Source of the DNA: Dictyophora rubrovolvata
Taxonomy: Eukaryota; Basidiomycota; Agaricomycetes; Phallales; Phallaceae
Length of the DNA stretch: 64,000 bases
Direction of reading: 5' to 3'
Assembly: GCA_029959195.1 (NCBI GenBank)
Contig: CP114122.1
Location: 2,480,001-2,544,000, forward strand
A model generated the notes under the pieces. That model did no database searches and was not told the origin of the DNA. It saw nothing but the letters and a program-made list of their open reading frames with translations. The position numbers and the translations under genes are program-made. Shown here piece by piece: positions 1 through 64,000 of this stretch. Numbering within the stretch: the stretch's first letter is position 1; each line of letters starts with the position of its first letter.

Positions 1-1044
1 ATCTCTTTAAATAATCTATCTTGAAGGACCTATCAGCACACCAAGTGCCCACTCCCAAGCGGATCTACCCATGTATGAGGTTTTCTAACTCTTCATGATC
101 ACCACATTGCATTCTGTGATATTTTATATCAATAGTCGGCGGAATTAGAGATAGGTCAAACCTCAGTTTAAATATAGAAGATCATGGATATATGCGGTCT
201 GGAAAGATCCTATTGATTGACCTGCCTAGCAAGTAATATCCACTTGGTCCTGCACTGTATATTCAAGGCTAGACCTTGTCTATTAGTAATGTAGCTTCCT
301 ATCTGGTTTCCGGTATTAGTCCGATGAAGACCGTTAGTTTACTGCTTTGGCTACACAGCTGGTCTCAAAGCAACCCCGATTGTTTAAGACCATGAACGGC
401 TTCATTTGGCCTACAAGCCGAATACCCGGAATGAAGTAATTAGCAATGTGATTCTCAAAAACGAATATGTATGTACGAACAGAGCTCGGCACTTCACAAT
501 TTTTCATTTCCTCCCTCGGGGGCACACCCGGCGGAAGTTTTTTTTTTTCAGGTTCTTTTCTTGTGCATAACAAAATCAATTTCTTTTTCTTGGCCGCTAG
601 TTTACAATGATCCATACCAGATGATCCCCTATCAACTATGATTAAAGTACAAGCTCTGTCGTAGAAGAAAAAAAGAATTAGTAGACGAACCCACGGACAG
701 TCGTCGGTGCAATTCGCGAAAGAAAAGGGAGTCATGGAAGAAAACTAGCATGCTGCATAACTTGATAATCTTTGACATGATAAGGCAATCGAGATAAAAG
801 GAGAAAATTGTTCGTGATACAGAATAAAGTAGCGAGACAGAGAGAAAAAAACGTGAGGGATGGACGACGGCGAACATTCGGATACCAGCCGGGTTTTATC
901 CCTATCCTTTACTAACCCGGTCATACCGGTAAAGTGAAATTCCTCTATAATATCCTTTTAACCACGGAGATAATATGAGCTTATTGCAACAACCACACAA
1001 ACAAAAATAATAGTCATGGATCAGTAAAAAAAGGATTTGTTGGT
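1..1044. other. Intergenic, left edge
   Basis: Only short ORFs without family resemblance or splice-compatible neighbours are visible on either strand. An A/T-run-rich patch lies near 540-610. The stretch is probably the 3' flank of the minus-strand gene ending at 1045, plus unassigned DNA. Confidence 0.5.
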
Positions 1045-1964
1045 TTATCCTCGAACGTATACGATATTGTCGGCGGAATGAAGCCGATTTCTTGAGGCCG
1101 GTTTATAGGCCATAACGTTAGCATCAACTCGATCGGACGAGCGAGAGTGCGAGACGGTTTTCGATGACGAACGAGAGGTACTCCTCTGCTGTTGCGATTG
1201 TTGTTGTTGTTGCTGGTGTTGACCGCTAGAAGTTCTCGCAGGCGCCAATCCCCAGTCAAGATTTCCAAAAAGTCTGCGCAGCAATGGTGGTTTTTTTGGA
1301 GTGCTTGATCGGGGTTGTAAGGCCAGGGTTGGAGTAGAATGATATGCTGCGTACGTGGTGTACTGCGGTCTGGTACTAGTACCACCATCATGCGAGCGCT
1401 AAAAAAAAGAATTCCTTCTCAGAAGCTTGCAATTTTTTCTTTGTTTCGAAATAAACTTACCGGAGATTCTACTCTATGTGGACTTGGGCTTGGAGAAACG
1501 CGGTATGATCCTGTGGTTGGTTGTGCCGGGACGTATGGCGCACGAGTGGGACTGCTGGCCCGATTGTAGTGTGCTGACGCCGGAGCATAATACGTCGGAT
1601 TATTGTTAGGTTTCGAATGTGTATACGCATACAAGAATGGCTGCGGCTGAGGAGTCGCATAACGAGTATCAGCAGAGACGGAATGAAGTCTACTTCGAAT
1701 AGTTGGTGGCTGTTGATCTCTATAAAGCGCCTGCGCTGAGGAAGGTCTCCTCTCGAGATAGCTGGCGGGTGGGTATGTAGCTCGAGACGAGGTAAACGGA
1801 GAGCGGTGACGTCTTCCGGTGTACCGAGAAGCATTAGGGTTAGAAACAGATGATTCGGGGTATACGGTCGATACTGAATCATCAGGAAGACTAGTAGGGA
1901 TTGAAGGTGGGGGCGGGGCATCCACGTTTTCTTCCACCCATCTCATTATTTTTTCGTGCTTCAT
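1045..1964 (-). CDS. Ser/Pro/Gln-rich disordered protein with C-terminal RLFGNLDW motif
   Basis: Two exons on the minus strand: 1964-1461 and 1398-1045, joined in phase 0 across a 62-bp intron with a GTAAGT donor and a T-run/TAG acceptor. The product is about 285 aa. It opens with MKHEKIMRWVEENVDAPPPP, an acidic/aromatic start. A long Ser/Pro/Tyr/Arg-rich region follows, and a Gln tract (CAA/CAG repeats) lies near residue 225. Shortly before that tract is PKKPPLLRRLFGNLDWG. There is no signal peptide or membrane segment. The start at 1964 was chosen because it is the first ATG in frame downstream of a TATA box (TATAAATA at 2133-2126). The gene at 3725-4501 carries a matching motif (PKKKGIIERLLDNIEWED), so the two are probably paralogues. 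Function is unknown. The compositional bias suggests an intrinsically disordered adaptor, which is inference. Confidence 0.72.
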
Positions 1965-2125
1965 CGTCACAAACAACAAGTGGAAGAAAGAAGAGTTAGC
2001 GGAGGGGAAGGGTGAGCGGAGGGGGAAGGGGATCGATACACAATCGATACACAAGGTAGAGGGGCAGGGAGACTGTTGCCGAGTGGGGAAAGAATAGTAA
2101 GGCTTAGAGAGCCACGGAGACTTTG

Positions 2126-2133
2126 TATTTATA
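2126..2133 (-). promoter_or_regulatory. TATA box of the 1045-1964 gene
   Basis: TATAAATA on the minus strand, about 160 bp upstream of the chosen ATG. It implies a leader of roughly 130 nt and argues against starting the protein further upstream. Confidence 0.6.
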
Positions 2134-2139
2134 CACCAA

Positions 2140-3724
2140 GTGAGATCACTTAGATTGTCACTTGCGGAGTCAGGAGTATATTATTTGCTTTTTCCCTCGG
2201 ATTTGTAATGTAAATGGAACTTCACCGAATGCCGTTAGGCTAAGCCGGTTCCCGAATAACGTTGCAAAGTGTTTCTGCACAAAGGCCTCCAAGGTGACAA
2301 GAGGTGAGCCGCCGAAGCTCTCTAGGCAGCTAATTGCCGTTATAAGCGGCTTCTTTTCATACGATGTCCCCCAAAATATACGTTTTCAGTTACCAATGCA
2401 ATGCATATGCATAAAATGCGACATCCGCGTGTTTTCCGCGCGTAGTTCTTCGATGAGTACTGTGACCCCCACGCCATAAACGCGAAGATAATCACCTCGT
2501 TCGCGAGGAATAATTTCCTTTTTTGAATAAGTTTCCTAAAAAGACGAGGTTCTACCGGCTCGTGGATAACGCCCACCCCTCGATTTAACAATATGGCACG
2601 CCACGAAGGCGGGAAGTCTAGCATGCTAAACATAGAAAAACAGAAAGTCAACGTATTAAAAAAACGACCTCTCTCCTCTGAAAGTGAAATGCGCGCTGCA
2701 CCGCTGTGGTCTTTGGAAGTTGGAAGTTACACTCGTGGTAGGCTGTCTACTTTTTCCTCTCGCCATTGTCCCACTACTCCGACGAAAGCTATTTTCTTGA
2801 TGTTGCATTATACCTTTTAGGACCTCCCTTTCCTTACTAATAGATCCGACCACTTTCCTAGGCCGTCTCAGCTGGACAAGAGTAGGCGCAGACCCACGAG
2901 GATGCAGCGTGGCTGAAGTTTTAACCTTCGAAGGGGTGGATCGAACTAGACGAACGAAGACTTCTCCTTACACGTTGTCCGAGAGCGATTGTCACCCTGC
3001 CCGCGTGAGTCTACACTCGTTGTTTTTCTTTTTCTGAATAGAGCAAAAAAAAAAGTTGAAAAAGCCCGCCTACGTTGCAAATCGATCTGATTAATTACTA
3101 TCTGCATGTGACCTATATTTGTTAATATGTGTGAGCTGTAACGAAAGGATCCGCCTATGATTTAGGGTTTTGCCGTCACTTACTTCATGTTTCATAATAC
3201 CCAATTATCGTCACTACTTCAGCGCACATGTGATAATAAGGCAATGTATATTCCATTTCGTGCGTCTGATCTGCCGAGATAGCGTGAATGTTTGCTAATT
3301 CTATGCAGTTTCAGGGGGCGAACAGCCCTTGCAAGAAGTAGGTTCTTTGGCGAATCTCTTGTTGACGGCTGCAGCAAGAAGAAGAATATGAGTTCGGAAA
3401 ATCAAGGATGACACGGACATTTAGTAAGTGATGGAAACGTTTCTAATGAAACAGCACATACCTGGGCACGGCTACATCACACATCAAGTGTGGCAATCAA
3501 ATTGATTTTAGGCAGCAGTCGCCTTCTTGCATCACATTTCTCATGAACCTGATCAATTTGAGGGAGTTCGAAAAAAATATCATCACATGTTCTCGATGGT
3601 ATTCCGCACACTTGACATACAGTGAACAGATAGGAGATAATACATACACATAATAAACGAGTTTTGCAAACAGCAAACTATAGGGTATCATATAGATTCA
3701 ACATGCCCACACAAGGCAAAGAGA
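2140..3724. other. Intergenic region
   Basis: Divergent flank of the minus-strand gene at 1045-1964 and 3' flank of the gene at 3725-4501. Only short ORFs with no recognisable product are present, and I see no further structure. Confidence 0.5.
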
Positions 3725-4501
3725 TCAGGATAAAAGCCTTTTGTAGAAAGGACGTGAAACGGGTGAAGTCGGAGGTTTTTGGTATCGATACGGTTTGTCT
3801 GCGAAAGGAGTTTTGTCCTCCCATTCTATATTGTCTAACAGTCTTTCTATGATCCCTTTCTTTTTGGGAGGAGAAAACTGCGGCGGCGCATAAGTTACCG
3901 AATACAAATCAGGAGCAAATTTAAAACTGACCACAAAGTCTACAGATTGACCCGGTGGGGCTCTGACGTAAAGCGGGGTCTGTGCATCGTGCGTGCGTAT
4001 GGGAACGGGAATAAGAATATGGCCGTCCTTCCGAGCAGGTACTGCAGGTATTGAATGAGATCGTTTCGGGCGAGACTTGCTGGAGCTTTCGCGTCTTTCA
4101 AGTCTCTCTTCATGTCTTTCACGAGACGAAGAAATTGGCGGATGCGGGTGCGTATGCGTGTCTATTATTGGCACTTCCTGCGTGGTGTGATGCCGGGAAG
4201 TTGTCGGTCGATGACGATGCTCTCCATCCCGACTTGTACTGCCACTGCGTGGTGAATGATTTTGAGAGTTGCTACGTACATGCACTTGCTGGCGGGAAGA
4301 AGTGGAAGGATGTCTTGTCGATAATTGTGGTTGAGATTGAGGTTGTGGTTGTGGCGTTCTGTCCCTGGAAGTTCTACGTGGTGACGCTGGCGGCGGGGAT
4401 CTAGAAGTCGGCGTAACTGGCGCAGAAGCAACGCGGTCATGATCGCGATGACGGTGGTGGCTGCGACTGCGACTGCGACTGGGCGATACAGGAGACTCCA
4501 T
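3725..4501 (-). CDS. Arg/Ser/His-rich disordered protein with C-terminal RLLDNIEW motif
   Basis: Uninterrupted 258-aa ORF on the minus strand. The N-terminal half is SR/RS-dipeptide and His-rich (SRSRSRSHHRHRDHDR near residue 8), then Pro/Gln/Ser-rich with several basic patches. From about residue 165 the composition changes to a more ordered stretch with HILIPVPIRT, PLYVRAPPG and DFVVSFKFAPDLYSVTYAPP. Then comes PKKKGIIERLLDNIEWED, which aligns with PKKPPLLRRLFGNLDWG in the neighbour ending at 1045. The C terminus (YRYQKPPTSPVSRPF) is again Pro-rich. A weak TATA-like CTTATACG lies about 55 bp upstream. The RS-rich N terminus resembles that of splicing-associated proteins, but no RRM or kinase domain is present, so no role is claimed. 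The shared motif suggests a small family of C-terminal interaction modules. Confidence 0.72.
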   Translation of the reverse strand: MESPVSPSRSRSRSHHRHRDHDRVASAPVTPTSRSPPPASPRRTSRDRTPQPQPQSQPQLSTRHPSTSSRQQVHVRSNSQNHSPRSGSTSRDGEHRHRPTTSRHHTTQEVPIIDTHTHPHPPISSSRERHEERLERRESSSKSRPKRSHSIPAVPARKDGHILIPVPIRTHDAQTPLYVRAPPGQSVDFVVSFKFAPDLYSVTYAPPQFSPPKKKGIIERLLDNIEWEDKTPFADKPYRYQKPPTSPVSRPFYKRLLS

Positions 4502-4750
4502 CTCGATTATGGGGAAATCCTGGGAAGCGTGAAGTCTGACGTCGACAGAGCGTATAAGTATTGCTGGTAGGAGAAAGACTTACGTAACGGCTGGCCGTGG
4601 CCGCAGTTACTTAAGCGCCGTAAGCCTTTGGTAAGCCTCGTGTTTTTCGGCCTTCAACAAAGAAAGTCGCAAATGACTGACAGAACTGGTGTTTTAAAGC
4701 CAACCACTACACATTACAGATACAGCTGACAGTCCTTCAGCTTCCCGTTG

Positions 4751-5038
4751 TTATTGCAGACGGCCCATTTCCGGCAATTCATCCTCGTGGGCGTTGCCAA
4801 GTACCACTCCGTATAAATGAAACACACCGAAACCTCGTTGTTGGTCGGGAATTTTTTTCATTTGGAATTTTGGGGCCTCTCTCTGATAATCGCCAGCCAC
4901 GGGAACGTCGGTTAGTTTAGTGAAGACTTTCAAACACATCGCAACCTTGCACGTAATCTCTTCACAGGGATTATATTCATCAACATTGATATTAGAGGGA
5001 CCCAAATTTTCATTGGAGTTCTATAATGAATAAAAAAG
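4751..5038 (-). CDS. Doubtful small ORF downstream of Rce1
   Basis: An open minus-strand stretch could begin at a splice acceptor (TTCATTATAG at about 5048-5039). It reads NSNENLGPSNINVDEY, then NPCEEITCKVAMCLKVFTK and about 55 further residues to a stop at 4751. The Cys pattern C-x4-C-x4-C is suggestive, but I match it to no family. There is little room for a first exon between it and the Rce1 stop at 5109. It may be a terminal exon of an unseen transcript, a relic, or chance. Confidence 0.25.
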
Positions 5039-5108
5039 TTACCGTAATATTCAGGTTAATTAAAAACAGATTCGTCGATGTTTGTAGATCCGTTCGGGAA
5101 GATCCTTT

Positions 5109-6308
5109 TCATAAGGTCCAAGACCCAGATGCAGAAACAAACCCTACAATACCGATGACATAACCGATTATGATCACTTATAATAATAGGTTTTACGTTA
5201 ACGAAAGAAAGACTGCGAGAATAAAATAACCATACGTAATTTGTGGCCAGGGTGTTCTTTCAACTCCGTGGACAGTGCCGGAAGGCCCATCACATTAGCA
5301 ACTATATGAGCTGAAATGGAAGGTAGGATAGATTCTAAAGATAGCAGAAACGTTAACATGAAAACTTTATATAAACATAAACATACACATACCTGTTCTA
5401 AGGAATAAAAAGGAAACATAGGCTCCAAACAGCGTGGTATATGTAAATTGAATCACTGCATATCATGGTGAGCCATATGCCATATCGAACGAATCAAAAC
5501 GAACAGCAGATAATGATGGCTCGTTGCAGAGCTAGACGTGTTCGTCCCAGTTTGTTGTAGATTTCAAGTGCATGGTGAAGGTGAGCTATGACAGCACTCG
5601 AAAATAAACTAAACAGTGACTTTGAGCAGGTAGTTCTCGTACCTCCACCAAACCATAGAGGGGTCGCAAACAGCATTTCGTACCATCCTCTGCGCGACAT
5701 CTTTGCGATGGAAAGCAAACAAGCTCTGAAAACAATTTCTTCGGAGATGGGACCCTATAACCTTCGTCATCAGTATCTGTAATTCGACGGATAGACCCTA
5801 TGCAATCGTACAGCAATATAGTTTCTAAACCCAACCCATGTTTTAAAAGTGGGCCAAAGCTTATCTTCAAGAGTCCATTTTTTTTGGAATGGTAATTCTT
5901 CAGATAAATATAACGCCACAAATGGACCGGTATATAATATGGGTATCAAAAAGTGCGCTTTTAGGGTGTTTTTGGACGACAGAAAGCCTAACGCTTGTAG
6001 TGTAGATTCCATGGTGAACTGAAATCAACACTTGTATGTGCTGCAATCTTAATTGAACTACAAGAACTTACGTTATCAAAACCTTTTTCACGGGCAATAC
6101 ACCAATAAACGACACCGCAACTCAAGCATGTACTGATAAACACGGCTTTTAGCCGTGCGCGGATGACAGCATCATCATTTCTGTCGCGAGAAGTTTTTCC
6201 GTTTCCAGTGGACGATGGCCTGCCAGACTGCGAGATATACAGTCCTCCTACGTAGGACGACGAGATGAACGCTGAAATGCCGAAGGCCTGGAGAGAAGAC
6301 AGGGACAT
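5109..6308 (-). CDS. RCE1: CAAX prenyl protease 2 (Rce1-type)
   Basis: Seven exons on the minus strand: 6308-6072, 6018-5812, 5754-5643, 5585-5505, 5455-5393, 5334-5236 and 5176-5109. Every junction keeps frame, giving about 288 aa. Rce1 is an ER-membrane protease that removes the last three residues of prenylated CaaX proteins such as Ras and a-factor-type pheromones. The family signature is clear after splicing: LSEELPFQ and NYIAGPISEEIVFRAC (Glu153/Glu154 pair and Arg158), FGGAHLHHALE (His187 and His190), TLFGAYVSFLFLRT, and SAHIVANVMGLP (His243 and Asn247). These match the catalytic Glu, His and His/Asn positions known for Rce1. Length is normal for a fungal enzyme and several hydrophobic segments fit a multi-pass protein. 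The start at 6308 is the only ATG giving the hydrophobic N terminus. The gene appears intact, although the 5504 donor (GTTCGT) is weak. Confidence 0.93.
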
Positions 6309-7777
6309 TTGTAATGATCACGTGAATTTGGCTCACACTTCAAAAAAATTTGCGTGGGAAAATGCACGTGACTCATATGATCGTTTGTTCAACTTTCGCC
6401 GCTCGGTTGCATTTACTTTATCTCATTCTTTCCTTCTCGCGCTAGGGAGAAGGCCTATATTTGGCCGCGTGTTGAAGAATTGCTTCTCTTATTAATGTCG
6501 CGCTAAACAACCACAAGCTGAAAGGTCCGTGTTTCTTCCAAATCGATTAGTATGTAATTCACCCACGCCGCACGTCACCGCGTCACCTTTGGACCTTCCT
6601 CGGTTTACTTTGACGTCAAATCTAGCTCATTTGTAGATCAGAACAGACCTAGGCTTTTATTTTGGCACGACTTAATTTCCCGATCACAACTACGCAGATC
6701 AAGTCAGAATGTTGCCACGCCCTTCACTTGATTTGAGTAGCCAGAGCGCGTTGAAGTATTTTTATCTTTATACAGAGCATCCAGGTGTTTGAATAGCCGG
6801 TGAAAGAGACGTGATTCTCCGAATACATACATATACAAACCTACAACATTCTAGATCAAATACGGCTAAAGCTTCATCCATGGCATTTGGTTTATCGTGC
6901 CATGTGGGTATCCCTCTATTCTTAATGTCGTGGAGAGTAAGAAGCTAATTTACATCACAAATTTGATTGATTCTCATACCAAAAGGAAGGATCATATCAT
7001 TTCATCCATTCGCGTTACGTTTTACATCACATCTATCACGATCTAATACTTTCTCGCAGAATCAAGGAAGAGAAGAGTTCGCAAACTAAAAATTCCGGAT
7101 TTCATTCTTATTCTATGCAAGCAGACTTCAACAATCACTTAGCGGCGTCTTTTGACAGAGCCCAAATTTCGAAAATGATTTGATTACTGCGGAATTAAAA
7201 GCGATTGGCCTATTTATACAGGATGGGATAGAGGTCAGCTCTCGACAGCATTCTTGGCTGGTCCCCCCCCCCCCAAAAAAAAAACCATAAACCCGGTACT
7301 CGCCTTGACATGCTTCGCAACGACATCAATTAAACATAGATCGAAAACTCACCAGCTATAGTTCATGAAAGTGCCAGATATGATCTTACCCAAAATGACT
7401 TCTCCACGTATGACATTTACGACGATCTTTAAACGGGCCGAATAGCCTTTTGCAAATAAGTTCGCGCTAAATATAGGTTACAGGATGATAGGATGTATCT
7501 GCTTTTGGTATTTGTTTTCTGAAAGTTAAATCTGATGCGAGAAACTAATGGAGGGACGGTGATTGTAGCTTTTCTTGACCAACCCAAAACCCAATTCAAT
7601 CGGGATGATTCATCGAACTATGTTATCAAGTGACAAGTCTTCATTGGCATCGGTCTTTTACATCTGTTCCGTTATTTTTGCCTTACATCCTTACTCTATT
7701 CGGTTTGGCACTTATCGGATCTTTGACACAATCACTTCAGGCAAGTCGATGCTTATTTACATCGCATGACAAGGCGG
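6309..7777. other. Intergenic region with C12A10 tract
   Basis: The divergent space between Rce1 and the plus-strand gene at 7916 holds no supportable ORF. A homopolymer junction of about 12 C followed by 10 A lies at 7263-7284. Confidence 0.5.
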
Positions 7778-7785
7778 TATAAAAA
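7778..7785 (+). promoter_or_regulatory. TATA box of the 7916 gene
   Basis: TATAAAAA, 138 bp upstream of the ATG at 7916. It is followed by a pyrimidine-rich leader. Confidence 0.6.
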
Positions 7786-7915
7786 AAACTTCACAAACAA
7801 GACAAAACCTTCCATCGTCGCTCACTTTTTTAGGGGCTTTCGCCTACTCGCGACTACTCTCCCTCCGTTGGTCAATTCACTCCACAGATTTCGCATTGCC
7901 CTCTTTCCCATTCAA

Positions 7916-8236
7916 ATGTCTCCAAACCAAGTTACAGAAAGTAGTCGCGCGCAAAGTAGACCAGGGACTGTTGATTCATTTCTCCAGTCCCTCACGTCTA
8001 CGCAACCCCCACCCATGTCAAGGCTTTCTTGCATTGCCCTTCCAGATGTTGAGACGGATATAGGCCAACCTCCTGTTCTGTTAGGAGGTACGTTGACTGT
8101 AAAAGAGATTCGGGCATTTGATGTATCTGGATTGACAGGTGCGGGTACTTCCCAACCACACAGCTTACCCACCCCGCCTTCCTCCCCCGTACAAGAGGAG
8201 AAGACTCTACCCTTTTATGGGACGTCGCAGCAGTGA
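7916..8236 (+). CDS. IPLP-family small disordered protein, 'LPCIPLPDV' type
   Basis: Two exons, 7916-8087 and 8139-8236, about 89 aa after removal of a 51-bp phase-1 intron (GTACGT donor, TTGACAG acceptor). Exon 1 is Ser/Thr/Gln-rich and ends with PPPMSRLSCIALPDVETD, the variant core of the family. Exon 2 starts right after the intron with GAGTSQPHSLPTPPSSPV and an acidic tail. The intron is a multiple of three and has no in-frame stop, so an unspliced message would still encode about 106 aa. The same core, order and intron phase occur in the genes at 10385 and 17264. There is no signal peptide or transmembrane segment. TPPSSP offers proline-directed phosphorylation sites, which is inference only. 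Function is unknown. Confidence 0.68.
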   Translation: MSPNQVTESSRAQSRPGTVDSFLQSLTSTQPPPMSRLSCIALPDVETDIGQPPVLLGGTLTVKEIRAFDVSGLTGAGTSQPHSLPTPPSSPVQEEKTLPFYGTSQQ

Positions 8237-10384
8237 TCACGTCGTACGTCTGTGTAGTTGGACTCGAGCACAGCGATACTGTTCCACTACATATCATAAC
8301 GTTATGTAGATTGGTAAGTTCCACTCATTACAACACGATGGATTCAAGATTGTCTGGTCGGAATCGATTGACTGGGTTTCGTACAGTTATTTTCCATATT
8401 CTTGTGGTTCGGCGAAACCTACAATTGATATTAATATTGCCAAGACGTTCCCCCCCTTGACCGTGCTTGTTTTGGGGTGTTGATGACTCCCGATTTGCGT
8501 TTGCGAAAACAACCTGTATTTAAATATCATACAACGGAATATTGATGCGCTCCCTTGTTCATATTACATTTATTGACCACAGCACTTGAAAAAATCCCTT
8601 ACGCGTTCTTCCCCTTTGACATGATAAAGTGACAGTGACACTGATGGCTGTTGCACGTCATCAATATTGAAACTGATCAACAGTCAGCAGTCCACGAAAC
8701 CAGTTATCAATCAAATAAAATCATCTTGATTGGCTCAGGTGAGTAGAGAATTTGATCTTTCTTCATATAATCCTGAATCACACTATCAAAACAAGGTGCT
8801 CTCACAGGATCAAAGCTACATGAGCGTATTCGGAGAATTTCCTATTGAATATGCATATCACAATGTCAACACTGCCTTACAGTTGATGATAAATCTCCCA
8901 AATTAATGTCAGGAGACATCCTCAATGAAACAGTGAACCGATGATCATAGACTATTATAAAGTACCGGGACGTCATCTGTGTACAGCCAGCCTTGTGATT
9001 CATAGGAACTAGAGAATCTATCATGACAAGTATCTTTCACATTGCACTGCCACGCTTCACCTCACTCACCAGAGCGAGGAGACCGCATTTGCACAAGTTG
9101 AAGCAAAAGCACTGGCCCCTGGGGTGGTCACTGCCCCATTTGTCTTGGTTCGTACTGAAGAATTATTGTTAGTTTGTCCGTGATAAGTATGCGATTAGAA
9201 TCTCGAAACTATATCGCGTGTTTGAGACACCAATGTTGCAGCGACAAACCTGATAGCTTAAAGGAAGGCAGACAAGAATAGTTGGTTGAGCTTGCCAAGC
9301 TGTCGGGATTCGGCTACACAATGCAAACTCCGGAGAGCTCCGCTCGCATTATCCCTCGACTTTCCCAACTTTTCTTGATGACATCCTTGACACGCTGCAC
9401 GGCTTTATCATCCTCATAGCTCCTATTTTTTTCCTAATTTTTTCTCAAAAGTTTTCATAATCATCATCATTAAAAGAACAAGATGTAAGACATTTCTGGT
9501 ATGTAGAATCCGGAGCAAGACGCCGCCTGACTACCATCGATATGGTATGGTCCTACAGCACAGGGCATTGACCTTGAGCCATACGAAAAGATGGAGAACA
9601 TAGTTCGATAGTATCTGTGTCAACTTTGATGAAGACGTTACGCAAACTTTACTAAAGTGAATCGTTGGCATGCATTTTTGAAGGTACGTAAGAATCCCTC
9701 GTCAAAACAACGCCATTACGCGGCTCATTCAAACGAACTGAGAAGTTATGTTCCTGAAAATCAGGTTCTCGGTCATTTTAATCTCACATCATCCATCTGG
9801 TGTACTACGTATCAAGCCAATCAGATGATTCCTCGAACACTTGCAAATTGATGTCAAACGAACTTAGGACAATTACCTTATCCTGTGTAAAAGTAGCCAG
9901 ACGGTAATATCAAAAGCTACCATGAACCTTTCACCCAGCTTTGATAGCTTTGTATTCCCATTCTTTCAATCGTGCTGACAAAGAACCCTCATAATCGACC
10001 TTGGACTAGCACTTCCAAGACATCATAAGCGTTGACAATCTTTTGACACATCGCTTTTCTATTTTCAGTTCCCTTTAGTCCTGAGATTAATTTGATGACA
10101 TAGCTGTAAAGTCATGTCGCGCCACCGACCTGAGCACTCCCCTTTGAGTAACGGCTCATTTTTAACTATGATATACCTAGGCGGTGACTCGTGCGTAAAA
10201 CGTTATTTTGGAAGTTCTTTATAGAAACTTATGACATACACGGCTTTCCCTAGTGAATGTATTTGCTGTGAACTGGCTTCCTTAACCTGTATCGCCTGGG
10301 TCTACATATATCTATCTTTCCAACTCTGATCACTCCTCCCTCTGTAGCCCTAACTCGCCCAGAAAGAATACCTCGGAACCTTTT
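8237..10384. other. Intergenic region
   Basis: No ORF here has family resemblance or splice-consistent neighbours, and the short plus-strand ORF at 9657-9851 is unsupported. A CATATATC element near 10305-10312 may serve as TATA for the gene at 10385. Confidence 0.5.
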
Positions 10385-10651
10385 ATGTCAGAAGACAAGA
10401 ACATAGAGTCCCTCCATATGTCCATGTCAAATTCCTCCTCTCTTGCATGCCCCGAACAACCTCCTCCCGCGCCAAAACTACCTTGTATTCCTCTTCCAGA
10501 TGTTGATACGGATGCCTCTCCACCACGAACCGAGCAAAATATCACATTTTCTGGGAATGCTCTGGGTTTAACGATGTATCCGACGCCGCCGTCCTCTGCT
10601 GTCGAACAGAACTCAACTCTCCGACTAGAGTACCTCGGCTCTGAGAGGTAG
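10385..10651 (+). CDS. IPLP-family small disordered protein, apparently intronless
   Basis: A single 88-aa ORF. After an acidic, Ser/Met-rich start comes PPPAPKLPCIPLPDVDTD, the best match to the core of the 7916 and 17264 genes. YPTPPSSAVEQ follows 25-30 residues later and matches the exon-2 opening of its paralogues. The interval between the two motifs, where relatives carry a phase-1 intron, reads straight through here as ASPPRTEQNITFSGNALGL with no good donor/acceptor pair. The intron is therefore either lost or never gained. The gene lies between paralogues in the same orientation. There is no signal peptide or membrane segment. Role unknown. Confidence 0.65.
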   Translation: MSEDKNIESLHMSMSNSSSLACPEQPPPAPKLPCIPLPDVDTDASPPRTEQNITFSGNALGLTMYPTPPSSAVEQNSTLRLEYLGSER

Positions 10652-13600
10652 CCGCTCGCGGGAGATCATTGATTACTGATTACTGATTATTGATTATTGA
10701 TAGAGAAGTAATGTTGTCGGTTTGATCAATCTCAGTCACTCAGACCCGCTCAATCCCTTTTTAGAGTTGAAATTGGAAGCTCAAGCAAGGTCGCCTGTCG
10801 TTTGTTATACTTCGCTCTTTCGTTCCTGTCGTTTCGCCGCGTAGATGAAGTGAGATTTGCCATTCATATATTGCCCTTTTCCGCAGCTCCGGTCATTTCA
10901 AATGGGCAATTTTCGTAGGCGAACATCTACTGCAGCTCACGCCGAAATCTGTCGTCCACATGGATACTTACAGAAAGCTTGTTGTACATGAAAACAAATA
11001 TATTTTTATTTATATTCCCTGACGTGGACGTATACTTCATCACTCGACGTGAGATCATGCTCAAGTTTTTATCCGGCTCATATTCGATACTTCGTCAACT
11101 TACTTCACAAGCAGCGAGCGAGTGGATTAGAATGTAGCAGGCATACGCATGAGTACTGTGCTGGGCTCGAGCCATTTGTCAATAATCTTCTATTCTTCTG
11201 ATTATGCTTACAGTTTCTTCCCCTGCCTAAGAAAATGATTGGACAGAGCGTCGTTAAATATCGGGAATTCCACCGTAATTGAGGAAATTGATAACTTAAT
11301 GTATACCTTCTTTTCTCGGAGAAGCGAATTGGACAGAGACGGGCGGTGCCAGTGTCCTCGTTGCCTCGCTGAGAGGACGTGCAAATTTGGACCTACTTTG
11401 ATTGAATTGTCCATTTACGCCCTACGGTGTGTATTATCGTTCTCTCTCGTGTTTCTGCTCATATCATTTATAGTTTGTTGTTGTAAAAAAGATTGTCTTT
11501 ATTGCAGGGTTGCAGTATTAGATACTTGAACTTCGCAAGATCTTAGATATTTGACCGCTCACCGACTGCAACTGCACTCCTGCGCACTGATTCTTTCAAC
11601 GTATATGTTTGACTATTTCCATTGCCTTCCGGAAATAATCGCTGAAAATTTGTCCCTTATCGAATGGGTTTCTATATCGCGGTGGCGGATATCGCTTATC
11701 GGTACGCGTTTGTTTGGTGACACAGCTACTCTCAAACGAAATGAAAAGAAACCGTTTAGACAGCGTAAGCATGACAATACGAATTCTTTCGTGCCGAAAA
11801 TTTACGAAGATCACTGAGTTGGTTCGTCTAGAAATAAAAAAAATTGGAGAAAAGCGTTGTCACCATCTATTCAGTGGCGCCGATAACTTGATTGCGTACG
11901 ACTTGTTACGCGTGGACTAACATTGACTTTGGCGAAAAGCTTCGACGCTTCTTATGCCGCGAGTTACGGTCTATTTGTTCAATGTCAGTATGGCAGGCAG
12001 ATTACGACAGTGTCACTGTTGACAGTAGCGCTAGCTATTTCTCGGTTCAGGACTACCGACACTAATATTGCTTCCGACAACGACCAGGGAGATTTCCAGA
12101 ATGGATTCTTCATGTTAGTGAGAGTTACAATAGAACCCTTTTCTCTTTTCTTCATAGAAGCAGCATTGATGGTTATTACTGTCCAGTCCAGTCGGAATTT
12201 GTTTATATTTAGGCTTAGTTAGCCGAATAGTCGGAATTTTTCTCCCAAGAAAAGAAGAACGACTGGGATCCAGACAGTTAGGGGCTTGGAGAAAGGGTGT
12301 GGTTTCTTGTGATAAATCAAAGAACTTACGGGCGCGCTCATAAAAAAAATCCAGTTTCGTCGGCTTTGTGGCGCGGCAACCTGAAAGAAGTGACTTTCTT
12401 GAAACGATATCCATACATGTAACAGGTCTAGATACATATGTCCCCGAGAAGTGGAAGTCACTGAGGCGCCAGATTCAATAACGGACAAAATGAAAGATGT
12501 ATATAATAGTAGAGCTTCCATGCCTATCGGTTCTCTCGGCCTTCTCAGCGTCAGGATCTCAGCCTACTGACTAATTGTTGTACCCCGAACGTATTTTCAG
12601 TCTTCTTGTCTTGTCTCTCAGTTGTTATGGTGCCTATATAAGCTTTTGATGTACCTTATAATACACGTACTTCTGACTTTTTAGGATCAAATTCGTCAAC
12701 GATTATACCGCCAAAGCCCGTTGAGTCTCAGGACAAAGAAACATGTAAACCATGAAGCGGCGCCGTGATTATGGAATCAGTGGATTTTTCAGGAGTAAAG
12801 TGTCAAACGATCCATCGATTAGACTGGTTATTCATCTAACTTTGCTGTCAAATCCTAAGGTAATAGATAAGCATCACTTGGTTTGCAGTGAACGTACCAT
12901 GACTTATAAATTATCTCGGCAGGCCACCGCAGATTCATATACATCAATCAGTGAATTCTTTATCTTGAATAGGTGAATCAAAAATAATTTTGTGGAAATA
13001 ATAATAATCCGAGGTTGTTTCTGTTTCGTATAAATATAGCCTGAAAGGTTGTACAACAGCAAACAAATAAAACCAAGAGTCGTGGTTGGTGATGCATAGA
13101 AAAAAGAACCCTCTTAAGTTCACTGTTCACATAATAAGTAGTCTAATATTTCAATTAATTTAGCTACGTTTGAGTCATTCTCAAAACAAAAAAAGAATAA
13201 GTACGGCTGTCAGCCCTCAGGTTTAGTATGTAGATAAGATGTTCTCGGGATTAGTAGAAGACAGAGGCTAATTGGCTACATGTATTTCGAGTATCACTAT
13301 TTATAGCTAATTAATTTAACTGACATCAAATCCATCTTCTGCTTTACAAATAAAAATTACACTCTAAGACCCCAAATTATCCGAACTTTGAGCATCATCT
13401 TATAAGTCGATGACCTTGATGCGAGAAGCGAGAAGCGACGGGCAACGAAGAGAGTATTATTTTAGAGTGTTGTTTTTCGCTTTTATTGATCTATTTTTCC
13501 TTCTTAAACCTTCATGTTGTTGGTTTATCAATGACAATAGCACATGAACCTGATAAATGAAATTAAATAAAAGTTCCATGTGACAACAAAAAAGATAAAC

Positions 13601-15482
13601 TACCTATATCAGTGTCAAATTGCCTTATTCTGAGTTTCTGTCGGCTTTTTCCCCAATTTATGCGAGGTATTGCACATCCATCGGCTGATAGATTGGTTGC
13701 GGCCCCGCTGAAGTCTCGATTGAAAATCTTCATAATAATTCCTAAACGATGTGAATATGACCTTTTGAAGAACATTATGAGACGGATGAATGATTTAGCT
13801 CTTATTTCAGACTTTTAGTCGCCGATGCGGTATTTGAAATTCTCGCACGGCTGTGTACATTTCCATGTGCCGTTATGGGCGACGAACCTGAATGTGTACA
13901 TGTATGGAAAATGTTGATTTCTGACCGTATTGAATGTCACTCGATAACGGCATATCTGGCGATGGATGACTCTGCATGGGGTCTAATTAAACTCAAAGGA
14001 GACGGGGCAATAATGGGACGCAATACGAAGTTGCGATTAACTCGGCTTCTGTACTTATTTGCGGGTGGGGAGAGAAGATGATTTGGGTTCTGACTAATTG
14101 GAGGCCGAGAAATCGTGGTTGGTGTTTCCCTGTTCGTCTGGAGGGCCTCAGTTCGTTCGGATGTACGGCGATCTTCTGATAATGTTTGTTACCAGTGATA
14201 TGTTATCAAGTCCATTCGCGGAAGAGGGGAGAGACGACCAAGAGAACACGTTCACTTAATTGCTGTAGAAAGGAGCAGAACAACATCTTGACGACGCACG
14301 CTGTGCACTCCGAGCCCCAGGCTATCCGTGTCTACCAAGCTAAACTTCTTCCGTGCATATGAGCGGCGGAGCGAGGGACTTATGGTTCTGAGTTATCAAG
14401 AACGTCAAGCAAATTTGGTATGTTCTCTGAACCGGTTTAATTACGCCACATGTAGACACCCGTGTTGACCCACCAATACGGTTCATGCGGATTGTCATCC
14501 CAGAACATCTCCTTTTCTGGTCTCAGTGGTCCGCGTCGACACCCCAGCGGCAATTCGTAAGGCACTGAGCGATACAATAATGTTACAGGAAGAAACGTCA
14601 CATTCTCATAGCGTATTCAATACACTATCTCTTCTTTCAAACCACTGGTCTTCTTCCGCGTATGGACCGGGGCAACACAAGCCCGGAGCAGAATAGATTT
14701 TTCCAATTCACTTCCATGAGCAGGGTCTTTTAAGGATTCCCCTTAGCCCTCAAGATTTCCCAGGGTGACTCCGACGGCGTATTTGAAATCAAGTAATCAG
14801 GTGGCGGGGTACGCGGGTACGTATAGATAGCATTCGAGACTATTTGCTTACTGGTTTTTATTATTTGGAAAGCGCTGTATAGATAGCCTTCCTCGCGGCG
14901 CGAGTGGCCCGTTACCAGCTTTGGACTACGAAAACCTACGAGGGCGTGCATAACAACGCGCCAATGTGAATAAATTCGAAAATAAATAATTTAAACATGT
15001 AAAGCGAGAATTTATTAAACTCTCATAATCGTTGCCCGCTTATTAGTACTACTCGGGGCCACCGCGAAACGGCACAAACACGTGCGCGGCGCCAAACAGA
15101 ATAAAGAGACGAGAAGAACACTCATTTAGGATAGCGAAATCGAAATGCAGGAAGAAGCCCGCAAACGAGCAAAGGGCCGAAGTAAAAGTCTCGAAACATA
15201 GAGTGCGGCCCTTATTATCCCGATTCACACACACACACTCCTCGGGGCGTGATGCATATTGATGGGTTCGACTTTTGCATTGTAAATCTCTTGCAGAAGG
15301 GATCAAACATCTTTATTATTATTTTCAATTTTTTCAAAAAAAAAAAAAAAAAAAATCTAATTACATAATAATAAGTCCATTTATTTTTTTAAAGATAATT
15401 TCCCCCCTCAAATAATAGCAGTAAGCCTGGTACTTCCGTTTATAGCAAATAGCAAAAAGAAAAAAAAACCTAATTTCTTAGG
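10652..15482. other. Gene-poor interval with fragmentary ORFs
   Basis: Just after the 10651 stop is a short (TTGATTAC/T)n-like repeat at about 10665-10700. Short ORFs around 11551-11817, 11923-12222 and 13845-14081 have fairly protein-like composition; the last reads VFEILARLCTFPCAVMGDEPE near its start. None shows a complete domain or resolvable exon chain, so I call no gene. A 20-nt poly(A) run lies at 15336-15355. Confidence 0.4.
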
Positions 15483-15490
15483 TATATAAA
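15483..15490 (+). promoter_or_regulatory. TATA box of the 15559 gene
   Basis: TATATAAA, 76 bp upstream of the ATG and followed by a C/T-rich leader. Spacing is nearly the same as in the 23048 paralogue. Confidence 0.7.
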
Positions 15491-15558
15491 GGCTACTTCC
15501 CCGCTCACCTCGCTCCCTCCAGGGTCTCCCCCTCCTCACACCGACTTATAATCCAACG

Positions 15559-15890
15559 ATGTCTTCCTCTCGAACCACTTCATACTATTCCTCTTCTCCA
15601 GTCCCGCAACCACCTAATGCACCGTGCATGAAGACTGTCCCACTTCCCTTCGCTGACACCAACGACAACTTGTTTCTTTCTTACGCTGCTGGATCCGGCT
15701 ATACCAACCCCCGTTGGTTATTTTTCTCGATATCATTTTCGTGCGTTGCTGATGCTGTATCGTAGAACGGCTGCCTACGCCACCTTTGTCATTGCCTTCC
15801 CAAAGTACATCAAGAAATTGGGGCAACGATCGGGGGGCGTCATCGGGGTCGACATCAACCTCTTACTATTACACCTCATCGAGAAGATGA
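15559..15890 (+). CDS. IPLP-family small disordered protein, 'SYYTSSR' type
   Basis: Two exons, 15559-15712 and 15766-15890, about 92 aa, with a 53-bp phase-1 intron (GTTGGT donor, CGTAG acceptor). It opens with MSSSRTTSYYSSSPV, and the core is QPPNAPCMKTVPLPFADTND. Exon 2 begins QRLPTPPLSLPS and ends TSTSYYYTSSRR. Each block matches the genes at 23048 and 31305 in order, spacing and intron phase, so I am confident of the gene structure despite its small size. Cys replaces Arg in the core (APCM versus APRM). There is no signal peptide or membrane segment. The Ser/Tyr-rich ends and PTPP block suggest a disordered, possibly phosphorylated protein (inference). Confidence 0.78.
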
Positions 15891-17109
15891 GTCGATGACG
15901 ACAACATGAACGTTTACCTTTTCAACGTCTTATCTTCCGATTTGGTTTCGTTCATCGACGTATATGGTGTTACTCTCGGGTGATACCTCTACTATTTGCT
16001 CATTCTGAAATTCGTGTTTTTTTTCGGACGTTCGACGCGAGCTTGAAGCTAGGTTTGATACCGTACTTTGCGAAATGATATTTTACTACCTACTCTACCT
16101 TAATGTCTTAAGACATCCATTTTGACTCTGACCGCCTCCCTAACTTTGCTTGAAACTTGTTTTGCTACCATTTGGTTTTGATTTTGTTCTTGTTTCTGGT
16201 TTTTGTTGCGCATCTCATTTTTGTTCTGTTCCACCTTCTTCTTCCTATCTTACATACGCATCTCATCTATATTTGCACCTCGATCACTGTAATACATCGT
16301 CCCGCTCCCATATTCATCCGAGACTTGATGTTCAATCTCATGTAATTTGTGCATTGTACTTGCCATTTTCATAAACGTATAGTCATAATGTAGTACATGT
16401 CCCCGACAGTGGCAGTCAAATAATAAACTAAATTCATTCCGTATCAAGTCGAGAATTTATAAACGAACGCATCAAGACTTGTCGTTCTGTGGAGTAGTCT
16501 CCCTGTTTAGTATTTCGCGGCGCACAGAGTTGAAGCAATTATGCCTTTGGACTTGAAAAAACAAGGCTGGGTCGTAGGGATTGGAAATAAATCAAATGGG
16601 GTTGTGTTTTTTGAACCGATATATACACGAATGAAAGATGCCTTTCAATACTAGCGAATCGCAGTGAGTTTGAGTTGTCCCTGGCACGCACTCTGCTCTC
16701 GTGAGCGACGAGCGTCCATTGCCTACCCTCAAGAATCAACGGCTATTATTGGCGCCAGCAACAACTTGCTGACAACTCCCACCATCTCGAGTGCCGTCGC
16801 TCTTTTCGCTCTGCAGCTATGCCCCAAATTACAAGCGATTATTTTGTCTTGATGTTTATTTTATATGTTTAGGAAGGCCTTAATCCACGTCTCCGAGTTG
16901 TGTCGATCTCTTGATAGCTCAGGCTGGAGTTATCTGAAAGCCATCATAACACTGAACAGTACTCAACTCGACCGGCGCGGGATTTCATTTGTCTTCCACA
17001 GAGCTGATAAAAAATCCTAAAAGCCGGGAACCAATAGGATAAAAAAATACAGCATTCGCTCAAGCAACAAATTACATAATTTTCATTCGCTTTAAGTGTA
17101 GGCTGTAAG
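15891..17109. other. Intergenic, pyrimidine-rich 3' flank
   Basis: The first several hundred bases after the 15890 stop are T/C-rich, as in the 3' regions of the 23048 and 31305 paralogues. They probably include the 3' UTR. The remainder carries no supportable gene. Confidence 0.45.
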
Positions 17110-17117
17110 TATATAAA
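17110..17117 (+). promoter_or_regulatory. TATA box of the 17264 gene
   Basis: TATATAAA, 154 bp upstream of the ATG. The intervening leader is very C-rich and purine-poor, typical of strongly expressed fungal genes. Confidence 0.65.
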
Positions 17118-17263
17118 GAGGACCTGTATGTCGCTGCTATTCTGACTCTTTTTTATCAACTACCACCACCAACCCTATCCTTCGACCACCACAATCGCAC
17201 CATCGCCCCTCTCCGACCATCTCCCCGCACTCTAAAAAAAAACCACCTCACCTTAAATACTAT

Positions 17264-17631
17264 ATGTCTCAAACACGGGTACCAGGAAGACATACTCCAT
17301 CGGTGGTGAACTCATTATCCTTTCACCCTCCCACAACATTGTCACAACCGCCACCAACCCCAACGTTGCCTTGTATCCCCCTTCCAGACGTTGGTGACAC
17401 ACGGTTCCCTTGGCAGACCATTGCACCTGGAGGTGAGTGAAATATTATATGGCCTCAACAGCGGGTGAATAAAAAAAAATAATTATTGATTCACAAGCTC
17501 ATCGTCCGCCGACGCCCCCGCCATCTCCTATACGCGGTACCCGCCAGCATGTAGCAGGTACACGTACGGGAAGCCCCCCTCCAAAAAAAAGCTTGAAGCA
17601 AAGTAAGCGCTCACCGCCATTGACACTTTGA
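17264..17631 (+). CDS. IPLP-family small disordered protein, 'LPCIPLPDV' type
   Basis: Two exons, 17264-17432 and 17498-17631, about 100 aa, with a 65-bp phase-1 intron (GTGAGT donor, CACAAG acceptor). Exon 1 carries SQPPPTPTLPCIPLPDVGDT, matching the core of the 7916 and 10385 genes. Exon 2 opens HRPPTPPPSPIRG and turns basic: PPPKKSLKQSKRSPP near the C terminus could act as a nuclear localisation signal (inference). Because both exons are short, the gene only becomes visible by splicing. TATA box and C-rich leader are clear. There are no membrane segments. Function unknown. Confidence 0.75.
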
Positions 17632-20600
17632 GGCGGGGGCGACGGGTCGAATAATCAACGGTATGCTTATTTTTTTAATTTTATCACCTCCGCCACACTG
17701 TCCGACTATCCTTCTCATCGTGCTGTTCAACCCACACAGACTCCCGGACGGCCGTTCGGACCACCAAACAGCCGTTTTTCATTTTTCATTTTCCTTCCTA
17801 CTGTTTCTTGAAGTTTCGGTGCCTCGTGAAAATCATAGTCAAAAATGGCATGTTGGGGTTGTCTCCGTCACCTTTCTTAACGCCGTGCTCGCCGTTGGAC
17901 ACGTTCTTGAATGTGGTCGCAAATAAGATCTTTTTTTTATCTTATCTTATCTTTCCGACGTTGGGTTGCGCGGCGTTACCTAATCCACTGCCTTAGTCAT
18001 CTTTTCCTCTCTTTTCACTGTCGTGTGTACTACCCATAATGTACTAATATCATTCCATCGTTTCATGTGCATCATTTGGCTATCACTGAAGAGCGCGTAC
18101 TTTCTGTAACCTGTACTGGATACCATCCTTCCCTATCCTTCCGCGTCGCCGAGTCGCCGAGTCGCTGAAATTGTGGATGTTCAAATCTGACAGGTTCTAA
18201 TTTAAATCTTTGCTTATGGTGCGTTAATGCCAAGGTGAGTGTCATGCTTTGTAAAAATACAACGACAGTTTTTTTTTTTGATGTTTGTGGTAGCAGTCTC
18301 AATATTTGGCACCAGGCCCTCCTCCCAAGTCCCCGCAGCATTAATTACTGGATCACTTCCGGCTCTCCGACTACTTACATACTTACATCGACCGTTTTGC
18401 ACAAGTACCCGCCAATCATCCATCCATTTTCTGCCCTTGAAGTAATCAGACGACGTGACGTGGCTCATATTATTTAATTGTTTATCCGGGCCATCGCGCA
18501 GCCGAGGATTTGGAGTCTGAGTCCGTTCGGCGGACAGCCGTTCTGGTGGTGATTTACCGGATCATTCAATGGTGGATTCATTTTGCGCCAGTGGTGGGTG
18601 TCTATCACTCAATCGGAAGATGGTTAACGATTTTTTTATGACAATACGTGAGGGAAGATTTCATGGCAAACGTTTTGTTTTTTTAAGAGGTTTATTTTTT
18701 CTAGATAAGTGAGTAAATTGGTTTAGTGAGGAATTTTGTATACTTTGAAACGTCTCGCGATTCCAGGCACACCGGTGCTCATTGACTTCTAGTGGACCGG
18801 CAGCCTTACAGGGGATGCCATTAAACACTTTAAAACCCCGCAGTACATTCTTATTAAGTGAGTTATCGTACAGATTCGGAGGGGTTGAACGTTGAACTTT
18901 CACTATTGGTTGGCTATAGCGCCCAGTTCACAAGCGATGTCTCCCGTCTCGGGTTTCTTGTTTTAAGTGCAAGGACCGAAGGCTTGAAACAGATAATTGA
19001 ATTACTGCGGAACAGGATAAGAAAAAGGGTGTAGAAATCGTGTATGATCACACAAAAATGGCTAATTCCCTTCCCCCTTTGGTTAATTAGGCCGCCCATA
19101 CTTGCCATTTTGGAAGGCACGCCCTCTGGCTTCAAATGCGGAAAAAATGTTATATATTCCTATATTCGTCGACTTATGAGCGTCCCCCGATTCGGAGCGA
19201 CCGTGTAACATTGAAGTGAAGGAGCCCGGGAGCAGGTTACCACGAGACAGGATAACATGCCATGCAAAAGTAAAACACTTGACCCGCCTCCTTTGTTGTT
19301 GTTGTTGTTTTTAATGAAATGCCGTTAGCTTAACCCATCCATTCGGAAGAATTAGTGCGCGCTCGAATATGTTCTATCTCATATTTACTCCCCCGTTTCA
19401 GCAGCTTCACTTTTACAAAAATTATTTTTTTTCATAAATAATTATCTTCATCGCGCTGATATAATTATAGTCAGAATGCGGCGTCAGGCACAATTTAAAA
19501 AGTAAGCGACGGAACGGAGCCTGAGATCAATTATTTCTCAGAGAAGACCACCGAGGGTCAGTACACGCTAAACGCTAACATGTTGCCAGAGCGAGGGAGT
19601 CCGAGAAGAAGAAATAAGCCTCGGAAGGTCTGATGGCACCTGTAACTTTCATGATGGATTCCAGACACCCAGGGGCAGCCCCACAATGGATCATATGGAT
19701 ATTCACACATGTTCAGCGGATCCATCCCCTATCGATCCGTCTTTATGATACGGATCTCCTGGCAAAAAGTGTTGTTTTTTTCCCGCCTTGTAGCTATCCC
19801 AGAAGTCTGTCAAGCCAACAAAAAATACAGCGCTTACCTGTCCATGATATCGGCTGACGCCACCTGTTGACTAGTGGTATGTCAGAAGACAGTCTCGTGA
19901 CGATTGTTAACTAATGTCAATAACTTCATCAGGCGATATTCTAAAACTGCTGACCGCAGTTTGTTTAGTACAAGAAGAAGGAAAAATAAGAAGGTTTTCA
20001 ATATCATATTCGGAACGCATGACCAGGGCTTGACCACATACTATATCTTCGTAGACTACCACCTAATGGCAAGCCAGACATTTCAACGGCTGAAAAAATT
20101 AAAATTTCCAATGCATCATCGCTAGTGTGAAATCCGAGCAAACCTACAGGCTTGTGCTAGTAAAATTATAGTGTAAGAAGCGTTTGGACAGCACTCAATT
20201 GTTCCTGATTGTTGACGTTTAAGTTCTTTGAAGAGAATTGCAGAAGCTCGGTCCATTCAGCAAATTAAATCGCTTCGGGAAACTGTCCGAAGAGGATACA
20301 GCTTTATATAAGCAATTACATCGAAAAAGTAGACCTGGTTGAATGATTATCAGTTTTCAATCCATTGGCTTGTGAGTTTTTTTTTCTTGTGACAGACTCC
20401 TATATTACCGGAGTACAGATAAAAACTGGCAGACGATCTGGGAGCACATGAAGCAATGAATGTATTGTCTTTTTCTTGGATGCTTAAGAAGTCTCAGAGG
20501 TCTATCAGCCAACTTCATGTTCCCGACCAATGAGCATACAGGACATACAGGACTCCGGATAGCGACAGGTAACTAAAAAAAAAAAGGGTACAAATTTAAG

Positions 20601-22972
20601 CGAATTTGTTATTACTCACAAAGTACTCTTCAAGGCAATATTTTCCTCGAATCAAAATAATTTAAAACAAAAAACGTCGGGGAAAAACGTCTATTCGGTT
20701 TGAGACAATTTCATTTTTTTTTATTTTGTTCCGTGAGTTTAATATGCTGCAATATTATGCAAGCGCGCTCTGCGCATCAGAAGACCTACCCTTGATTTGA
20801 TCCGATAAGCCTTGTCAAAGGAACTGGTAAGGTACATACTAATATAACAGACAGGAAGTGCTGCGAACCGCCGTTTCAAAAGACAACTTGTTGAGAAATG
20901 AGTCATACCCATCGCGCACATGATTCATATACGGTTTCTCCATCACACATCCATCTAGGTTCTAGGACGACGCCCATTGTTAGTTGTTTCATTGACTCGC
21001 CCATACGTCATTTCTCTCTCTCTCTTAAACTTTAAAACTGCGCGGGAGGGGCGGACGATGTCATTGGGAAGCCATGCAGCCAAGCAGTTGGGACTCTTGA
21101 AACACATTCGAAAGTAGTTACATATCTAAAGTTATTTTTTCTCAAACTAATGGCGTACATATTATCAATTAGCTTATTGTATCTAATACTCGAACAAGAA
21201 AAGGTATTCCGAACATCCGGACTTCTCCGTTCGTCATAACTTTAGACTTGTTTGAATCCAACAATATCTCATCGGCAGCGGCCGTAAAAAAATTCCGTCA
21301 GCTGACATTCTCATCAAAAGTATCAACAGTTGCAGCAAAATTGCGAACTGGCAAAAAAAAAAAAAAAAAAGGTCGAATCTATTTCAATTCTAAACGCGGG
21401 ACTTGGCGATTCAATGATGTTTATTTTGAGAATAATTGTGATCCTCTGACCCTGGCGTCGCAGTGCACAGCAACTTAAGACGGTGGTGCCTGTGCCGGAC
21501 CCCACATTTACTTGATGATAATGAATTTGATGTTCCTGAGCTCCCTTAGCATAGGGTTGTGGGTTAGGATATGTTGTGTACAAAGCCATCAACATCACCA
21601 ACGATCGCCTTTGCAACCGGGAAGGATCAGAATTGTGCTGCCGATTAAGACTGAAAGATTTAATTAGTGATAACGAACTCCTAATGATAACAACTAAAAA
21701 AATTGATATTCAACAAACATGTTACATGTTACATAGTAGTAACCAGATAAGTTGTTCGGATAACCCCAGACACGAGTCATGACAGATATCGAAAAAGGTT
21801 TGCCTAAGGTAAGAAAATCTGAAGGGTTTAGTTTAATTGGGTTTATTTTGATTTCGTTGCTATGCTTGCAAGTTTCTTGGTTAATCGGACTACAAACAAC
21901 GAGGTCGGTTCGGCGTGCTTGACGTTTGCACACGTATGTGGTGCCGTACTGCTCATTCATTGAAACCAACTTGGAATAGCATGATGGCATTCAGTGTTTT
22001 GAACGAAAGATAAATAACAAACAATGACCTCATTTTGGCATGTGGACCAATTGGCGTCGAGTGTTGTCGCTTTCCATTCCGATTCTCCCCGTCCGGGTTT
22101 GTGGCCAGTTTGAAGTTTCCATGCAAGTGGTTCAATTTATTTCATTTTCCACATACGCTCCTTAATCGCTTAGCTCCATGCAACCGGGAGGTAGACATGC
22201 CGGAGTTAACTTCGGAAGTGCAAGGTTTCCTTAAGATGTCGAAGACCAACACGTATGTATAAATAATTACCACCCAGTAGATCGGCTTTCCAGCTTGCTT
22301 CTGACGTCATTATGATTCAGAAGATTTGTATCCCGTTGCTGTATCACTATTTAATTCATTATTTTCTTTTAAAAATAAAGGATAGGGGGGAAAGAAGAAG
22401 CTAAGAAAAAGAACGGCTTCGCCAACATCGATTTCATGGGCTGCCGGCGCGCGCCGAGCAGGTCGAGACAGGTCGACCACGTACTGCAGACAATGGCGCA
22501 GAAGCTGAAAAATATTTTCTCGGAAGTTGCAAAAGCATTATTGTAATATTTTCTGGATGAGCAAATTTGTAAGTAAAGCATTTTCTGGCGCGACGATCTA
22601 GCACGAACTCGAAACCAAAACCTGGCAGGATGCGCGTGCGTAACAGCCGTCGGATTGCAGATCAGCCTTTTTGAGAAAGCAAGCGGCGAGAAGAAAGGTA
22701 AGTGAAAGTTTGTGCGTAATTAAAATAATTACGCCGGATCTGTCGCGAATATATCCTTTATTTATATACTTATTATTATTGGCAGATAATATATTATTTT
22801 AAAAAGAATAATCGTCTGCAGGGCGTCTCACGAAAATGCTGTGCGGGACCGGAAACGGCTGACAAACATGGGTGCAACGAGTCACTACTCACTACTCTTT
22901 TCTCTTTTTCTTCCACCTTTTTCCTTCATGTACACGTATTATTATGATACTTACCCTTATGGCCTGAGAAGC
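17632..22972. other. Intergenic region
   Basis: No ORF longer than about 100 codons and no splice-consistent family resemblance on either strand. AT-rich segments and homopolymer runs are common, for example A13 near 21354-21370. I see no gene here. Confidence 0.45.
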
Positions 22973-22980
22973 TATATAAA
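22973..22980 (+). promoter_or_regulatory. TATA box of the 23048 gene
   Basis: TATATAAA, 75 bp upstream of the ATG. The leader contains three TCTGACT repeats (about 22992-23036) that recur in the leader of the 31305 gene. Confidence 0.72.
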
Positions 22981-23047
22981 TCCCCACCAAGCTCTGACTC
23001 CCCCAATCTCCACCATCTGACTTGCCTCTGACTTGCACGCTATCGAG

Positions 23048-23389
23048 ATGTCTTCTTCCTCGTCGTACTCATACTCTTACTACTCCTCGTCGTCTTCAAT
23101 GGCACCTCCAAAGACACCCGGTGCCCCAAGAATGGGGACAATTCCCCTCCCACCCGCCGATGAAGATAAATACTATCATTCTCGTTCGTCATCACTATTT
23201 GTATCATCGTCCCCATCGTATTCTAATATCTTTTTAGAACGTTTGCCCACACCACCACCATCCCCTTCATTTGGCTTCTCCAGTTCGTCACGGAAGCCCA
23301 GCGATGCACGTGTCGCAGGATCCTCAGCCTTAGGCCTCACCCTGAACGTATCCTCGTCAACTTACTACACGTCGAGTAGGAAGTCGTAA
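23048..23389 (+). CDS. IPLP-family small disordered protein, 'SYYTSSR' type
   Basis: Two exons, 23048-23183 and 23238-23389, about 95 aa. The 54-bp phase-1 intron has a GTTCGT donor, TTCTAAT branch site and TTTTTAG acceptor. The protein opens with a Ser/Tyr run, then PPKTPGAPRMGTIPLPPADEDK. Exon 2 begins QRLPTPPPSPSFG and ends SSSTYYTSSRKS. The intron has no stop and is a multiple of three, so retention would insert 18 residues without breaking the frame. The closest relative is the 31305 gene, which shares the core, the donor sequence, leader repeats and 3' sequence. Function is unknown; composition predicts a disordered cytoplasmic or nuclear protein (inference). Confidence 0.82.
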   Translation: MSSSSSYSYSYYSSSSSMAPPKTPGAPRMGTIPLPPADEDKYYHSRSSSLFVSSSPSYSNIFLERLPTPPPSPSFGFSSSSRKPSDARVAGSSALGLTLNVSSSTYYTSSRKS

Positions 23390-24450
23390 TGACCTCGACA
23401 ATGAAGTCTAGGATAAATTTCCGATCGGACTCATCGTCCCGTTTGGTTTTCAATGGCTGCCATGGTACTAAACAATAAACAATATCTGTTTCGGAATTCG
23501 CGGACTCTGTCTCGTCGCCATTTATCGCCGTCGTCATACACGCAAAAATCCTCAGAAATCATAAAATACCCAATTGCGCCCTCGCCACGTTGGTCTCTCC
23601 AACGATGTTTCTTACAATATACCCTGGGCCATGTCGTTTTTTTCTTTCTGTTTTTTTTTTGCCTCCGTCGAGTTCGCCAACTGTTCCAAATCTACACCGC
23701 CACTCGGATAGATGGATAGGTGTAATACATTTCCCGGTTTTGACTGCTTCTGTGGTGGGGCCACAAACACGCATCCCAATCGTCGTCGTCGTCTTTGTTC
23801 CCCCCCCTCCACTATGCACCAATTTTTGTCCCCTTGGACTTTTCGTTTTCTCTTTTATCCCTTCTTTTTCTTTTCGTCTCAATGTGTTCCTTATCTGTCT
23901 CATCTACGCCACACGTCTAACGTGTGCTAAATCTTTTACGACCCGAACGAACTTTTTTTTTTCCCTTTACACGCCCCCATCTCCAACGTTCCGTGCCGGC
24001 ACACGCTGGTTATTTTCGCCGTCGTCGTTTCGCCTTGCCTCGCTCACTCCGAGCTGTCATATCTTGACCAACACCTCAGCGTGTATGGTACTTCAATGAC
24101 GCCGCCGTCATTGATTCCTATTTCTCTTTCTCTTATGTGCCGTGTAGTGTATCTTATTCATGAACGTATAACCTCCACCGCTCTTCATTGCCATTATTGT
24201 TATCGTCGTTGTTATTATCGTTGCCGTTGTTATTATCGTTGCCGTTGTTATTGTCGTTGCCATTGTTATTGTCGTTGTCGTTGTCGCTGTCGTTGTCGCT
24301 GTCGTTGTCGCTGTCGTTGTCGCTGTCGTTGTCACTGTTGTCGTCGTCGTTGTCACTGTTGTCGTCGTCGTCAACGTAGTTGTCGTTAACGGTGTCGTCG
24401 TTGTCGACATTGTTCTGTATTACCGAATCTTGCTAAATAAAGCCTTATCC
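23390..24450 (+). other. Long pyrimidine-rich 3' region of the 23048 gene
   Basis: This stretch is strongly T/C-rich on the plus strand and ends near an AATAAA at 24436-24441. Two blocks, 23421-23450 and 23618-23665, match 31741-31767 and 31931-31975 downstream of the 31305 paralogue at nearly the same spacing (197 versus 190 bp). I read it as a long 3' UTR that was duplicated with the gene. The ORFs inside it are low-complexity products of the base bias and are not called. Confidence 0.5.
24194..24385. repeat. Imperfect GTT/GTC triplet repeat tract
   Basis: About 190 bp of GTTATTATCGTTGCC-like and CGTTGTCGCTGT-like units, i.e. nested triplet and 12-15-bp periodicities. It lies within the probable 3' region of the 23048 gene. 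Confidence 0.85.
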
Positions 24451-27400
24451 CTCTTTTCAAAGTTAAACAACTCATCGTGTCATTTTTTTTTCGAAATGAA
24501 ATGAAATATGATAGGTATATCATATCATCTTACCATTTGAATGAATGAGATGGTGATCTATTAATTTAGCCCCGCTCTGCATTGCTGTGGTTGCTGTGAC
24601 CCTTCGAGAGGCGCTGCGCAATATGCAATTCTAATAATTACGCGTTTTGGTGGAATCGTCCCTTTGTGCGGTGTCTCCTTTCCGGAAACACCCCCCGCGC
24701 CGGTGGCACCTGTGCTATTGTGCCGCGGCTCAACGCGTACGACACTTTTGTTGCCGCCACACCACGTATGAACGGCGACAATCTTCAATAACCTCAACGA
24801 TAATCGATGAAACCTTTGAAATTTCTTTTTTTTTGTAAAAAAAAACTCATCACTGCGGGGGAACGCTTTGAGTATTATTATCCTCTATAACTTATTTACA
24901 CCACTTTTTACTACGCATTAATACTTTCAATCTCTCTGAATCAGTAAAGTTTATATGAAAGAATTGCGTAGTAAACTGCGTGTGTGCGCCAATAACTGAT
25001 GTTAATAAACAACAGTAAATGAAAACGAGTCTTAATTAGGTTCAGAGACCATATGACCTCAATGCGACATCAATGTTCTCCGCAGTTATTTGTTGGTGCG
25101 TTGGACGTACAATAGGGCGGAGGGTTTGAGGTTATGGAACCCAAGTTAAGAAGATTGAGTTATGATTGGGCGCGCCCTAGCGAAACCCGGGACATAAAAT
25201 CGCTGTTAGATGACGTGGCCTCTGTTCTTTCAATTAGATACTTTAAAAGGTTACCAGTTCTAGATCTGGAACGAATATTTTCGGGATAACTGGACAATCT
25301 GAGATCAAATCGAAAGGAGGAGAATGGAAGGAACGTGTGGGTATAAGAGTTAAGATTGATCATTCAGTTTGATGCTACGTTTTACGATTACGATCACGAA
25401 GTATTTTGTGTATTTGTGTTTGGAAGGTTGCCAGGAATTTCGAACTGGCTGGGGTCTCCACCGGCACCTGGGGCCGCGGTATGTACATATGTACATAAGT
25501 TAGGAAGTCAAAGCCGTTCCACTCCGGAAGTTTTGTTTAGCTACAAGCTCATGTGAGTACACGAAGATTCAGATATGGTACGATTTGATATAGCACGATC
25601 GACCTCAACTTTTTGATCACTTGCGGCAATGTGAAATTATTATCCGCGAGCGACGTTGCCGATGGGAACGACATTACATTGAATCTGATGCGTGATATAT
25701 TGAGATAAGTTGTACGAAATTGTACGATGAGTATATAACAACTCAATATGATACGATGCACAATACATACGCCGATTCGGATCTGACATGTTGGGAAACT
25801 GAGTTGTATTCGCCAACTGTATTCACGGTCTAGCATTTGATACGCATGTTTGCCAGGCGGATTTGAAGAATATGAACGACTTTACGTTTACCCCTCATTT
25901 GGGCGTTTCTCGAGCGGACAATAAACTCTCACACGGGACCACGCCGCACACACGTGTACTTGAAGCCCAACTGACAAGTCCAAATTCTTCTGAGAGATAA
26001 GATGCTTAAAACCTCGCCTTTTGATGGTGAGTTTAATAGCCTTGGCAAGTATTACGCACCGTATACGCATGCAGGATGCCGGTTGCGCGTGCTAGCCACT
26101 ACATGGCTCCTATATCAAACCAACTTCTTGGTTGTATTGTTTGAAACCAAAAACCAGAAAGATAAACACATCTTAGTAAGTGTCGATTTGGCCAAGCCTC
26201 GAGCTGCTAGACATTGCCCATGAAAAAGGTTACTCCGACTCCTATGTTTAAATAAAAATCAGAATCATCGCGGAAGCTGTTATCGGTGCGCTTTCAACTC
26301 GGCAAGAAGCACTTGTGTAAACGACTTCGGACTTGTTGCATTTCGGCCCAAGACATTACTTGTTCTCGTTTGAGATTTTGGTTAGATCTTTGGGAAAAAG
26401 GCTTGGTGACATTGCTTTGTTCAGTGGCGGCTGATAAAGCTTGGCGAATTGTGTCATCAGTAAGATAGCTGACGGATGCGCGAGACGGGAATAACAAAGC
26501 ATGATGGAACTATTCATGCCGTGAAATGGATCTGTCTATAACGGCTCCAACACCAATTCAATTTACAAGCAGAAAATTATTACACAGTGGATTCACCTGC
26601 AACAAGAGATGTGAGCAAGGTTACTGAAGACTCCCTTTCTCTCAAAGGTTAATAGTTTATGTATTCAGCTCCGGAATAGTGGCGGAAGCCAAGAATTACT
26701 ATGTATTGCGACGTCATCTTTTGATGGTCTTGGGTAGTTGACAAGTTCTTCCGCTTCGCCTAACGGAAACTGGTTGCCATTGTTCATCGATCCGCCGCCT
26801 GTGCGGCGATGCCGAACTGAGCTGAACTGAGTCAAGGATATTAGCTTGTCCAGTGTGCGAATTGTAGTCGGAGTAGTCGGATCTGTCCACGTCATAACTA
26901 CAACTCAAGTTCACTGAGTCAGCCTACATGAACAATTACTTGTTTAATGAGAGCTTACTTCGATGATTCGACTTCGAAGAAGAGCTCAGTTCGGCCCGTA
27001 AACCATAACCGACATAACCGGCTCCCGGCAACTTCAACCCCACCAGATCTTGTGCGAAAGCAATGGGATGAACTTGAAAGTAGGAAGTTCTAGATTTATC
27101 GCACCATTTGAATTGGTTAATTTTGCGCGTAATCGATGACCGCGTGGCCGTCCACTGGCTCTCGAGTCTCGTGGCAATGAATTATAATCATACAGTGGGA
27201 TATCCGATTAAGTATACATATTCAGACCCGTACTTGAGGTGAATACTCTAATTGATTTGATGAACATTGAAGGTTATTTAGAACTTACCATTATTGATTG
27301 CCTTGCCACTTATTCTAATTCCCTGTTCTGGTGAAATCACGTCGCACTTCCGATTCGGAATCTCGTTGTATCCCGAGCAATTTCCGCTTCGGAAACACTG

Positions 27401-30400
27401 TGGAACAGGACGCTGGTCTACGAAACAATGGAAATGATGAACAAACATGTACAATATGATTGTTAGCCAAACACAACCTTGATGAAATCTCCCGAAGCTA
27501 AATTCCATCACCAATGCACATCGCGCAATGCCGATTCCAATGCACTAACAATTATCAAGTTAAGCACAGCCATGAATAAAAACAAGCATATATAAATTAC
27601 CACTACTCATGCTCCCATGAGAAAATGAAAACTTCCCCAGGTAGCGAAACCTGTACATGTTGAAGTAAAACACTCGCAAGATGGTGTGTTGCTACCTGGA
27701 TCAGGTGTTTCTGGTTTTAAAAAAAATTTCAGTTTATGAGCATGCATGTACTATGTATTTCGTTGATTAACGTGGAGCCGAACGATAAAAAGATGGATCG
27801 CTAACCTAAATGTTCGATAGATCATTGATCATGAATGGTTCGATAAAGATTGAAATTTTATAGCATCCAGTTTTCTTCGGCTTAGATCGAATCATAAGCT
27901 TAGAAACTCCGAAAAATGTTTTATGACCGCGTGGTCGAGGTATATTTGCTTTTGTGGATCTGTTTGGCAATGAGAGCTATGCAAGCAAGCAAGCAACCCC
28001 AGATTCATAATCCGATGCCATTGAATCATGTTGATAATCCGGACAGCAACATATGAAATACCCGCCGCCTTTGTTCAAAGCCATCATATTAAAGGATTGA
28101 ATGTTGTGTGGCCCAGGCTGTACCGGTTGATCAGCCCTAAATCAGAATGCCCGTTACGTGGCATCTGCACTGGCAGCTGTCTCAATTAACGTTGGCGCCC
28201 ATATTTAGCTCAGATTCTTCTTTTGCGATTCAACGCGGAAATAGCTTGATAAAATCGTAAAAATAGAAAGGTATGATCAACCCTTCAATTCGCGACAACA
28301 AACATATTATGTAAATAAGTAATTTTGTTGATATCCATGGCAAGGTGGGATGTCATGAGCTACTTATCTCTTTGGCCGATATGTTATTGATTGATTTTCA
28401 CTCGCGACTTCCCTCATTGAATACTTCGAAGATCGAATACTAGGCTAGTTCCTTCCCTTGTTTTACGGTAATCAAGACATTAGTTAGAAGCAAGAATAAC
28501 CTCGACAACCGCATGGGTAATGATCGGTGAAAGCCGATATCGACGATAGTCTCGGACGATGGCTGTTCTGATTCAACGGCTACGGCTTATGGATACTACG
28601 AATTCGAATAAACCGGTATTTGCACTAGGCTGCGTGGAAAAGAGAAATTACCCGAATGATTCTCCATTGTTTCGTTTCGAAAGGTTAATTTACAGGTCTT
28701 GTTGAACATACGATATTATTCATCGTCGAATTCTTCGGATTTTAAACAACTATAAAAATATCAATTCGGTTTGTCTTTAAGATATAACTTGCCGTTTACG
28801 CGAATTGTAAGTCTCGGAAAGGAAACTAAACGGATTTGGTCTCTGCGGTCAATTGGCTTCGCAAAACTTGACAAAAATAACAGATTACTCCCACACTCAC
28901 GCTTTATATAGAATCTTCATCAATCTCAATGATGGTTAAAAACCCCTTTCCTCCAAGTTTGGAAATCGGTATCAAGGGGTATTCCGGTTAATAATGGTCA
29001 TCGAACGAATGAACAGTTTCTATCATTACGATGCGACCCGAATGGCAGATGAGATGTCGGAGAAGCGGTGATGTACAAATGTGTAAGACCGACAGCAGCC
29101 AGCTCCTTTCAGTATTTACTATTCGACAGGATAACACCGGAATGTAATGGCCTCGCAACGTTTTCCTACAGCATTGTCTGATGATTCATGCAGCCGCCCT
29201 GGTCCACTACTGGCTGCGAACGCGACAGAAGCTTTTTGGAAGCCCGGGGTCGAAGTTTTACAGGCCCGTTGTAGGCTTGGAAAAGTGTTTGTGGCATTGT
29301 CACGCGTAATTGTCACAAACTTGAAGTTCCGCGCCCTCAGCTGCGACCTCATCGTTAGTGTTAGGGATGATTCATGATTTGGGCTAGTCTTTCGATTGTC
29401 AGCGATGATACTGGCCGGAAATAATCACTCGCTTGACGCGTGGATCTGAGAGGAAGAACTACTTTTCTGATGCCAATACCAATCCTGGGCGGCAGAACGC
29501 AAACAAACAACGGAGGTGAGCAAATGACTCGGATGATCTGATTTTCCTTGTTTATCAGCTTTGATAGATTAAATAACCAATTTGACCAAGTAAGGTCTTA
29601 ATTACAGAATTGCAACCAAGTGCGGCATTATGGCTATGCAACCTCACTATGTCGCGTTCACATGCACTGAAGAAATCGACCGTGACAAGTCAAATTGTTT
29701 ATTAGGAATCAGCGACGGGGATCAGGTTTTTATTTCCTTTATAAGGCATCTAGTCATTTTACTAAATTCAGAACACGGCGAGGTAAAGGTATTTTTGTTC
29801 AAACAGCCTTGATTAATTATTGTTAGTGCGACGATCACTGCCATTAACACTTGCGTGTTATAGTTATCTGTACTTTTTTTACATCCGTCCCTCCCTTACC
29901 CTGTTTACGAGAACATCCGGCCACATGGAGCTGTCAATGATTTTCAACCCTGGAGTATTGGAAAGCGACGATCTAGTACCAGACAGGAGACACAAAGGAA
30001 CTATGGCAAAGGCTGTGACAGGGACGGGTTAATCCCTGTACGTATGTGAAGGCTACACATGATCGGCATCTTATAATGGTAAATTTGTTTTATTATGGCT
30101 TCGTGAACTTTCAAACAGCCGATCATCAATCGCTCCTACGAAATGAAGCCGAGAGAGGTAATAAGTCGCCGTTCCCAGAGCATTTCAAGGCAGCCAAAAG
30201 GTCAGTTTTTTTTCTCGTTTCTGGAGAGGTGGTTTATCCTATTTATTCAGACGAGTTGGATCTATGAACGGGCACCACTGGAACGTATATATTCTGAGTA
30301 CAGAAGGCAGACTATATTGGGCGATTACTATCTATATCTCCGAGCTTCTCACTCCGGTCTCTTGTATCCTATCAAATTGCACCAAACTACACCCCCAAAA

Positions 30401-31212
30401 AGGTTTTTGAAAACTGGATTTTGTTTCAAAACTGATACTGATCGTGTTGAGGGGCATCTTTTTTTTCGCCGATGGCTGGGGTATGATCTTCTATCAAAAC
30501 CAGCAGGAATCCGTCATACGGATTCCGCCCGATCGGAAAGTGCAGAAATTTGAACATATGCTATGATTTTGTCGTTGTTCTCGGCGTACTGCGAAGAGCT
30601 ATTCTTGCCTCCTTTATGCTCCTTTTTGAAATTCGAAAACCGGGATAAGGAACCCGTCAATATTTGGTCGGTCTGTCATATCCCTCATGCTCTAATTTAA
30701 TTATCATTATTTTTCTGGTTTCTAGTGGCTTTACTGCTGCGCGCAGCATGCGGACTGTCCGGATTTCAACTTGATATTTTGCCAGTCTTACCAGGATAAC
30801 AATTTGATGAAGAAACCACGCTTGAACACGCGCGTCAGTTTGTTCATGTATGATACCTGTGTTCAACCCTTCTCGTAATGACGACGTTATTAATGTAAGA
30901 TTTTGTCCATTATACGTTCATAATCAGCACTGATTATCAAAACAGAGGCGGTCGCACAGTTGAAATAGTTAACGCACACAAGGGTGGCAAAATCGTTCAA
31001 AAACACAGACATCTGCAGTGTGCGGAAAGATTTTCCTATTGGGCTGACACGATGTCCAGTATTAGCGCTCCATTCGTTCCGTTGTCTCTGCATTCGGCGC
31101 TTGAAGTCACATAATTCGTCACACGTTTTTTTATCTCCCAGTGTCACAGGTCACAATATAGACTTTCTGCTCCTCCCCCCCACATTGACCCACTAATTGC
31201 AGATGAAATTTG
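24451..31212. other. Gene-poor AT-rich interval
   Basis: About 6.8 kb with only short ORFs. The longest is the plus-strand ORF at 30143-30553 (about 136 codons), which has no domain I recognise. Others near 26002-26223 and 29630-29812 are similarly unassignable. No terminal repeats or transposase/polymerase motifs were seen. Confidence 0.45.
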
Positions 31213-31220
31213 CATATAAA
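31213..31220 (+). promoter_or_regulatory. TATA-like box of the 31305 gene
   Basis: CATATAAA, 92 bp upstream of the ATG. The leader between them contains two CCTCTGACT repeats shared with the 23048 leader. Confidence 0.65.
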
Positions 31221-31304
31221 AGCCCAGTTTCTTTTTACCATAAACCACCTCTGACTTGACTCCCCTTTTTCCTCTGACTCGTCTCTCAACTGCGTAAACA
31301 CCCA

Positions 31305-31685
31305 ATGTCTTCGTCCTCATCGTCATTCTCCTATTACTCCTCGTCGTCTCCTACACCCCCAAAGACGCCAGGAGCTCCAAGGATGAGGACAATTCCCCTT
31401 CCAGCCGTCGAGGACGAGAAATACTATTATCCTTATGCCGGTGGCTCAAGCTCTTTTTATGCTTCCCGTTCGTCATTATCCTTATCGTGGGCTTCCCGTA
31501 CGGTCCTCTAATACCTTTCTCTAGACCGCCTGCCATCTCCACCACCATCACCCACCTTGGGTTCTGCAAGCCCTTCGAGAAAGCAGAGTGACACACGCAA
31601 TTCTGGGCCCTCAAGCTCAAAAGCAGGCTCAGCATCCACCTCGACGACATCGACGTCGAGTTATTACACCTCGTTTAAGAAGTAA
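31305..31685 (+). CDS. IPLP-family small disordered protein, 'SYYTSSR' type
   Basis: Two exons, 31305-31467 and 31525-31685, about 107 aa. The phase-1 intron is 57 bp with a GTTCGT donor and CTCTAG acceptor; it contains an in-frame stop, unlike the intron of the 23048 gene. The protein has a Ser/Tyr-rich start, then PPKTPGAPRMRTIPLPAVED, then a Tyr-rich patch. Exon 2 opens HRLPSPPPSPTLG and ends TSSYYTSFKK after a Ser/Thr run. It is the closest paralogue of the 23048 gene: the same donor, leader repeats and 3' blocks point to a recent duplication of the whole transcription unit. It is isolated in an otherwise gene-poor region. There is no signal peptide or membrane segment; role unknown. Confidence 0.82.
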
Positions 31686-32560
31686 TGACGAGGTCGACAT
31701 CGAGTATGATGATAAGGATAAAGACCTTATCGTTTTTTTCCGGTCGGACTCATCTTCCTATTTGGTCACCAGATACTACCAAGCCCAACTTCATCACCGA
31801 TTTCGGGTTGCAAGTTGTCTCACCACCTATCGCCATCGCCATCGTTCTACAACGCACGATGTCCAGGAACATGAACATGTGTTTCTCAGTTTCACCCCGC
31901 CATGTCTGTCCCTTCGTGCAAATATCCAAGTATACCCAGGGCCACTTTGCTTTTTTTACGTCTTTTTTTTTGCGCCAGGTGTACCGCCACCCTTGTTGAA
32001 TACACAAGTTTCAATTGGCTTCGCCGTTGACTCTTGCAAAATAGAGCCATGTACCTCGTCATCCCCTACTTTTCGTTTACTATTCCCTAATCACGCCTTC
32101 GTCGTCGTCTCGGTGCTCTAAGAATCTGTCGTCGCACTACTGCGGCGGCCACTGGCTGTATCTTGGCGCACCCAATGATCTCTCTTTCTTGCTTTGTTTT
32201 CCTTTCGTTACTCGCTGTCGTTTTCTGTCTCTATTTATCGTTGTGCCTCCTTCGCTTTCATTCCGTGTTACGTTTCAAACATCTTGTCTTCGTCTTGTCT
32301 TGTCTTCTACACCTTGTTTATCTCTCTTGTTTCACTCTCCGCTGTCGTCATCGTCTCCGTCTTCTTTTCATTCATCAAATGTCGTGATCGTTGTCTTCTG
32401 TAAACTATTCTTTTATTCTCCCCTGTTCGCTATCATTGGTTGCTGGTCATCGATGTAGTCTGGCCCCATCAAACTATCCTTATACTCGCTATATCAAACC
32501 TTCACTCCGTCTTCTCTTCTCTTCGCTATCGTATTTTGAAATGACATGTTGTGATTTTCT
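31686..32560 (+). other. Pyrimidine-rich 3' region of the 31305 gene
   Basis: T/C-rich plus-strand sequence. Blocks at 31741-31767 and 31931-31975 match the region downstream of the 23048 gene in order and spacing. Probably a 3' UTR of several hundred bases. The low-complexity Phe/Ser/Leu-rich ORFs inside follow from the base composition. Confidence 0.45.
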
Positions 32561-35500
32561 CATGTAACTGTATCATGTAACCACTGTCGGCGCCGTCCCA
32601 AAGCGGGGCACCCAATACACTGCTTTCGCATTACTACTTCTGCTTTGACTTCGTGATCATCGAATTATTTGCATACTGCGTTGAGGGTTGAACACTCGAC
32701 GAAGCCTTATTGGTGTCAGCGACAAATCACCTATTGCCTGCATTTAGCGTCGATACCGACCCGATATTTTGAAACTTGAATTTTCATCGCGAGAGCCCGA
32801 CGACGATATATTGCGTACTAATTACTTGTCCCTGCGGCCGCAGCTCGCAAATGCGTTAATTGAAAAAAAAACAAGAGTTTATTGAGGACTACGCCCGGTG
32901 GATGCCTAGAACGCCCTGGTCCGTCAAAGGTTTTCGGTGTGCATGCGCTGCGCAATGTTATAATGAATAATGATTAATGACTAGCCCCCCCCTCGCTTGG
33001 GTTTTGGGCTTGAAAAGTGAAAATGATTGGGTGAAGATGACTAGCCAATCTAAGCTGTCCGACTAATTATTATTACAAGCGTATCCGGCTGTGGCGCATT
33101 TAGACCATTAGGAGAGGGGTAGTTTTGATTTGATGTATGATATGTATATTTTAAGTCTAGACTTTTAAAGCTCATTTCTAGATTTGACTAGAACGGAATA
33201 GAATAGAATTCGGAAGAATCTTCATCATAATACGTGTACATGTAGTATGTACACGTGAGGATACGTGGATAATCGTGTCGATGACTCTGGTTGAAAGATT
33301 TAATATCTGGTCATGGGATTTCATATTCTATGTTCCAACACTGCAACGCACGCAGCACAGCGCAGTGTAAACAGACATCGATCATCTGAGATGTGAGATT
33401 GCGGGTACATAGGTATATAGGGAAATCTGCAGGGTCCTCCGCTTACGGGAGATTATAGACATACATACATACATAATACTGGTGGAGGGGGTGCAATTAG
33501 AAAGAGCGTTTCGGTCGTTGTTAGGTCGCCCCGGCTTCGAAAATCAAACATTGCCAACCGAAAATGCGACAGCCGTGGGTGTTTGTGTGATTGAAAATAG
33601 CAAAGACATATACCCACTACAGCAAAAAACAAACAAATAGACGGACAAACAAACGAACGAACAAACAACCAAATACCATATTGTAGTGCGAGTCAATTAT
33701 ACACGACATGACACGTCATATAGAAGACACAATTCTAGGACCCATTTCGATGATAAATGCTACAACACGTCTCGGCCTTACGGCTTTGCCACTGGATCTG
33801 ATCGTGGGGGCAGAACTTGGCAGAACTTGGGAAATCAACGTATCAACAGTTTAATTCGCTTTAGTCTTGCTAAAACGACACGTGGCTTCCAATTCTTCCG
33901 TTGACGGCTTAGTAAATACGCATTAATTCTTCTCAGGGTGAGCCCAAGATAAACCCTGATAACCTCCCTTCTTGATAAGAATAGTACAAGGGTTAACGTT
34001 AGACGTTAACAGTTAGAAGTGCCACCCGGTGTCACCCCTATATAGACATAGCTCAATGTGGTTGTTGCTGTGGAATTCAGAACCGAGAACCAGAGCACTT
34101 ACAAGACAACAGATCCATACCGCCATCGAAGACCGACGGCGCCCGTTTGATAGCAGTTTGTCCGTCTTTCAATATCCCATGCCTAATTATCCTTCCTTGA
34201 TTGCAAATCAAATGAACATCCGTGCTCCGCAACTTGACTTTGCGCTCAATGTGGTATTCAGGAACGCGTAGGGAAAATCAATCGTAACTGGGAAACACGG
34301 TGCCGAGAATGCCAGGTTCAGCATGGTAGCCTTAACTATGGCATGGACAGCTTTCTTCGAGACTTAATGCCTAAATGCTTTGAACTGTATGATATGATAC
34401 GAATAAGCCAGACGAAGAATATCATGCAACGATCATTCCGAACTTTGCCAACGCCTTGGCAACAGTCACCGGTTAAAACGAATTTTCAATTCCAAGAAGA
34501 AGAAAAATCCTCCGCCAGCCACGTCGCAGTCGGATCGCACCAAAATTGCATTGTCGTTGACTCGTTGTCGGAGCTTATTATGTTTGGGTTTATTTGGGTT
34601 TTCTTACTTACATAATCCTGGGTTTAGGGTTTATGTTGACGACGGCCGTTTATTGAAAGGGTAAGGGCTCGAGTTCACTTAAACTGAGTTTGTCTATGTA
34701 TAGAACTGCGACCTATTCCTGTTTCAGAACACCCAAGAAGACTTTGCGTCGTAGTCATGTGGAGGCTGCCGCACCACGCAGACTCATGGCTTTGACAGCT
34801 TGAACAACGCCGGATGAACCGAATGCACCTCAAGTATGCTGTGAATAAAAACTCCCACGTCTAATTCAATTCAGTTGCCAATAATTGTCTATAACTGATT
34901 ACTCGTAAGAGGTGATGTGCAGCAGAGCAGACGAGATTGACCAAACCCCGCAGTTCCAGCTTGAAGTCGAGATAAGCCGATTCACCTTCGGGCTTATTAT
35001 ATTCAATGATATTGAAAGGACGTGAGCCCGGATTGATTGTAGATTAGGATTGAGAGGTAACGTGATTCCTCTATCTGAAATATTTATCTTTGGCTTATCG
35101 TCTTTTTGCTTATCCCATGAGAAGGATAATTCTTTTTCGATTTTTCAATGAACCATCCTTGTGAAGGTGAAACGTTTGCTGCCGTTGGTCCTCAAGGACT
35201 TTACTATGAAGCCCAGGTCATCACGTCGGAGCGCCAAGTCGAAATCAGCCGATGAACTATGAATTCCTGTTATAACTGTCATAGCGTGGCCATCGTTGCA
35301 CTATTTGGTAGATAAATTGAGCATCAGATGCCCGTTGAGCGCACTTCGCTAGGTGAAACAGTCAGCACATCGCTAACTGATGTATGTAAGTCCTGCTTTC
35401 CCGCGGTGGTTTACATGCTCAGGGCGTTGGCTCATATCAAGTTAAGTTAGGAAGTAACAAAGGTGAAATTGATTATAGGCTGCCGGGTACACCGGACACT

Positions 35501-37149
35501 TTGAAAAACCAAACACAACAAAGGCAGCAAGCTCAGTTGCGTGGCTCCTCCGCCGATGATGTTAATTTTGTGTTTCAACCCTCGAAGCTTTAGTCTTTGA
35601 CGTTGGTTGTATTTCCAATTCTTTTTAAACCATTTAAAGAGTTCCCCTAATGCTACTGATTAGCTCATGGCGGTCGAATCTTGTATGCGATGGACCCGGA
35701 TATCAATACCGCTATCAGTTCAGTGACATATTTCATATGGTCAACAATAATTGTTCTGACTTTTCGCAAAAAGGGTTATGCTTTCTAGTCAACAAAACCT
35801 AATTCATGGTTGATTTCACCTAGTTAAGCCTTAATGATGTCAATATTCAAATTAAGTCATGAGGTGCTAGTTATCAACTCCTTCAAGATCCGTGCTGATC
35901 AATATTTCGAATATGATGATAATTGGATAATCTACCCAAAAACCTGGAACAAACAAAAGTCGGTTTTTTCACAAAACCCGTATTATAACGGTGACGAGCG
36001 GACGGTGCGAGATGGCATACTAGATCAAATGGCACATCATCCATCATTCATCATGTACGATGTATCATTTAACAGAAATTCCTGGATATATAAGCAAAGG
36101 ACGTAACGTAAATGCCAAGGTGTGTTGAGAATTCACAAATATCATAATTTAGCTTTGTGCCGAGACGAGCCTCTCAAGACGGGAGAAGCATGCCAGGCGT
36201 GCGATCAATGGCGTATCATTGACAAGCCCTTTGCTTTCGGTTGTGCTTGGAAATTGATAACAGATGCCAGTTTGGTCGGCCACTATTCGATTGGCTTTCC
36301 TTTCCGATCGTGGAATTTGCTACAGTTTCAACAATCTTTTGAGACCCAAGCCACTAGACACTGAGATAACTTGTATGCTTCGGAACGCAAAGGGTACAGA
36401 TGTTTCTTCTTCCCACGTCAAACTCTAATTCAATTCATTAGTTACATGATGTTTCGTTGTGAAAGACTTAAGGGCTAACTATCCGACATTGATGGGTTTT
36501 ATTCCAACCTTCCGTCTCCTACCGGACTTGTCGACAACTCACCGTTTTCCACTGGCAATGCGACTAGAAATCTTGCGGAAATGAAACTCTGCAGCGTGTC
36601 ATGTTCACTCGATCTAACTTAGCCCAGAAGCATTCCGGTTCGCTTACGTTTGGGCTTCAGAAGGCAGAATCAAGCTCTTAAATAACTAAGGAGGGAAATT
36701 GGAGAACCTACATCTCTCTCCGACTCCTAGTTTTCTGATAACGTTCAAGCTGCTAACGCAGGAACCGAATTGAAGTAACCATTTCCCACACCGCGCGACA
36801 CCACGACCTTGTTGCTTGAATTGAATCTATTCACGTCAGTTTTGAAATTCAAAATTAAGTTATCAACTTCACACCTGTAGTTATACAACTACGAATTGGA
36901 GACGGGCTTCCAATTCATTCAAGGGACACGCTATATCTTTGAATGGATCACTTCTTAGTGATGCTAACTTCCTGGCAACCGGGGCCAGGGGGCGAGGGTT
37001 TTATTGAAGTGATATCTGATATATGTCCATCACAGCCACTACTAGAATTTTTACTTCTCTAGTAAGCCATTCACTTCAGAACTTATCTAGAAGCTCATCT
37101 CTTTAAACTTAGGACCCCGTATAAATAGAATTTAGCGCTGACACGTTTC
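32561..37149. other. Gene-poor AT-rich interval
   Basis: Only short ORFs, for example plus-strand 34029-34271, 34343-34615 and 35834-36106, without recognisable domains. A short palindromic GTACATGTAGTATGTAC element sits near 33237 and a GTTAACGTTAGACGTTAAC inverted repeat near 33994. No gene is supportable. Confidence 0.4.
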
Positions 37150-37490
37150 GAGAGAAGATCCTCATTTCCCCCGGTGAAGTCGTGACACCGAAATAATTGG
37201 GGTGTTCTTATTGGTGTGAATATTGCCACTATATATATATTTACGTTATCGCTGCTTGTCTTCAGTTGTGTTACTTTTCCATTTTGAAGAGCTTCTCTCC
37301 GCTTTCCCTCGGTGAATGCGTGTCACCGAAAGGATCGGACACTCCTCATTGATGTGAATATGCACCGCCATCACTGTTAGTCCAATGCCTACTGTTCTCT
37401 CTTTAAAGAAATTCTCCCGCTTTCCTCGGGTAATGCTAGCACCGGTTAAATAAGATCGGTTGTCTACTCCTGAAAAGCAATGAACTGTCA
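37150..37490. repeat. Three diverged tandem units with conserved hairpin
   Basis: Three units of about 115-140 bp share TTTCCC-CGGTGA...TCACCG followed by GATCGG-like and TGTGAATAT-like blocks. In unit 1, CGGTG/CACCG pair around a 9-nt loop (37172-37190). In unit 2, CGGTGA/TCACCG pair around ATGCGTG (37310-37328). Unit 3 (about 37426-37445) keeps only GGT/ACC and AATGC in the loop. No ORF runs through the array. Confidence 0.6.
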
Positions 37491-39424
37491 GATTGGTAGT
37501 TAAAATTGGTTATCGTTCAAGACTTGCTTTTGAATCCGTTGACGTTTTTGACAACAAATTAAATACCGCGCAACTATAATTGATCGCGAGATGGGACCAA
37601 GCATTCATAAACTAATAGGAAACGACTACCCATCCTGTCCCATGATAATGTCAGTGTCAATGATCGATGATCGACCCCATTTCCCTAAGCACCGAATGGC
37701 TCGGATCTTCGTAACTGTCAACGATTCTTTGGAGCAACCACTTACTTTCGAAAGACCTCGTTTTAACAGTAACTGGCACTTGAAACAGTGCCGCTGATAC
37801 ACTTGAAGAGGAAACCGCGTGACAAGCTGATTTGCAGAGACATCTATTCATTTAGAGGACAATCACCCATGTGGTTACTATCTCAGTTCCAAACTATTCC
37901 TTGTTGTTCTGACTCATAGAAACTGGCTACTACTTTCCGTTCACGGAGAGGCTTTACGACCTCGGATAAGAAACGTGCTTCGGATGTCAATAGAATTAAT
38001 AAATTTGACACGATTTGGTATGCGCGAAGTTCGAATCTCTGTGGATGACTTCATCTAGTATGTTATTTGTGCTCTGATACGTGCGCAACAGGAGCGAACA
38101 GGAAGGAATAGGGAACCAAGTGGCAAGATGTGTTGAAGAATAGTGATAGAATAGAGTGTTATGAGTGTAAAATGAGCTTTCCTGCTCTAATTCGAACCGA
38201 GAGAAAAGCTGTGATACAAGACTGAGAAAATTGGATGATATTTTCATCTTGACAAGATGGGTTTTTTGTATACATGTTTTAATTCAGCGTCCGAGTGAAA
38301 ACGGAACACTGGTAATCTAAATGTGAACGAGACGAGGTAAAACCATATGGAAAAATAAATTCATGGTCTGGGGATTGGAATTTTAAGGGAAAGAAAGGTT
38401 TCGCCAAATGATTAAAATGTAAGATAAGGGGAAAATATATAAACAAAATGTGAAAACCAAGAAAACTAAGCTTAAAGGCGACACGGCCTTTATAATCGTC
38501 ATATGGAACACAACGTCGGCGCATATACGAGGGATGGGCTGTGCGAGTATTGGTTATTCCGGGCTCGGGTGGTACTAAGCCCGAAGCGTCAATTCCTGCT
38601 GTTTCTCCTTGTACGTTGTTCTCGTGCGCAACAGCTCACTTTCAATTTTCAATTGCACGCATGATACCAGGGCTTTCTCCGTCTGTCCGAAAAAGTGCTT
38701 AAAACGCACCTCGAGGATAGTATTTATGTATAATTAAAGATGAAAATGAGTAAATATAACCTCATGCAGATGTATAGCATCGGAGTTTTATGTCCTAGTC
38801 GAAAGACTGAACATGAGACCGACTACCCTTTTTTATTCCTGAAACGCTTCCTTGAACGGTATTGAATATATTAAAATAATTTAATCAAAATTGTGAAACG
38901 AAGGATATTTGCATACATATACACAAAACCAGGGTTCCCAATTCACTCCTTGGGCTGTACCGTTGAAACCAAGTATCCCACCACCAGTATCCAAGCCAAT
39001 GTCATGGCACCGACACCTGTATCTGCTTCTCATCAGCATTTACATACCTGCGAAAATCGACGTCGGCTACCCGGCCTAACGCGCCCCGAGAATACCTCAA
39101 ACCGGTTAATCAATACTAAATGAGGGAACAACTCGTGAGACTAGACCATGATACTGTTAATTATAAAGTGAATGGCAGTGCCCATGTGGCACAACTTGAT
39201 TGAGATTCTAGCGGTTGCCATGGGTCTCATTGTACGCTTCTATGCGAGCCATCGCGCGGTCTGTGTTTAATTGTAAATGCAGGACAGGCGTAACCAATTT
39301 TACTTTCTCGCGATTTTCTTATTATCTAGTTATCAGAAGTTTTCCTTGACTCCGAAAGTCGGTAGTTATAGGAAGTGCCACAGAACAGCAAAAACATGAT
39401 CTGATTTTACTAACTTTAAATAAC
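37491..39424. other. Intergenic region
   Basis: No supportable gene. A short plus-strand ORF at 37591-37797 and minus-strand ORFs at 37996-38524 lack family features. Confidence 0.4.
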
Positions 39425-41597
39425 TTAACACTTGTCTTGAAAATATATAAGATAGGATAAGTTAGCCCCGGTCCTGTCCCTGTTCAACCTTGGGGGGCCT
39501 AGACATGATTTAACCATAACCATCCGTTTCTGAGGATTCAACCAACAATCCCATAGCCGGGTATCACGTGGTACACGAACAGACAAAGCCTCTCTAATGA
39601 TTGACCATCCCTTTCCGTTATAATGTAACCCAAGCGCACGAATAAGATACTGGAGATGACAATGTATCATGGAGTGGTAACTTCTCCTGTATGCATCTTC
39701 GACGTCGTTTACAAGAATGGAATGTCCAGGCAGGGTGTCAATTTTTATACCCGTGGTTTCGTACAGAATTTGAGGATGGATGCGCAAACCTTCGAAATCG
39801 CGGTAGACAAATCCTTTCAGTTCACCTGTTCGTTGATCAAAACGGACTAAAGTGTTTTGGCCGTGAGCTTCGAAAGCTACACAGCTGATGAGGAGAGGAG
39901 GTACAAAAGTGTCAAAAATGAGGTTGACGTATTTGGATTAGAAATAAAAGTAAGAACAAACGCAGGCTGCTTTATTAATATCGTATAGCGTACCGCTTCA
40001 AAAATGCGAGTCGTTTGTGCTCATCGTCCAGCCCTAAAGCAGTAACGACAACAGGAACACCGTCATCCTCGTCAAAGTATGCAGACTCAAACAAAACAGC
40101 AGCACAAACGACCTTTTCGCCCCGTCCCTTCCCGTTATAAGTTATCCTTACAATACCTGCACAGTGCTCGGAAACCTCTAGGTCTTTGTGTTTATAGAAC
40201 GCACTTGCGACTTCCGGTTCCATGATTAAGATATTTGAGTCGATAGCGAGTCGTGGAAGGATATCTCGACTGAATTTGGGAGAAAAGTATGGTATGTGGG
40301 GTGCAATAATTCTAGGAGCTGATGATATTTCGACTCCGATGGCCGTTTTGAGGGTTAGGTTCTCGGTGGAAGGTAAAATTAGTGTGCTAGTGACGCTTTT
40401 TTAGAGCCCCTGAATGAGATAGTGCATAAACAACATACCGTATACTTGTCTGAGCCATGGTCGTTACGAAATACTCTTCTGGTAGTATCACTGCATCAGG
40501 AAATCTCGAAATGATGTTCGGAATTTGTAGTTCGTGAACAGGAAATAGAACATAATCATGTAAATTCTCTATTACCCGACCGGCATTTTGCTGCGCAGAA
40601 TCTCGGAGGAACCATAAGAGTTTTTCAAAATCTCCTTGAATGAGAAGGGAGCCACGTGGAATCCAGGAAAAACGGAGGCGGGGATTGTAGTAATCATACT
40701 GGCTTGGTGCTATATCAAGTAGGGGAGGAATGGTACGGCGCGCTCGATGCATCTGTGTAAATATTGTTTGCAGTGTTCGAGAGGCTAACATGCTAACACT
40801 AACGGGATGTGTTGGGTGACCTTCAACAATAGCTCGTTCCCATTCCATGTTGGTGGATTTGAAGGTAGGCCGACTTAGGCGAAGTTGTTCATACGATATT
40901 TCTGTAGAACGTTTGAGTTAGGAATACTGTTTGCATGTTCTATTTTGTTTGTGCAAAACGTACTCTGCCAAGCTACAGAACTTTCCAGCTCTTCAGCAAT
41001 AGTAGTTCGACGATTATTGTCTAGTCTAACGTTGGCGCAAAAACTACTCCATACGTGTAACGGATCTAATGGACAATTGAACGTATGTGATACATTGCCT
41101 CGAAACTCCGTTGGCAGACTTGATAAAAGTAAACCCATATACTCATCAACCTATCAGACATTAGTGAATTCGTAAGGAAATGATTAGAAAAGCTTTACCG
41201 AAACTTTGGGTTGGAGCAGAGCGGTATGTTCTTCCCGGACTTCGTATACCCATGGAAGCATATCTGATGGATCCAGTAATCCAATTTCGTCTTGCACAGT
41301 AATATCAACCGAGTGTTTGAGAACAGGAGGCGAACGCAACGCGACAAAAAGGAAAAGATCAGACGGATGATAGAGAGCCCCCGCAGGCCTAGGGACATCC
41401 GATTCGCTTGCTTTCTTGGATAGAATAACGCAAGTACCACATATCTTCGAGGCAAGCCCAGATTTAACGTTGCAGTCACGATGAGCAGGAACAAAGATCG
41501 CTTTGGGTAACGATTCGGTCACTAGACAGGATAAAAGACGAGATAAAACTGCGAATGCTGCACGATCCGCAGTTGAAAGAGAGCGCAACGTACACAT
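39425..41597 (-). CDS. NRPS-independent siderophore synthetase (IucA/IucC family)
   Basis: Five exons on the minus strand: 41597-41199, 41150-40964, 40901-40439, 40386-39994 and 39884-39425, about 633 aa. IucA/IucC enzymes adenylate a carboxylate, usually citrate, and condense it with an amine or alcohol to build siderophores. Family hallmarks are RAAFAVLSRLLSCLVTESL at the N terminus, WERAIVEGHPTHPVS (about residue 215), YDYYNPRLRFSWIP, TENLTLKTAIGVEISSAPRI, VAFEAHGQNTLVRFD (about 483), YRDFEGLRIHP, LPGHSI and NGKGW in the ferric-reductase-like C terminus. The first ATG at 41597 gives the expected start. One junction is odd: with the only available AG (39886-39885), the fourth intron removes NLIFDTFVPPLLIS, which the family normally keeps just before this motif. 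The C-terminal 20 residues also diverge. The gene may be slightly damaged or use an unusual splice site. No siderophore transporter lies nearby. Confidence 0.86.
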
Positions 41598-42589
41598 CTG
41601 GATACAAGTAACTCAGCCTACTGGTTGATCAAATGGAATATAATATATACTTCGCATAGGCAAATTAACCAGACGCAATAGGCCCGAGGAAGTCTAAATT
41701 GATTCCCATGTCTCACTGCGCAACGTCAACCACTGATCGTTCTATGAGTAACCCATGTCGATAATGTTCATTGACGAACGTTCTTCTTGAGTTCTCTTTG
41801 ATTGTCAATCACGAAGGGCATGCGCTGTCCGTGCTCAGAGAGCATCATTCCATGAGAGAAATGATGATATGATCAGCTCGTTTTGATGAGATTGTCATTT
41901 AGGGACTCGGTGGGATGAATGGTACAAATGGAGAGTGTATATGTTCGAATTGGACAAAGGAGTCGTTCTTTTGCGCCGGCCCGAAAGCGTTATAATTAGT
42001 TTCTCATTAATCTAAGGAGAAATAGTGGCACTATATCCTTCTTATGAAAAAGAGAAACAAAGCAGAAAGAAAATTCTCAATTCTGAGAACTTCTGAGAAA
42101 GGTGCAATTTGATGGAAAACACGGAAAGAAGTTCGTGGTATGATGCTAAGAGCCTCCGATTGTAAGGCTCGGCATCTCGCGAGACGTTATACTCAGCCTG
42201 GAACTCCGCCATCGCCGAAGCCGATGACATAAACCATGCTGAAAACAACCTATGGTGTATAGAGAACAACGTTTCACATGTCGCAACTAGCGGTTATGGT
42301 GTAGATAGAACTTGTTATTTAGTGCTCGAAATATAGAGCTTTATATACAAAATTATAAATATGAAAAAGGTGAAAACTAACTACCGGGATTTATAATATT
42401 TTACTAAGACTTAACTAATGCGTCGTCGGCGACGATGGAAGGTAAGGCAGGACTCCCATCGTTGATATCCGCTTCTAACTATTCAGACAGCAGCTCGTCA
42501 TATATCGTCTTCAATAAGGAACCTCCTCCGAGTGTTTAGACGTTTGTCATGCAATAAGTGAAGTAACATTATCACTCTAAAGGCGATAT
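41598..42589. other. Intergenic, 5' flank of the siderophore synthetase
   Basis: This is the upstream region of the minus-strand synthetase. No clear GATA cluster or TATA box stands out, and I see no supportable ORF. Confidence 0.4.
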
Positions 42590-43035
42590 ATGAACTCGAA
42601 AGCACACCATAGTTGCACGAACAATCAACCCTAACTGTAGAACTGATCTCAGAATGAAATTTCTGAAGTGCAGGAACGATCTATCAGGATTAATTCAGTA
42701 TGTTTGCACCATCACAGCCATCATTCATCAACAAACTTATGCATTGTCTATACTCCCAGATCTTCATGCGTCATGCTTCCCGCATTTGACATTACCCATC
42801 GGCAATCGTTCAATGGTTATCGAATCACACACTTGTAAATACTGAACGCGAAATACCTCACGCCACAAAACCTCCTGATCGGCCCCGGGGTCTAGATTTT
42901 TTTCGCTTGGTTCAAGATTTCCCAAGCACGGTTTCGGGAAATCTTTGCCCCCCGCCAATTGTTGGACTTCGCAAGTTGGGGTCAATCACAAGAGAAAGAA
43001 GTCTTCATTTATTGCGTTTATCAAGCAAGGTAATA
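42590..43035. repeat. Diverged direct repeat, left copy
   Basis: Collinear with 45625-46028. Matching stretches include GCACGAACAATCAACCCTAA, CCATCACAGCCATCATT, CAGATCTTCATGCGTCA, ATCGGCAATCGTTCAATG, CTTGGTTCAAG and TATCAAGCAAGGTAAT, in the same order in both copies. Divergence and indels are considerable, so the duplication is old. Confidence 0.7.
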
Positions 43036-43965
43036 TGTCACATCGTAGGCGAGACGAAACAAGTCTGATTCCAATATGAACAGTAAAGGAGATCGTTTGA
43101 GAAAAGCAGGATCCAGCATATCGCAGGAATGAAGTTTGACGACGGCTCAATTTGTGCTGTCAAGATCGACTTTGTAGGAATTTTCGACAACGAAATTCCT
43201 CCGATTATCTGTGCACTTCAAATCGTTTTTATCGGGCGATTCCGGTTCTCGGTTTCTCATCTATATACACTACTTTGATGCTTATCAGCTCAGGGCCGGC
43301 CCCCAGTCAAGGACGGAAGCTATGTTCGCTTGTTTGGAGGACAAAGCAGCGATGAGTGGGGCATGTGCGTTTGATTTTATTTTTTAGCGGCAGGAGTCCT
43401 GTAAGATGTCAATTTTCTGTTCTTTCATTGTTTGCTATAGGTGTTTCTATTTGGCTTTCGTGGATTGGGAGCCACCACCTCGTATAGGTAACAGAGACCA
43501 TTTTCAACCTATCTCTGATGTTTTTTATATTTAAATATGTAACGTCTAACATTTATAGGTGTTTAATTGGGATGGGCGTATGGTTAGGAGAAATGGGTAA
43601 CGGGGATAATGTAGCTGCGAAAGAGATAACTCTGATAGCTCAGGAGTAGAAGACATTCATTTGACTATTGGCTAGAACATCACTGATGGGGTGGACGCAC
43701 CATGGGACTTTGGGTGGTCGTCCATAATACCGGTCGAGTGGTCTAGACCCCCGCATCACAATGACCTTCAAGAACGACGAGGACCGATGAAGCCATTCAT
43801 TGTTGTTGGACCGCGGGACGCGTCGACAGTCCTTTGCTCAGTAGTTAATGTTGAGAACTTCTATTGTGGACAGTTCAGGTTACAATCGTTTCGTTGGGAC
43901 GATTCCTCTACCTGCTACCTTATAAACTTTTAACTTTCAACCCCTACCACATCTTCCTCCTCCTC

Positions 43966-44440
43966 CGTTATGTTTACCAAGAAAGACTTAAACCGGCAGT
44001 CTACTGGTGTGTCATCAAGTCCAACAGGGAAAATAAAACCCCGCGTGACTCAGCTCCAGCATCTAAGACCCGCATGCCAAGTCATAATGGAGAATCCGCC
44101 GAAGCAATAGTATTCGACCGGGGGAGCTGCAGAGCGTCAAGAGATGTATCTCGAGGACGCCCACGCGTTCCGGATCGAAAAGCCATGGCTCGATTTTAAG
44201 AAATGGCTGGACGACGCCCTCTTCGATACACAGCCGGTTTCTTTGCACAAGCAGCCGGACGAAGTTGTGGAGGAGCGATTGAGGAAAGCTGAATTGGCGC
44301 GGAAGGCTTTCTTTTATAAGAAACCTTTCATCGATATCAACGGACATTGTATCGGAAGTCATCCCGTGGAATTAGTGCCGTACCCGTTCCCGTATGATGT
44401 CACCACATTTACGAAGTCTGCTCAAGCATTTTTAGTATGA
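43966..44440 (+). CDS. Unresolved gene or gene relic between direct repeats
   Basis: An ATG at about 43970 opens MFTKKDLNRQSTGVSSSP. The same frame continues past one TAG at about 44112 into a well-formed stretch, MYLEDAHAFRIEKPWLDFKK, then KQPDEVVEERLRKAELARKA and FIDINGHCIGSHPVELVPYP, to a stop at 44438-44440. Either a small intron removes the TAG (weak GT donors exist near 44010) or the gene carries a nonsense change. Downstream fragments on the same strand look coding: DLDDESEEKKDSLVDQKKEA near 44500, then APRGIKVQYRSRITIIAQLA and AGNELANEDAKLSASYYVD ending near 45032. I could not chain them with legal introns. The product is not recognised. Confidence 0.4.
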
Positions 44441-45624
44441 TCGGTCGATTTTAGAACAATGTCGGATCGTCTGGGTTTCGCGGTGTGGTTTTGATCTAGA
44501 TTTGGATGACGAATCAGAAGAGAAAAAAGATTCCCTGGTTGATCAAAAAAAGGAGGCGATTCACCTAGTGAGCACAGTAGGTGAACTAAAAAACGGTGAA
44601 TCCCCCTGGGATGGCGGCTATAAATTTAATACCCAAGAGCTAACGACGAAATACGACGATGGTAAACTCATGTGAGTCACTATGCGGAAGTAGTCAATTT
44701 ATGGGCCTTCCCGCAAACTACACCTTCCCGCTATATCAATGGCCCTGCCCCTAGACTCGACGCGCGACAAAGCTGGGCTGGATGAACTTGACCTCAATGG
44801 TGAAGGTATTTCATAACCCGACAACATTCTTTAGGCCGCACCTCGTGGCATTAAGGTCCAGTATCGTTCAAGAATTACCATCATTGCCCAACTCGCTCAG
44901 CTCCGCAAAAATTGTGGCCCGACTGAAAATAGAAGACTGCTGTTAGGGCAGCAAAGCGGGCCGGAAATGAACTTGCGAACGAAGACGCCAAGCTTTCTGC
45001 TTCGTATTATGTAGATAGACAGCGCTACAAATAAACAAAGGTCTTGCGAATGAAAATGACCGAAGTCTCAACACGAAGCTCGAGGCTGACCGACTGGGGG
45101 ATACTATGACTATTTATTAAGCTAAAAGGAAGGGGATTAAATACAAATGAAGACTTGAAGGCAATAAACGAAGCAAGGACATAAAGGAAGGAGAAAGATG
45201 AAAGAAAATATGGACATGAAAGGAACGGTGACAAAGGAAGGGCAAACAAAGGATGGATGCTAAATATACTTCGACGGGCGCTAGCAACCCGCCTAGGGAA
45301 CTAAGCTCCGACAAATCGGCGAGCCCTTATAAGCAGTCACGCTAGTAACGCCTGTTTTGACAGTTGAGTTCACGAAAAGCACTCTGTTGAGTCTGTGCAT
45401 CAATTGCCGTACACACATCCTTTCAATACCGAATATGGGGGATTTGACCCTCTTGAAGTGCCAGACTAATGTGTGATTTGGAGGTGAGAGTTCTGACTGT
45501 TAATACAGTGCACTTTTACACTAAATACCCCGTTGTCGTAGCTCATCCGTATATATCTTCTCCGTGAAGGAATCCCCGAGGGCTTTAATTTCCCAGTTAC
45601 AATCAACTAACGCCACCATTTCGA

Positions 45625-46028
45625 CATGGGAACTCTAAAGCACGTCATTATCGCACGAACAATCAACTCTAAGTGTAAAATCGATCTAAGCATGAGAATC
45701 TTTAAGCACAAAAATGATGTGCCATACTTAGTCCAAGGTATGCTTTCACCACCACGGCCATCATTATTGTTTGATTAACTGCATTATCCCAGATTCTCAC
45801 GCGTCAGTTCAAGTTCTGACATGTCAAGATCTTACATATCAGCAATTCTTCAATCATGAATCAATGATGTTCGATTTTCCACCTTATAATTTAATTTAGC
45901 GTCTCACTTGAGTTAAGAATCCCTTCAAAGTCCGAAGCTCCTTGGTTTAACCAACTGTCGGACTTTCACATCTCGAGTCACCCACAAGACTCATCGCTGC
46001 CATTATGTATGTATATCCAGCAAGGGTT
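45625..46028. repeat. Diverged direct repeat, right copy
   Basis: Same-orientation partner of 42590-43035, beginning near ATGGGAACTCTAAAGCAC and ending at ATCCAGCAAGGGTTAT. The two copies bracket about 2.6 kb containing the unresolved 43966-44440 gene. Confidence 0.7.
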
Positions 46029-46787
46029 ATTCCCGGTATATATGGCTCATGTATGTCACCTATCTAGACAGATGACATAGATATTGTAATGGATGGTCGC
46101 CCGAGAGAGGCAGGGGCTATTGTTGACACCTTTTCATATTGCACTACTTTTGCGATGCTTACGATCTTAATCAAACCTATAGACTTGTGTAATGCGATAT
46201 ATAGTATAACGTAAAATATAGCTGTAAATCTATCTATCTAGTGTGTGAGAATGTTACATTCGTAAGTATGGATTATGTTCGTCTGCTAGGAGGAGAAGGA
46301 GGCCATGATCATGATCATGAACAAAGTATGGGTGCTGTGATGAATTCGCGGAAGTTCATAATGTGGAGTCACTTTGCATTTCGCACGCTGCACGAAATCA
46401 AAGAAAGAGAATCTGAGAGGAGCTGGATCCTCTGGACCGGGAGGGGGGGTAGAACAAAGCGGTGGATGATGTTATCGTTATTCGTTATCGTACAATAAAG
46501 TTGGGTAAGAATAGGATGGATTAGACCTGATAGTTATTTTGTCGTTTCGAAGTTTCGTTGTTTGATTTTGCACGGCATTACGTATTACAAGATCCGTAGA
46601 ACGTCAACGAGGAGGATGCATAGAGGATAGAGTAAAAGAACAAGAAGATTTCGCATCGTTGTCATTATCGAAAGACAAATGTAAAAGGAGACGAAGACTG
46701 AGTATGGGTATGGGTAGGAATATTGGGGGTATATATATTTCTTCATGCTTGACATACCGCCATGAACGCTCAACGTTCAGCGACGGC
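46029..46787. other. Intergenic, 3' flank of the 46788-47669 gene
   Basis: On the minus strand this is the 3' side of the large IPLP gene. A plus-strand ORF at 46241-46498 is judged chance. Confidence 0.4.
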
Positions 46788-47669
46788 TCAACACGGGAGG
46801 GGAACGTATAACCTGCAGGGCGCGAATGTCCCAGACGACGACGATGAGGTCGAGGTCAATGAGAACGACGAGCGTGGGCTTACAGTGTTACTGGCGTGCT
46901 TGGTGCGCTTGCGGGGAGGCGAAGGTGGGGGAGTGAGATCATCTACAGGGTGCCAGCTGAATCCGTAGCTATACCCTTTAGAAGCCTTCGAAGAAGTGAC
47001 TGAAGGCGCTGGAGCCGGAGATGATTGTTTAGATGATTTGGATGCAGCTTTGGGTTTGGGTGCTACTGTAGGGATGATGACACTGAGTCCCCCTTTTTCC
47101 TTTCGCGGGCGCTGAACGGTAGATTTGTGAGAGTGCGAGCTGGGCGGTGTGTAATATGTGTCGATGTTAATGTGTCTACGACGGGATGATGATGACGATG
47201 ATGATGACGAGGAAGGAGTCAAGAGTGAGACTATCGCTGTAGTAGACGAAGCCGGTGACGGTGGTGTTGGGAGCGGGGGAGGGAGACGCGAAGTAGAGGA
47301 CGGCGGGGTGTACGTATGATATGATCTAACTTGTACAGGCGTTCCTCTGTATGTGCGGTTCTGTCTCTCGGGAACAGGCTCGTAGTCATACTCGAGCCCG
47401 AGCCCTTCCTCTTTGCGGTAGTATGTGTCATAAGGAGGGGGTGGAACATCGTCATCCTCTTCGACGGGGAGAGGAACGAATCTCATTCGAGGAGCATGAA
47501 GAATTGCGGGAGAATAATCATAGTTATAATAGCTTGGTGAGGTATACATGGGCGGTGGGAGGTCATGGATGTCTTCAAAGTCGTCCGTAAGGCTTATGAT
47601 TGCCGTGGTGGAGAAGGTGGGTGAAAGACTGAGAGTTGATGGAGAAGGGGATGGTGTGGAGTAAGGCAT
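46788..47669 (-). CDS. Large IPLP-family disordered protein
   Basis: A single 293-aa minus-strand ORF. The core ILHAPRMRFVPLPVEEDDD lies near residue 70 and matches the APRM-IPLP core of the 15559, 23048 and 31305 genes. VPPPPYDTYY follows at once, including a PPxY-type WW-domain ligand. RLPPPLPTPPSPAS (about residue 150) corresponds to the exon-2 opening of the small genes, and NIDTYYTPPSS (about 190) to their TYYTSS C terminus. A further 100 residues, Ser/Lys-rich and basic with PPPSPPRKRTKH, end in a second PLP motif, RLYVPLPC. It looks like an enlarged member that kept the block order and has no intron at the usual place. The start at 47669 is the first ATG after a TATA box 47 bp upstream. 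Disordered, perhaps nuclear (inference). Confidence 0.8.
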   Translation of the reverse strand: MPYSTPSPSPSTLSLSPTFSTTAIISLTDDFEDIHDLPPPMYTSPSYYNYDYSPAILHAPRMRFVPLPVEEDDDVPPPPYDTYYRKEEGLGLEYDYEPVPERQNRTYRGTPVQVRSYHTYTPPSSTSRLPPPLPTPPSPASSTTAIVSLLTPSSSSSSSSSSRRRHINIDTYYTPPSSHSHKSTVQRPRKEKGGLSVIIPTVAPKPKAASKSSKQSSPAPAPSVTSSKASKGYSYGFSWHPVDDLTPPPSPPRKRTKHASNTVSPRSSFSLTSTSSSSSGTFAPCRLYVPLPC

Positions 47670-47715
47670 CGTAATTTGTTGGGGTGGAGTGAAAGATGAA
47701 AATAGAGTCGTTGGG

Positions 47716-47723
47716 TTTATATA
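47716..47723 (-). promoter_or_regulatory. TATA box of the 46788-47669 gene
   Basis: TATATAAA on the minus strand, 47 bp upstream of the ATG. A second TATA-like run (GTATATATAC near 48041-48050) could support an alternative distal promoter. Confidence 0.62.
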
Positions 47724-50639
47724 CACGAGATGGTATGTGAACAAGGCGTTGCGAAGAAGGGGTAGATCAAATATCTTTTCTAGGCGGGAGGAACGCGAAT
47801 CAGGTTGCTGTGCATCAAGTAGATGTACAGGTATCTTTTACCTTTCAGTTGCTAGTTGCTATTTGGTGGCTGTTGCTGCGAGAATTGTCGGTTGCTATGT
47901 CGTTGAAGAGTATAGAACCAATCGGGGTGCGAACTTGGGGAAAAAAAGTGATGTTTGGCTGCTAGGTGTTGTGGAGGAGTTGCTTGTTGATACGAGGTAG
48001 ATACGCAGTGAAGTGAAGGAGCGAAAGAATTGGACGAGGTGTATATATACGTATCATCATTGTAGTAGCATGACATGGATTGATCGAGCTTGAGCTGACA
48101 TGAGATTAAACGAGTGTGACAAATGACTGCTGTCACACGGCATGGCGGCAATGTCCGATTGGACAATGATACAAGATACGCCCCTGAACCCAGCTCTAGT
48201 GCTAAAACCACCGTTTAAAATCGGCGAAGGAATCAACACGCAACACGCTGTTTAAACGTGTTTTCTTTCTCTTTTTTTCTCTTTCAATCTCTACAGTTTC
48301 CTGATCCTTTGATGCATGTATTTTAGATTCTAGATCCAAGATTTATCGAATCGCACGCTCCGTTATCAATAATTATTTTGATTTTCTTTCCGGCTTTAGT
48401 CTCGTCCCTTCCAGAGTAGCGATTGTCTTCGACTTCGAACTCGCACTTGGCTCGAGTTTCCCGTGCCGGTCCAATGAATGATATCATCCACTTGGTATGC
48501 TAGTACATACATATGTATTATCAACACGGCACGTTTCCATTTGCACATTACTCACTCGCACTCGTCAACAACTCCTCCCTTCAAGCTTTTTTGTGTGCCT
48601 TTTTTTTCAAGTGCTGCGCAGACGTCAACTGCGGATCCCCGACGGGAACTTGAACTTCCCTAGCCTATGGTGATTGACTTACTACACCTGTTCCTTCTTC
48701 TTCTTCTTTTATTCATCTCCGGATGGTACTGGAGCTGGGCTCGAGAGCGATGTATACATACGTACGGCGGACAGCTCGACGCTCGACGTTACAGCTGGAC
48801 GTGGACGTTAGACGCAACGCAAAACAGCCAGTGTCAATATTTATCTTTAACCCGGGCCCCCAAGTTTTCCAAGTTCTCAACATTATTATTATAATATGGA
48901 TAATGGCCCTTGACATATGTATTTTATTTTTAACAAGATAAACTCATTCTCTCTAGTATATTACCTGCAACCCTTGAATTCTGGCGCCGTACGCGTATCA
49001 CAACAATATGGCATTGAACTCGCATTCTCTGCAGCTACCAATTGGGTGCATCACAACACGAGGCCAGATGCGAGGCCAGATGCGAGGCCTCCTCAACATT
49101 GGCAGGCCAGCCTCGGATAATCGCGAATCAATTAAGCCATTAATTATCACCATCGCCATCTCTCTCTGAATCATTATCAACGATGAACCCCTTCTCTCCT
49201 TCGAGAATAAAAAAAATAATTCTCCATCACATCAATCCCGACTATATCATTCATAATAATAATACATATTAGTCCGGCGAAGGGAAGGGTTCTTAAAGGC
49301 GGTTTAGTTCACGTCGGTCATCGTTCTGCCTTCTCCCGCCGGCTTCCCCTCAAACTCGGGCTCGTCTAATATCCGTTCCTTCCCCCAAAATTGTCAGAAT
49401 CTCCGTCCGTCCGCCCGCTTAATAAACGCATTTGGCACCCGTCATTCTGATTAGTCCCCCGATCCCCTTTACGTACATCGACCCGCCCGCCCGTCAAATC
49501 AACCAATTACGACCCCAAATTGTCGTGCCATACACATAATGATGGTGTATGTACAATTTGCAGTCCAGCTGTATGTCAGCACGCTAGTTCCGACAATCAC
49601 AGCATCAATCACATACATACGTATGTATGTATCGTCCATTTGCAAAAAGGCAAAGCGAACTTTCAAACAAATTCGTTCCATTCCACTGTTTGAGTTTGAT
49701 CGTCGACTCGCCGGAGGCCCAGCCAGCTTGAACATCCTGCGGAAAGTTTTAGCGAGTATTTCACTACCTTTCAGCATTAATGGCAATTTCCCTTGTCTTT
49801 CTTCTTCTTCTTCTTGATTAGCGAAGTCGAGCTTCAAAATGCCTCAGTTCCGCTACCGGATGTGATCGGGGACAGGTCGAACCATGATGCTGGTGGCCAT
49901 GAGTACTGACAGTCAGTAAAGAGAGTAAGTTGCTTGCACGAGGCGCGGCTAGCGGCCATAGCAGAAGAAGGGTGAAGAAGGGTGAAGTAAAGCGAACGAA
50001 ATGAAATACAAATTAGTTAGAAGGAACACTGGAATGTGCATGGTTTTTGCGAGTAATTGTGATGTCGAGACGTATCAACGAGTGCGGCGGCAACGCGTTG
50101 AGGTAAATGAAGCCGACGGACGCTTATATTTGTCGGCGTCGGGCCGTCATGCAATCATTAATTAGCGCCGAAGTTTGAAGCTGCGGCGCGCATGAAACAA
50201 GAGGAGGTTTCTATACCAGACTCCAAGCTATTCACCCAAGAGGAGATGCCAAAGCTAAAGAAACCAAGAGTCCATTCTACTATTCCAAAATTCCTAATCA
50301 CTATCACTCATTGATCTATGCAAGCAATATCACAATCAAAGTCATCATTATCGTTATCACATTGACACGTACCACAAATCACCGTTCTTGGCTCAAGCTC
50401 AAAGATCTCCTATGTACATAGTCTCGTTATCACATCAGTTCCGATATTTCTATCTGATCGGGTGATTAGGAGTACGGGAAATTATGATTTCCTACAGGTT
50501 TGCTTCTCCGGATTAGTAACGCGTTCAAGCTTCTAGCTCAAGAAAAACAGTCCATCCTACTCAAAATTCCCGAAGCTTGAGATCCGAGTCTAGCTTCAAT
50601 CGCAATATCTAAGTACCAAAGACTGATGGCTTCGACACT
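47724..50639. other. Intergenic region
   Basis: No supportable gene. Plus-strand TTC repeats (about 48694-48715) and a repeated GAGGCCAGATGC unit (49061-49088) are the only local structures I noticed. Confidence 0.4.
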
Positions 50640-51550
50640 TGACTTTAACATATGACTATTAGAACTCGGAGCTTATAGCCACTGACGGCGCACGGACCAT
50701 GGTCCACACTCTCATTCACCAAAAAGGGGATCATAGTACTTCTTCAATGACATACTTCTCCTGCTCATCCCTCTGTTATCTTCGTCTTCCTTTCCTCTTC
50801 CTCATCTTCGCATGACGACCTCTCGCTTGAAAAAAAAAAAACCCGGCACCGAGAGCAATCGGACACGAGGCCGCTCTAACCGCTTAACCTGTTCACGTTG
50901 TTCATGACACTCCGAGTCTGCCACCACGCACAGTTGTAGTACAAGCTGTTCCCAGACAAATTTTCCGCCGGTGAGGAAAGTAGGTCTGCGATGCTGATGA
51001 TAAGTGGTCGGAATTCATATCGTATCTAATCTGGACGATTACCTGATTCCTTCGGATTATTATCTTCTGCCCACCTCCCCTTTTAGTGTCATGGGATCAC
51101 TGATTCGAATGTCTGCAGAACCGCATTCGGTGGTGCTATAGTTGCCACATAGAAGCGCTTTGGACTCGAGCGAATTCCATTAGGCGGGTTATCCATTAAA
51201 GGGAATTATATCAGAGTATATATATCTCATTCTTCTTCTCTCGTCTTCTCTTCCTTTGTTTCCCTCGCTTAGGATTCAGACTCAGGAATTTTTTCACCGA
51301 CGAGACAGAGCCATAAAGCGAGGTGGTGTGAAAAAAGCTCTCAAGGAGCCTCATCCATACCACGAGGTCAGATGCGCGCACGCCATTTATGCTATGTATG
51401 AAAAACTAAGATTATCCCATGGTTTACTGGCGTGCCATTAGTGAGCAACGCATGGGCAAACACACGGGGCATGTACACGGGGCCCCGCTGTAGCACCGCG
51501 TTCTTTAATGTTGGTGTTGCATGATGGTCATGGCTCTGATCTATGTCTAT
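50640..51550. repeat. Diverged local duplication, left copy
   Basis: Collinear with 52320-53075. Anchors are CCCGGCACCGAGAGCAATCG (about 50842), TTCATATCGTATCTAATCT (about 51016), TCGTCTTCTCTTCCTTTG with TCACCGACGAGACAGA (about 51240-51310), ACCACGAGGTCAGATGCG and CACGGGGCCCCGCTGTAGCA (about 51477). Several indels separate the copies. The ORF present in the right copy is not open here. Confidence 0.72.
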
Positions 51551-52282
51551 CGCATCTCATTTTTTTTTTCTCAAGCAAGCGGTGTAGGGTTCAAGCCCAC
51601 GATCCATGATCGTAATTGTCTTGCAATGGTCCTGCAATGTTACTGACAGGACACACTAGCATCAGTATGTTTTCGCAGCCATATGTTTATCGCTTTTTCT
51701 CTCCAATTTCCTATCTGCGTTTCATTTACTATTCAGGCATACGCTTCCGATTACAAGTGTCTATTTATACATACCTCCGTTCCACCTGCCCTGCACGTGA
51801 AAGCTGAACGTTGCAAGTACATAATGAAAATTCTCCGACAAAGCTAATAATCCAGCTGCTAGATTAGATTGAGATAGCTTTCTAGTATGGCTATTACTAT
51901 GAATCCAAACTACTCGACTCTGCATCGGCGAATAACCAATCAGGGTAGGGATCTTCAATCGTGAGCGGAAATACCACTCTCATGTTTTTGATCCATCATG
52001 TTTTTGGGAGCAAGCCAGAGATTCCCCAAATCAGTGCCCAGCGGGTTGACTGCAAGCTGACATCAGTCTGCCCGTTTTCGCAACCCCAGCTTTAGTCGTT
52101 TTCCGTATCGACACAGCTATGCATAAGATCAGGTCTATATTTCCGGATTTGGCATAACCATTTCTACGAGCTAGATCTCAGAATTTGAAATCTTTCTCAA
52201 GGCATCATTTCATCGAACGCCTCATGACACCCTAAAGAACTAATTGCTTTATTTACAATGCTTCCGTTATAAAGTGTTTTGC

Positions 52283-52591
52283 ATGGGAAACCCTAATGAA
52301 GACATTACGCGAACTTCAACCAGTCTTCGCGACGTTGGACGCGCGGACACGGTCCATGGCACCGACCACGGGAATTCTCAAGCTTTTCATTTACCGGAAA
52401 GGTTAAAGGCACTCCTCAAAAATCAGGCTTCTCTCATATCTTTTCCTCTTTCTGAATTTTCTCATGATATTGTTCGCTTGGAAAAAATCCGGCACCGAAA
52501 GCAATCGGACACGTGGCTTCGAAACCTAAGGCTCGGAGCCGTACTACTTGATGATAGGGTAATGTTCCTCAACGATTCATATCATATCTAA
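52283..52591 (+). CDS. Hypothetical ORF inside the right duplication copy
   Basis: The ATG at 52283 opens about 102 residues: MGNPNEDITRTSTSLRDVGR at the start, LPERLKALLKNQASLISFPL in the middle, then RLEKIRHRKQSDTWLRNLRL and LLDDRVMFLNDSYHI at the end. Charge and hydrophobicity are distributed as in a folded helical protein. No domain is recognised. The corresponding part of the left copy does not keep an equivalent reading frame. It may be a remnant of a longer spliced gene. Confidence 0.3.
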   Translation: MGNPNEDITRTSTSLRDVGRADTVHGTDHGNSQAFHLPERLKALLKNQASLISFPLSEFSHDIVRLEKIRHRKQSDTWLRNLRLGAVLLDDRVMFLNDSYHI

Positions 52592-53075
52592 TCTATGTGG
52601 TTGACTCCATGATTTGTGATCCCCTTCAGTCAGCCTTACGATAATAAGTTTTGCATAAAGAAATTTCAAACAATGTTCGCTTAAACGACTATGCAGTCAT
52701 CCCATTGGATCATGCATTTCATTCCGGAAAAAGAAACTATATCATGTCATCCCTTTCTCTTCCTTCTCTTCCTCGCTTAGTAGGATTTTCCCTTAGGAAT
52801 CTCTCCACCGACGAAGCATAATAAAGCGCGAGAAGTATGAAAACTCCCAAGCCCAAGGACCTTTCATACAGACCACGAGGCAAAACGTGCATACACAAGC
52901 ATAGCAAACCCAACCTCTACCACCGCATGTTTACCACAGACGGATTGTACCAACAGTAGTCGTACCACAACATTGCCACGTTGGTATGTACATAAATACG
53001 GGGCCCCGCTGCAGTATCGCATTATCTACGAGTGATCATGATGATTCTGATTAGCCTAATATGTCTATGGTATGT
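52320..53075. repeat. Diverged local duplication, right copy
   Basis: Same-orientation partner of 50640-51550, containing TCCGGCACCGAAAGCAATCG (about 52490), TTCATATCATATCTAATCT (about 52577), CTTCTCTTCCTCGC with CCACCGACGAAGCATA, ACCACGAGGCAAAACGTG and TACGGGGCCCCGCTGCAGTA (about 52998). Confidence 0.72.
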
Positions 53076-56000
53076 CACTGAGGTATATCTACCCAGGGTC
53101 ATGTCAATGATCATTACTTGACCCAGCTGCGGTTACATATGCATTATTTCAACTTTGTGTTTGTACTACATCTCTTACTAGATATGCGTTTCTAATAATA
53201 GGGACAAAAAGCTTTTTATACCTCAGGCAGTCTAGGGATTCCCAATTAATAGAGCTGATGATCAAACACTAGTTATATTTATAATTGCGAAATAGGATAC
53301 GCTAGAAGAAACGCATATTCTCTTTCCCACATCGCCTTTGTTTGACTTCTCCGCCGGTCGATTGAATCCACTGGTCAGGGGAATGGACAGAGTCTGCAGT
53401 GATCAATGATGGACTCGGGTCTTCGTAACAGGCTATCTTCCAGAATTTCTCCAATTGATTGGTTGTTCCGCCGTTTTTCATATCTGCAGCTAAACATATA
53501 TTTACTTCCGGTTCCGATGACAAAAATTCACTGGCGTATCTGCTTAGCATATATTTTGTGGGAAAATAAAAGCTAGTAGACTGTTAAGATTAGATACATA
53601 TGGCTATAGAATGCATGGCAGTAAATATCGTTTGGGGCCAGTTGTGATTCTGACATGACTCCAAAAATCTCTTTGCTTTTTGATAACCTGGTATTGCCAG
53701 GATATTTAGATCCGGTAGCTGCGCATAATCTTGGCGATCGGATACATTTCCAAATGTTTTCAACGTCAAATGTATTAGCCAGTAGCGTAAACAGGCCAGG
53801 TGAGATCCTACAAACCATGGATGATAACCACAGGATTCATAACACAACCAGGGCAAAAGAAAAAAAATAATCGGAACGGACGAGGACACAGCTGCAGTGA
53901 TGTGCGCGTCACATACGCTTGCCCATCACTCTGCGGTGCGTTGTCAAATGCTGTACATATGACCAACCTTATCAAAAAGGTCCGTCCCCTCAGGTATTTA
54001 TCAGGTCCTGGCTTGCTTACGCGCATCCGGCAGCCTCGTGTTGAGTTCGCTTTTGCGTCATATTTACAGCTGGGCTGGCTTTTCAAACCGGAGTCCGAGT
54101 GCACGTGTTAAGTAAGCGAGTTCGGAGCAGGAGAAGCAAGACGGGTACATACGTGAATTCTTAGGCATCGGTCAATAATTTTCAAAACTTTAACTTTGAT
54201 GGACTTGAAACTTACTCTCGAGAAAAGAAAACAGGATCACATTTTTTTCTTCCTTACTGGCTTGTTCGGATTTATAGGGTTAGCTCATGTGGTATCTGCG
54301 GCTGTAGCCTGTCGTCGCGATTCGTTGTTTTGACCAAAAGTCGAAGCAGCCCGCAGTCTAAGGTGACATTAGTGAGATTTGATTAACGTTAAGAGACCAC
54401 TCGTGGCGAGAAATATTTTGCCATGGCTACCCGTCTCCAGAAAGCTTAATACTCACAAGGGGGGTCTTGGGGAAAAAGTTGATAGGCACCGATATGAAAC
54501 TAAACTCCTTTTGTTAATGATACACAGCCTGTATTATCAAGAAGTCGAAATTCGTCGGTTGTGAGAAGAATGTCCCGCGTGGTCTTCCGCCTTTCTTGGG
54601 GGCTTTTCGGAGATGCAAAATGGCCGAGATCTGTTTTGCTAGCTATAAGCCACGATAGGACTCTGTGGTCAAATTGTCTTTCAAAATTTTACGAACTGAT
54701 GAACGACCTACCCAGCGCGATGGTATCTTTGATCGTAAGATATCCGTTTCAGATCTCAACAGACCGAAGTGGATTTGTGGATCACCTAACTGGCAACTCG
54801 TCAAGGTACCTTAGATGGTGGTAAGAACCAACTTGGTTACTGCGGTTCCGCATGGCGAAGCGAATTTCGTGGGAGTATCTGAAATTCTGAAAATCGCCAA
54901 CAGTGCCACCAACGTACTTCTCCTTCTTCATGTTCCGGCATATCTCTTGCACCATGGATGGTTCATACATCCTTCATATTATGTTGTTTCATGACCTTAA
55001 CAATGATTCAATATCTGGCCTAAAACGCTGCCGAGCTCGCATGCGTTGACAGAATAGTTTGAACTCTCAAAAATCCAGAATATTTTCTAGGCCTGTGTAC
55101 AAGTCCGGTGCTTATAGTATGTAACATTAGCACACAAATGTCTTTCTACATCGTAGGGTCTCCGCATTTGCACACCGCCGGATAGTAGAGTTTGGACAGG
55201 TGACAGATCGTGACGAAAAGCAAAAAATAGATGATCAGGGTTCTTTTTTCGTATCTTCGGCGATTTGGAAAGCCTACTGCTAGTACCAGAGTTTCGATTT
55301 TTCTATTCTCGAATCCAGATAATTACGCTTCTCTCGTAGAGCTGATGCTGACGCTTGGAAATTCAAAAAAACATACAGGGCCCGACAATGATACACATCT
55401 GTTTAAACTTTAACCTAGTATTCAATTGAGCACTGGCTGTGAATGCCCTTGCAATATAATGAACTAGATACTAACTATGGACACTTGTACGTCACCCCAG
55501 AAACATGGCGGTGCATAATCTGTGTATTCCTGTGGGTAAACACAGCTGTAACATGTAACATGTATTGAGTGCCAGTCTGTGCTAAAATATGTAGCTGTTG
55601 TAGATCACTTTGAATGCGATTAGCATGGGAAAAAATTAGTCGAATTGCAACGATCTCGACTTTCAAGCGCCCCCCGGACTCAATTTCGAGATATTGACTC
55701 GAGAATGACTCGAGCAATTTGCATCGACTCCTTTTTGTAAGCGTCGGGTATGCCCATTGGTATTAGTTCGTATTGAAATTTCGCTGTAATTACATCGTAA
55801 AAACACCAAGAAGCAAGCATGAGTCAAGCGTGCTTCTGCCGGCGGTGCTCAGGGTCATACTAATATGCAGTGCGCCACCGCAATAGTACAGCTTGTGTTC
55901 TCTAATGAACCAACGCAGCGCCTATGTAGTAGACAAAAAGGCAGGATTTTCAACGAAACGAAAAGCGCAAAGAGAAATCTACTACCTCCTGAGCCTCGCG

Positions 56001-56167
56001 TTTATTGAGAGGCCCGTTTCCTGCAACAGTCTCCAATCGCCAGTTTATCTTCTTGGGGAATCAGTGTCTCCCACAAAGCAACCTCTTGAATCTTTCAAAA
56101 CCCAATTCAATTCGTATCCCTCTTCTTCACAACTATCCGTCTCCAGAGGGCAAATCCGCAACTCGTA
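53076..56167. other. Intergenic region
   Basis: Short ORFs such as minus 53302-53550 and plus 54379-54824 have plausible composition. They match no family and cannot be joined into a gene model. No TATA box with good spacing was seen for the gene at 56168. Confidence 0.4.
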
Positions 56168-56770
56168 ATGGAATCATCCCGATCTCAAACTCAAGCTTAC
56201 TATCCGCCCCATGCCCCAGTTATAAGGCCCATTGAGCTCCCTTCAGACTTGCATTACGAAAGCCCGAGTCCAATGTCAGCCGGCGTTGGTGCATTGGGTA
56301 CCCCACACAGCCATACATATGGATCTAGGTCGTTAATGACGCCACCTTCCCCGTCGTCCCCGTCAACATCTTCACGCTCCAGCAGCAGAAAAGCCCCTAG
56401 TCCTTCTCATGAACAACTTCAGATCAAAAGGCTATCGCGAAAAGGTACGCGCGCGCGCTCAATAAAAGAACATCTTAAACCTGATACTAACATATTTCGC
56501 GTAGAGATGCCTTCTACTCCTTCGTCACATTCATCAGCCGCATCTCATCCTGAATCATATCATCAATCACCGTATAATCATCAAAACGACTATTACTCGC
56601 CTACTGAAAAAGACTACTATTCACCCGATTTCCAATCAAGGCGATACAGTCCTCAAGGGACGAGCCCCTCATACCCCTCATACCCGCCCTACGCCCCATG
56701 CACCCCGTATAAGCCTTTACCGGCACATTACCCTCTTACTCCTCCATATGAATCCAGGCCTCTTCCTTAA
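56168..56770 (+). CDS. IPLP-related Pro/Ser/Tyr-rich protein, 'YKPLP' type
   Basis: Two exons, 56168-56444 and 56505-56770, about 180 aa. The 60-bp phase-1 intron has a GTACGC donor, an excellent TACTAAC branch site and a CGCGTAG acceptor. Exon 1 has YYPPHAPVIRPIELPSDLHY, a divergent form of the family core (I-E-L-P for I-P-L-P), then Ser/Pro-rich sequence with TPPSPSSPST. Exon 2 opens EMPSTPSSHSS, in the place of the LPTPPPSP block, and is rich in Tyr/Pro/Ser repeats (YYSPTEKDYYSP, YPSYPPYAP), ending near TPYKPLPAHYPLTPP. The intron lacks stops and is a multiple of three, so retention adds 20 basic residues. The closest relative is the gene at 61844-62479, which also ends with YKPLP. Role unknown. 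Confidence 0.72.
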   Translation: MESSRSQTQAYYPPHAPVIRPIELPSDLHYESPSPMSAGVGALGTPHSHTYGSRSLMTPPSPSSPSTSSRSSSRKAPSPSHEQLQIKRLSRKGTRARSIKEHLKPDTNIFRVEMPSTPSSHSSAASHPESYHQSPYNHQNDYYSPTEKDYYSPDFQSRRYSPQGTSPSYPSYPPYAPCTPYKPLPAHYPLTPPYESRPLP

Positions 56771-57279
56771 CTTGATTTTGATCTAACTCCGTCTTTGTTA
56801 TTTTCATTCTCATACCCACACTCCAATCATCTAATCATCTGTACCATTATAAACACATAATCATTCAAAACTAACACTTACGTTTCTATACCCCTTTATG
56901 TTATGACGTTTTGTTCGCATTCACTATCGAAAAGATTGCATTGTTTACTTTGTAGTACCGCTTACATGGACCTTGATGGTTCGTAATCATCCAATATACA
57001 TATACGATTTGATATTATGAAACAAAAAACCTATTGAGATAGCGTTTGATGGGGAGATGAATTTTTTCAAGTTAGTAGTGAGAAAAGGACGAAGAATGGA
57101 GCCGCGCTGCGCAGTCACCACAAGCGAAGCCACGTGATCAAGTACACTCTAAAGTTTATTTACTTGTTACTTCTTGTATTTACAACAGATATCGAACAGA
57201 CAGTAAAGATACAGATAACAAGTGGGATTAAGATAATAAAACTCATCAACGGTCTAAGTAACATCATAAACAGACACCA
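56771..57279. other. Convergent intergenic space
   Basis: This lies between the 3' ends of the plus-strand gene at 56168 and the minus-strand DUF6533 gene. It presumably contains both 3' UTRs. No gene. Confidence 0.55.
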
Positions 57280-59184
57280 TCAAAGGTCTCGTTCTTGCGG
57301 CCTTTCATTACTAGCCCATTCCTCGAATTGATACGCACCAGCGAGTTCTCCAATATAATCAGGAAAAGATCGACTATTGCGAAAATTCCAATCATAAATT
57401 ATGTTATTATTACTGTCATTTGGGTTCGAATTCAATGGCTCAGCCTCGGCTAGACTGTTTTCATTTTCGTGGATAGTAAAGTCGGCCATAATCTGAGCAT
57501 TTGCGGAGTGGAAAAGACTTGAGATTGAAAGATTATTATTATTGCGCGGCGGCACCGTTGCCGGTAGTGCTACGGACCAAATTAGGCCGGCGCTGATCGC
57601 CTCGCTGTGAATTGATGGACGAGTATTATGTCTGCGTAGCGCTAGCAGAAAGTCGGAGACGATGATAGAGGAAAATCTGCAAAACGAACTGTAAGCGTTT
57701 TTCTTTTAACCCAAGCTTGTCTTGAAAAAATTACAGGGTGACGAAAGTTCCGCTTATATTGGAGTTGATTGACTAGAGCACGAATGAAAGCATGAGTTAA
57801 AATTCTCAGTTGAATAGGAAACATTACAAACGTCCGTGAACTAAGTGACGAATTTTAAGAAGCCGGTTCGGAATCGAAGAAAGAGGAAAATACGCACAAT
57901 GGAGACCAGTTCCTGCGTGGCTATAGCTATAACAAACCTGAAAGCCATCAACGTTTGAGAAATGAGATTGAGAAGACGCATTTCGTACAAGTATCTAAGC
58001 AGTCCTAGAAACATTTTATATAAACGATCACAACTATCAAGATTTTGAGGCTGAAATTCGCAAGTACCTTGTTTTATGAGCATGCTTCCGAAATCATTTT
58101 TGATAGAAGGTTTAGATTTCAACCTTCCCCAAAGCTCGTACATCGTGATCGCAAGTACGGCAGTATCGTTAGCTATTCCGCATGCGAGTTCGGCGGTGAT
58201 AACTAAATCGACAGACCCTCAGATTCAAGAAGGAAGTATGGGAAGGAAACGTCATTTACGCCTAAACAGTAAGTAAATACAAGTGGTTAATTGTCAAAAA
58301 CAGGGATTTGTATCAAATCAAAACCTACATATTCTCTTCACCGCTGGAATCCAGGTCCAAACAGCCAGGAAACATGCTTATGCCTACCGATAAAAAGGAG
58401 TATCAGCGTGAAGTTGGCGTGAAGCGTATTGGATTCGATAAATCTCATAAACATACCAACAATGTAACAGGTTATATCGCCTAGAAATGTACTGCCCAAA
58501 AGGGCTATTGCCAGCCATTTCTTTTCTGATAATGCATAAGCGCGAAGGCACAATAGACCTACGTAAGAGACTGGGGATTTACATCAATTGAATCACAATC
58601 ACTGCCATACACACCTCGTACACCAATCGTGAAAAATATTTGGAGTATGTTTGCTGTGTTTGTTATAGCGTCGCACACACTGTTGAATCTTGGTTAATAT
58701 TTTACGATTGCTATCTTAACTCAGACGAAGAGTACCCTTGGTCCTATACGTATACTTTTTTTCAATTCAAAATTTGACTATTATGATAATGAAACGTACC
58801 TCTCCCGTTTTAGGCCATAAACTAGACAAGATTCCTAACATGTAAAAAATCGGCTGGATATATCGTGTGAACACGTATAAAATCACTGGAAAGTTGATTG
58901 GCCTTTTCCAGATTAACTGGACTTCTTCATCGAACGAGATAATTATGTGATAAACTGCCACCGCTTAAATTGGAAAATACGAATTTGTTCAATTCAGCTG
59001 TAAACGTTGCTGAGATAACGTACCTAGACATGCAAACTCCGAGTAGAGTAAGGTGTATCTGAGTCCATAAAATTCAGTAAATAACAGTTAGTATTCTGGA
59101 TGCGAGAAGAACATACGCTTCATTCAACTCCTGAATTAATTGCTGCACTTCAACAGGCAGGTCCGGCGTTGTTGAGTTGTCCAT
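57280..59184 (-). CDS. DUF6533-family multi-pass membrane protein
   Basis: Ten exons on the minus strand: 59184-59117, 59058-59024, 58963-58800, 58679-58615, 58558-58457, 58383-58342, 58202-58068, 58004-57898, 57772-57735 and 57676-57280; about 385 aa. The N terminus contains YTLLYSEFACLAVAVYHIII then SFDEEVQLIWKRPINF, the characteristic DUF6533 block (Tyr-x-D/E-x-x-W after the first membrane helix). LLCLRAYALSEKKWLAIALL, VITAELACGIANDTAVL and SSIIVSDFLLALRR match later conserved segments. Several hydrophobic helices suggest about seven membrane passes, and a 110-residue Asn/Glu-rich tail is probably cytosolic. The family is abundant in Agaricomycetes and has no established function. The junction between the third and fourth exons does not keep frame with the best consensus sites, so a shifted donor near 58795 is likely. 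All other junctions agree in phase. Confidence 0.83.
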
Positions 59185-61843
59185 CCGTTGGGGTTCGATG
59201 ACGTCGTTGCAAGGTGTCGTTAAGAATGTTTTTGCCCAAAATCCTTTAGAGAAATAAAGAGAGTCGCAGATATTATGGAAGTGGAAGAAAGATTGGTTTG
59301 GAAGAGAACGTGGATGCTGTATAACGAAGGAGAAAGCAAATACTGTATAATATACACGTGCGTAATGCTAGGTATCGCCTTCGTACCTGCTTCGACTCGG
59401 AGCCCGCGGTGAAAGGTTGCCAGCTTTCCGACCGCTCGCCGAAAAGTAAACAGCTTGATGAGAAACCGGATGCCCGTTGAGCGAACTGAGGAGCACAGGT
59501 CAAACGGCTAGGAGTAAGGGTTAAGCATTTACCCCAAGTGACTTTTGTTCAATTCATTCCTCCGCTTTCAGGGCGAGGGAGGGCGAAGGCTGTGTACATA
59601 CCTTGTATTTGCTCCCCTCTAAATTGTTGCTCCGAATTGACCCAGTATACAAATCAAGCAATGAATGTCCACCCTGCATGGAGGCAAATGACGCCGAAAG
59701 CTGCATATTCAACATTTTAGGCATACGCCTCAAAACGCCGTATTGGGTTCCGTCAACTTGTTTGATTAGGGGGGGGGGGGGGGGGGGGGGGGTGCTACTT
59801 TAAATGGGCACGAAAATAATGAAGCGATTTGTTATCAAATCACCTGAAAATAAGAAAGCAAACTTGAGGTTTCAGAGACCATTGTATTCTTGCGTAATAA
59901 AAAAGGAGGATCAGTTCAAGATAATTATATTTGGACGAAGCGTTAATCAGTGGTAATCCAGATCATGATTTGAGAACCGCTGCACAGCATACCTCGACAC
60001 TCGGTGGCAAAAGTTCCTTTATGGTAGGCCATCTGACCGTAATCCTTTGGGGGGCTAAGCTAAATGAAAAAAGTTCTGGCAGTGCAGTTCTATTGATAAT
60101 CTGGCAATCATTTTCAGCAGCACGCCTTATTTTTGAGGGGAAGTCTTACATATCGAGCCCGACGCTTTCTTATTTTCGTTGATGCCACCCCTTGCAACCC
60201 GAATTCTCGGACAACAGACTTTTCGGCACATGTTACTTGCGTTGATGAAAGTGTTTCGCTATCAGTTTCGTTTGTGTGGCGTTAACTATCGCAACCTCAG
60301 AGCTCCGTACTTGGCCGCCAGATGCCTACGTGAAAGATACGGTGATGCGTGCCCCACAAGTCTATATTTGAACGGAATGAGCTTAAATACCCATCCAGAT
60401 CTCAAACCTAAAAGACCTAATGGGTATATCATAAACTTACTGTGCTATGTAGTTTAATTCATGAGAGAATATCATGATGTTGTGGGCTTGAGGCTGTTTA
60501 AGGCTTGACACCAGGACGACTTCAACTGCCAAATTTCTCACGATTTTTTACCGTCCGCAGCTTTTCATACCCTTCTTATCTCGCGGATCCTCACGATGAG
60601 CGGGACAACCGAAAGTGGTTTTATTTAAGGCGGAAAGCATTGAAGAATTAAATAATTCGGCGACAGGCAACATGAGGACTTGTCGATTGGACAATGTGTG
60701 ATGAGCTGAAAAAGGTTCGATTGTCTGACTCACTAGCTAGCTCTGTAGAAGATGGAGTCTGACTTCATTTATGCGGAGATCTCACTTGTGAATAGTTTTC
60801 AGATACCTGTAACTGAAGCAGACGGTACCGGTGAGTCAGGTAGACTATTGGGTTCTATTTACGTTCACGTGCACCGCCAGCAAATAAAGAAGGCGCTTTC
60901 AAATAAGCATTGGTTCGTCGTACCTCGATATAAATACAGTGTGGCACTGGGGCTATGTCGTGGCGCGGTACTACCCTTAGTGGCTAAGAACCCAGAAACT
61001 TTATCATGGCGACATATATCTGACGGAGATTATCAAATTATATAGTTTGCTACGAATTACATTTGAAATAACGCCAAGTAAATAAGCTAAAACAAAGCTG
61101 AACAGTAAAGAAGTGTGTATGAAGACAATGCGAGAATCTTAATACAATATAGGGTTTTGAAGTTTACGTGCTAGTTAAGCAGGAGGATTACAGCAAGGTG
61201 GGATGAAACAAAGAAAAACCAAGTGAAAAAGAGATTATTTGGAGTTAATACGATTAGACGTCCTCGTGATCAGAAGTAATGAAATGCAAATGACGATGAG
61301 AAAGAGATGAAAGGGTACCAAGCCAATCTCGACCCTGATATAGCTTGACACCCTCCAGTTTCTTTAGGGAGCTTGAAAGTCCTTTAGTTAAGTAACGAGA
61401 AAGAAAAGTAATCTGAGGGATAGGGGCGTTGGATATTCCACGGCGACCGGTGGCAAAGAAGTGGAGGTTAAGGTTGTTCTAGGAGAAAGGAAAAGGAGGA
61501 AGCAATTGATAACCCAGAATGTTGGTGTGCGGGAGAGAGAGACGCCGGAATTCTGGCGTGTAGGGGCGAAACGTGGAGGGATAAGGTAATGATACAGGAT
61601 GATGAATGTGATGTGTCACTAGCTCTTCTTCAATAGTAGATGAGCCGATGACAAATATTAAACCGGAGGCCGAGGACGATTGCGATATGTGAAGGGTATA
61701 TAAGAAGCGTGATGATCTGGAGAGACCGGATCCTCCATGGCGAGACTATTTTTTTTTTGCTTCTAGCTTTCCTTCACTGCATGGCTTCATGACAACGTTA
61801 ATTTTCATGCAATTTTCGTTATAGTATTTCGTGGTTCGTTCGC
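59185..61843. other. Intergenic region with unassigned ORFs
   Basis: The plus-strand ORF at 60752-61045 (ATG start, about 97 aa, MESDFIYAEISLVNSFQIPV) and the one at 60179-60457 have protein-like composition. They show no recognised domain, paired introns or promoter. They are recorded here but not called as genes. Confidence 0.4.
59769..59792. repeat. Uninterrupted G24 homopolymer
   Basis: Twenty-four consecutive G on the plus strand in intergenic DNA. Homopolymers of this length are unstable and prone to sequencing error, so the exact count is doubtful. Confidence 0.85.
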
Positions 61844-62479
61844 TCAATGAGGCAATGGTTTGTATCGGGTGACGGGGGCGTGGAGATGCGCACTGGATGG
61901 TGGGGGTGTAGGAGGTGTGTAGGACGGAGGCAGCTCATAGTGATATGGATAGAAAGGACGAGAAAGCGATTCAGTTGTGTCGTCCATGTCGCTGTGCCAG
62001 GATAAGGGAGACTCGGATCGCAATGAAGGGCGGGAAGTCGACAGAGGCGAAGGGGGCGGTGTAGACTCTTCAAAGAAGGAAATCGTGTAAGCGATGCGAT
62101 AGAGAACAATAGAGGACAGTGGGCCAACTCACGATATCCACACCCTTTCTGATAAACTGGTGAAGGCCAGGATGTGTGTGTCTCTTCTGTTTCTGTACGA
62201 TGCCATCAATCAAACTGATTTAAACTTCGAAAGTAAATTGTCAGCCATACCTTCATCTGATAGAGGGGGTAATGGAATGGGTCTGAGTCTTGGCCCATGA
62301 AGAATATTCGAGGGATATTCCTCTCTTAGTGAGAGAGGTGACGAGAGTGGCGCACGCAAAGTAGAGCCGGAAAGTGAAGAGAGAGTCACAAATGAACCTG
62401 GTGGAGACGAGGTGTGGATTCTATTGGCACGGCTAGTAGGGAGCTTGAGAGCGTCGACGAAGATGGACATGCTGGACAT
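61844..62479 (-). CDS. IPLP-family Pro/Ser-rich protein, three exons
   Basis: Three exons on the minus strand: 62479-62251, 62192-62133 and 62067-61844, about 170 aa. Both introns are phase 1 (donors GTATGG and GTGAGT, acceptors GTACAG and TTGAAG). Exon 1 ends with YPSNILHGPRLRPIPLPPLS and DE, the family core. Exon 2 is a 20-residue insert (ETEETHTSWPSPVYQKGCGY) absent from the small paralogues. Exon 3 opens QSTPPPSPLSTS, the conserved block. It continues with Pro/Tyr-rich sequence, PPSYTPPTPPPSS, and ends TRYKPLPH, like the gene at 56168. The start at 62479 is the first ATG downstream of a TTTATAAA box at 62564-62557. No membrane segments; role unknown. Confidence 0.8.
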
Positions 62480-62556
62480 GTCGACGTCGTGAGATAAAAA
62501 CGCAGTTGGTGAAAGGTGGTGTGTCAAGTTCACGGAGAGAGGGGGAACAAGAGATT

Positions 62557-62564
62557 CTTTATAA
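62557..62564 (-). promoter_or_regulatory. TATA box of the 61844-62479 gene
   Basis: TTTATAAA, 78 bp upstream of the ATG. It fixes the start, because in-frame codons further upstream lie before the box. Confidence 0.62.
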
Positions 62565-64000
62565 AGCTTGTTTCTGAGTGGGAAGGCAACCAATGTGACA
62601 CTATTGATATCTTGGTTGCTATGCGCAGCGAGTAAGACAATAAGCAATTATCTCAAGAGAAAACAAAGAAGAAGGGCTGTCGATGGATGGGTTGAAAGGG
62701 AGGAGCGGGGGGCAGTGGGGGTATAGCAGAGTGTCATGGCCTTTTATCTTGAGAATATATCTGTTTCAATGCTCATAAGTTTCCTTTCCAACCTAAGAGG
62801 ATGTGGACAAAACGGCGCACCTAATAGCGCAAAAAGATGACTTGTTTTGAGACCCCTGATACTTGCTACTAATTTGATCCAACCTGGGATTACCCGATCC
62901 GGAGTACCAACGATTCCAGATGTTTATTATTTCCCTTCTTCATCTTCAAACACTGTTTTTTTTTCTTGGTTGCTCTACGAATATCTAATATAGAAAAGGG
63001 CTCTGAATTTAGGTAGTAGGTAAAGAGGTTTTAGCTGAGATCTTCGAGAGAGGTTTGATAAGTCCAAGTCATAGGGGTCCCCTTGATCGTCGGCTAGAGG
63101 TAACTGAAAAATAAATATAGTCCTTATTTAGACGTTATTAGATGTTGTCGTTGTAAAACTATTTCGTCGTCAAATGAGGAGATTTAGTGCTGTGTTTGAG
63201 CTATTTCAAAATTCATCCAAAAAAGACTAGTATACAGTAAGTAAAACAACCGATTATTTTCTGAGATAATTGATTTCCACTTGAATAGTTGTAAATTTTT
63301 TGAATTATAAATTCTCAATTATGCATTCTGTGGACAGGATGATATTTTGTTTCAGGTGACAGGAACCCGGTGTGGTGGACCCTTCATTGGACAACATGCT
63401 TGCTGAAAAGCTCTTTTGATTGACCAAAGTGCATTGAGTTTTATGCCCAAGGTGCCTTGGCCGAAGTGTATTCTGAATAAATGGCTGTGGAGTCGAATCT
63501 CTATTTAAAATTGGTTGCATGTTTACACGGGTCATACGTACGCGTACGCATGCCGTACTTACCATGGGTCAGTGTGACTGTGGCTTCTTGGCTGAAGAGT
63601 AAAATGTCAGCTACACGCGTACTCTAACCACGATATTGAGAAGATCGTGTTCAATCGAAAGACGACAGCTAGAGCACCGCAATAGGGAACTTGAAAAAGG
63701 TATATAAAAGTTAAGCACAAAAATAAGCACAGGCGCGGAGCAGGTAAACATTGAAGTTGTTCACAAACGGGTCTCCTCCATATCAAGAAAACATGCGGCT
63801 CGCAGGACCAAATTTCCATTTTTTTCAGAAACTTTCCTTAGTGCTGCTCTCAACGTGCGTCGTACTTTAGTTGCACCGCCTCACAGCACCGGCGCTTGAG
63901 TATATAGTATATACACTCCGAACGGATCTTTGCCAGTGCCAAATCTTCTCACATAAATGAGCGTTTGAATTGTTGCATATCACTCAATACATCGAAGCGC
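62565..64000. other. Intergenic, right edge
   Basis: No supportable gene. An alternating ACGTACGCGTACGCATG element lies near 63536-63552. Short minus-strand ORFs at 63305-63565 and 63607-63819 show no family features. Confidence 0.4.

What the first reader, a model, noticed from the sequence alone, without database searches (positions are those of the whole stretch)
7916..62479. Dispersed family of small IPLP / TPPPSP proteins makes up most of the genes in the window
Nine genes (starts 7916, 10385, 15559, 17264, 23048, 31305, 47669 minus, 56168, 62479 minus) share an ordered pair of blocks. The first is a core like APRMRTIPLP or LPCIPLPD followed by acidic residues. The second is a [QH]R[LP]P[TS]PP[PS]SP block. 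They outnumber all other recognisable genes here. I know no named family with this architecture. The blocks stay conserved inside otherwise low-complexity sequence, which suggests they are functional short linear motifs.
Basis: partly seen in the sequence, partly recalled or inferred. Interest (0 to 1): 0.9.

Follow-up and report, generated by a model that had tools for sequence, protein, structure and literature searches.

The report
Nine small disordered motif-carrying fungal genes
A stretch of mushroom-like fungal DNA holds nine apparently related genes for small, probably unfolded proteins that share two short conserved motifs, one of which resembles a 'destroy me when phosphorylated' tag, although that role has not been tested.

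Summary
The observation largely holds. Nine dispersed genes encode small Pro/Ser-rich proteins with two ordered blocks. Six (subfamilies A and B) are linked by pairwise BLASTP; 47669(-) by block 1; 62479(-) by modest block scores plus introns; 56168 only weakly. Spliced models place a phase-1 intron shortly before block 2 in seven of nine. Seven of nine have an upstream TATA box (12% of random positions do). dN is below dS in the blocks. None of nine matches Pfam.

Two additions. Subfamily C repeats block 1 (AP-x4-[KV]PLP) near its C-terminus, suggesting a reusable binding motif. Block 2 resembles the FBXW7/Cdc4 phosphodegron: block 2 itself meets the published optimal expression in two genes and one relaxation in a third; three fail only through Arg at P-3; three fit less well. 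Counting sites anywhere in the protein, three are optimal and six within one relaxation.

Best mechanism, unproven (about 0.3): short-lived disordered regulators that dock an unknown partner through block 1 and are destroyed by SCF-Cdc4 after proline-directed phosphorylation. Two published MAPK docking expressions were absent. No fungal proteome, genome or RNA-seq could be searched, so expression, spread and novelty are unknown.

The parts
7916..8236 (+). Subfamily B gene, 89 aa spliced; block 1 LSCIALPDVETD, block 2 SLPTPPSSP; predicted intron 8088-8138 (phase 1; frame also open unspliced)
   Evidence: BLASTP to 10385 E=4e-8; optimal FBXW7 expression SLPTPPSS; TATA at -138; block 1 not above non-members when left out
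10385..10651 (+). Subfamily B gene, 88 aa, no intron modelled; block 1 LPCIPLPDVDTD, block 2 MYPTPPSS
   Evidence: optimal FBXW7 expression MYPTPPSS; AF2 mean pLDDT 59.6, pTM 0.14; no TATA found
15559..15890 (+). Subfamily A gene, 92 aa spliced; block 1 APCMKTVPLP, block 2 QRLPTPPLS, C-terminal SYYYTSSRR; intron 15713-15765 phase 1, needed to reach block 2
   Evidence: TATA at -76
17264..17631 (+). Subfamily B gene, 100 aa spliced; block 1 LPCIPLPDVGD, block 2 HRPPTPPPSP; intron 17433-17497 phase 1, needed to reach block 2
   Evidence: TATA at -154
23048..23389 (+). Subfamily A gene, 95 aa spliced; block 1 APRMGTIPLPPADED, block 2 QRLPTPPPSP, C-terminal TYYTSSRKS; predicted intron 23184-23237 phase 1 (frame also open unspliced)
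   Evidence: BLASTP to 31305 E=2e-13; TATA at -75
31305..31685 (+). Subfamily A gene, 107 aa spliced; block 1 APRMRTIPLPAVEDE, block 2 HRLPSPPPSP, C-terminal SYYTSFKK; intron 31468-31524 phase 1, needed to reach block 2
   Evidence: TATA at -90
46788..47669 (-). Subfamily C gene, 293 aa, no intron modelled; block 1 APRMRFVPLPVEEDDD, P-rich blocks PLPTPPSP and DDLTPPPSP, second block-1 copy at C-terminus APCRLYVPLPC
   Evidence: AF2 mean pLDDT 47.0, pTM 0.13; TATA at -54
56168..56770 (+). Subfamily C gene, weakest member, 180 aa spliced; block 1 APVIRPIELP, weak MPSTPSS after phase-1 intron 56445-56504 (intron placed by hand; frame also open unspliced), second copy APCTPYKPLP, LTPPYE near C-terminus
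   Evidence: blocks 1 and 2 not above non-members, block 2 not above shuffles; no TATA found
61844..62479 (-). Subfamily C gene, 170 aa spliced, two phase-1 introns placed by hand (62193-62250, 62068-62132); block 1 GPRLRPIPLPPLSDEE, QSTPPPSP, PPTPPPSS, second copy at C-terminus APVTRYKPLPH
   Evidence: TATA at -84

Best explanation
An old multigene family of small intracellular disordered regulatory proteins. Shown: common ancestry of at least the A and B members (both blocks, intron position and phase), codon-level conservation of the blocks, and a second copy of block 1 in three proteins. Inferred: block 1 (APx[LM]xx[IV]PLP followed by acidic residues) is a docking peptide for a folded partner that I cannot name. 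Block 2 ([L/P]P[T/S]PPxSP) is phosphorylated by a proline-directed kinase (MAPK or CDK, possibly with GSK3) at T0 and S+4, and is then recognised by the WD40 domain of the fungal Cdc4/FBXW7 F-box protein, so the protein is short-lived and removed on signal. Most members would be made from TATA promoters when needed.
For: Block 2 has the published FBXW7 core (TPPxS with both sites phosphorylated; simple consensus [TS]PPx[TS]P; optimal [^R][PLIVMFY][PLIVM]TPP[^RG][ST]; PMC8955265, passages and sections 6 and 12 read). Counting sites anywhere in the protein, 3 of 9 match the optimal expression (shuffle mean 0.087), 6 of 9 match it or one relaxation (shuffle mean 0.74), 9 of 9 if Arg at P-3 is also allowed (0.72); 0 of 3000 shuffles reach any of these; the rest of the window (1256 fragments of 30 aa or more) gives one match. 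The paper's passages describe co-occurrence of a kinase-docking motif and the degron, the layout proposed here. A phase-1 intron shortly before block 2 in seven of nine, which in four must be removed to reach it. dN/dS in the blocks 0.14/0.47 and 0.15/1.75 for 23048/31305, 0.24/0.69 and 0.22/1.55 for 7916/10385, against dN 1.16 in the 7916/10385 N-terminus. TATA in seven of nine against 12% of 20000 random positions. Low-confidence AF2 models of the two intronless members.
Against: Block 2 itself meets the optimal expression only in 7916 and 10385, and with one relaxation in 47669; 15559, 17264 and 23048 have Arg at P-3, which the human FBXW7 expression excludes; 31305 has Arg at P-3 and Ser at P0; the post-intron blocks of 62479 and 56168 match no class tested. 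The matches of 62479, 56168 and 31305 lie elsewhere in the protein, and the 31305 one has Lys at P+3. The Arg is kept in four genes, so selection may serve another reader. My P-1 and P-2 relaxations allowed any residue, looser than the paper. Left-out block 2 never beat the best non-member fragment (0 of 9) and 56168 is no better than shuffles. The nine are relatives, so matches are not independent. Block 1 does not meet the two published MAPK docking expressions tried. No phosphorylation, turnover, expression or Cdc4 gene was observed.
Confidence: 0.3

Rival explanations
1. Block 2 is a proline-directed phospho-switch read by something other than Cdc4, for example a Cks1-type adaptor, a Pin1/Ess1 isomerase or a WW domain, and controls binding or location rather than destruction.
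For: The Cks1-like pattern [FILPVYW].TP (recalled) is present in 9 of 9, total 18 against a shuffle mean of 6.7, 0 of 1000 shuffles reaching it. The Arg at P-3 in four genes does not suit FBXW7.
Against: Total S/TP sites are not above shuffles (61 against 57.9); what is kept is a precise [TS]PPx[SL]-like core, more than a simple TP site needs.
Confidence: 0.3
2. The two blocks are constitutive proline-rich ligands for SH3, WW, EVH1-like or similar domains, and the proteins are small scaffolds or competitors.
For: PLP and PPP runs; block 1 recurs at both ends in subfamily C, as in bivalent scaffolds; PPxY in 47669 and 62479.
Against: By eye no canonical SH3 spacing is kept across the family (motif rules recalled, not computed); PPxY is not above shuffles (3 against 1.8); block 1 has fixed hydrophobic positions and acidic residues after it in 9 of 9, unlike a plain polyproline ligand.
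Confidence: 0.17
3. Decaying or neutral duplicates: the blocks are relics of duplication, or chance in Pro/Ser-rich sequence.
For: Low-complexity composition; block 2 weak when left out (0 of 9 above the best non-member fragment) and no better than shuffles in 56168.
Against: dN below dS in 16 of 16 stretches (several saturated); no direct repeats of 40 bases or more outside coding blocks link the copies, so the duplications are old; TATA in seven of nine and splice signals kept.
Confidence: 0.08
4. Secreted small effectors.
For: Small, multicopy, no Pfam match.
Against: No hydrophobic leader: the highest 15-residue mean hydropathy is 1.21, in 47669, and 1.01 or less in the other eight; no signal-peptide program was run.
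Confidence: 0.03

Closest known systems
[quoted passage not shown]
   Same: Core TPPxS preceded by hydrophobic or Pro residues, probably in disordered sequence; three proteins hold a site that matches the published optimal expression, two of them in block 2
   Different: Arg at P-3 in four block-2 copies; Ser at P0 in one; no demonstrated phosphorylation or turnover; no sequence relation of the carrier proteins to known substrates was found or sought beyond Pfam and PDB
MAPK substrates with a D-type docking motif plus S/TP sites
   Same: Docking-like block with hydrophobic-x-hydrophobic, a basic residue before it in 8 of 9, and S/TP sites downstream
   Different: The two published expressions tested (NFAT4 and RevD types) are absent in 9 of 9
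Unannotated conserved Agaricomycete gene families (Spc14 and Spc33 are named in PMC8893723, passages seen)
   Same: Fungal genes without known domains

Membership tests
Single paralogous family (A, B, C subfamilies) | Ordered block 1 then block 2 | tested here: met
   8 of 9: both blocks reached by at most 38 of 1000 shuffles; 56168 block 2 reached by 215 of 1000
Single paralogous family (A, B, C subfamilies) | Shared intron position and phase before block 2 | tested here: met
   Phase-1 intron 1 to 10 residues before the TP site in 7 of 9 (6 if weak 56168 is left out); 10385 and 47669 have none. The search required a [TS]PP site downstream, not a phase; three of seven rest on consensus alone, and those of 62479 and 56168 were placed by hand
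Single paralogous family (A, B, C subfamilies) | Pairwise similarity between subfamilies | tested here: inconclusive
   A to B: 31305-7916 E=1e-4 over both blocks. C to A: 56168 E=0.02, 47669 E=0.04. 62479 reaches only C members (0.11, 0.15) and 17264 (0.47). Database of nine, low-complexity filter off
FBXW7/Cdc4 phosphodegron | TPPxS core with permitted flanks | tested here: inconclusive
   Anywhere in protein: optimal 3 of 9, optimal or one relaxation 6 of 9, three more fail only by Arg at P-3. In block 2 itself: optimal 2 of 9, one relaxation in 1
FBXW7/Cdc4 phosphodegron | Lies in disordered sequence | tested here: inconclusive
   Two of nine modelled, mean pLDDT 59.6 and 47.0, pTM 0.14 and 0.13; single-sequence models, which are often poor anyway
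FBXW7/Cdc4 phosphodegron | Double phosphorylation and binding to Cdc4 WD40, causing degradation | not testable with these tools
   Needs experiment
MAPK D-type docking motif | NFAT4-type or reverse D-motif expression | tested here: not met
   0 of 9 for both (expressions from a PMC5753338 figure legend, with lost caret signs read as not-P and lost braces as repeat counts)
MAPK D-type docking motif | Other D-motif classes (JIP1, MEF2A, DCC, HePTP, general) | not tested
   Compared only from memory; a loose D-like pattern of my own was found in 9 of 9 (22 sites against a shuffle mean of 6.2)
Pfam families | Any match at E up to 1 | tested here: not met
   0 of 9

The most novel reading that the evidence does not exclude
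A dispersed, expanded set of disposable adaptor proteins in one fungal lineage: each brings a different sequence to one common partner through block 1 and carries its own phospho-triggered destruction tag in block 2. Where an intron is present (seven of nine) it lies between the two, so in four genes intron retention would give a block-1-only protein without the tag, that is, a stable form chosen by splicing.
Probability: 0.07. Interest if true: 0.75.

Novelty: new variant of a known kind. Interest (0 to 1): 0.5.

Why it matters
[quoted passage not shown] Small disordered proteins are easily missed by gene prediction. A multicopy family with a precise two-motif layout and a testable degron would give a handle on how such proteins work. 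Block 1, if real, would be a docking motif with an unknown partner.

Tried and rejected
Chance in Pro/Ser-rich sequence: rejected for block 1 in nine of nine and for block 2 in most genes by shuffles, but not for 56168 block 2; left-out block 2 never beat the best non-member fragment. Additional copies: the profile search of 3229 fragments found no tenth block-1 hit above 9.8 bits; of three other [IVK]PLP fragments, 49781-49906 and 43845-43922 were read with their surroundings and showed no block 2 by eye, 29757-29798 was not followed up. Recent segmental duplication: no shared flanks of 40 bases or more. Shared upstream motifs other than TATA: the top k-mer counts did not exceed the highest of 100 random sets, though they were slightly above the mean. 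MAPK docking: two published expressions absent; other classes compared only from memory. By eye and from memory I also considered calcineurin PxIxIT, PP2A-B56 LxxIxE, 14-3-3, nuclear export, EB1 SxIP, SH3 and pheromone CaaX readings; none seemed to fit all nine, and none was computed. tRNA scan and Rfam at gathering scores: nothing. Viral contigs with 31305: 81 pattern matches, none confirmed. PDB by sequence: nothing for one protein and one peptide. Papers: one search found none; the listed titles (15 of 15; 15 of 33) held nothing fungal; the listings (15 of 54; 12 of 63; 12 of 18; 12 of 28; 12 of 798; 10 of 12; 10 of 83) showed no description of this family in titles and abstract starts.

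Full report
What is there. The window has GC 0.42 to 0.46 in 4-kb steps and reads as fungal DNA with short introns, 51 to 65 bases in my models. No genome is held for it. Of 189 stop-to-stop ORFs of at least 75 aa, 156 (plus one sub-ORF) were scanned against Pfam; the 33 left out are mainly those over the nine genes and a low-complexity tract near 24 kb. Above Pfam's cut-offs only an FhuF domain was found (E=1.6e-14), with weaker IucA/IucC matches upstream of it in two ORFs (one of them 22.4 bits, below its cut-off of 25) and, from a hand-chosen exon, DUF6533 (PF20151, E=4.5e-12). One further ORF matched a carbamoyl-phosphate synthetase domain at E=0.0036 among 128 scanned, which I take as chance. 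That DUF6533 is typical of Agaricomycetes is recalled, so the taxon is an inference.

Gene models. I modelled all nine genes with GT-AG introns scored for donor, branch and length; the search required a [TS]PP site downstream but imposed no phase, and the introns of 62479(-) and 56168 were placed by hand. Best-scoring phase-1 introns end 1 to 10 residues before the TP site in 7916, 15559, 17264, 23048, 31305, 62479(-) and, before a weak MPSTPSS, 56168; none was modelled in 10385 and 47669(-). In 15559, 17264, 31305 and 62479 the unspliced frame stops before block 2; in 7916, 23048 and 56168 it stays open, so those introns rest on consensus alone. All nine CDS end in a stop in frame.

Three subfamilies. 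A (15559, 23048, 31305) starts MSSS and has SYYSSS near the N-terminus, and ends YYTS[SF][RK][RK] (plus S in 23048). B (7916, 10385, 17264) has QPPPx5CI[PA]LPDV. C (47669, 56168, 62479) is longer and repeats block 1 near the C-terminus as APCRLYVPLPC, APCTPYKPLP and APVTRYKPLPH. The AP to PLP spacing is the same in both copies, and BLASTP aligns the 47669 N-terminal copy with the 62479 C-terminal copy (AILHAPRMRFVPLP with AHLHAPVTRYKPLP, E=0.11).

More than chance. A profile search of 3229 six-frame fragments returned the nine as the nine best block-1 hits (24.4 bits or more, next 9.8), but they trained the profile. With each gene left out, block 1 of seven of nine still beats every non-member fragment, 15559 and 62479 narrowly; 7916 and 56168 do not. 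Shuffles of each protein reach its block-1 score in 0 to 7 of 1000. Block-2 scores are reached in 0 to 18 of 1000 for seven genes, 38 for 47669 and 215 for 56168, and in 0 of 9 does the left-out block-2 fragment beat the best non-member fragment (the best one was a polyproline run), so block 2 alone is weak and leans on position and intron. The bare core [MLI]..[IV].LP also occurs 12 times outside the nine genes' frames; the extended form does not. Pairwise BLASTP links A and B members (E from 2e-13 to 1e-4 for the best seven pairs, database of nine, low-complexity filter off); 56168 and 47669 reach A at E=0.02 and 0.04, and 62479 reaches only C members and 17264, at 0.11 to 0.47. TATAWA lies 54 to 154 bases before the ATG in seven of nine, against 12.1% of 20000 random positions; by my own binomial arithmetic that is about 1e-5. 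No such site was found for 10385 and 56168.

Selection. Nei-Gojobori counts between paralogues (16 stretches, dN below dS in all, dS saturated in four) give dN/dS of 0.14/0.47 (block 1, 25 codons) and 0.15/1.75 (block 2, 11 codons) for 23048/31305, with linker dN 0.35; and 0.24/0.69 and 0.22/1.55 for 7916/10385, with N-terminal dN 1.16. Weaker cases: 47669/62479 block 1 0.44/0.99 and C-terminal copy 0.71/1.23; 7916/17264 block 1 0.45/1.08. The linker is constrained too, but less. Codon numbers are small and the stretches were aligned by eye without gaps.

How it may work. Block 2 was compared with the FBXW7 degron of PMC8955265 (passages, and sections 6 and 12, read). Sites meeting the optimal expression are in 7916 (SLPTPPSS), 10385 (MYPTPPSS) and 62479 (TPPTPPPS, its second P-rich block). 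56168 (YPLTPPYE, SLMTPPSP), 47669 (PLPTPPSP, DDLTPPPS, TYYTPPSS) and 31305 (SSPTPPKT, near the N-terminus) hold sites with one relaxation; for P-1 and P-2 I allowed any residue, looser than the paper. 15559, 17264 and 23048 fail only because of Arg at P-3; 31305 block 2 has Arg at P-3 and Ser at P0. So block 2 itself is optimal in two and one step off in one of nine; the post-intron sites of 62479 and 56168 match none of the classes. Shuffle means are 0.09, 0.74 and 0.72 genes for optimal, one relaxation and all classes; none of 3000 reached the observed 3, 6 and 9. Because the genes are relatives these are not independent events. The likeness to the c-Myc string is recalled; the 12 of 63 papers listed held only its other search term. 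Block 1 has fixed hydrophobic positions and two to five acidic residues in the ten after LP in nine of nine, and looks like a docking peptide; the two published MAPK docking expressions I could obtain (PMC5753338, passages) are absent from all nine. The partner is therefore unknown. AF2 models of the two intronless members have mean pLDDT 59.6 and 47.0, in line with disorder, though made without alignments.

Limits. No fungal proteome, genome or transcriptome could be searched; viral contigs gave nothing confirmed. Absence from Pfam and from the listed paper searches does not prove the family undescribed.

Noticed in passing
window 39428-41612, minus strand: Exons of a probable NIS-type siderophore synthetase: FhuF domain E=1.6e-14, IucA/IucC matches at about 1e-4 (below cut-off in the one inspected).
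   Followed up: partly
window 58797-58964, minus strand: DUF6533 exon (E=4.5e-12) of a likely membrane-protein gene that may spread over about 57.8-59.4 kb.
   Followed up: partly
window 1048-1398 and 3728-4579, minus strand: Two neighbouring Ser/Pro/Arg- or Gln-rich ORFs share a short PKK..[LI][LI].RL..N[LI][DE]W segment (9 of 21 identical, BLASTP E=3e-4), perhaps a second disordered family; the ORF at 1422-2180 may belong to the first gene.
   Followed up: partly
window 42584-42697 and 45622-45735, plus strand: A 114-base direct repeat, 70% identical, 3 kb apart, in unassigned sequence.
   Followed up: no
window 24111-24501: Long triplet-repeat-like tract, open in several frames on both strands.
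   Followed up: no
window 49781-49906, plus strand: Short ORF with ASVPLPDVIGD, similar to the subfamily B core, but without a second block nearby; possibly a relic or chance.
   Followed up: partly
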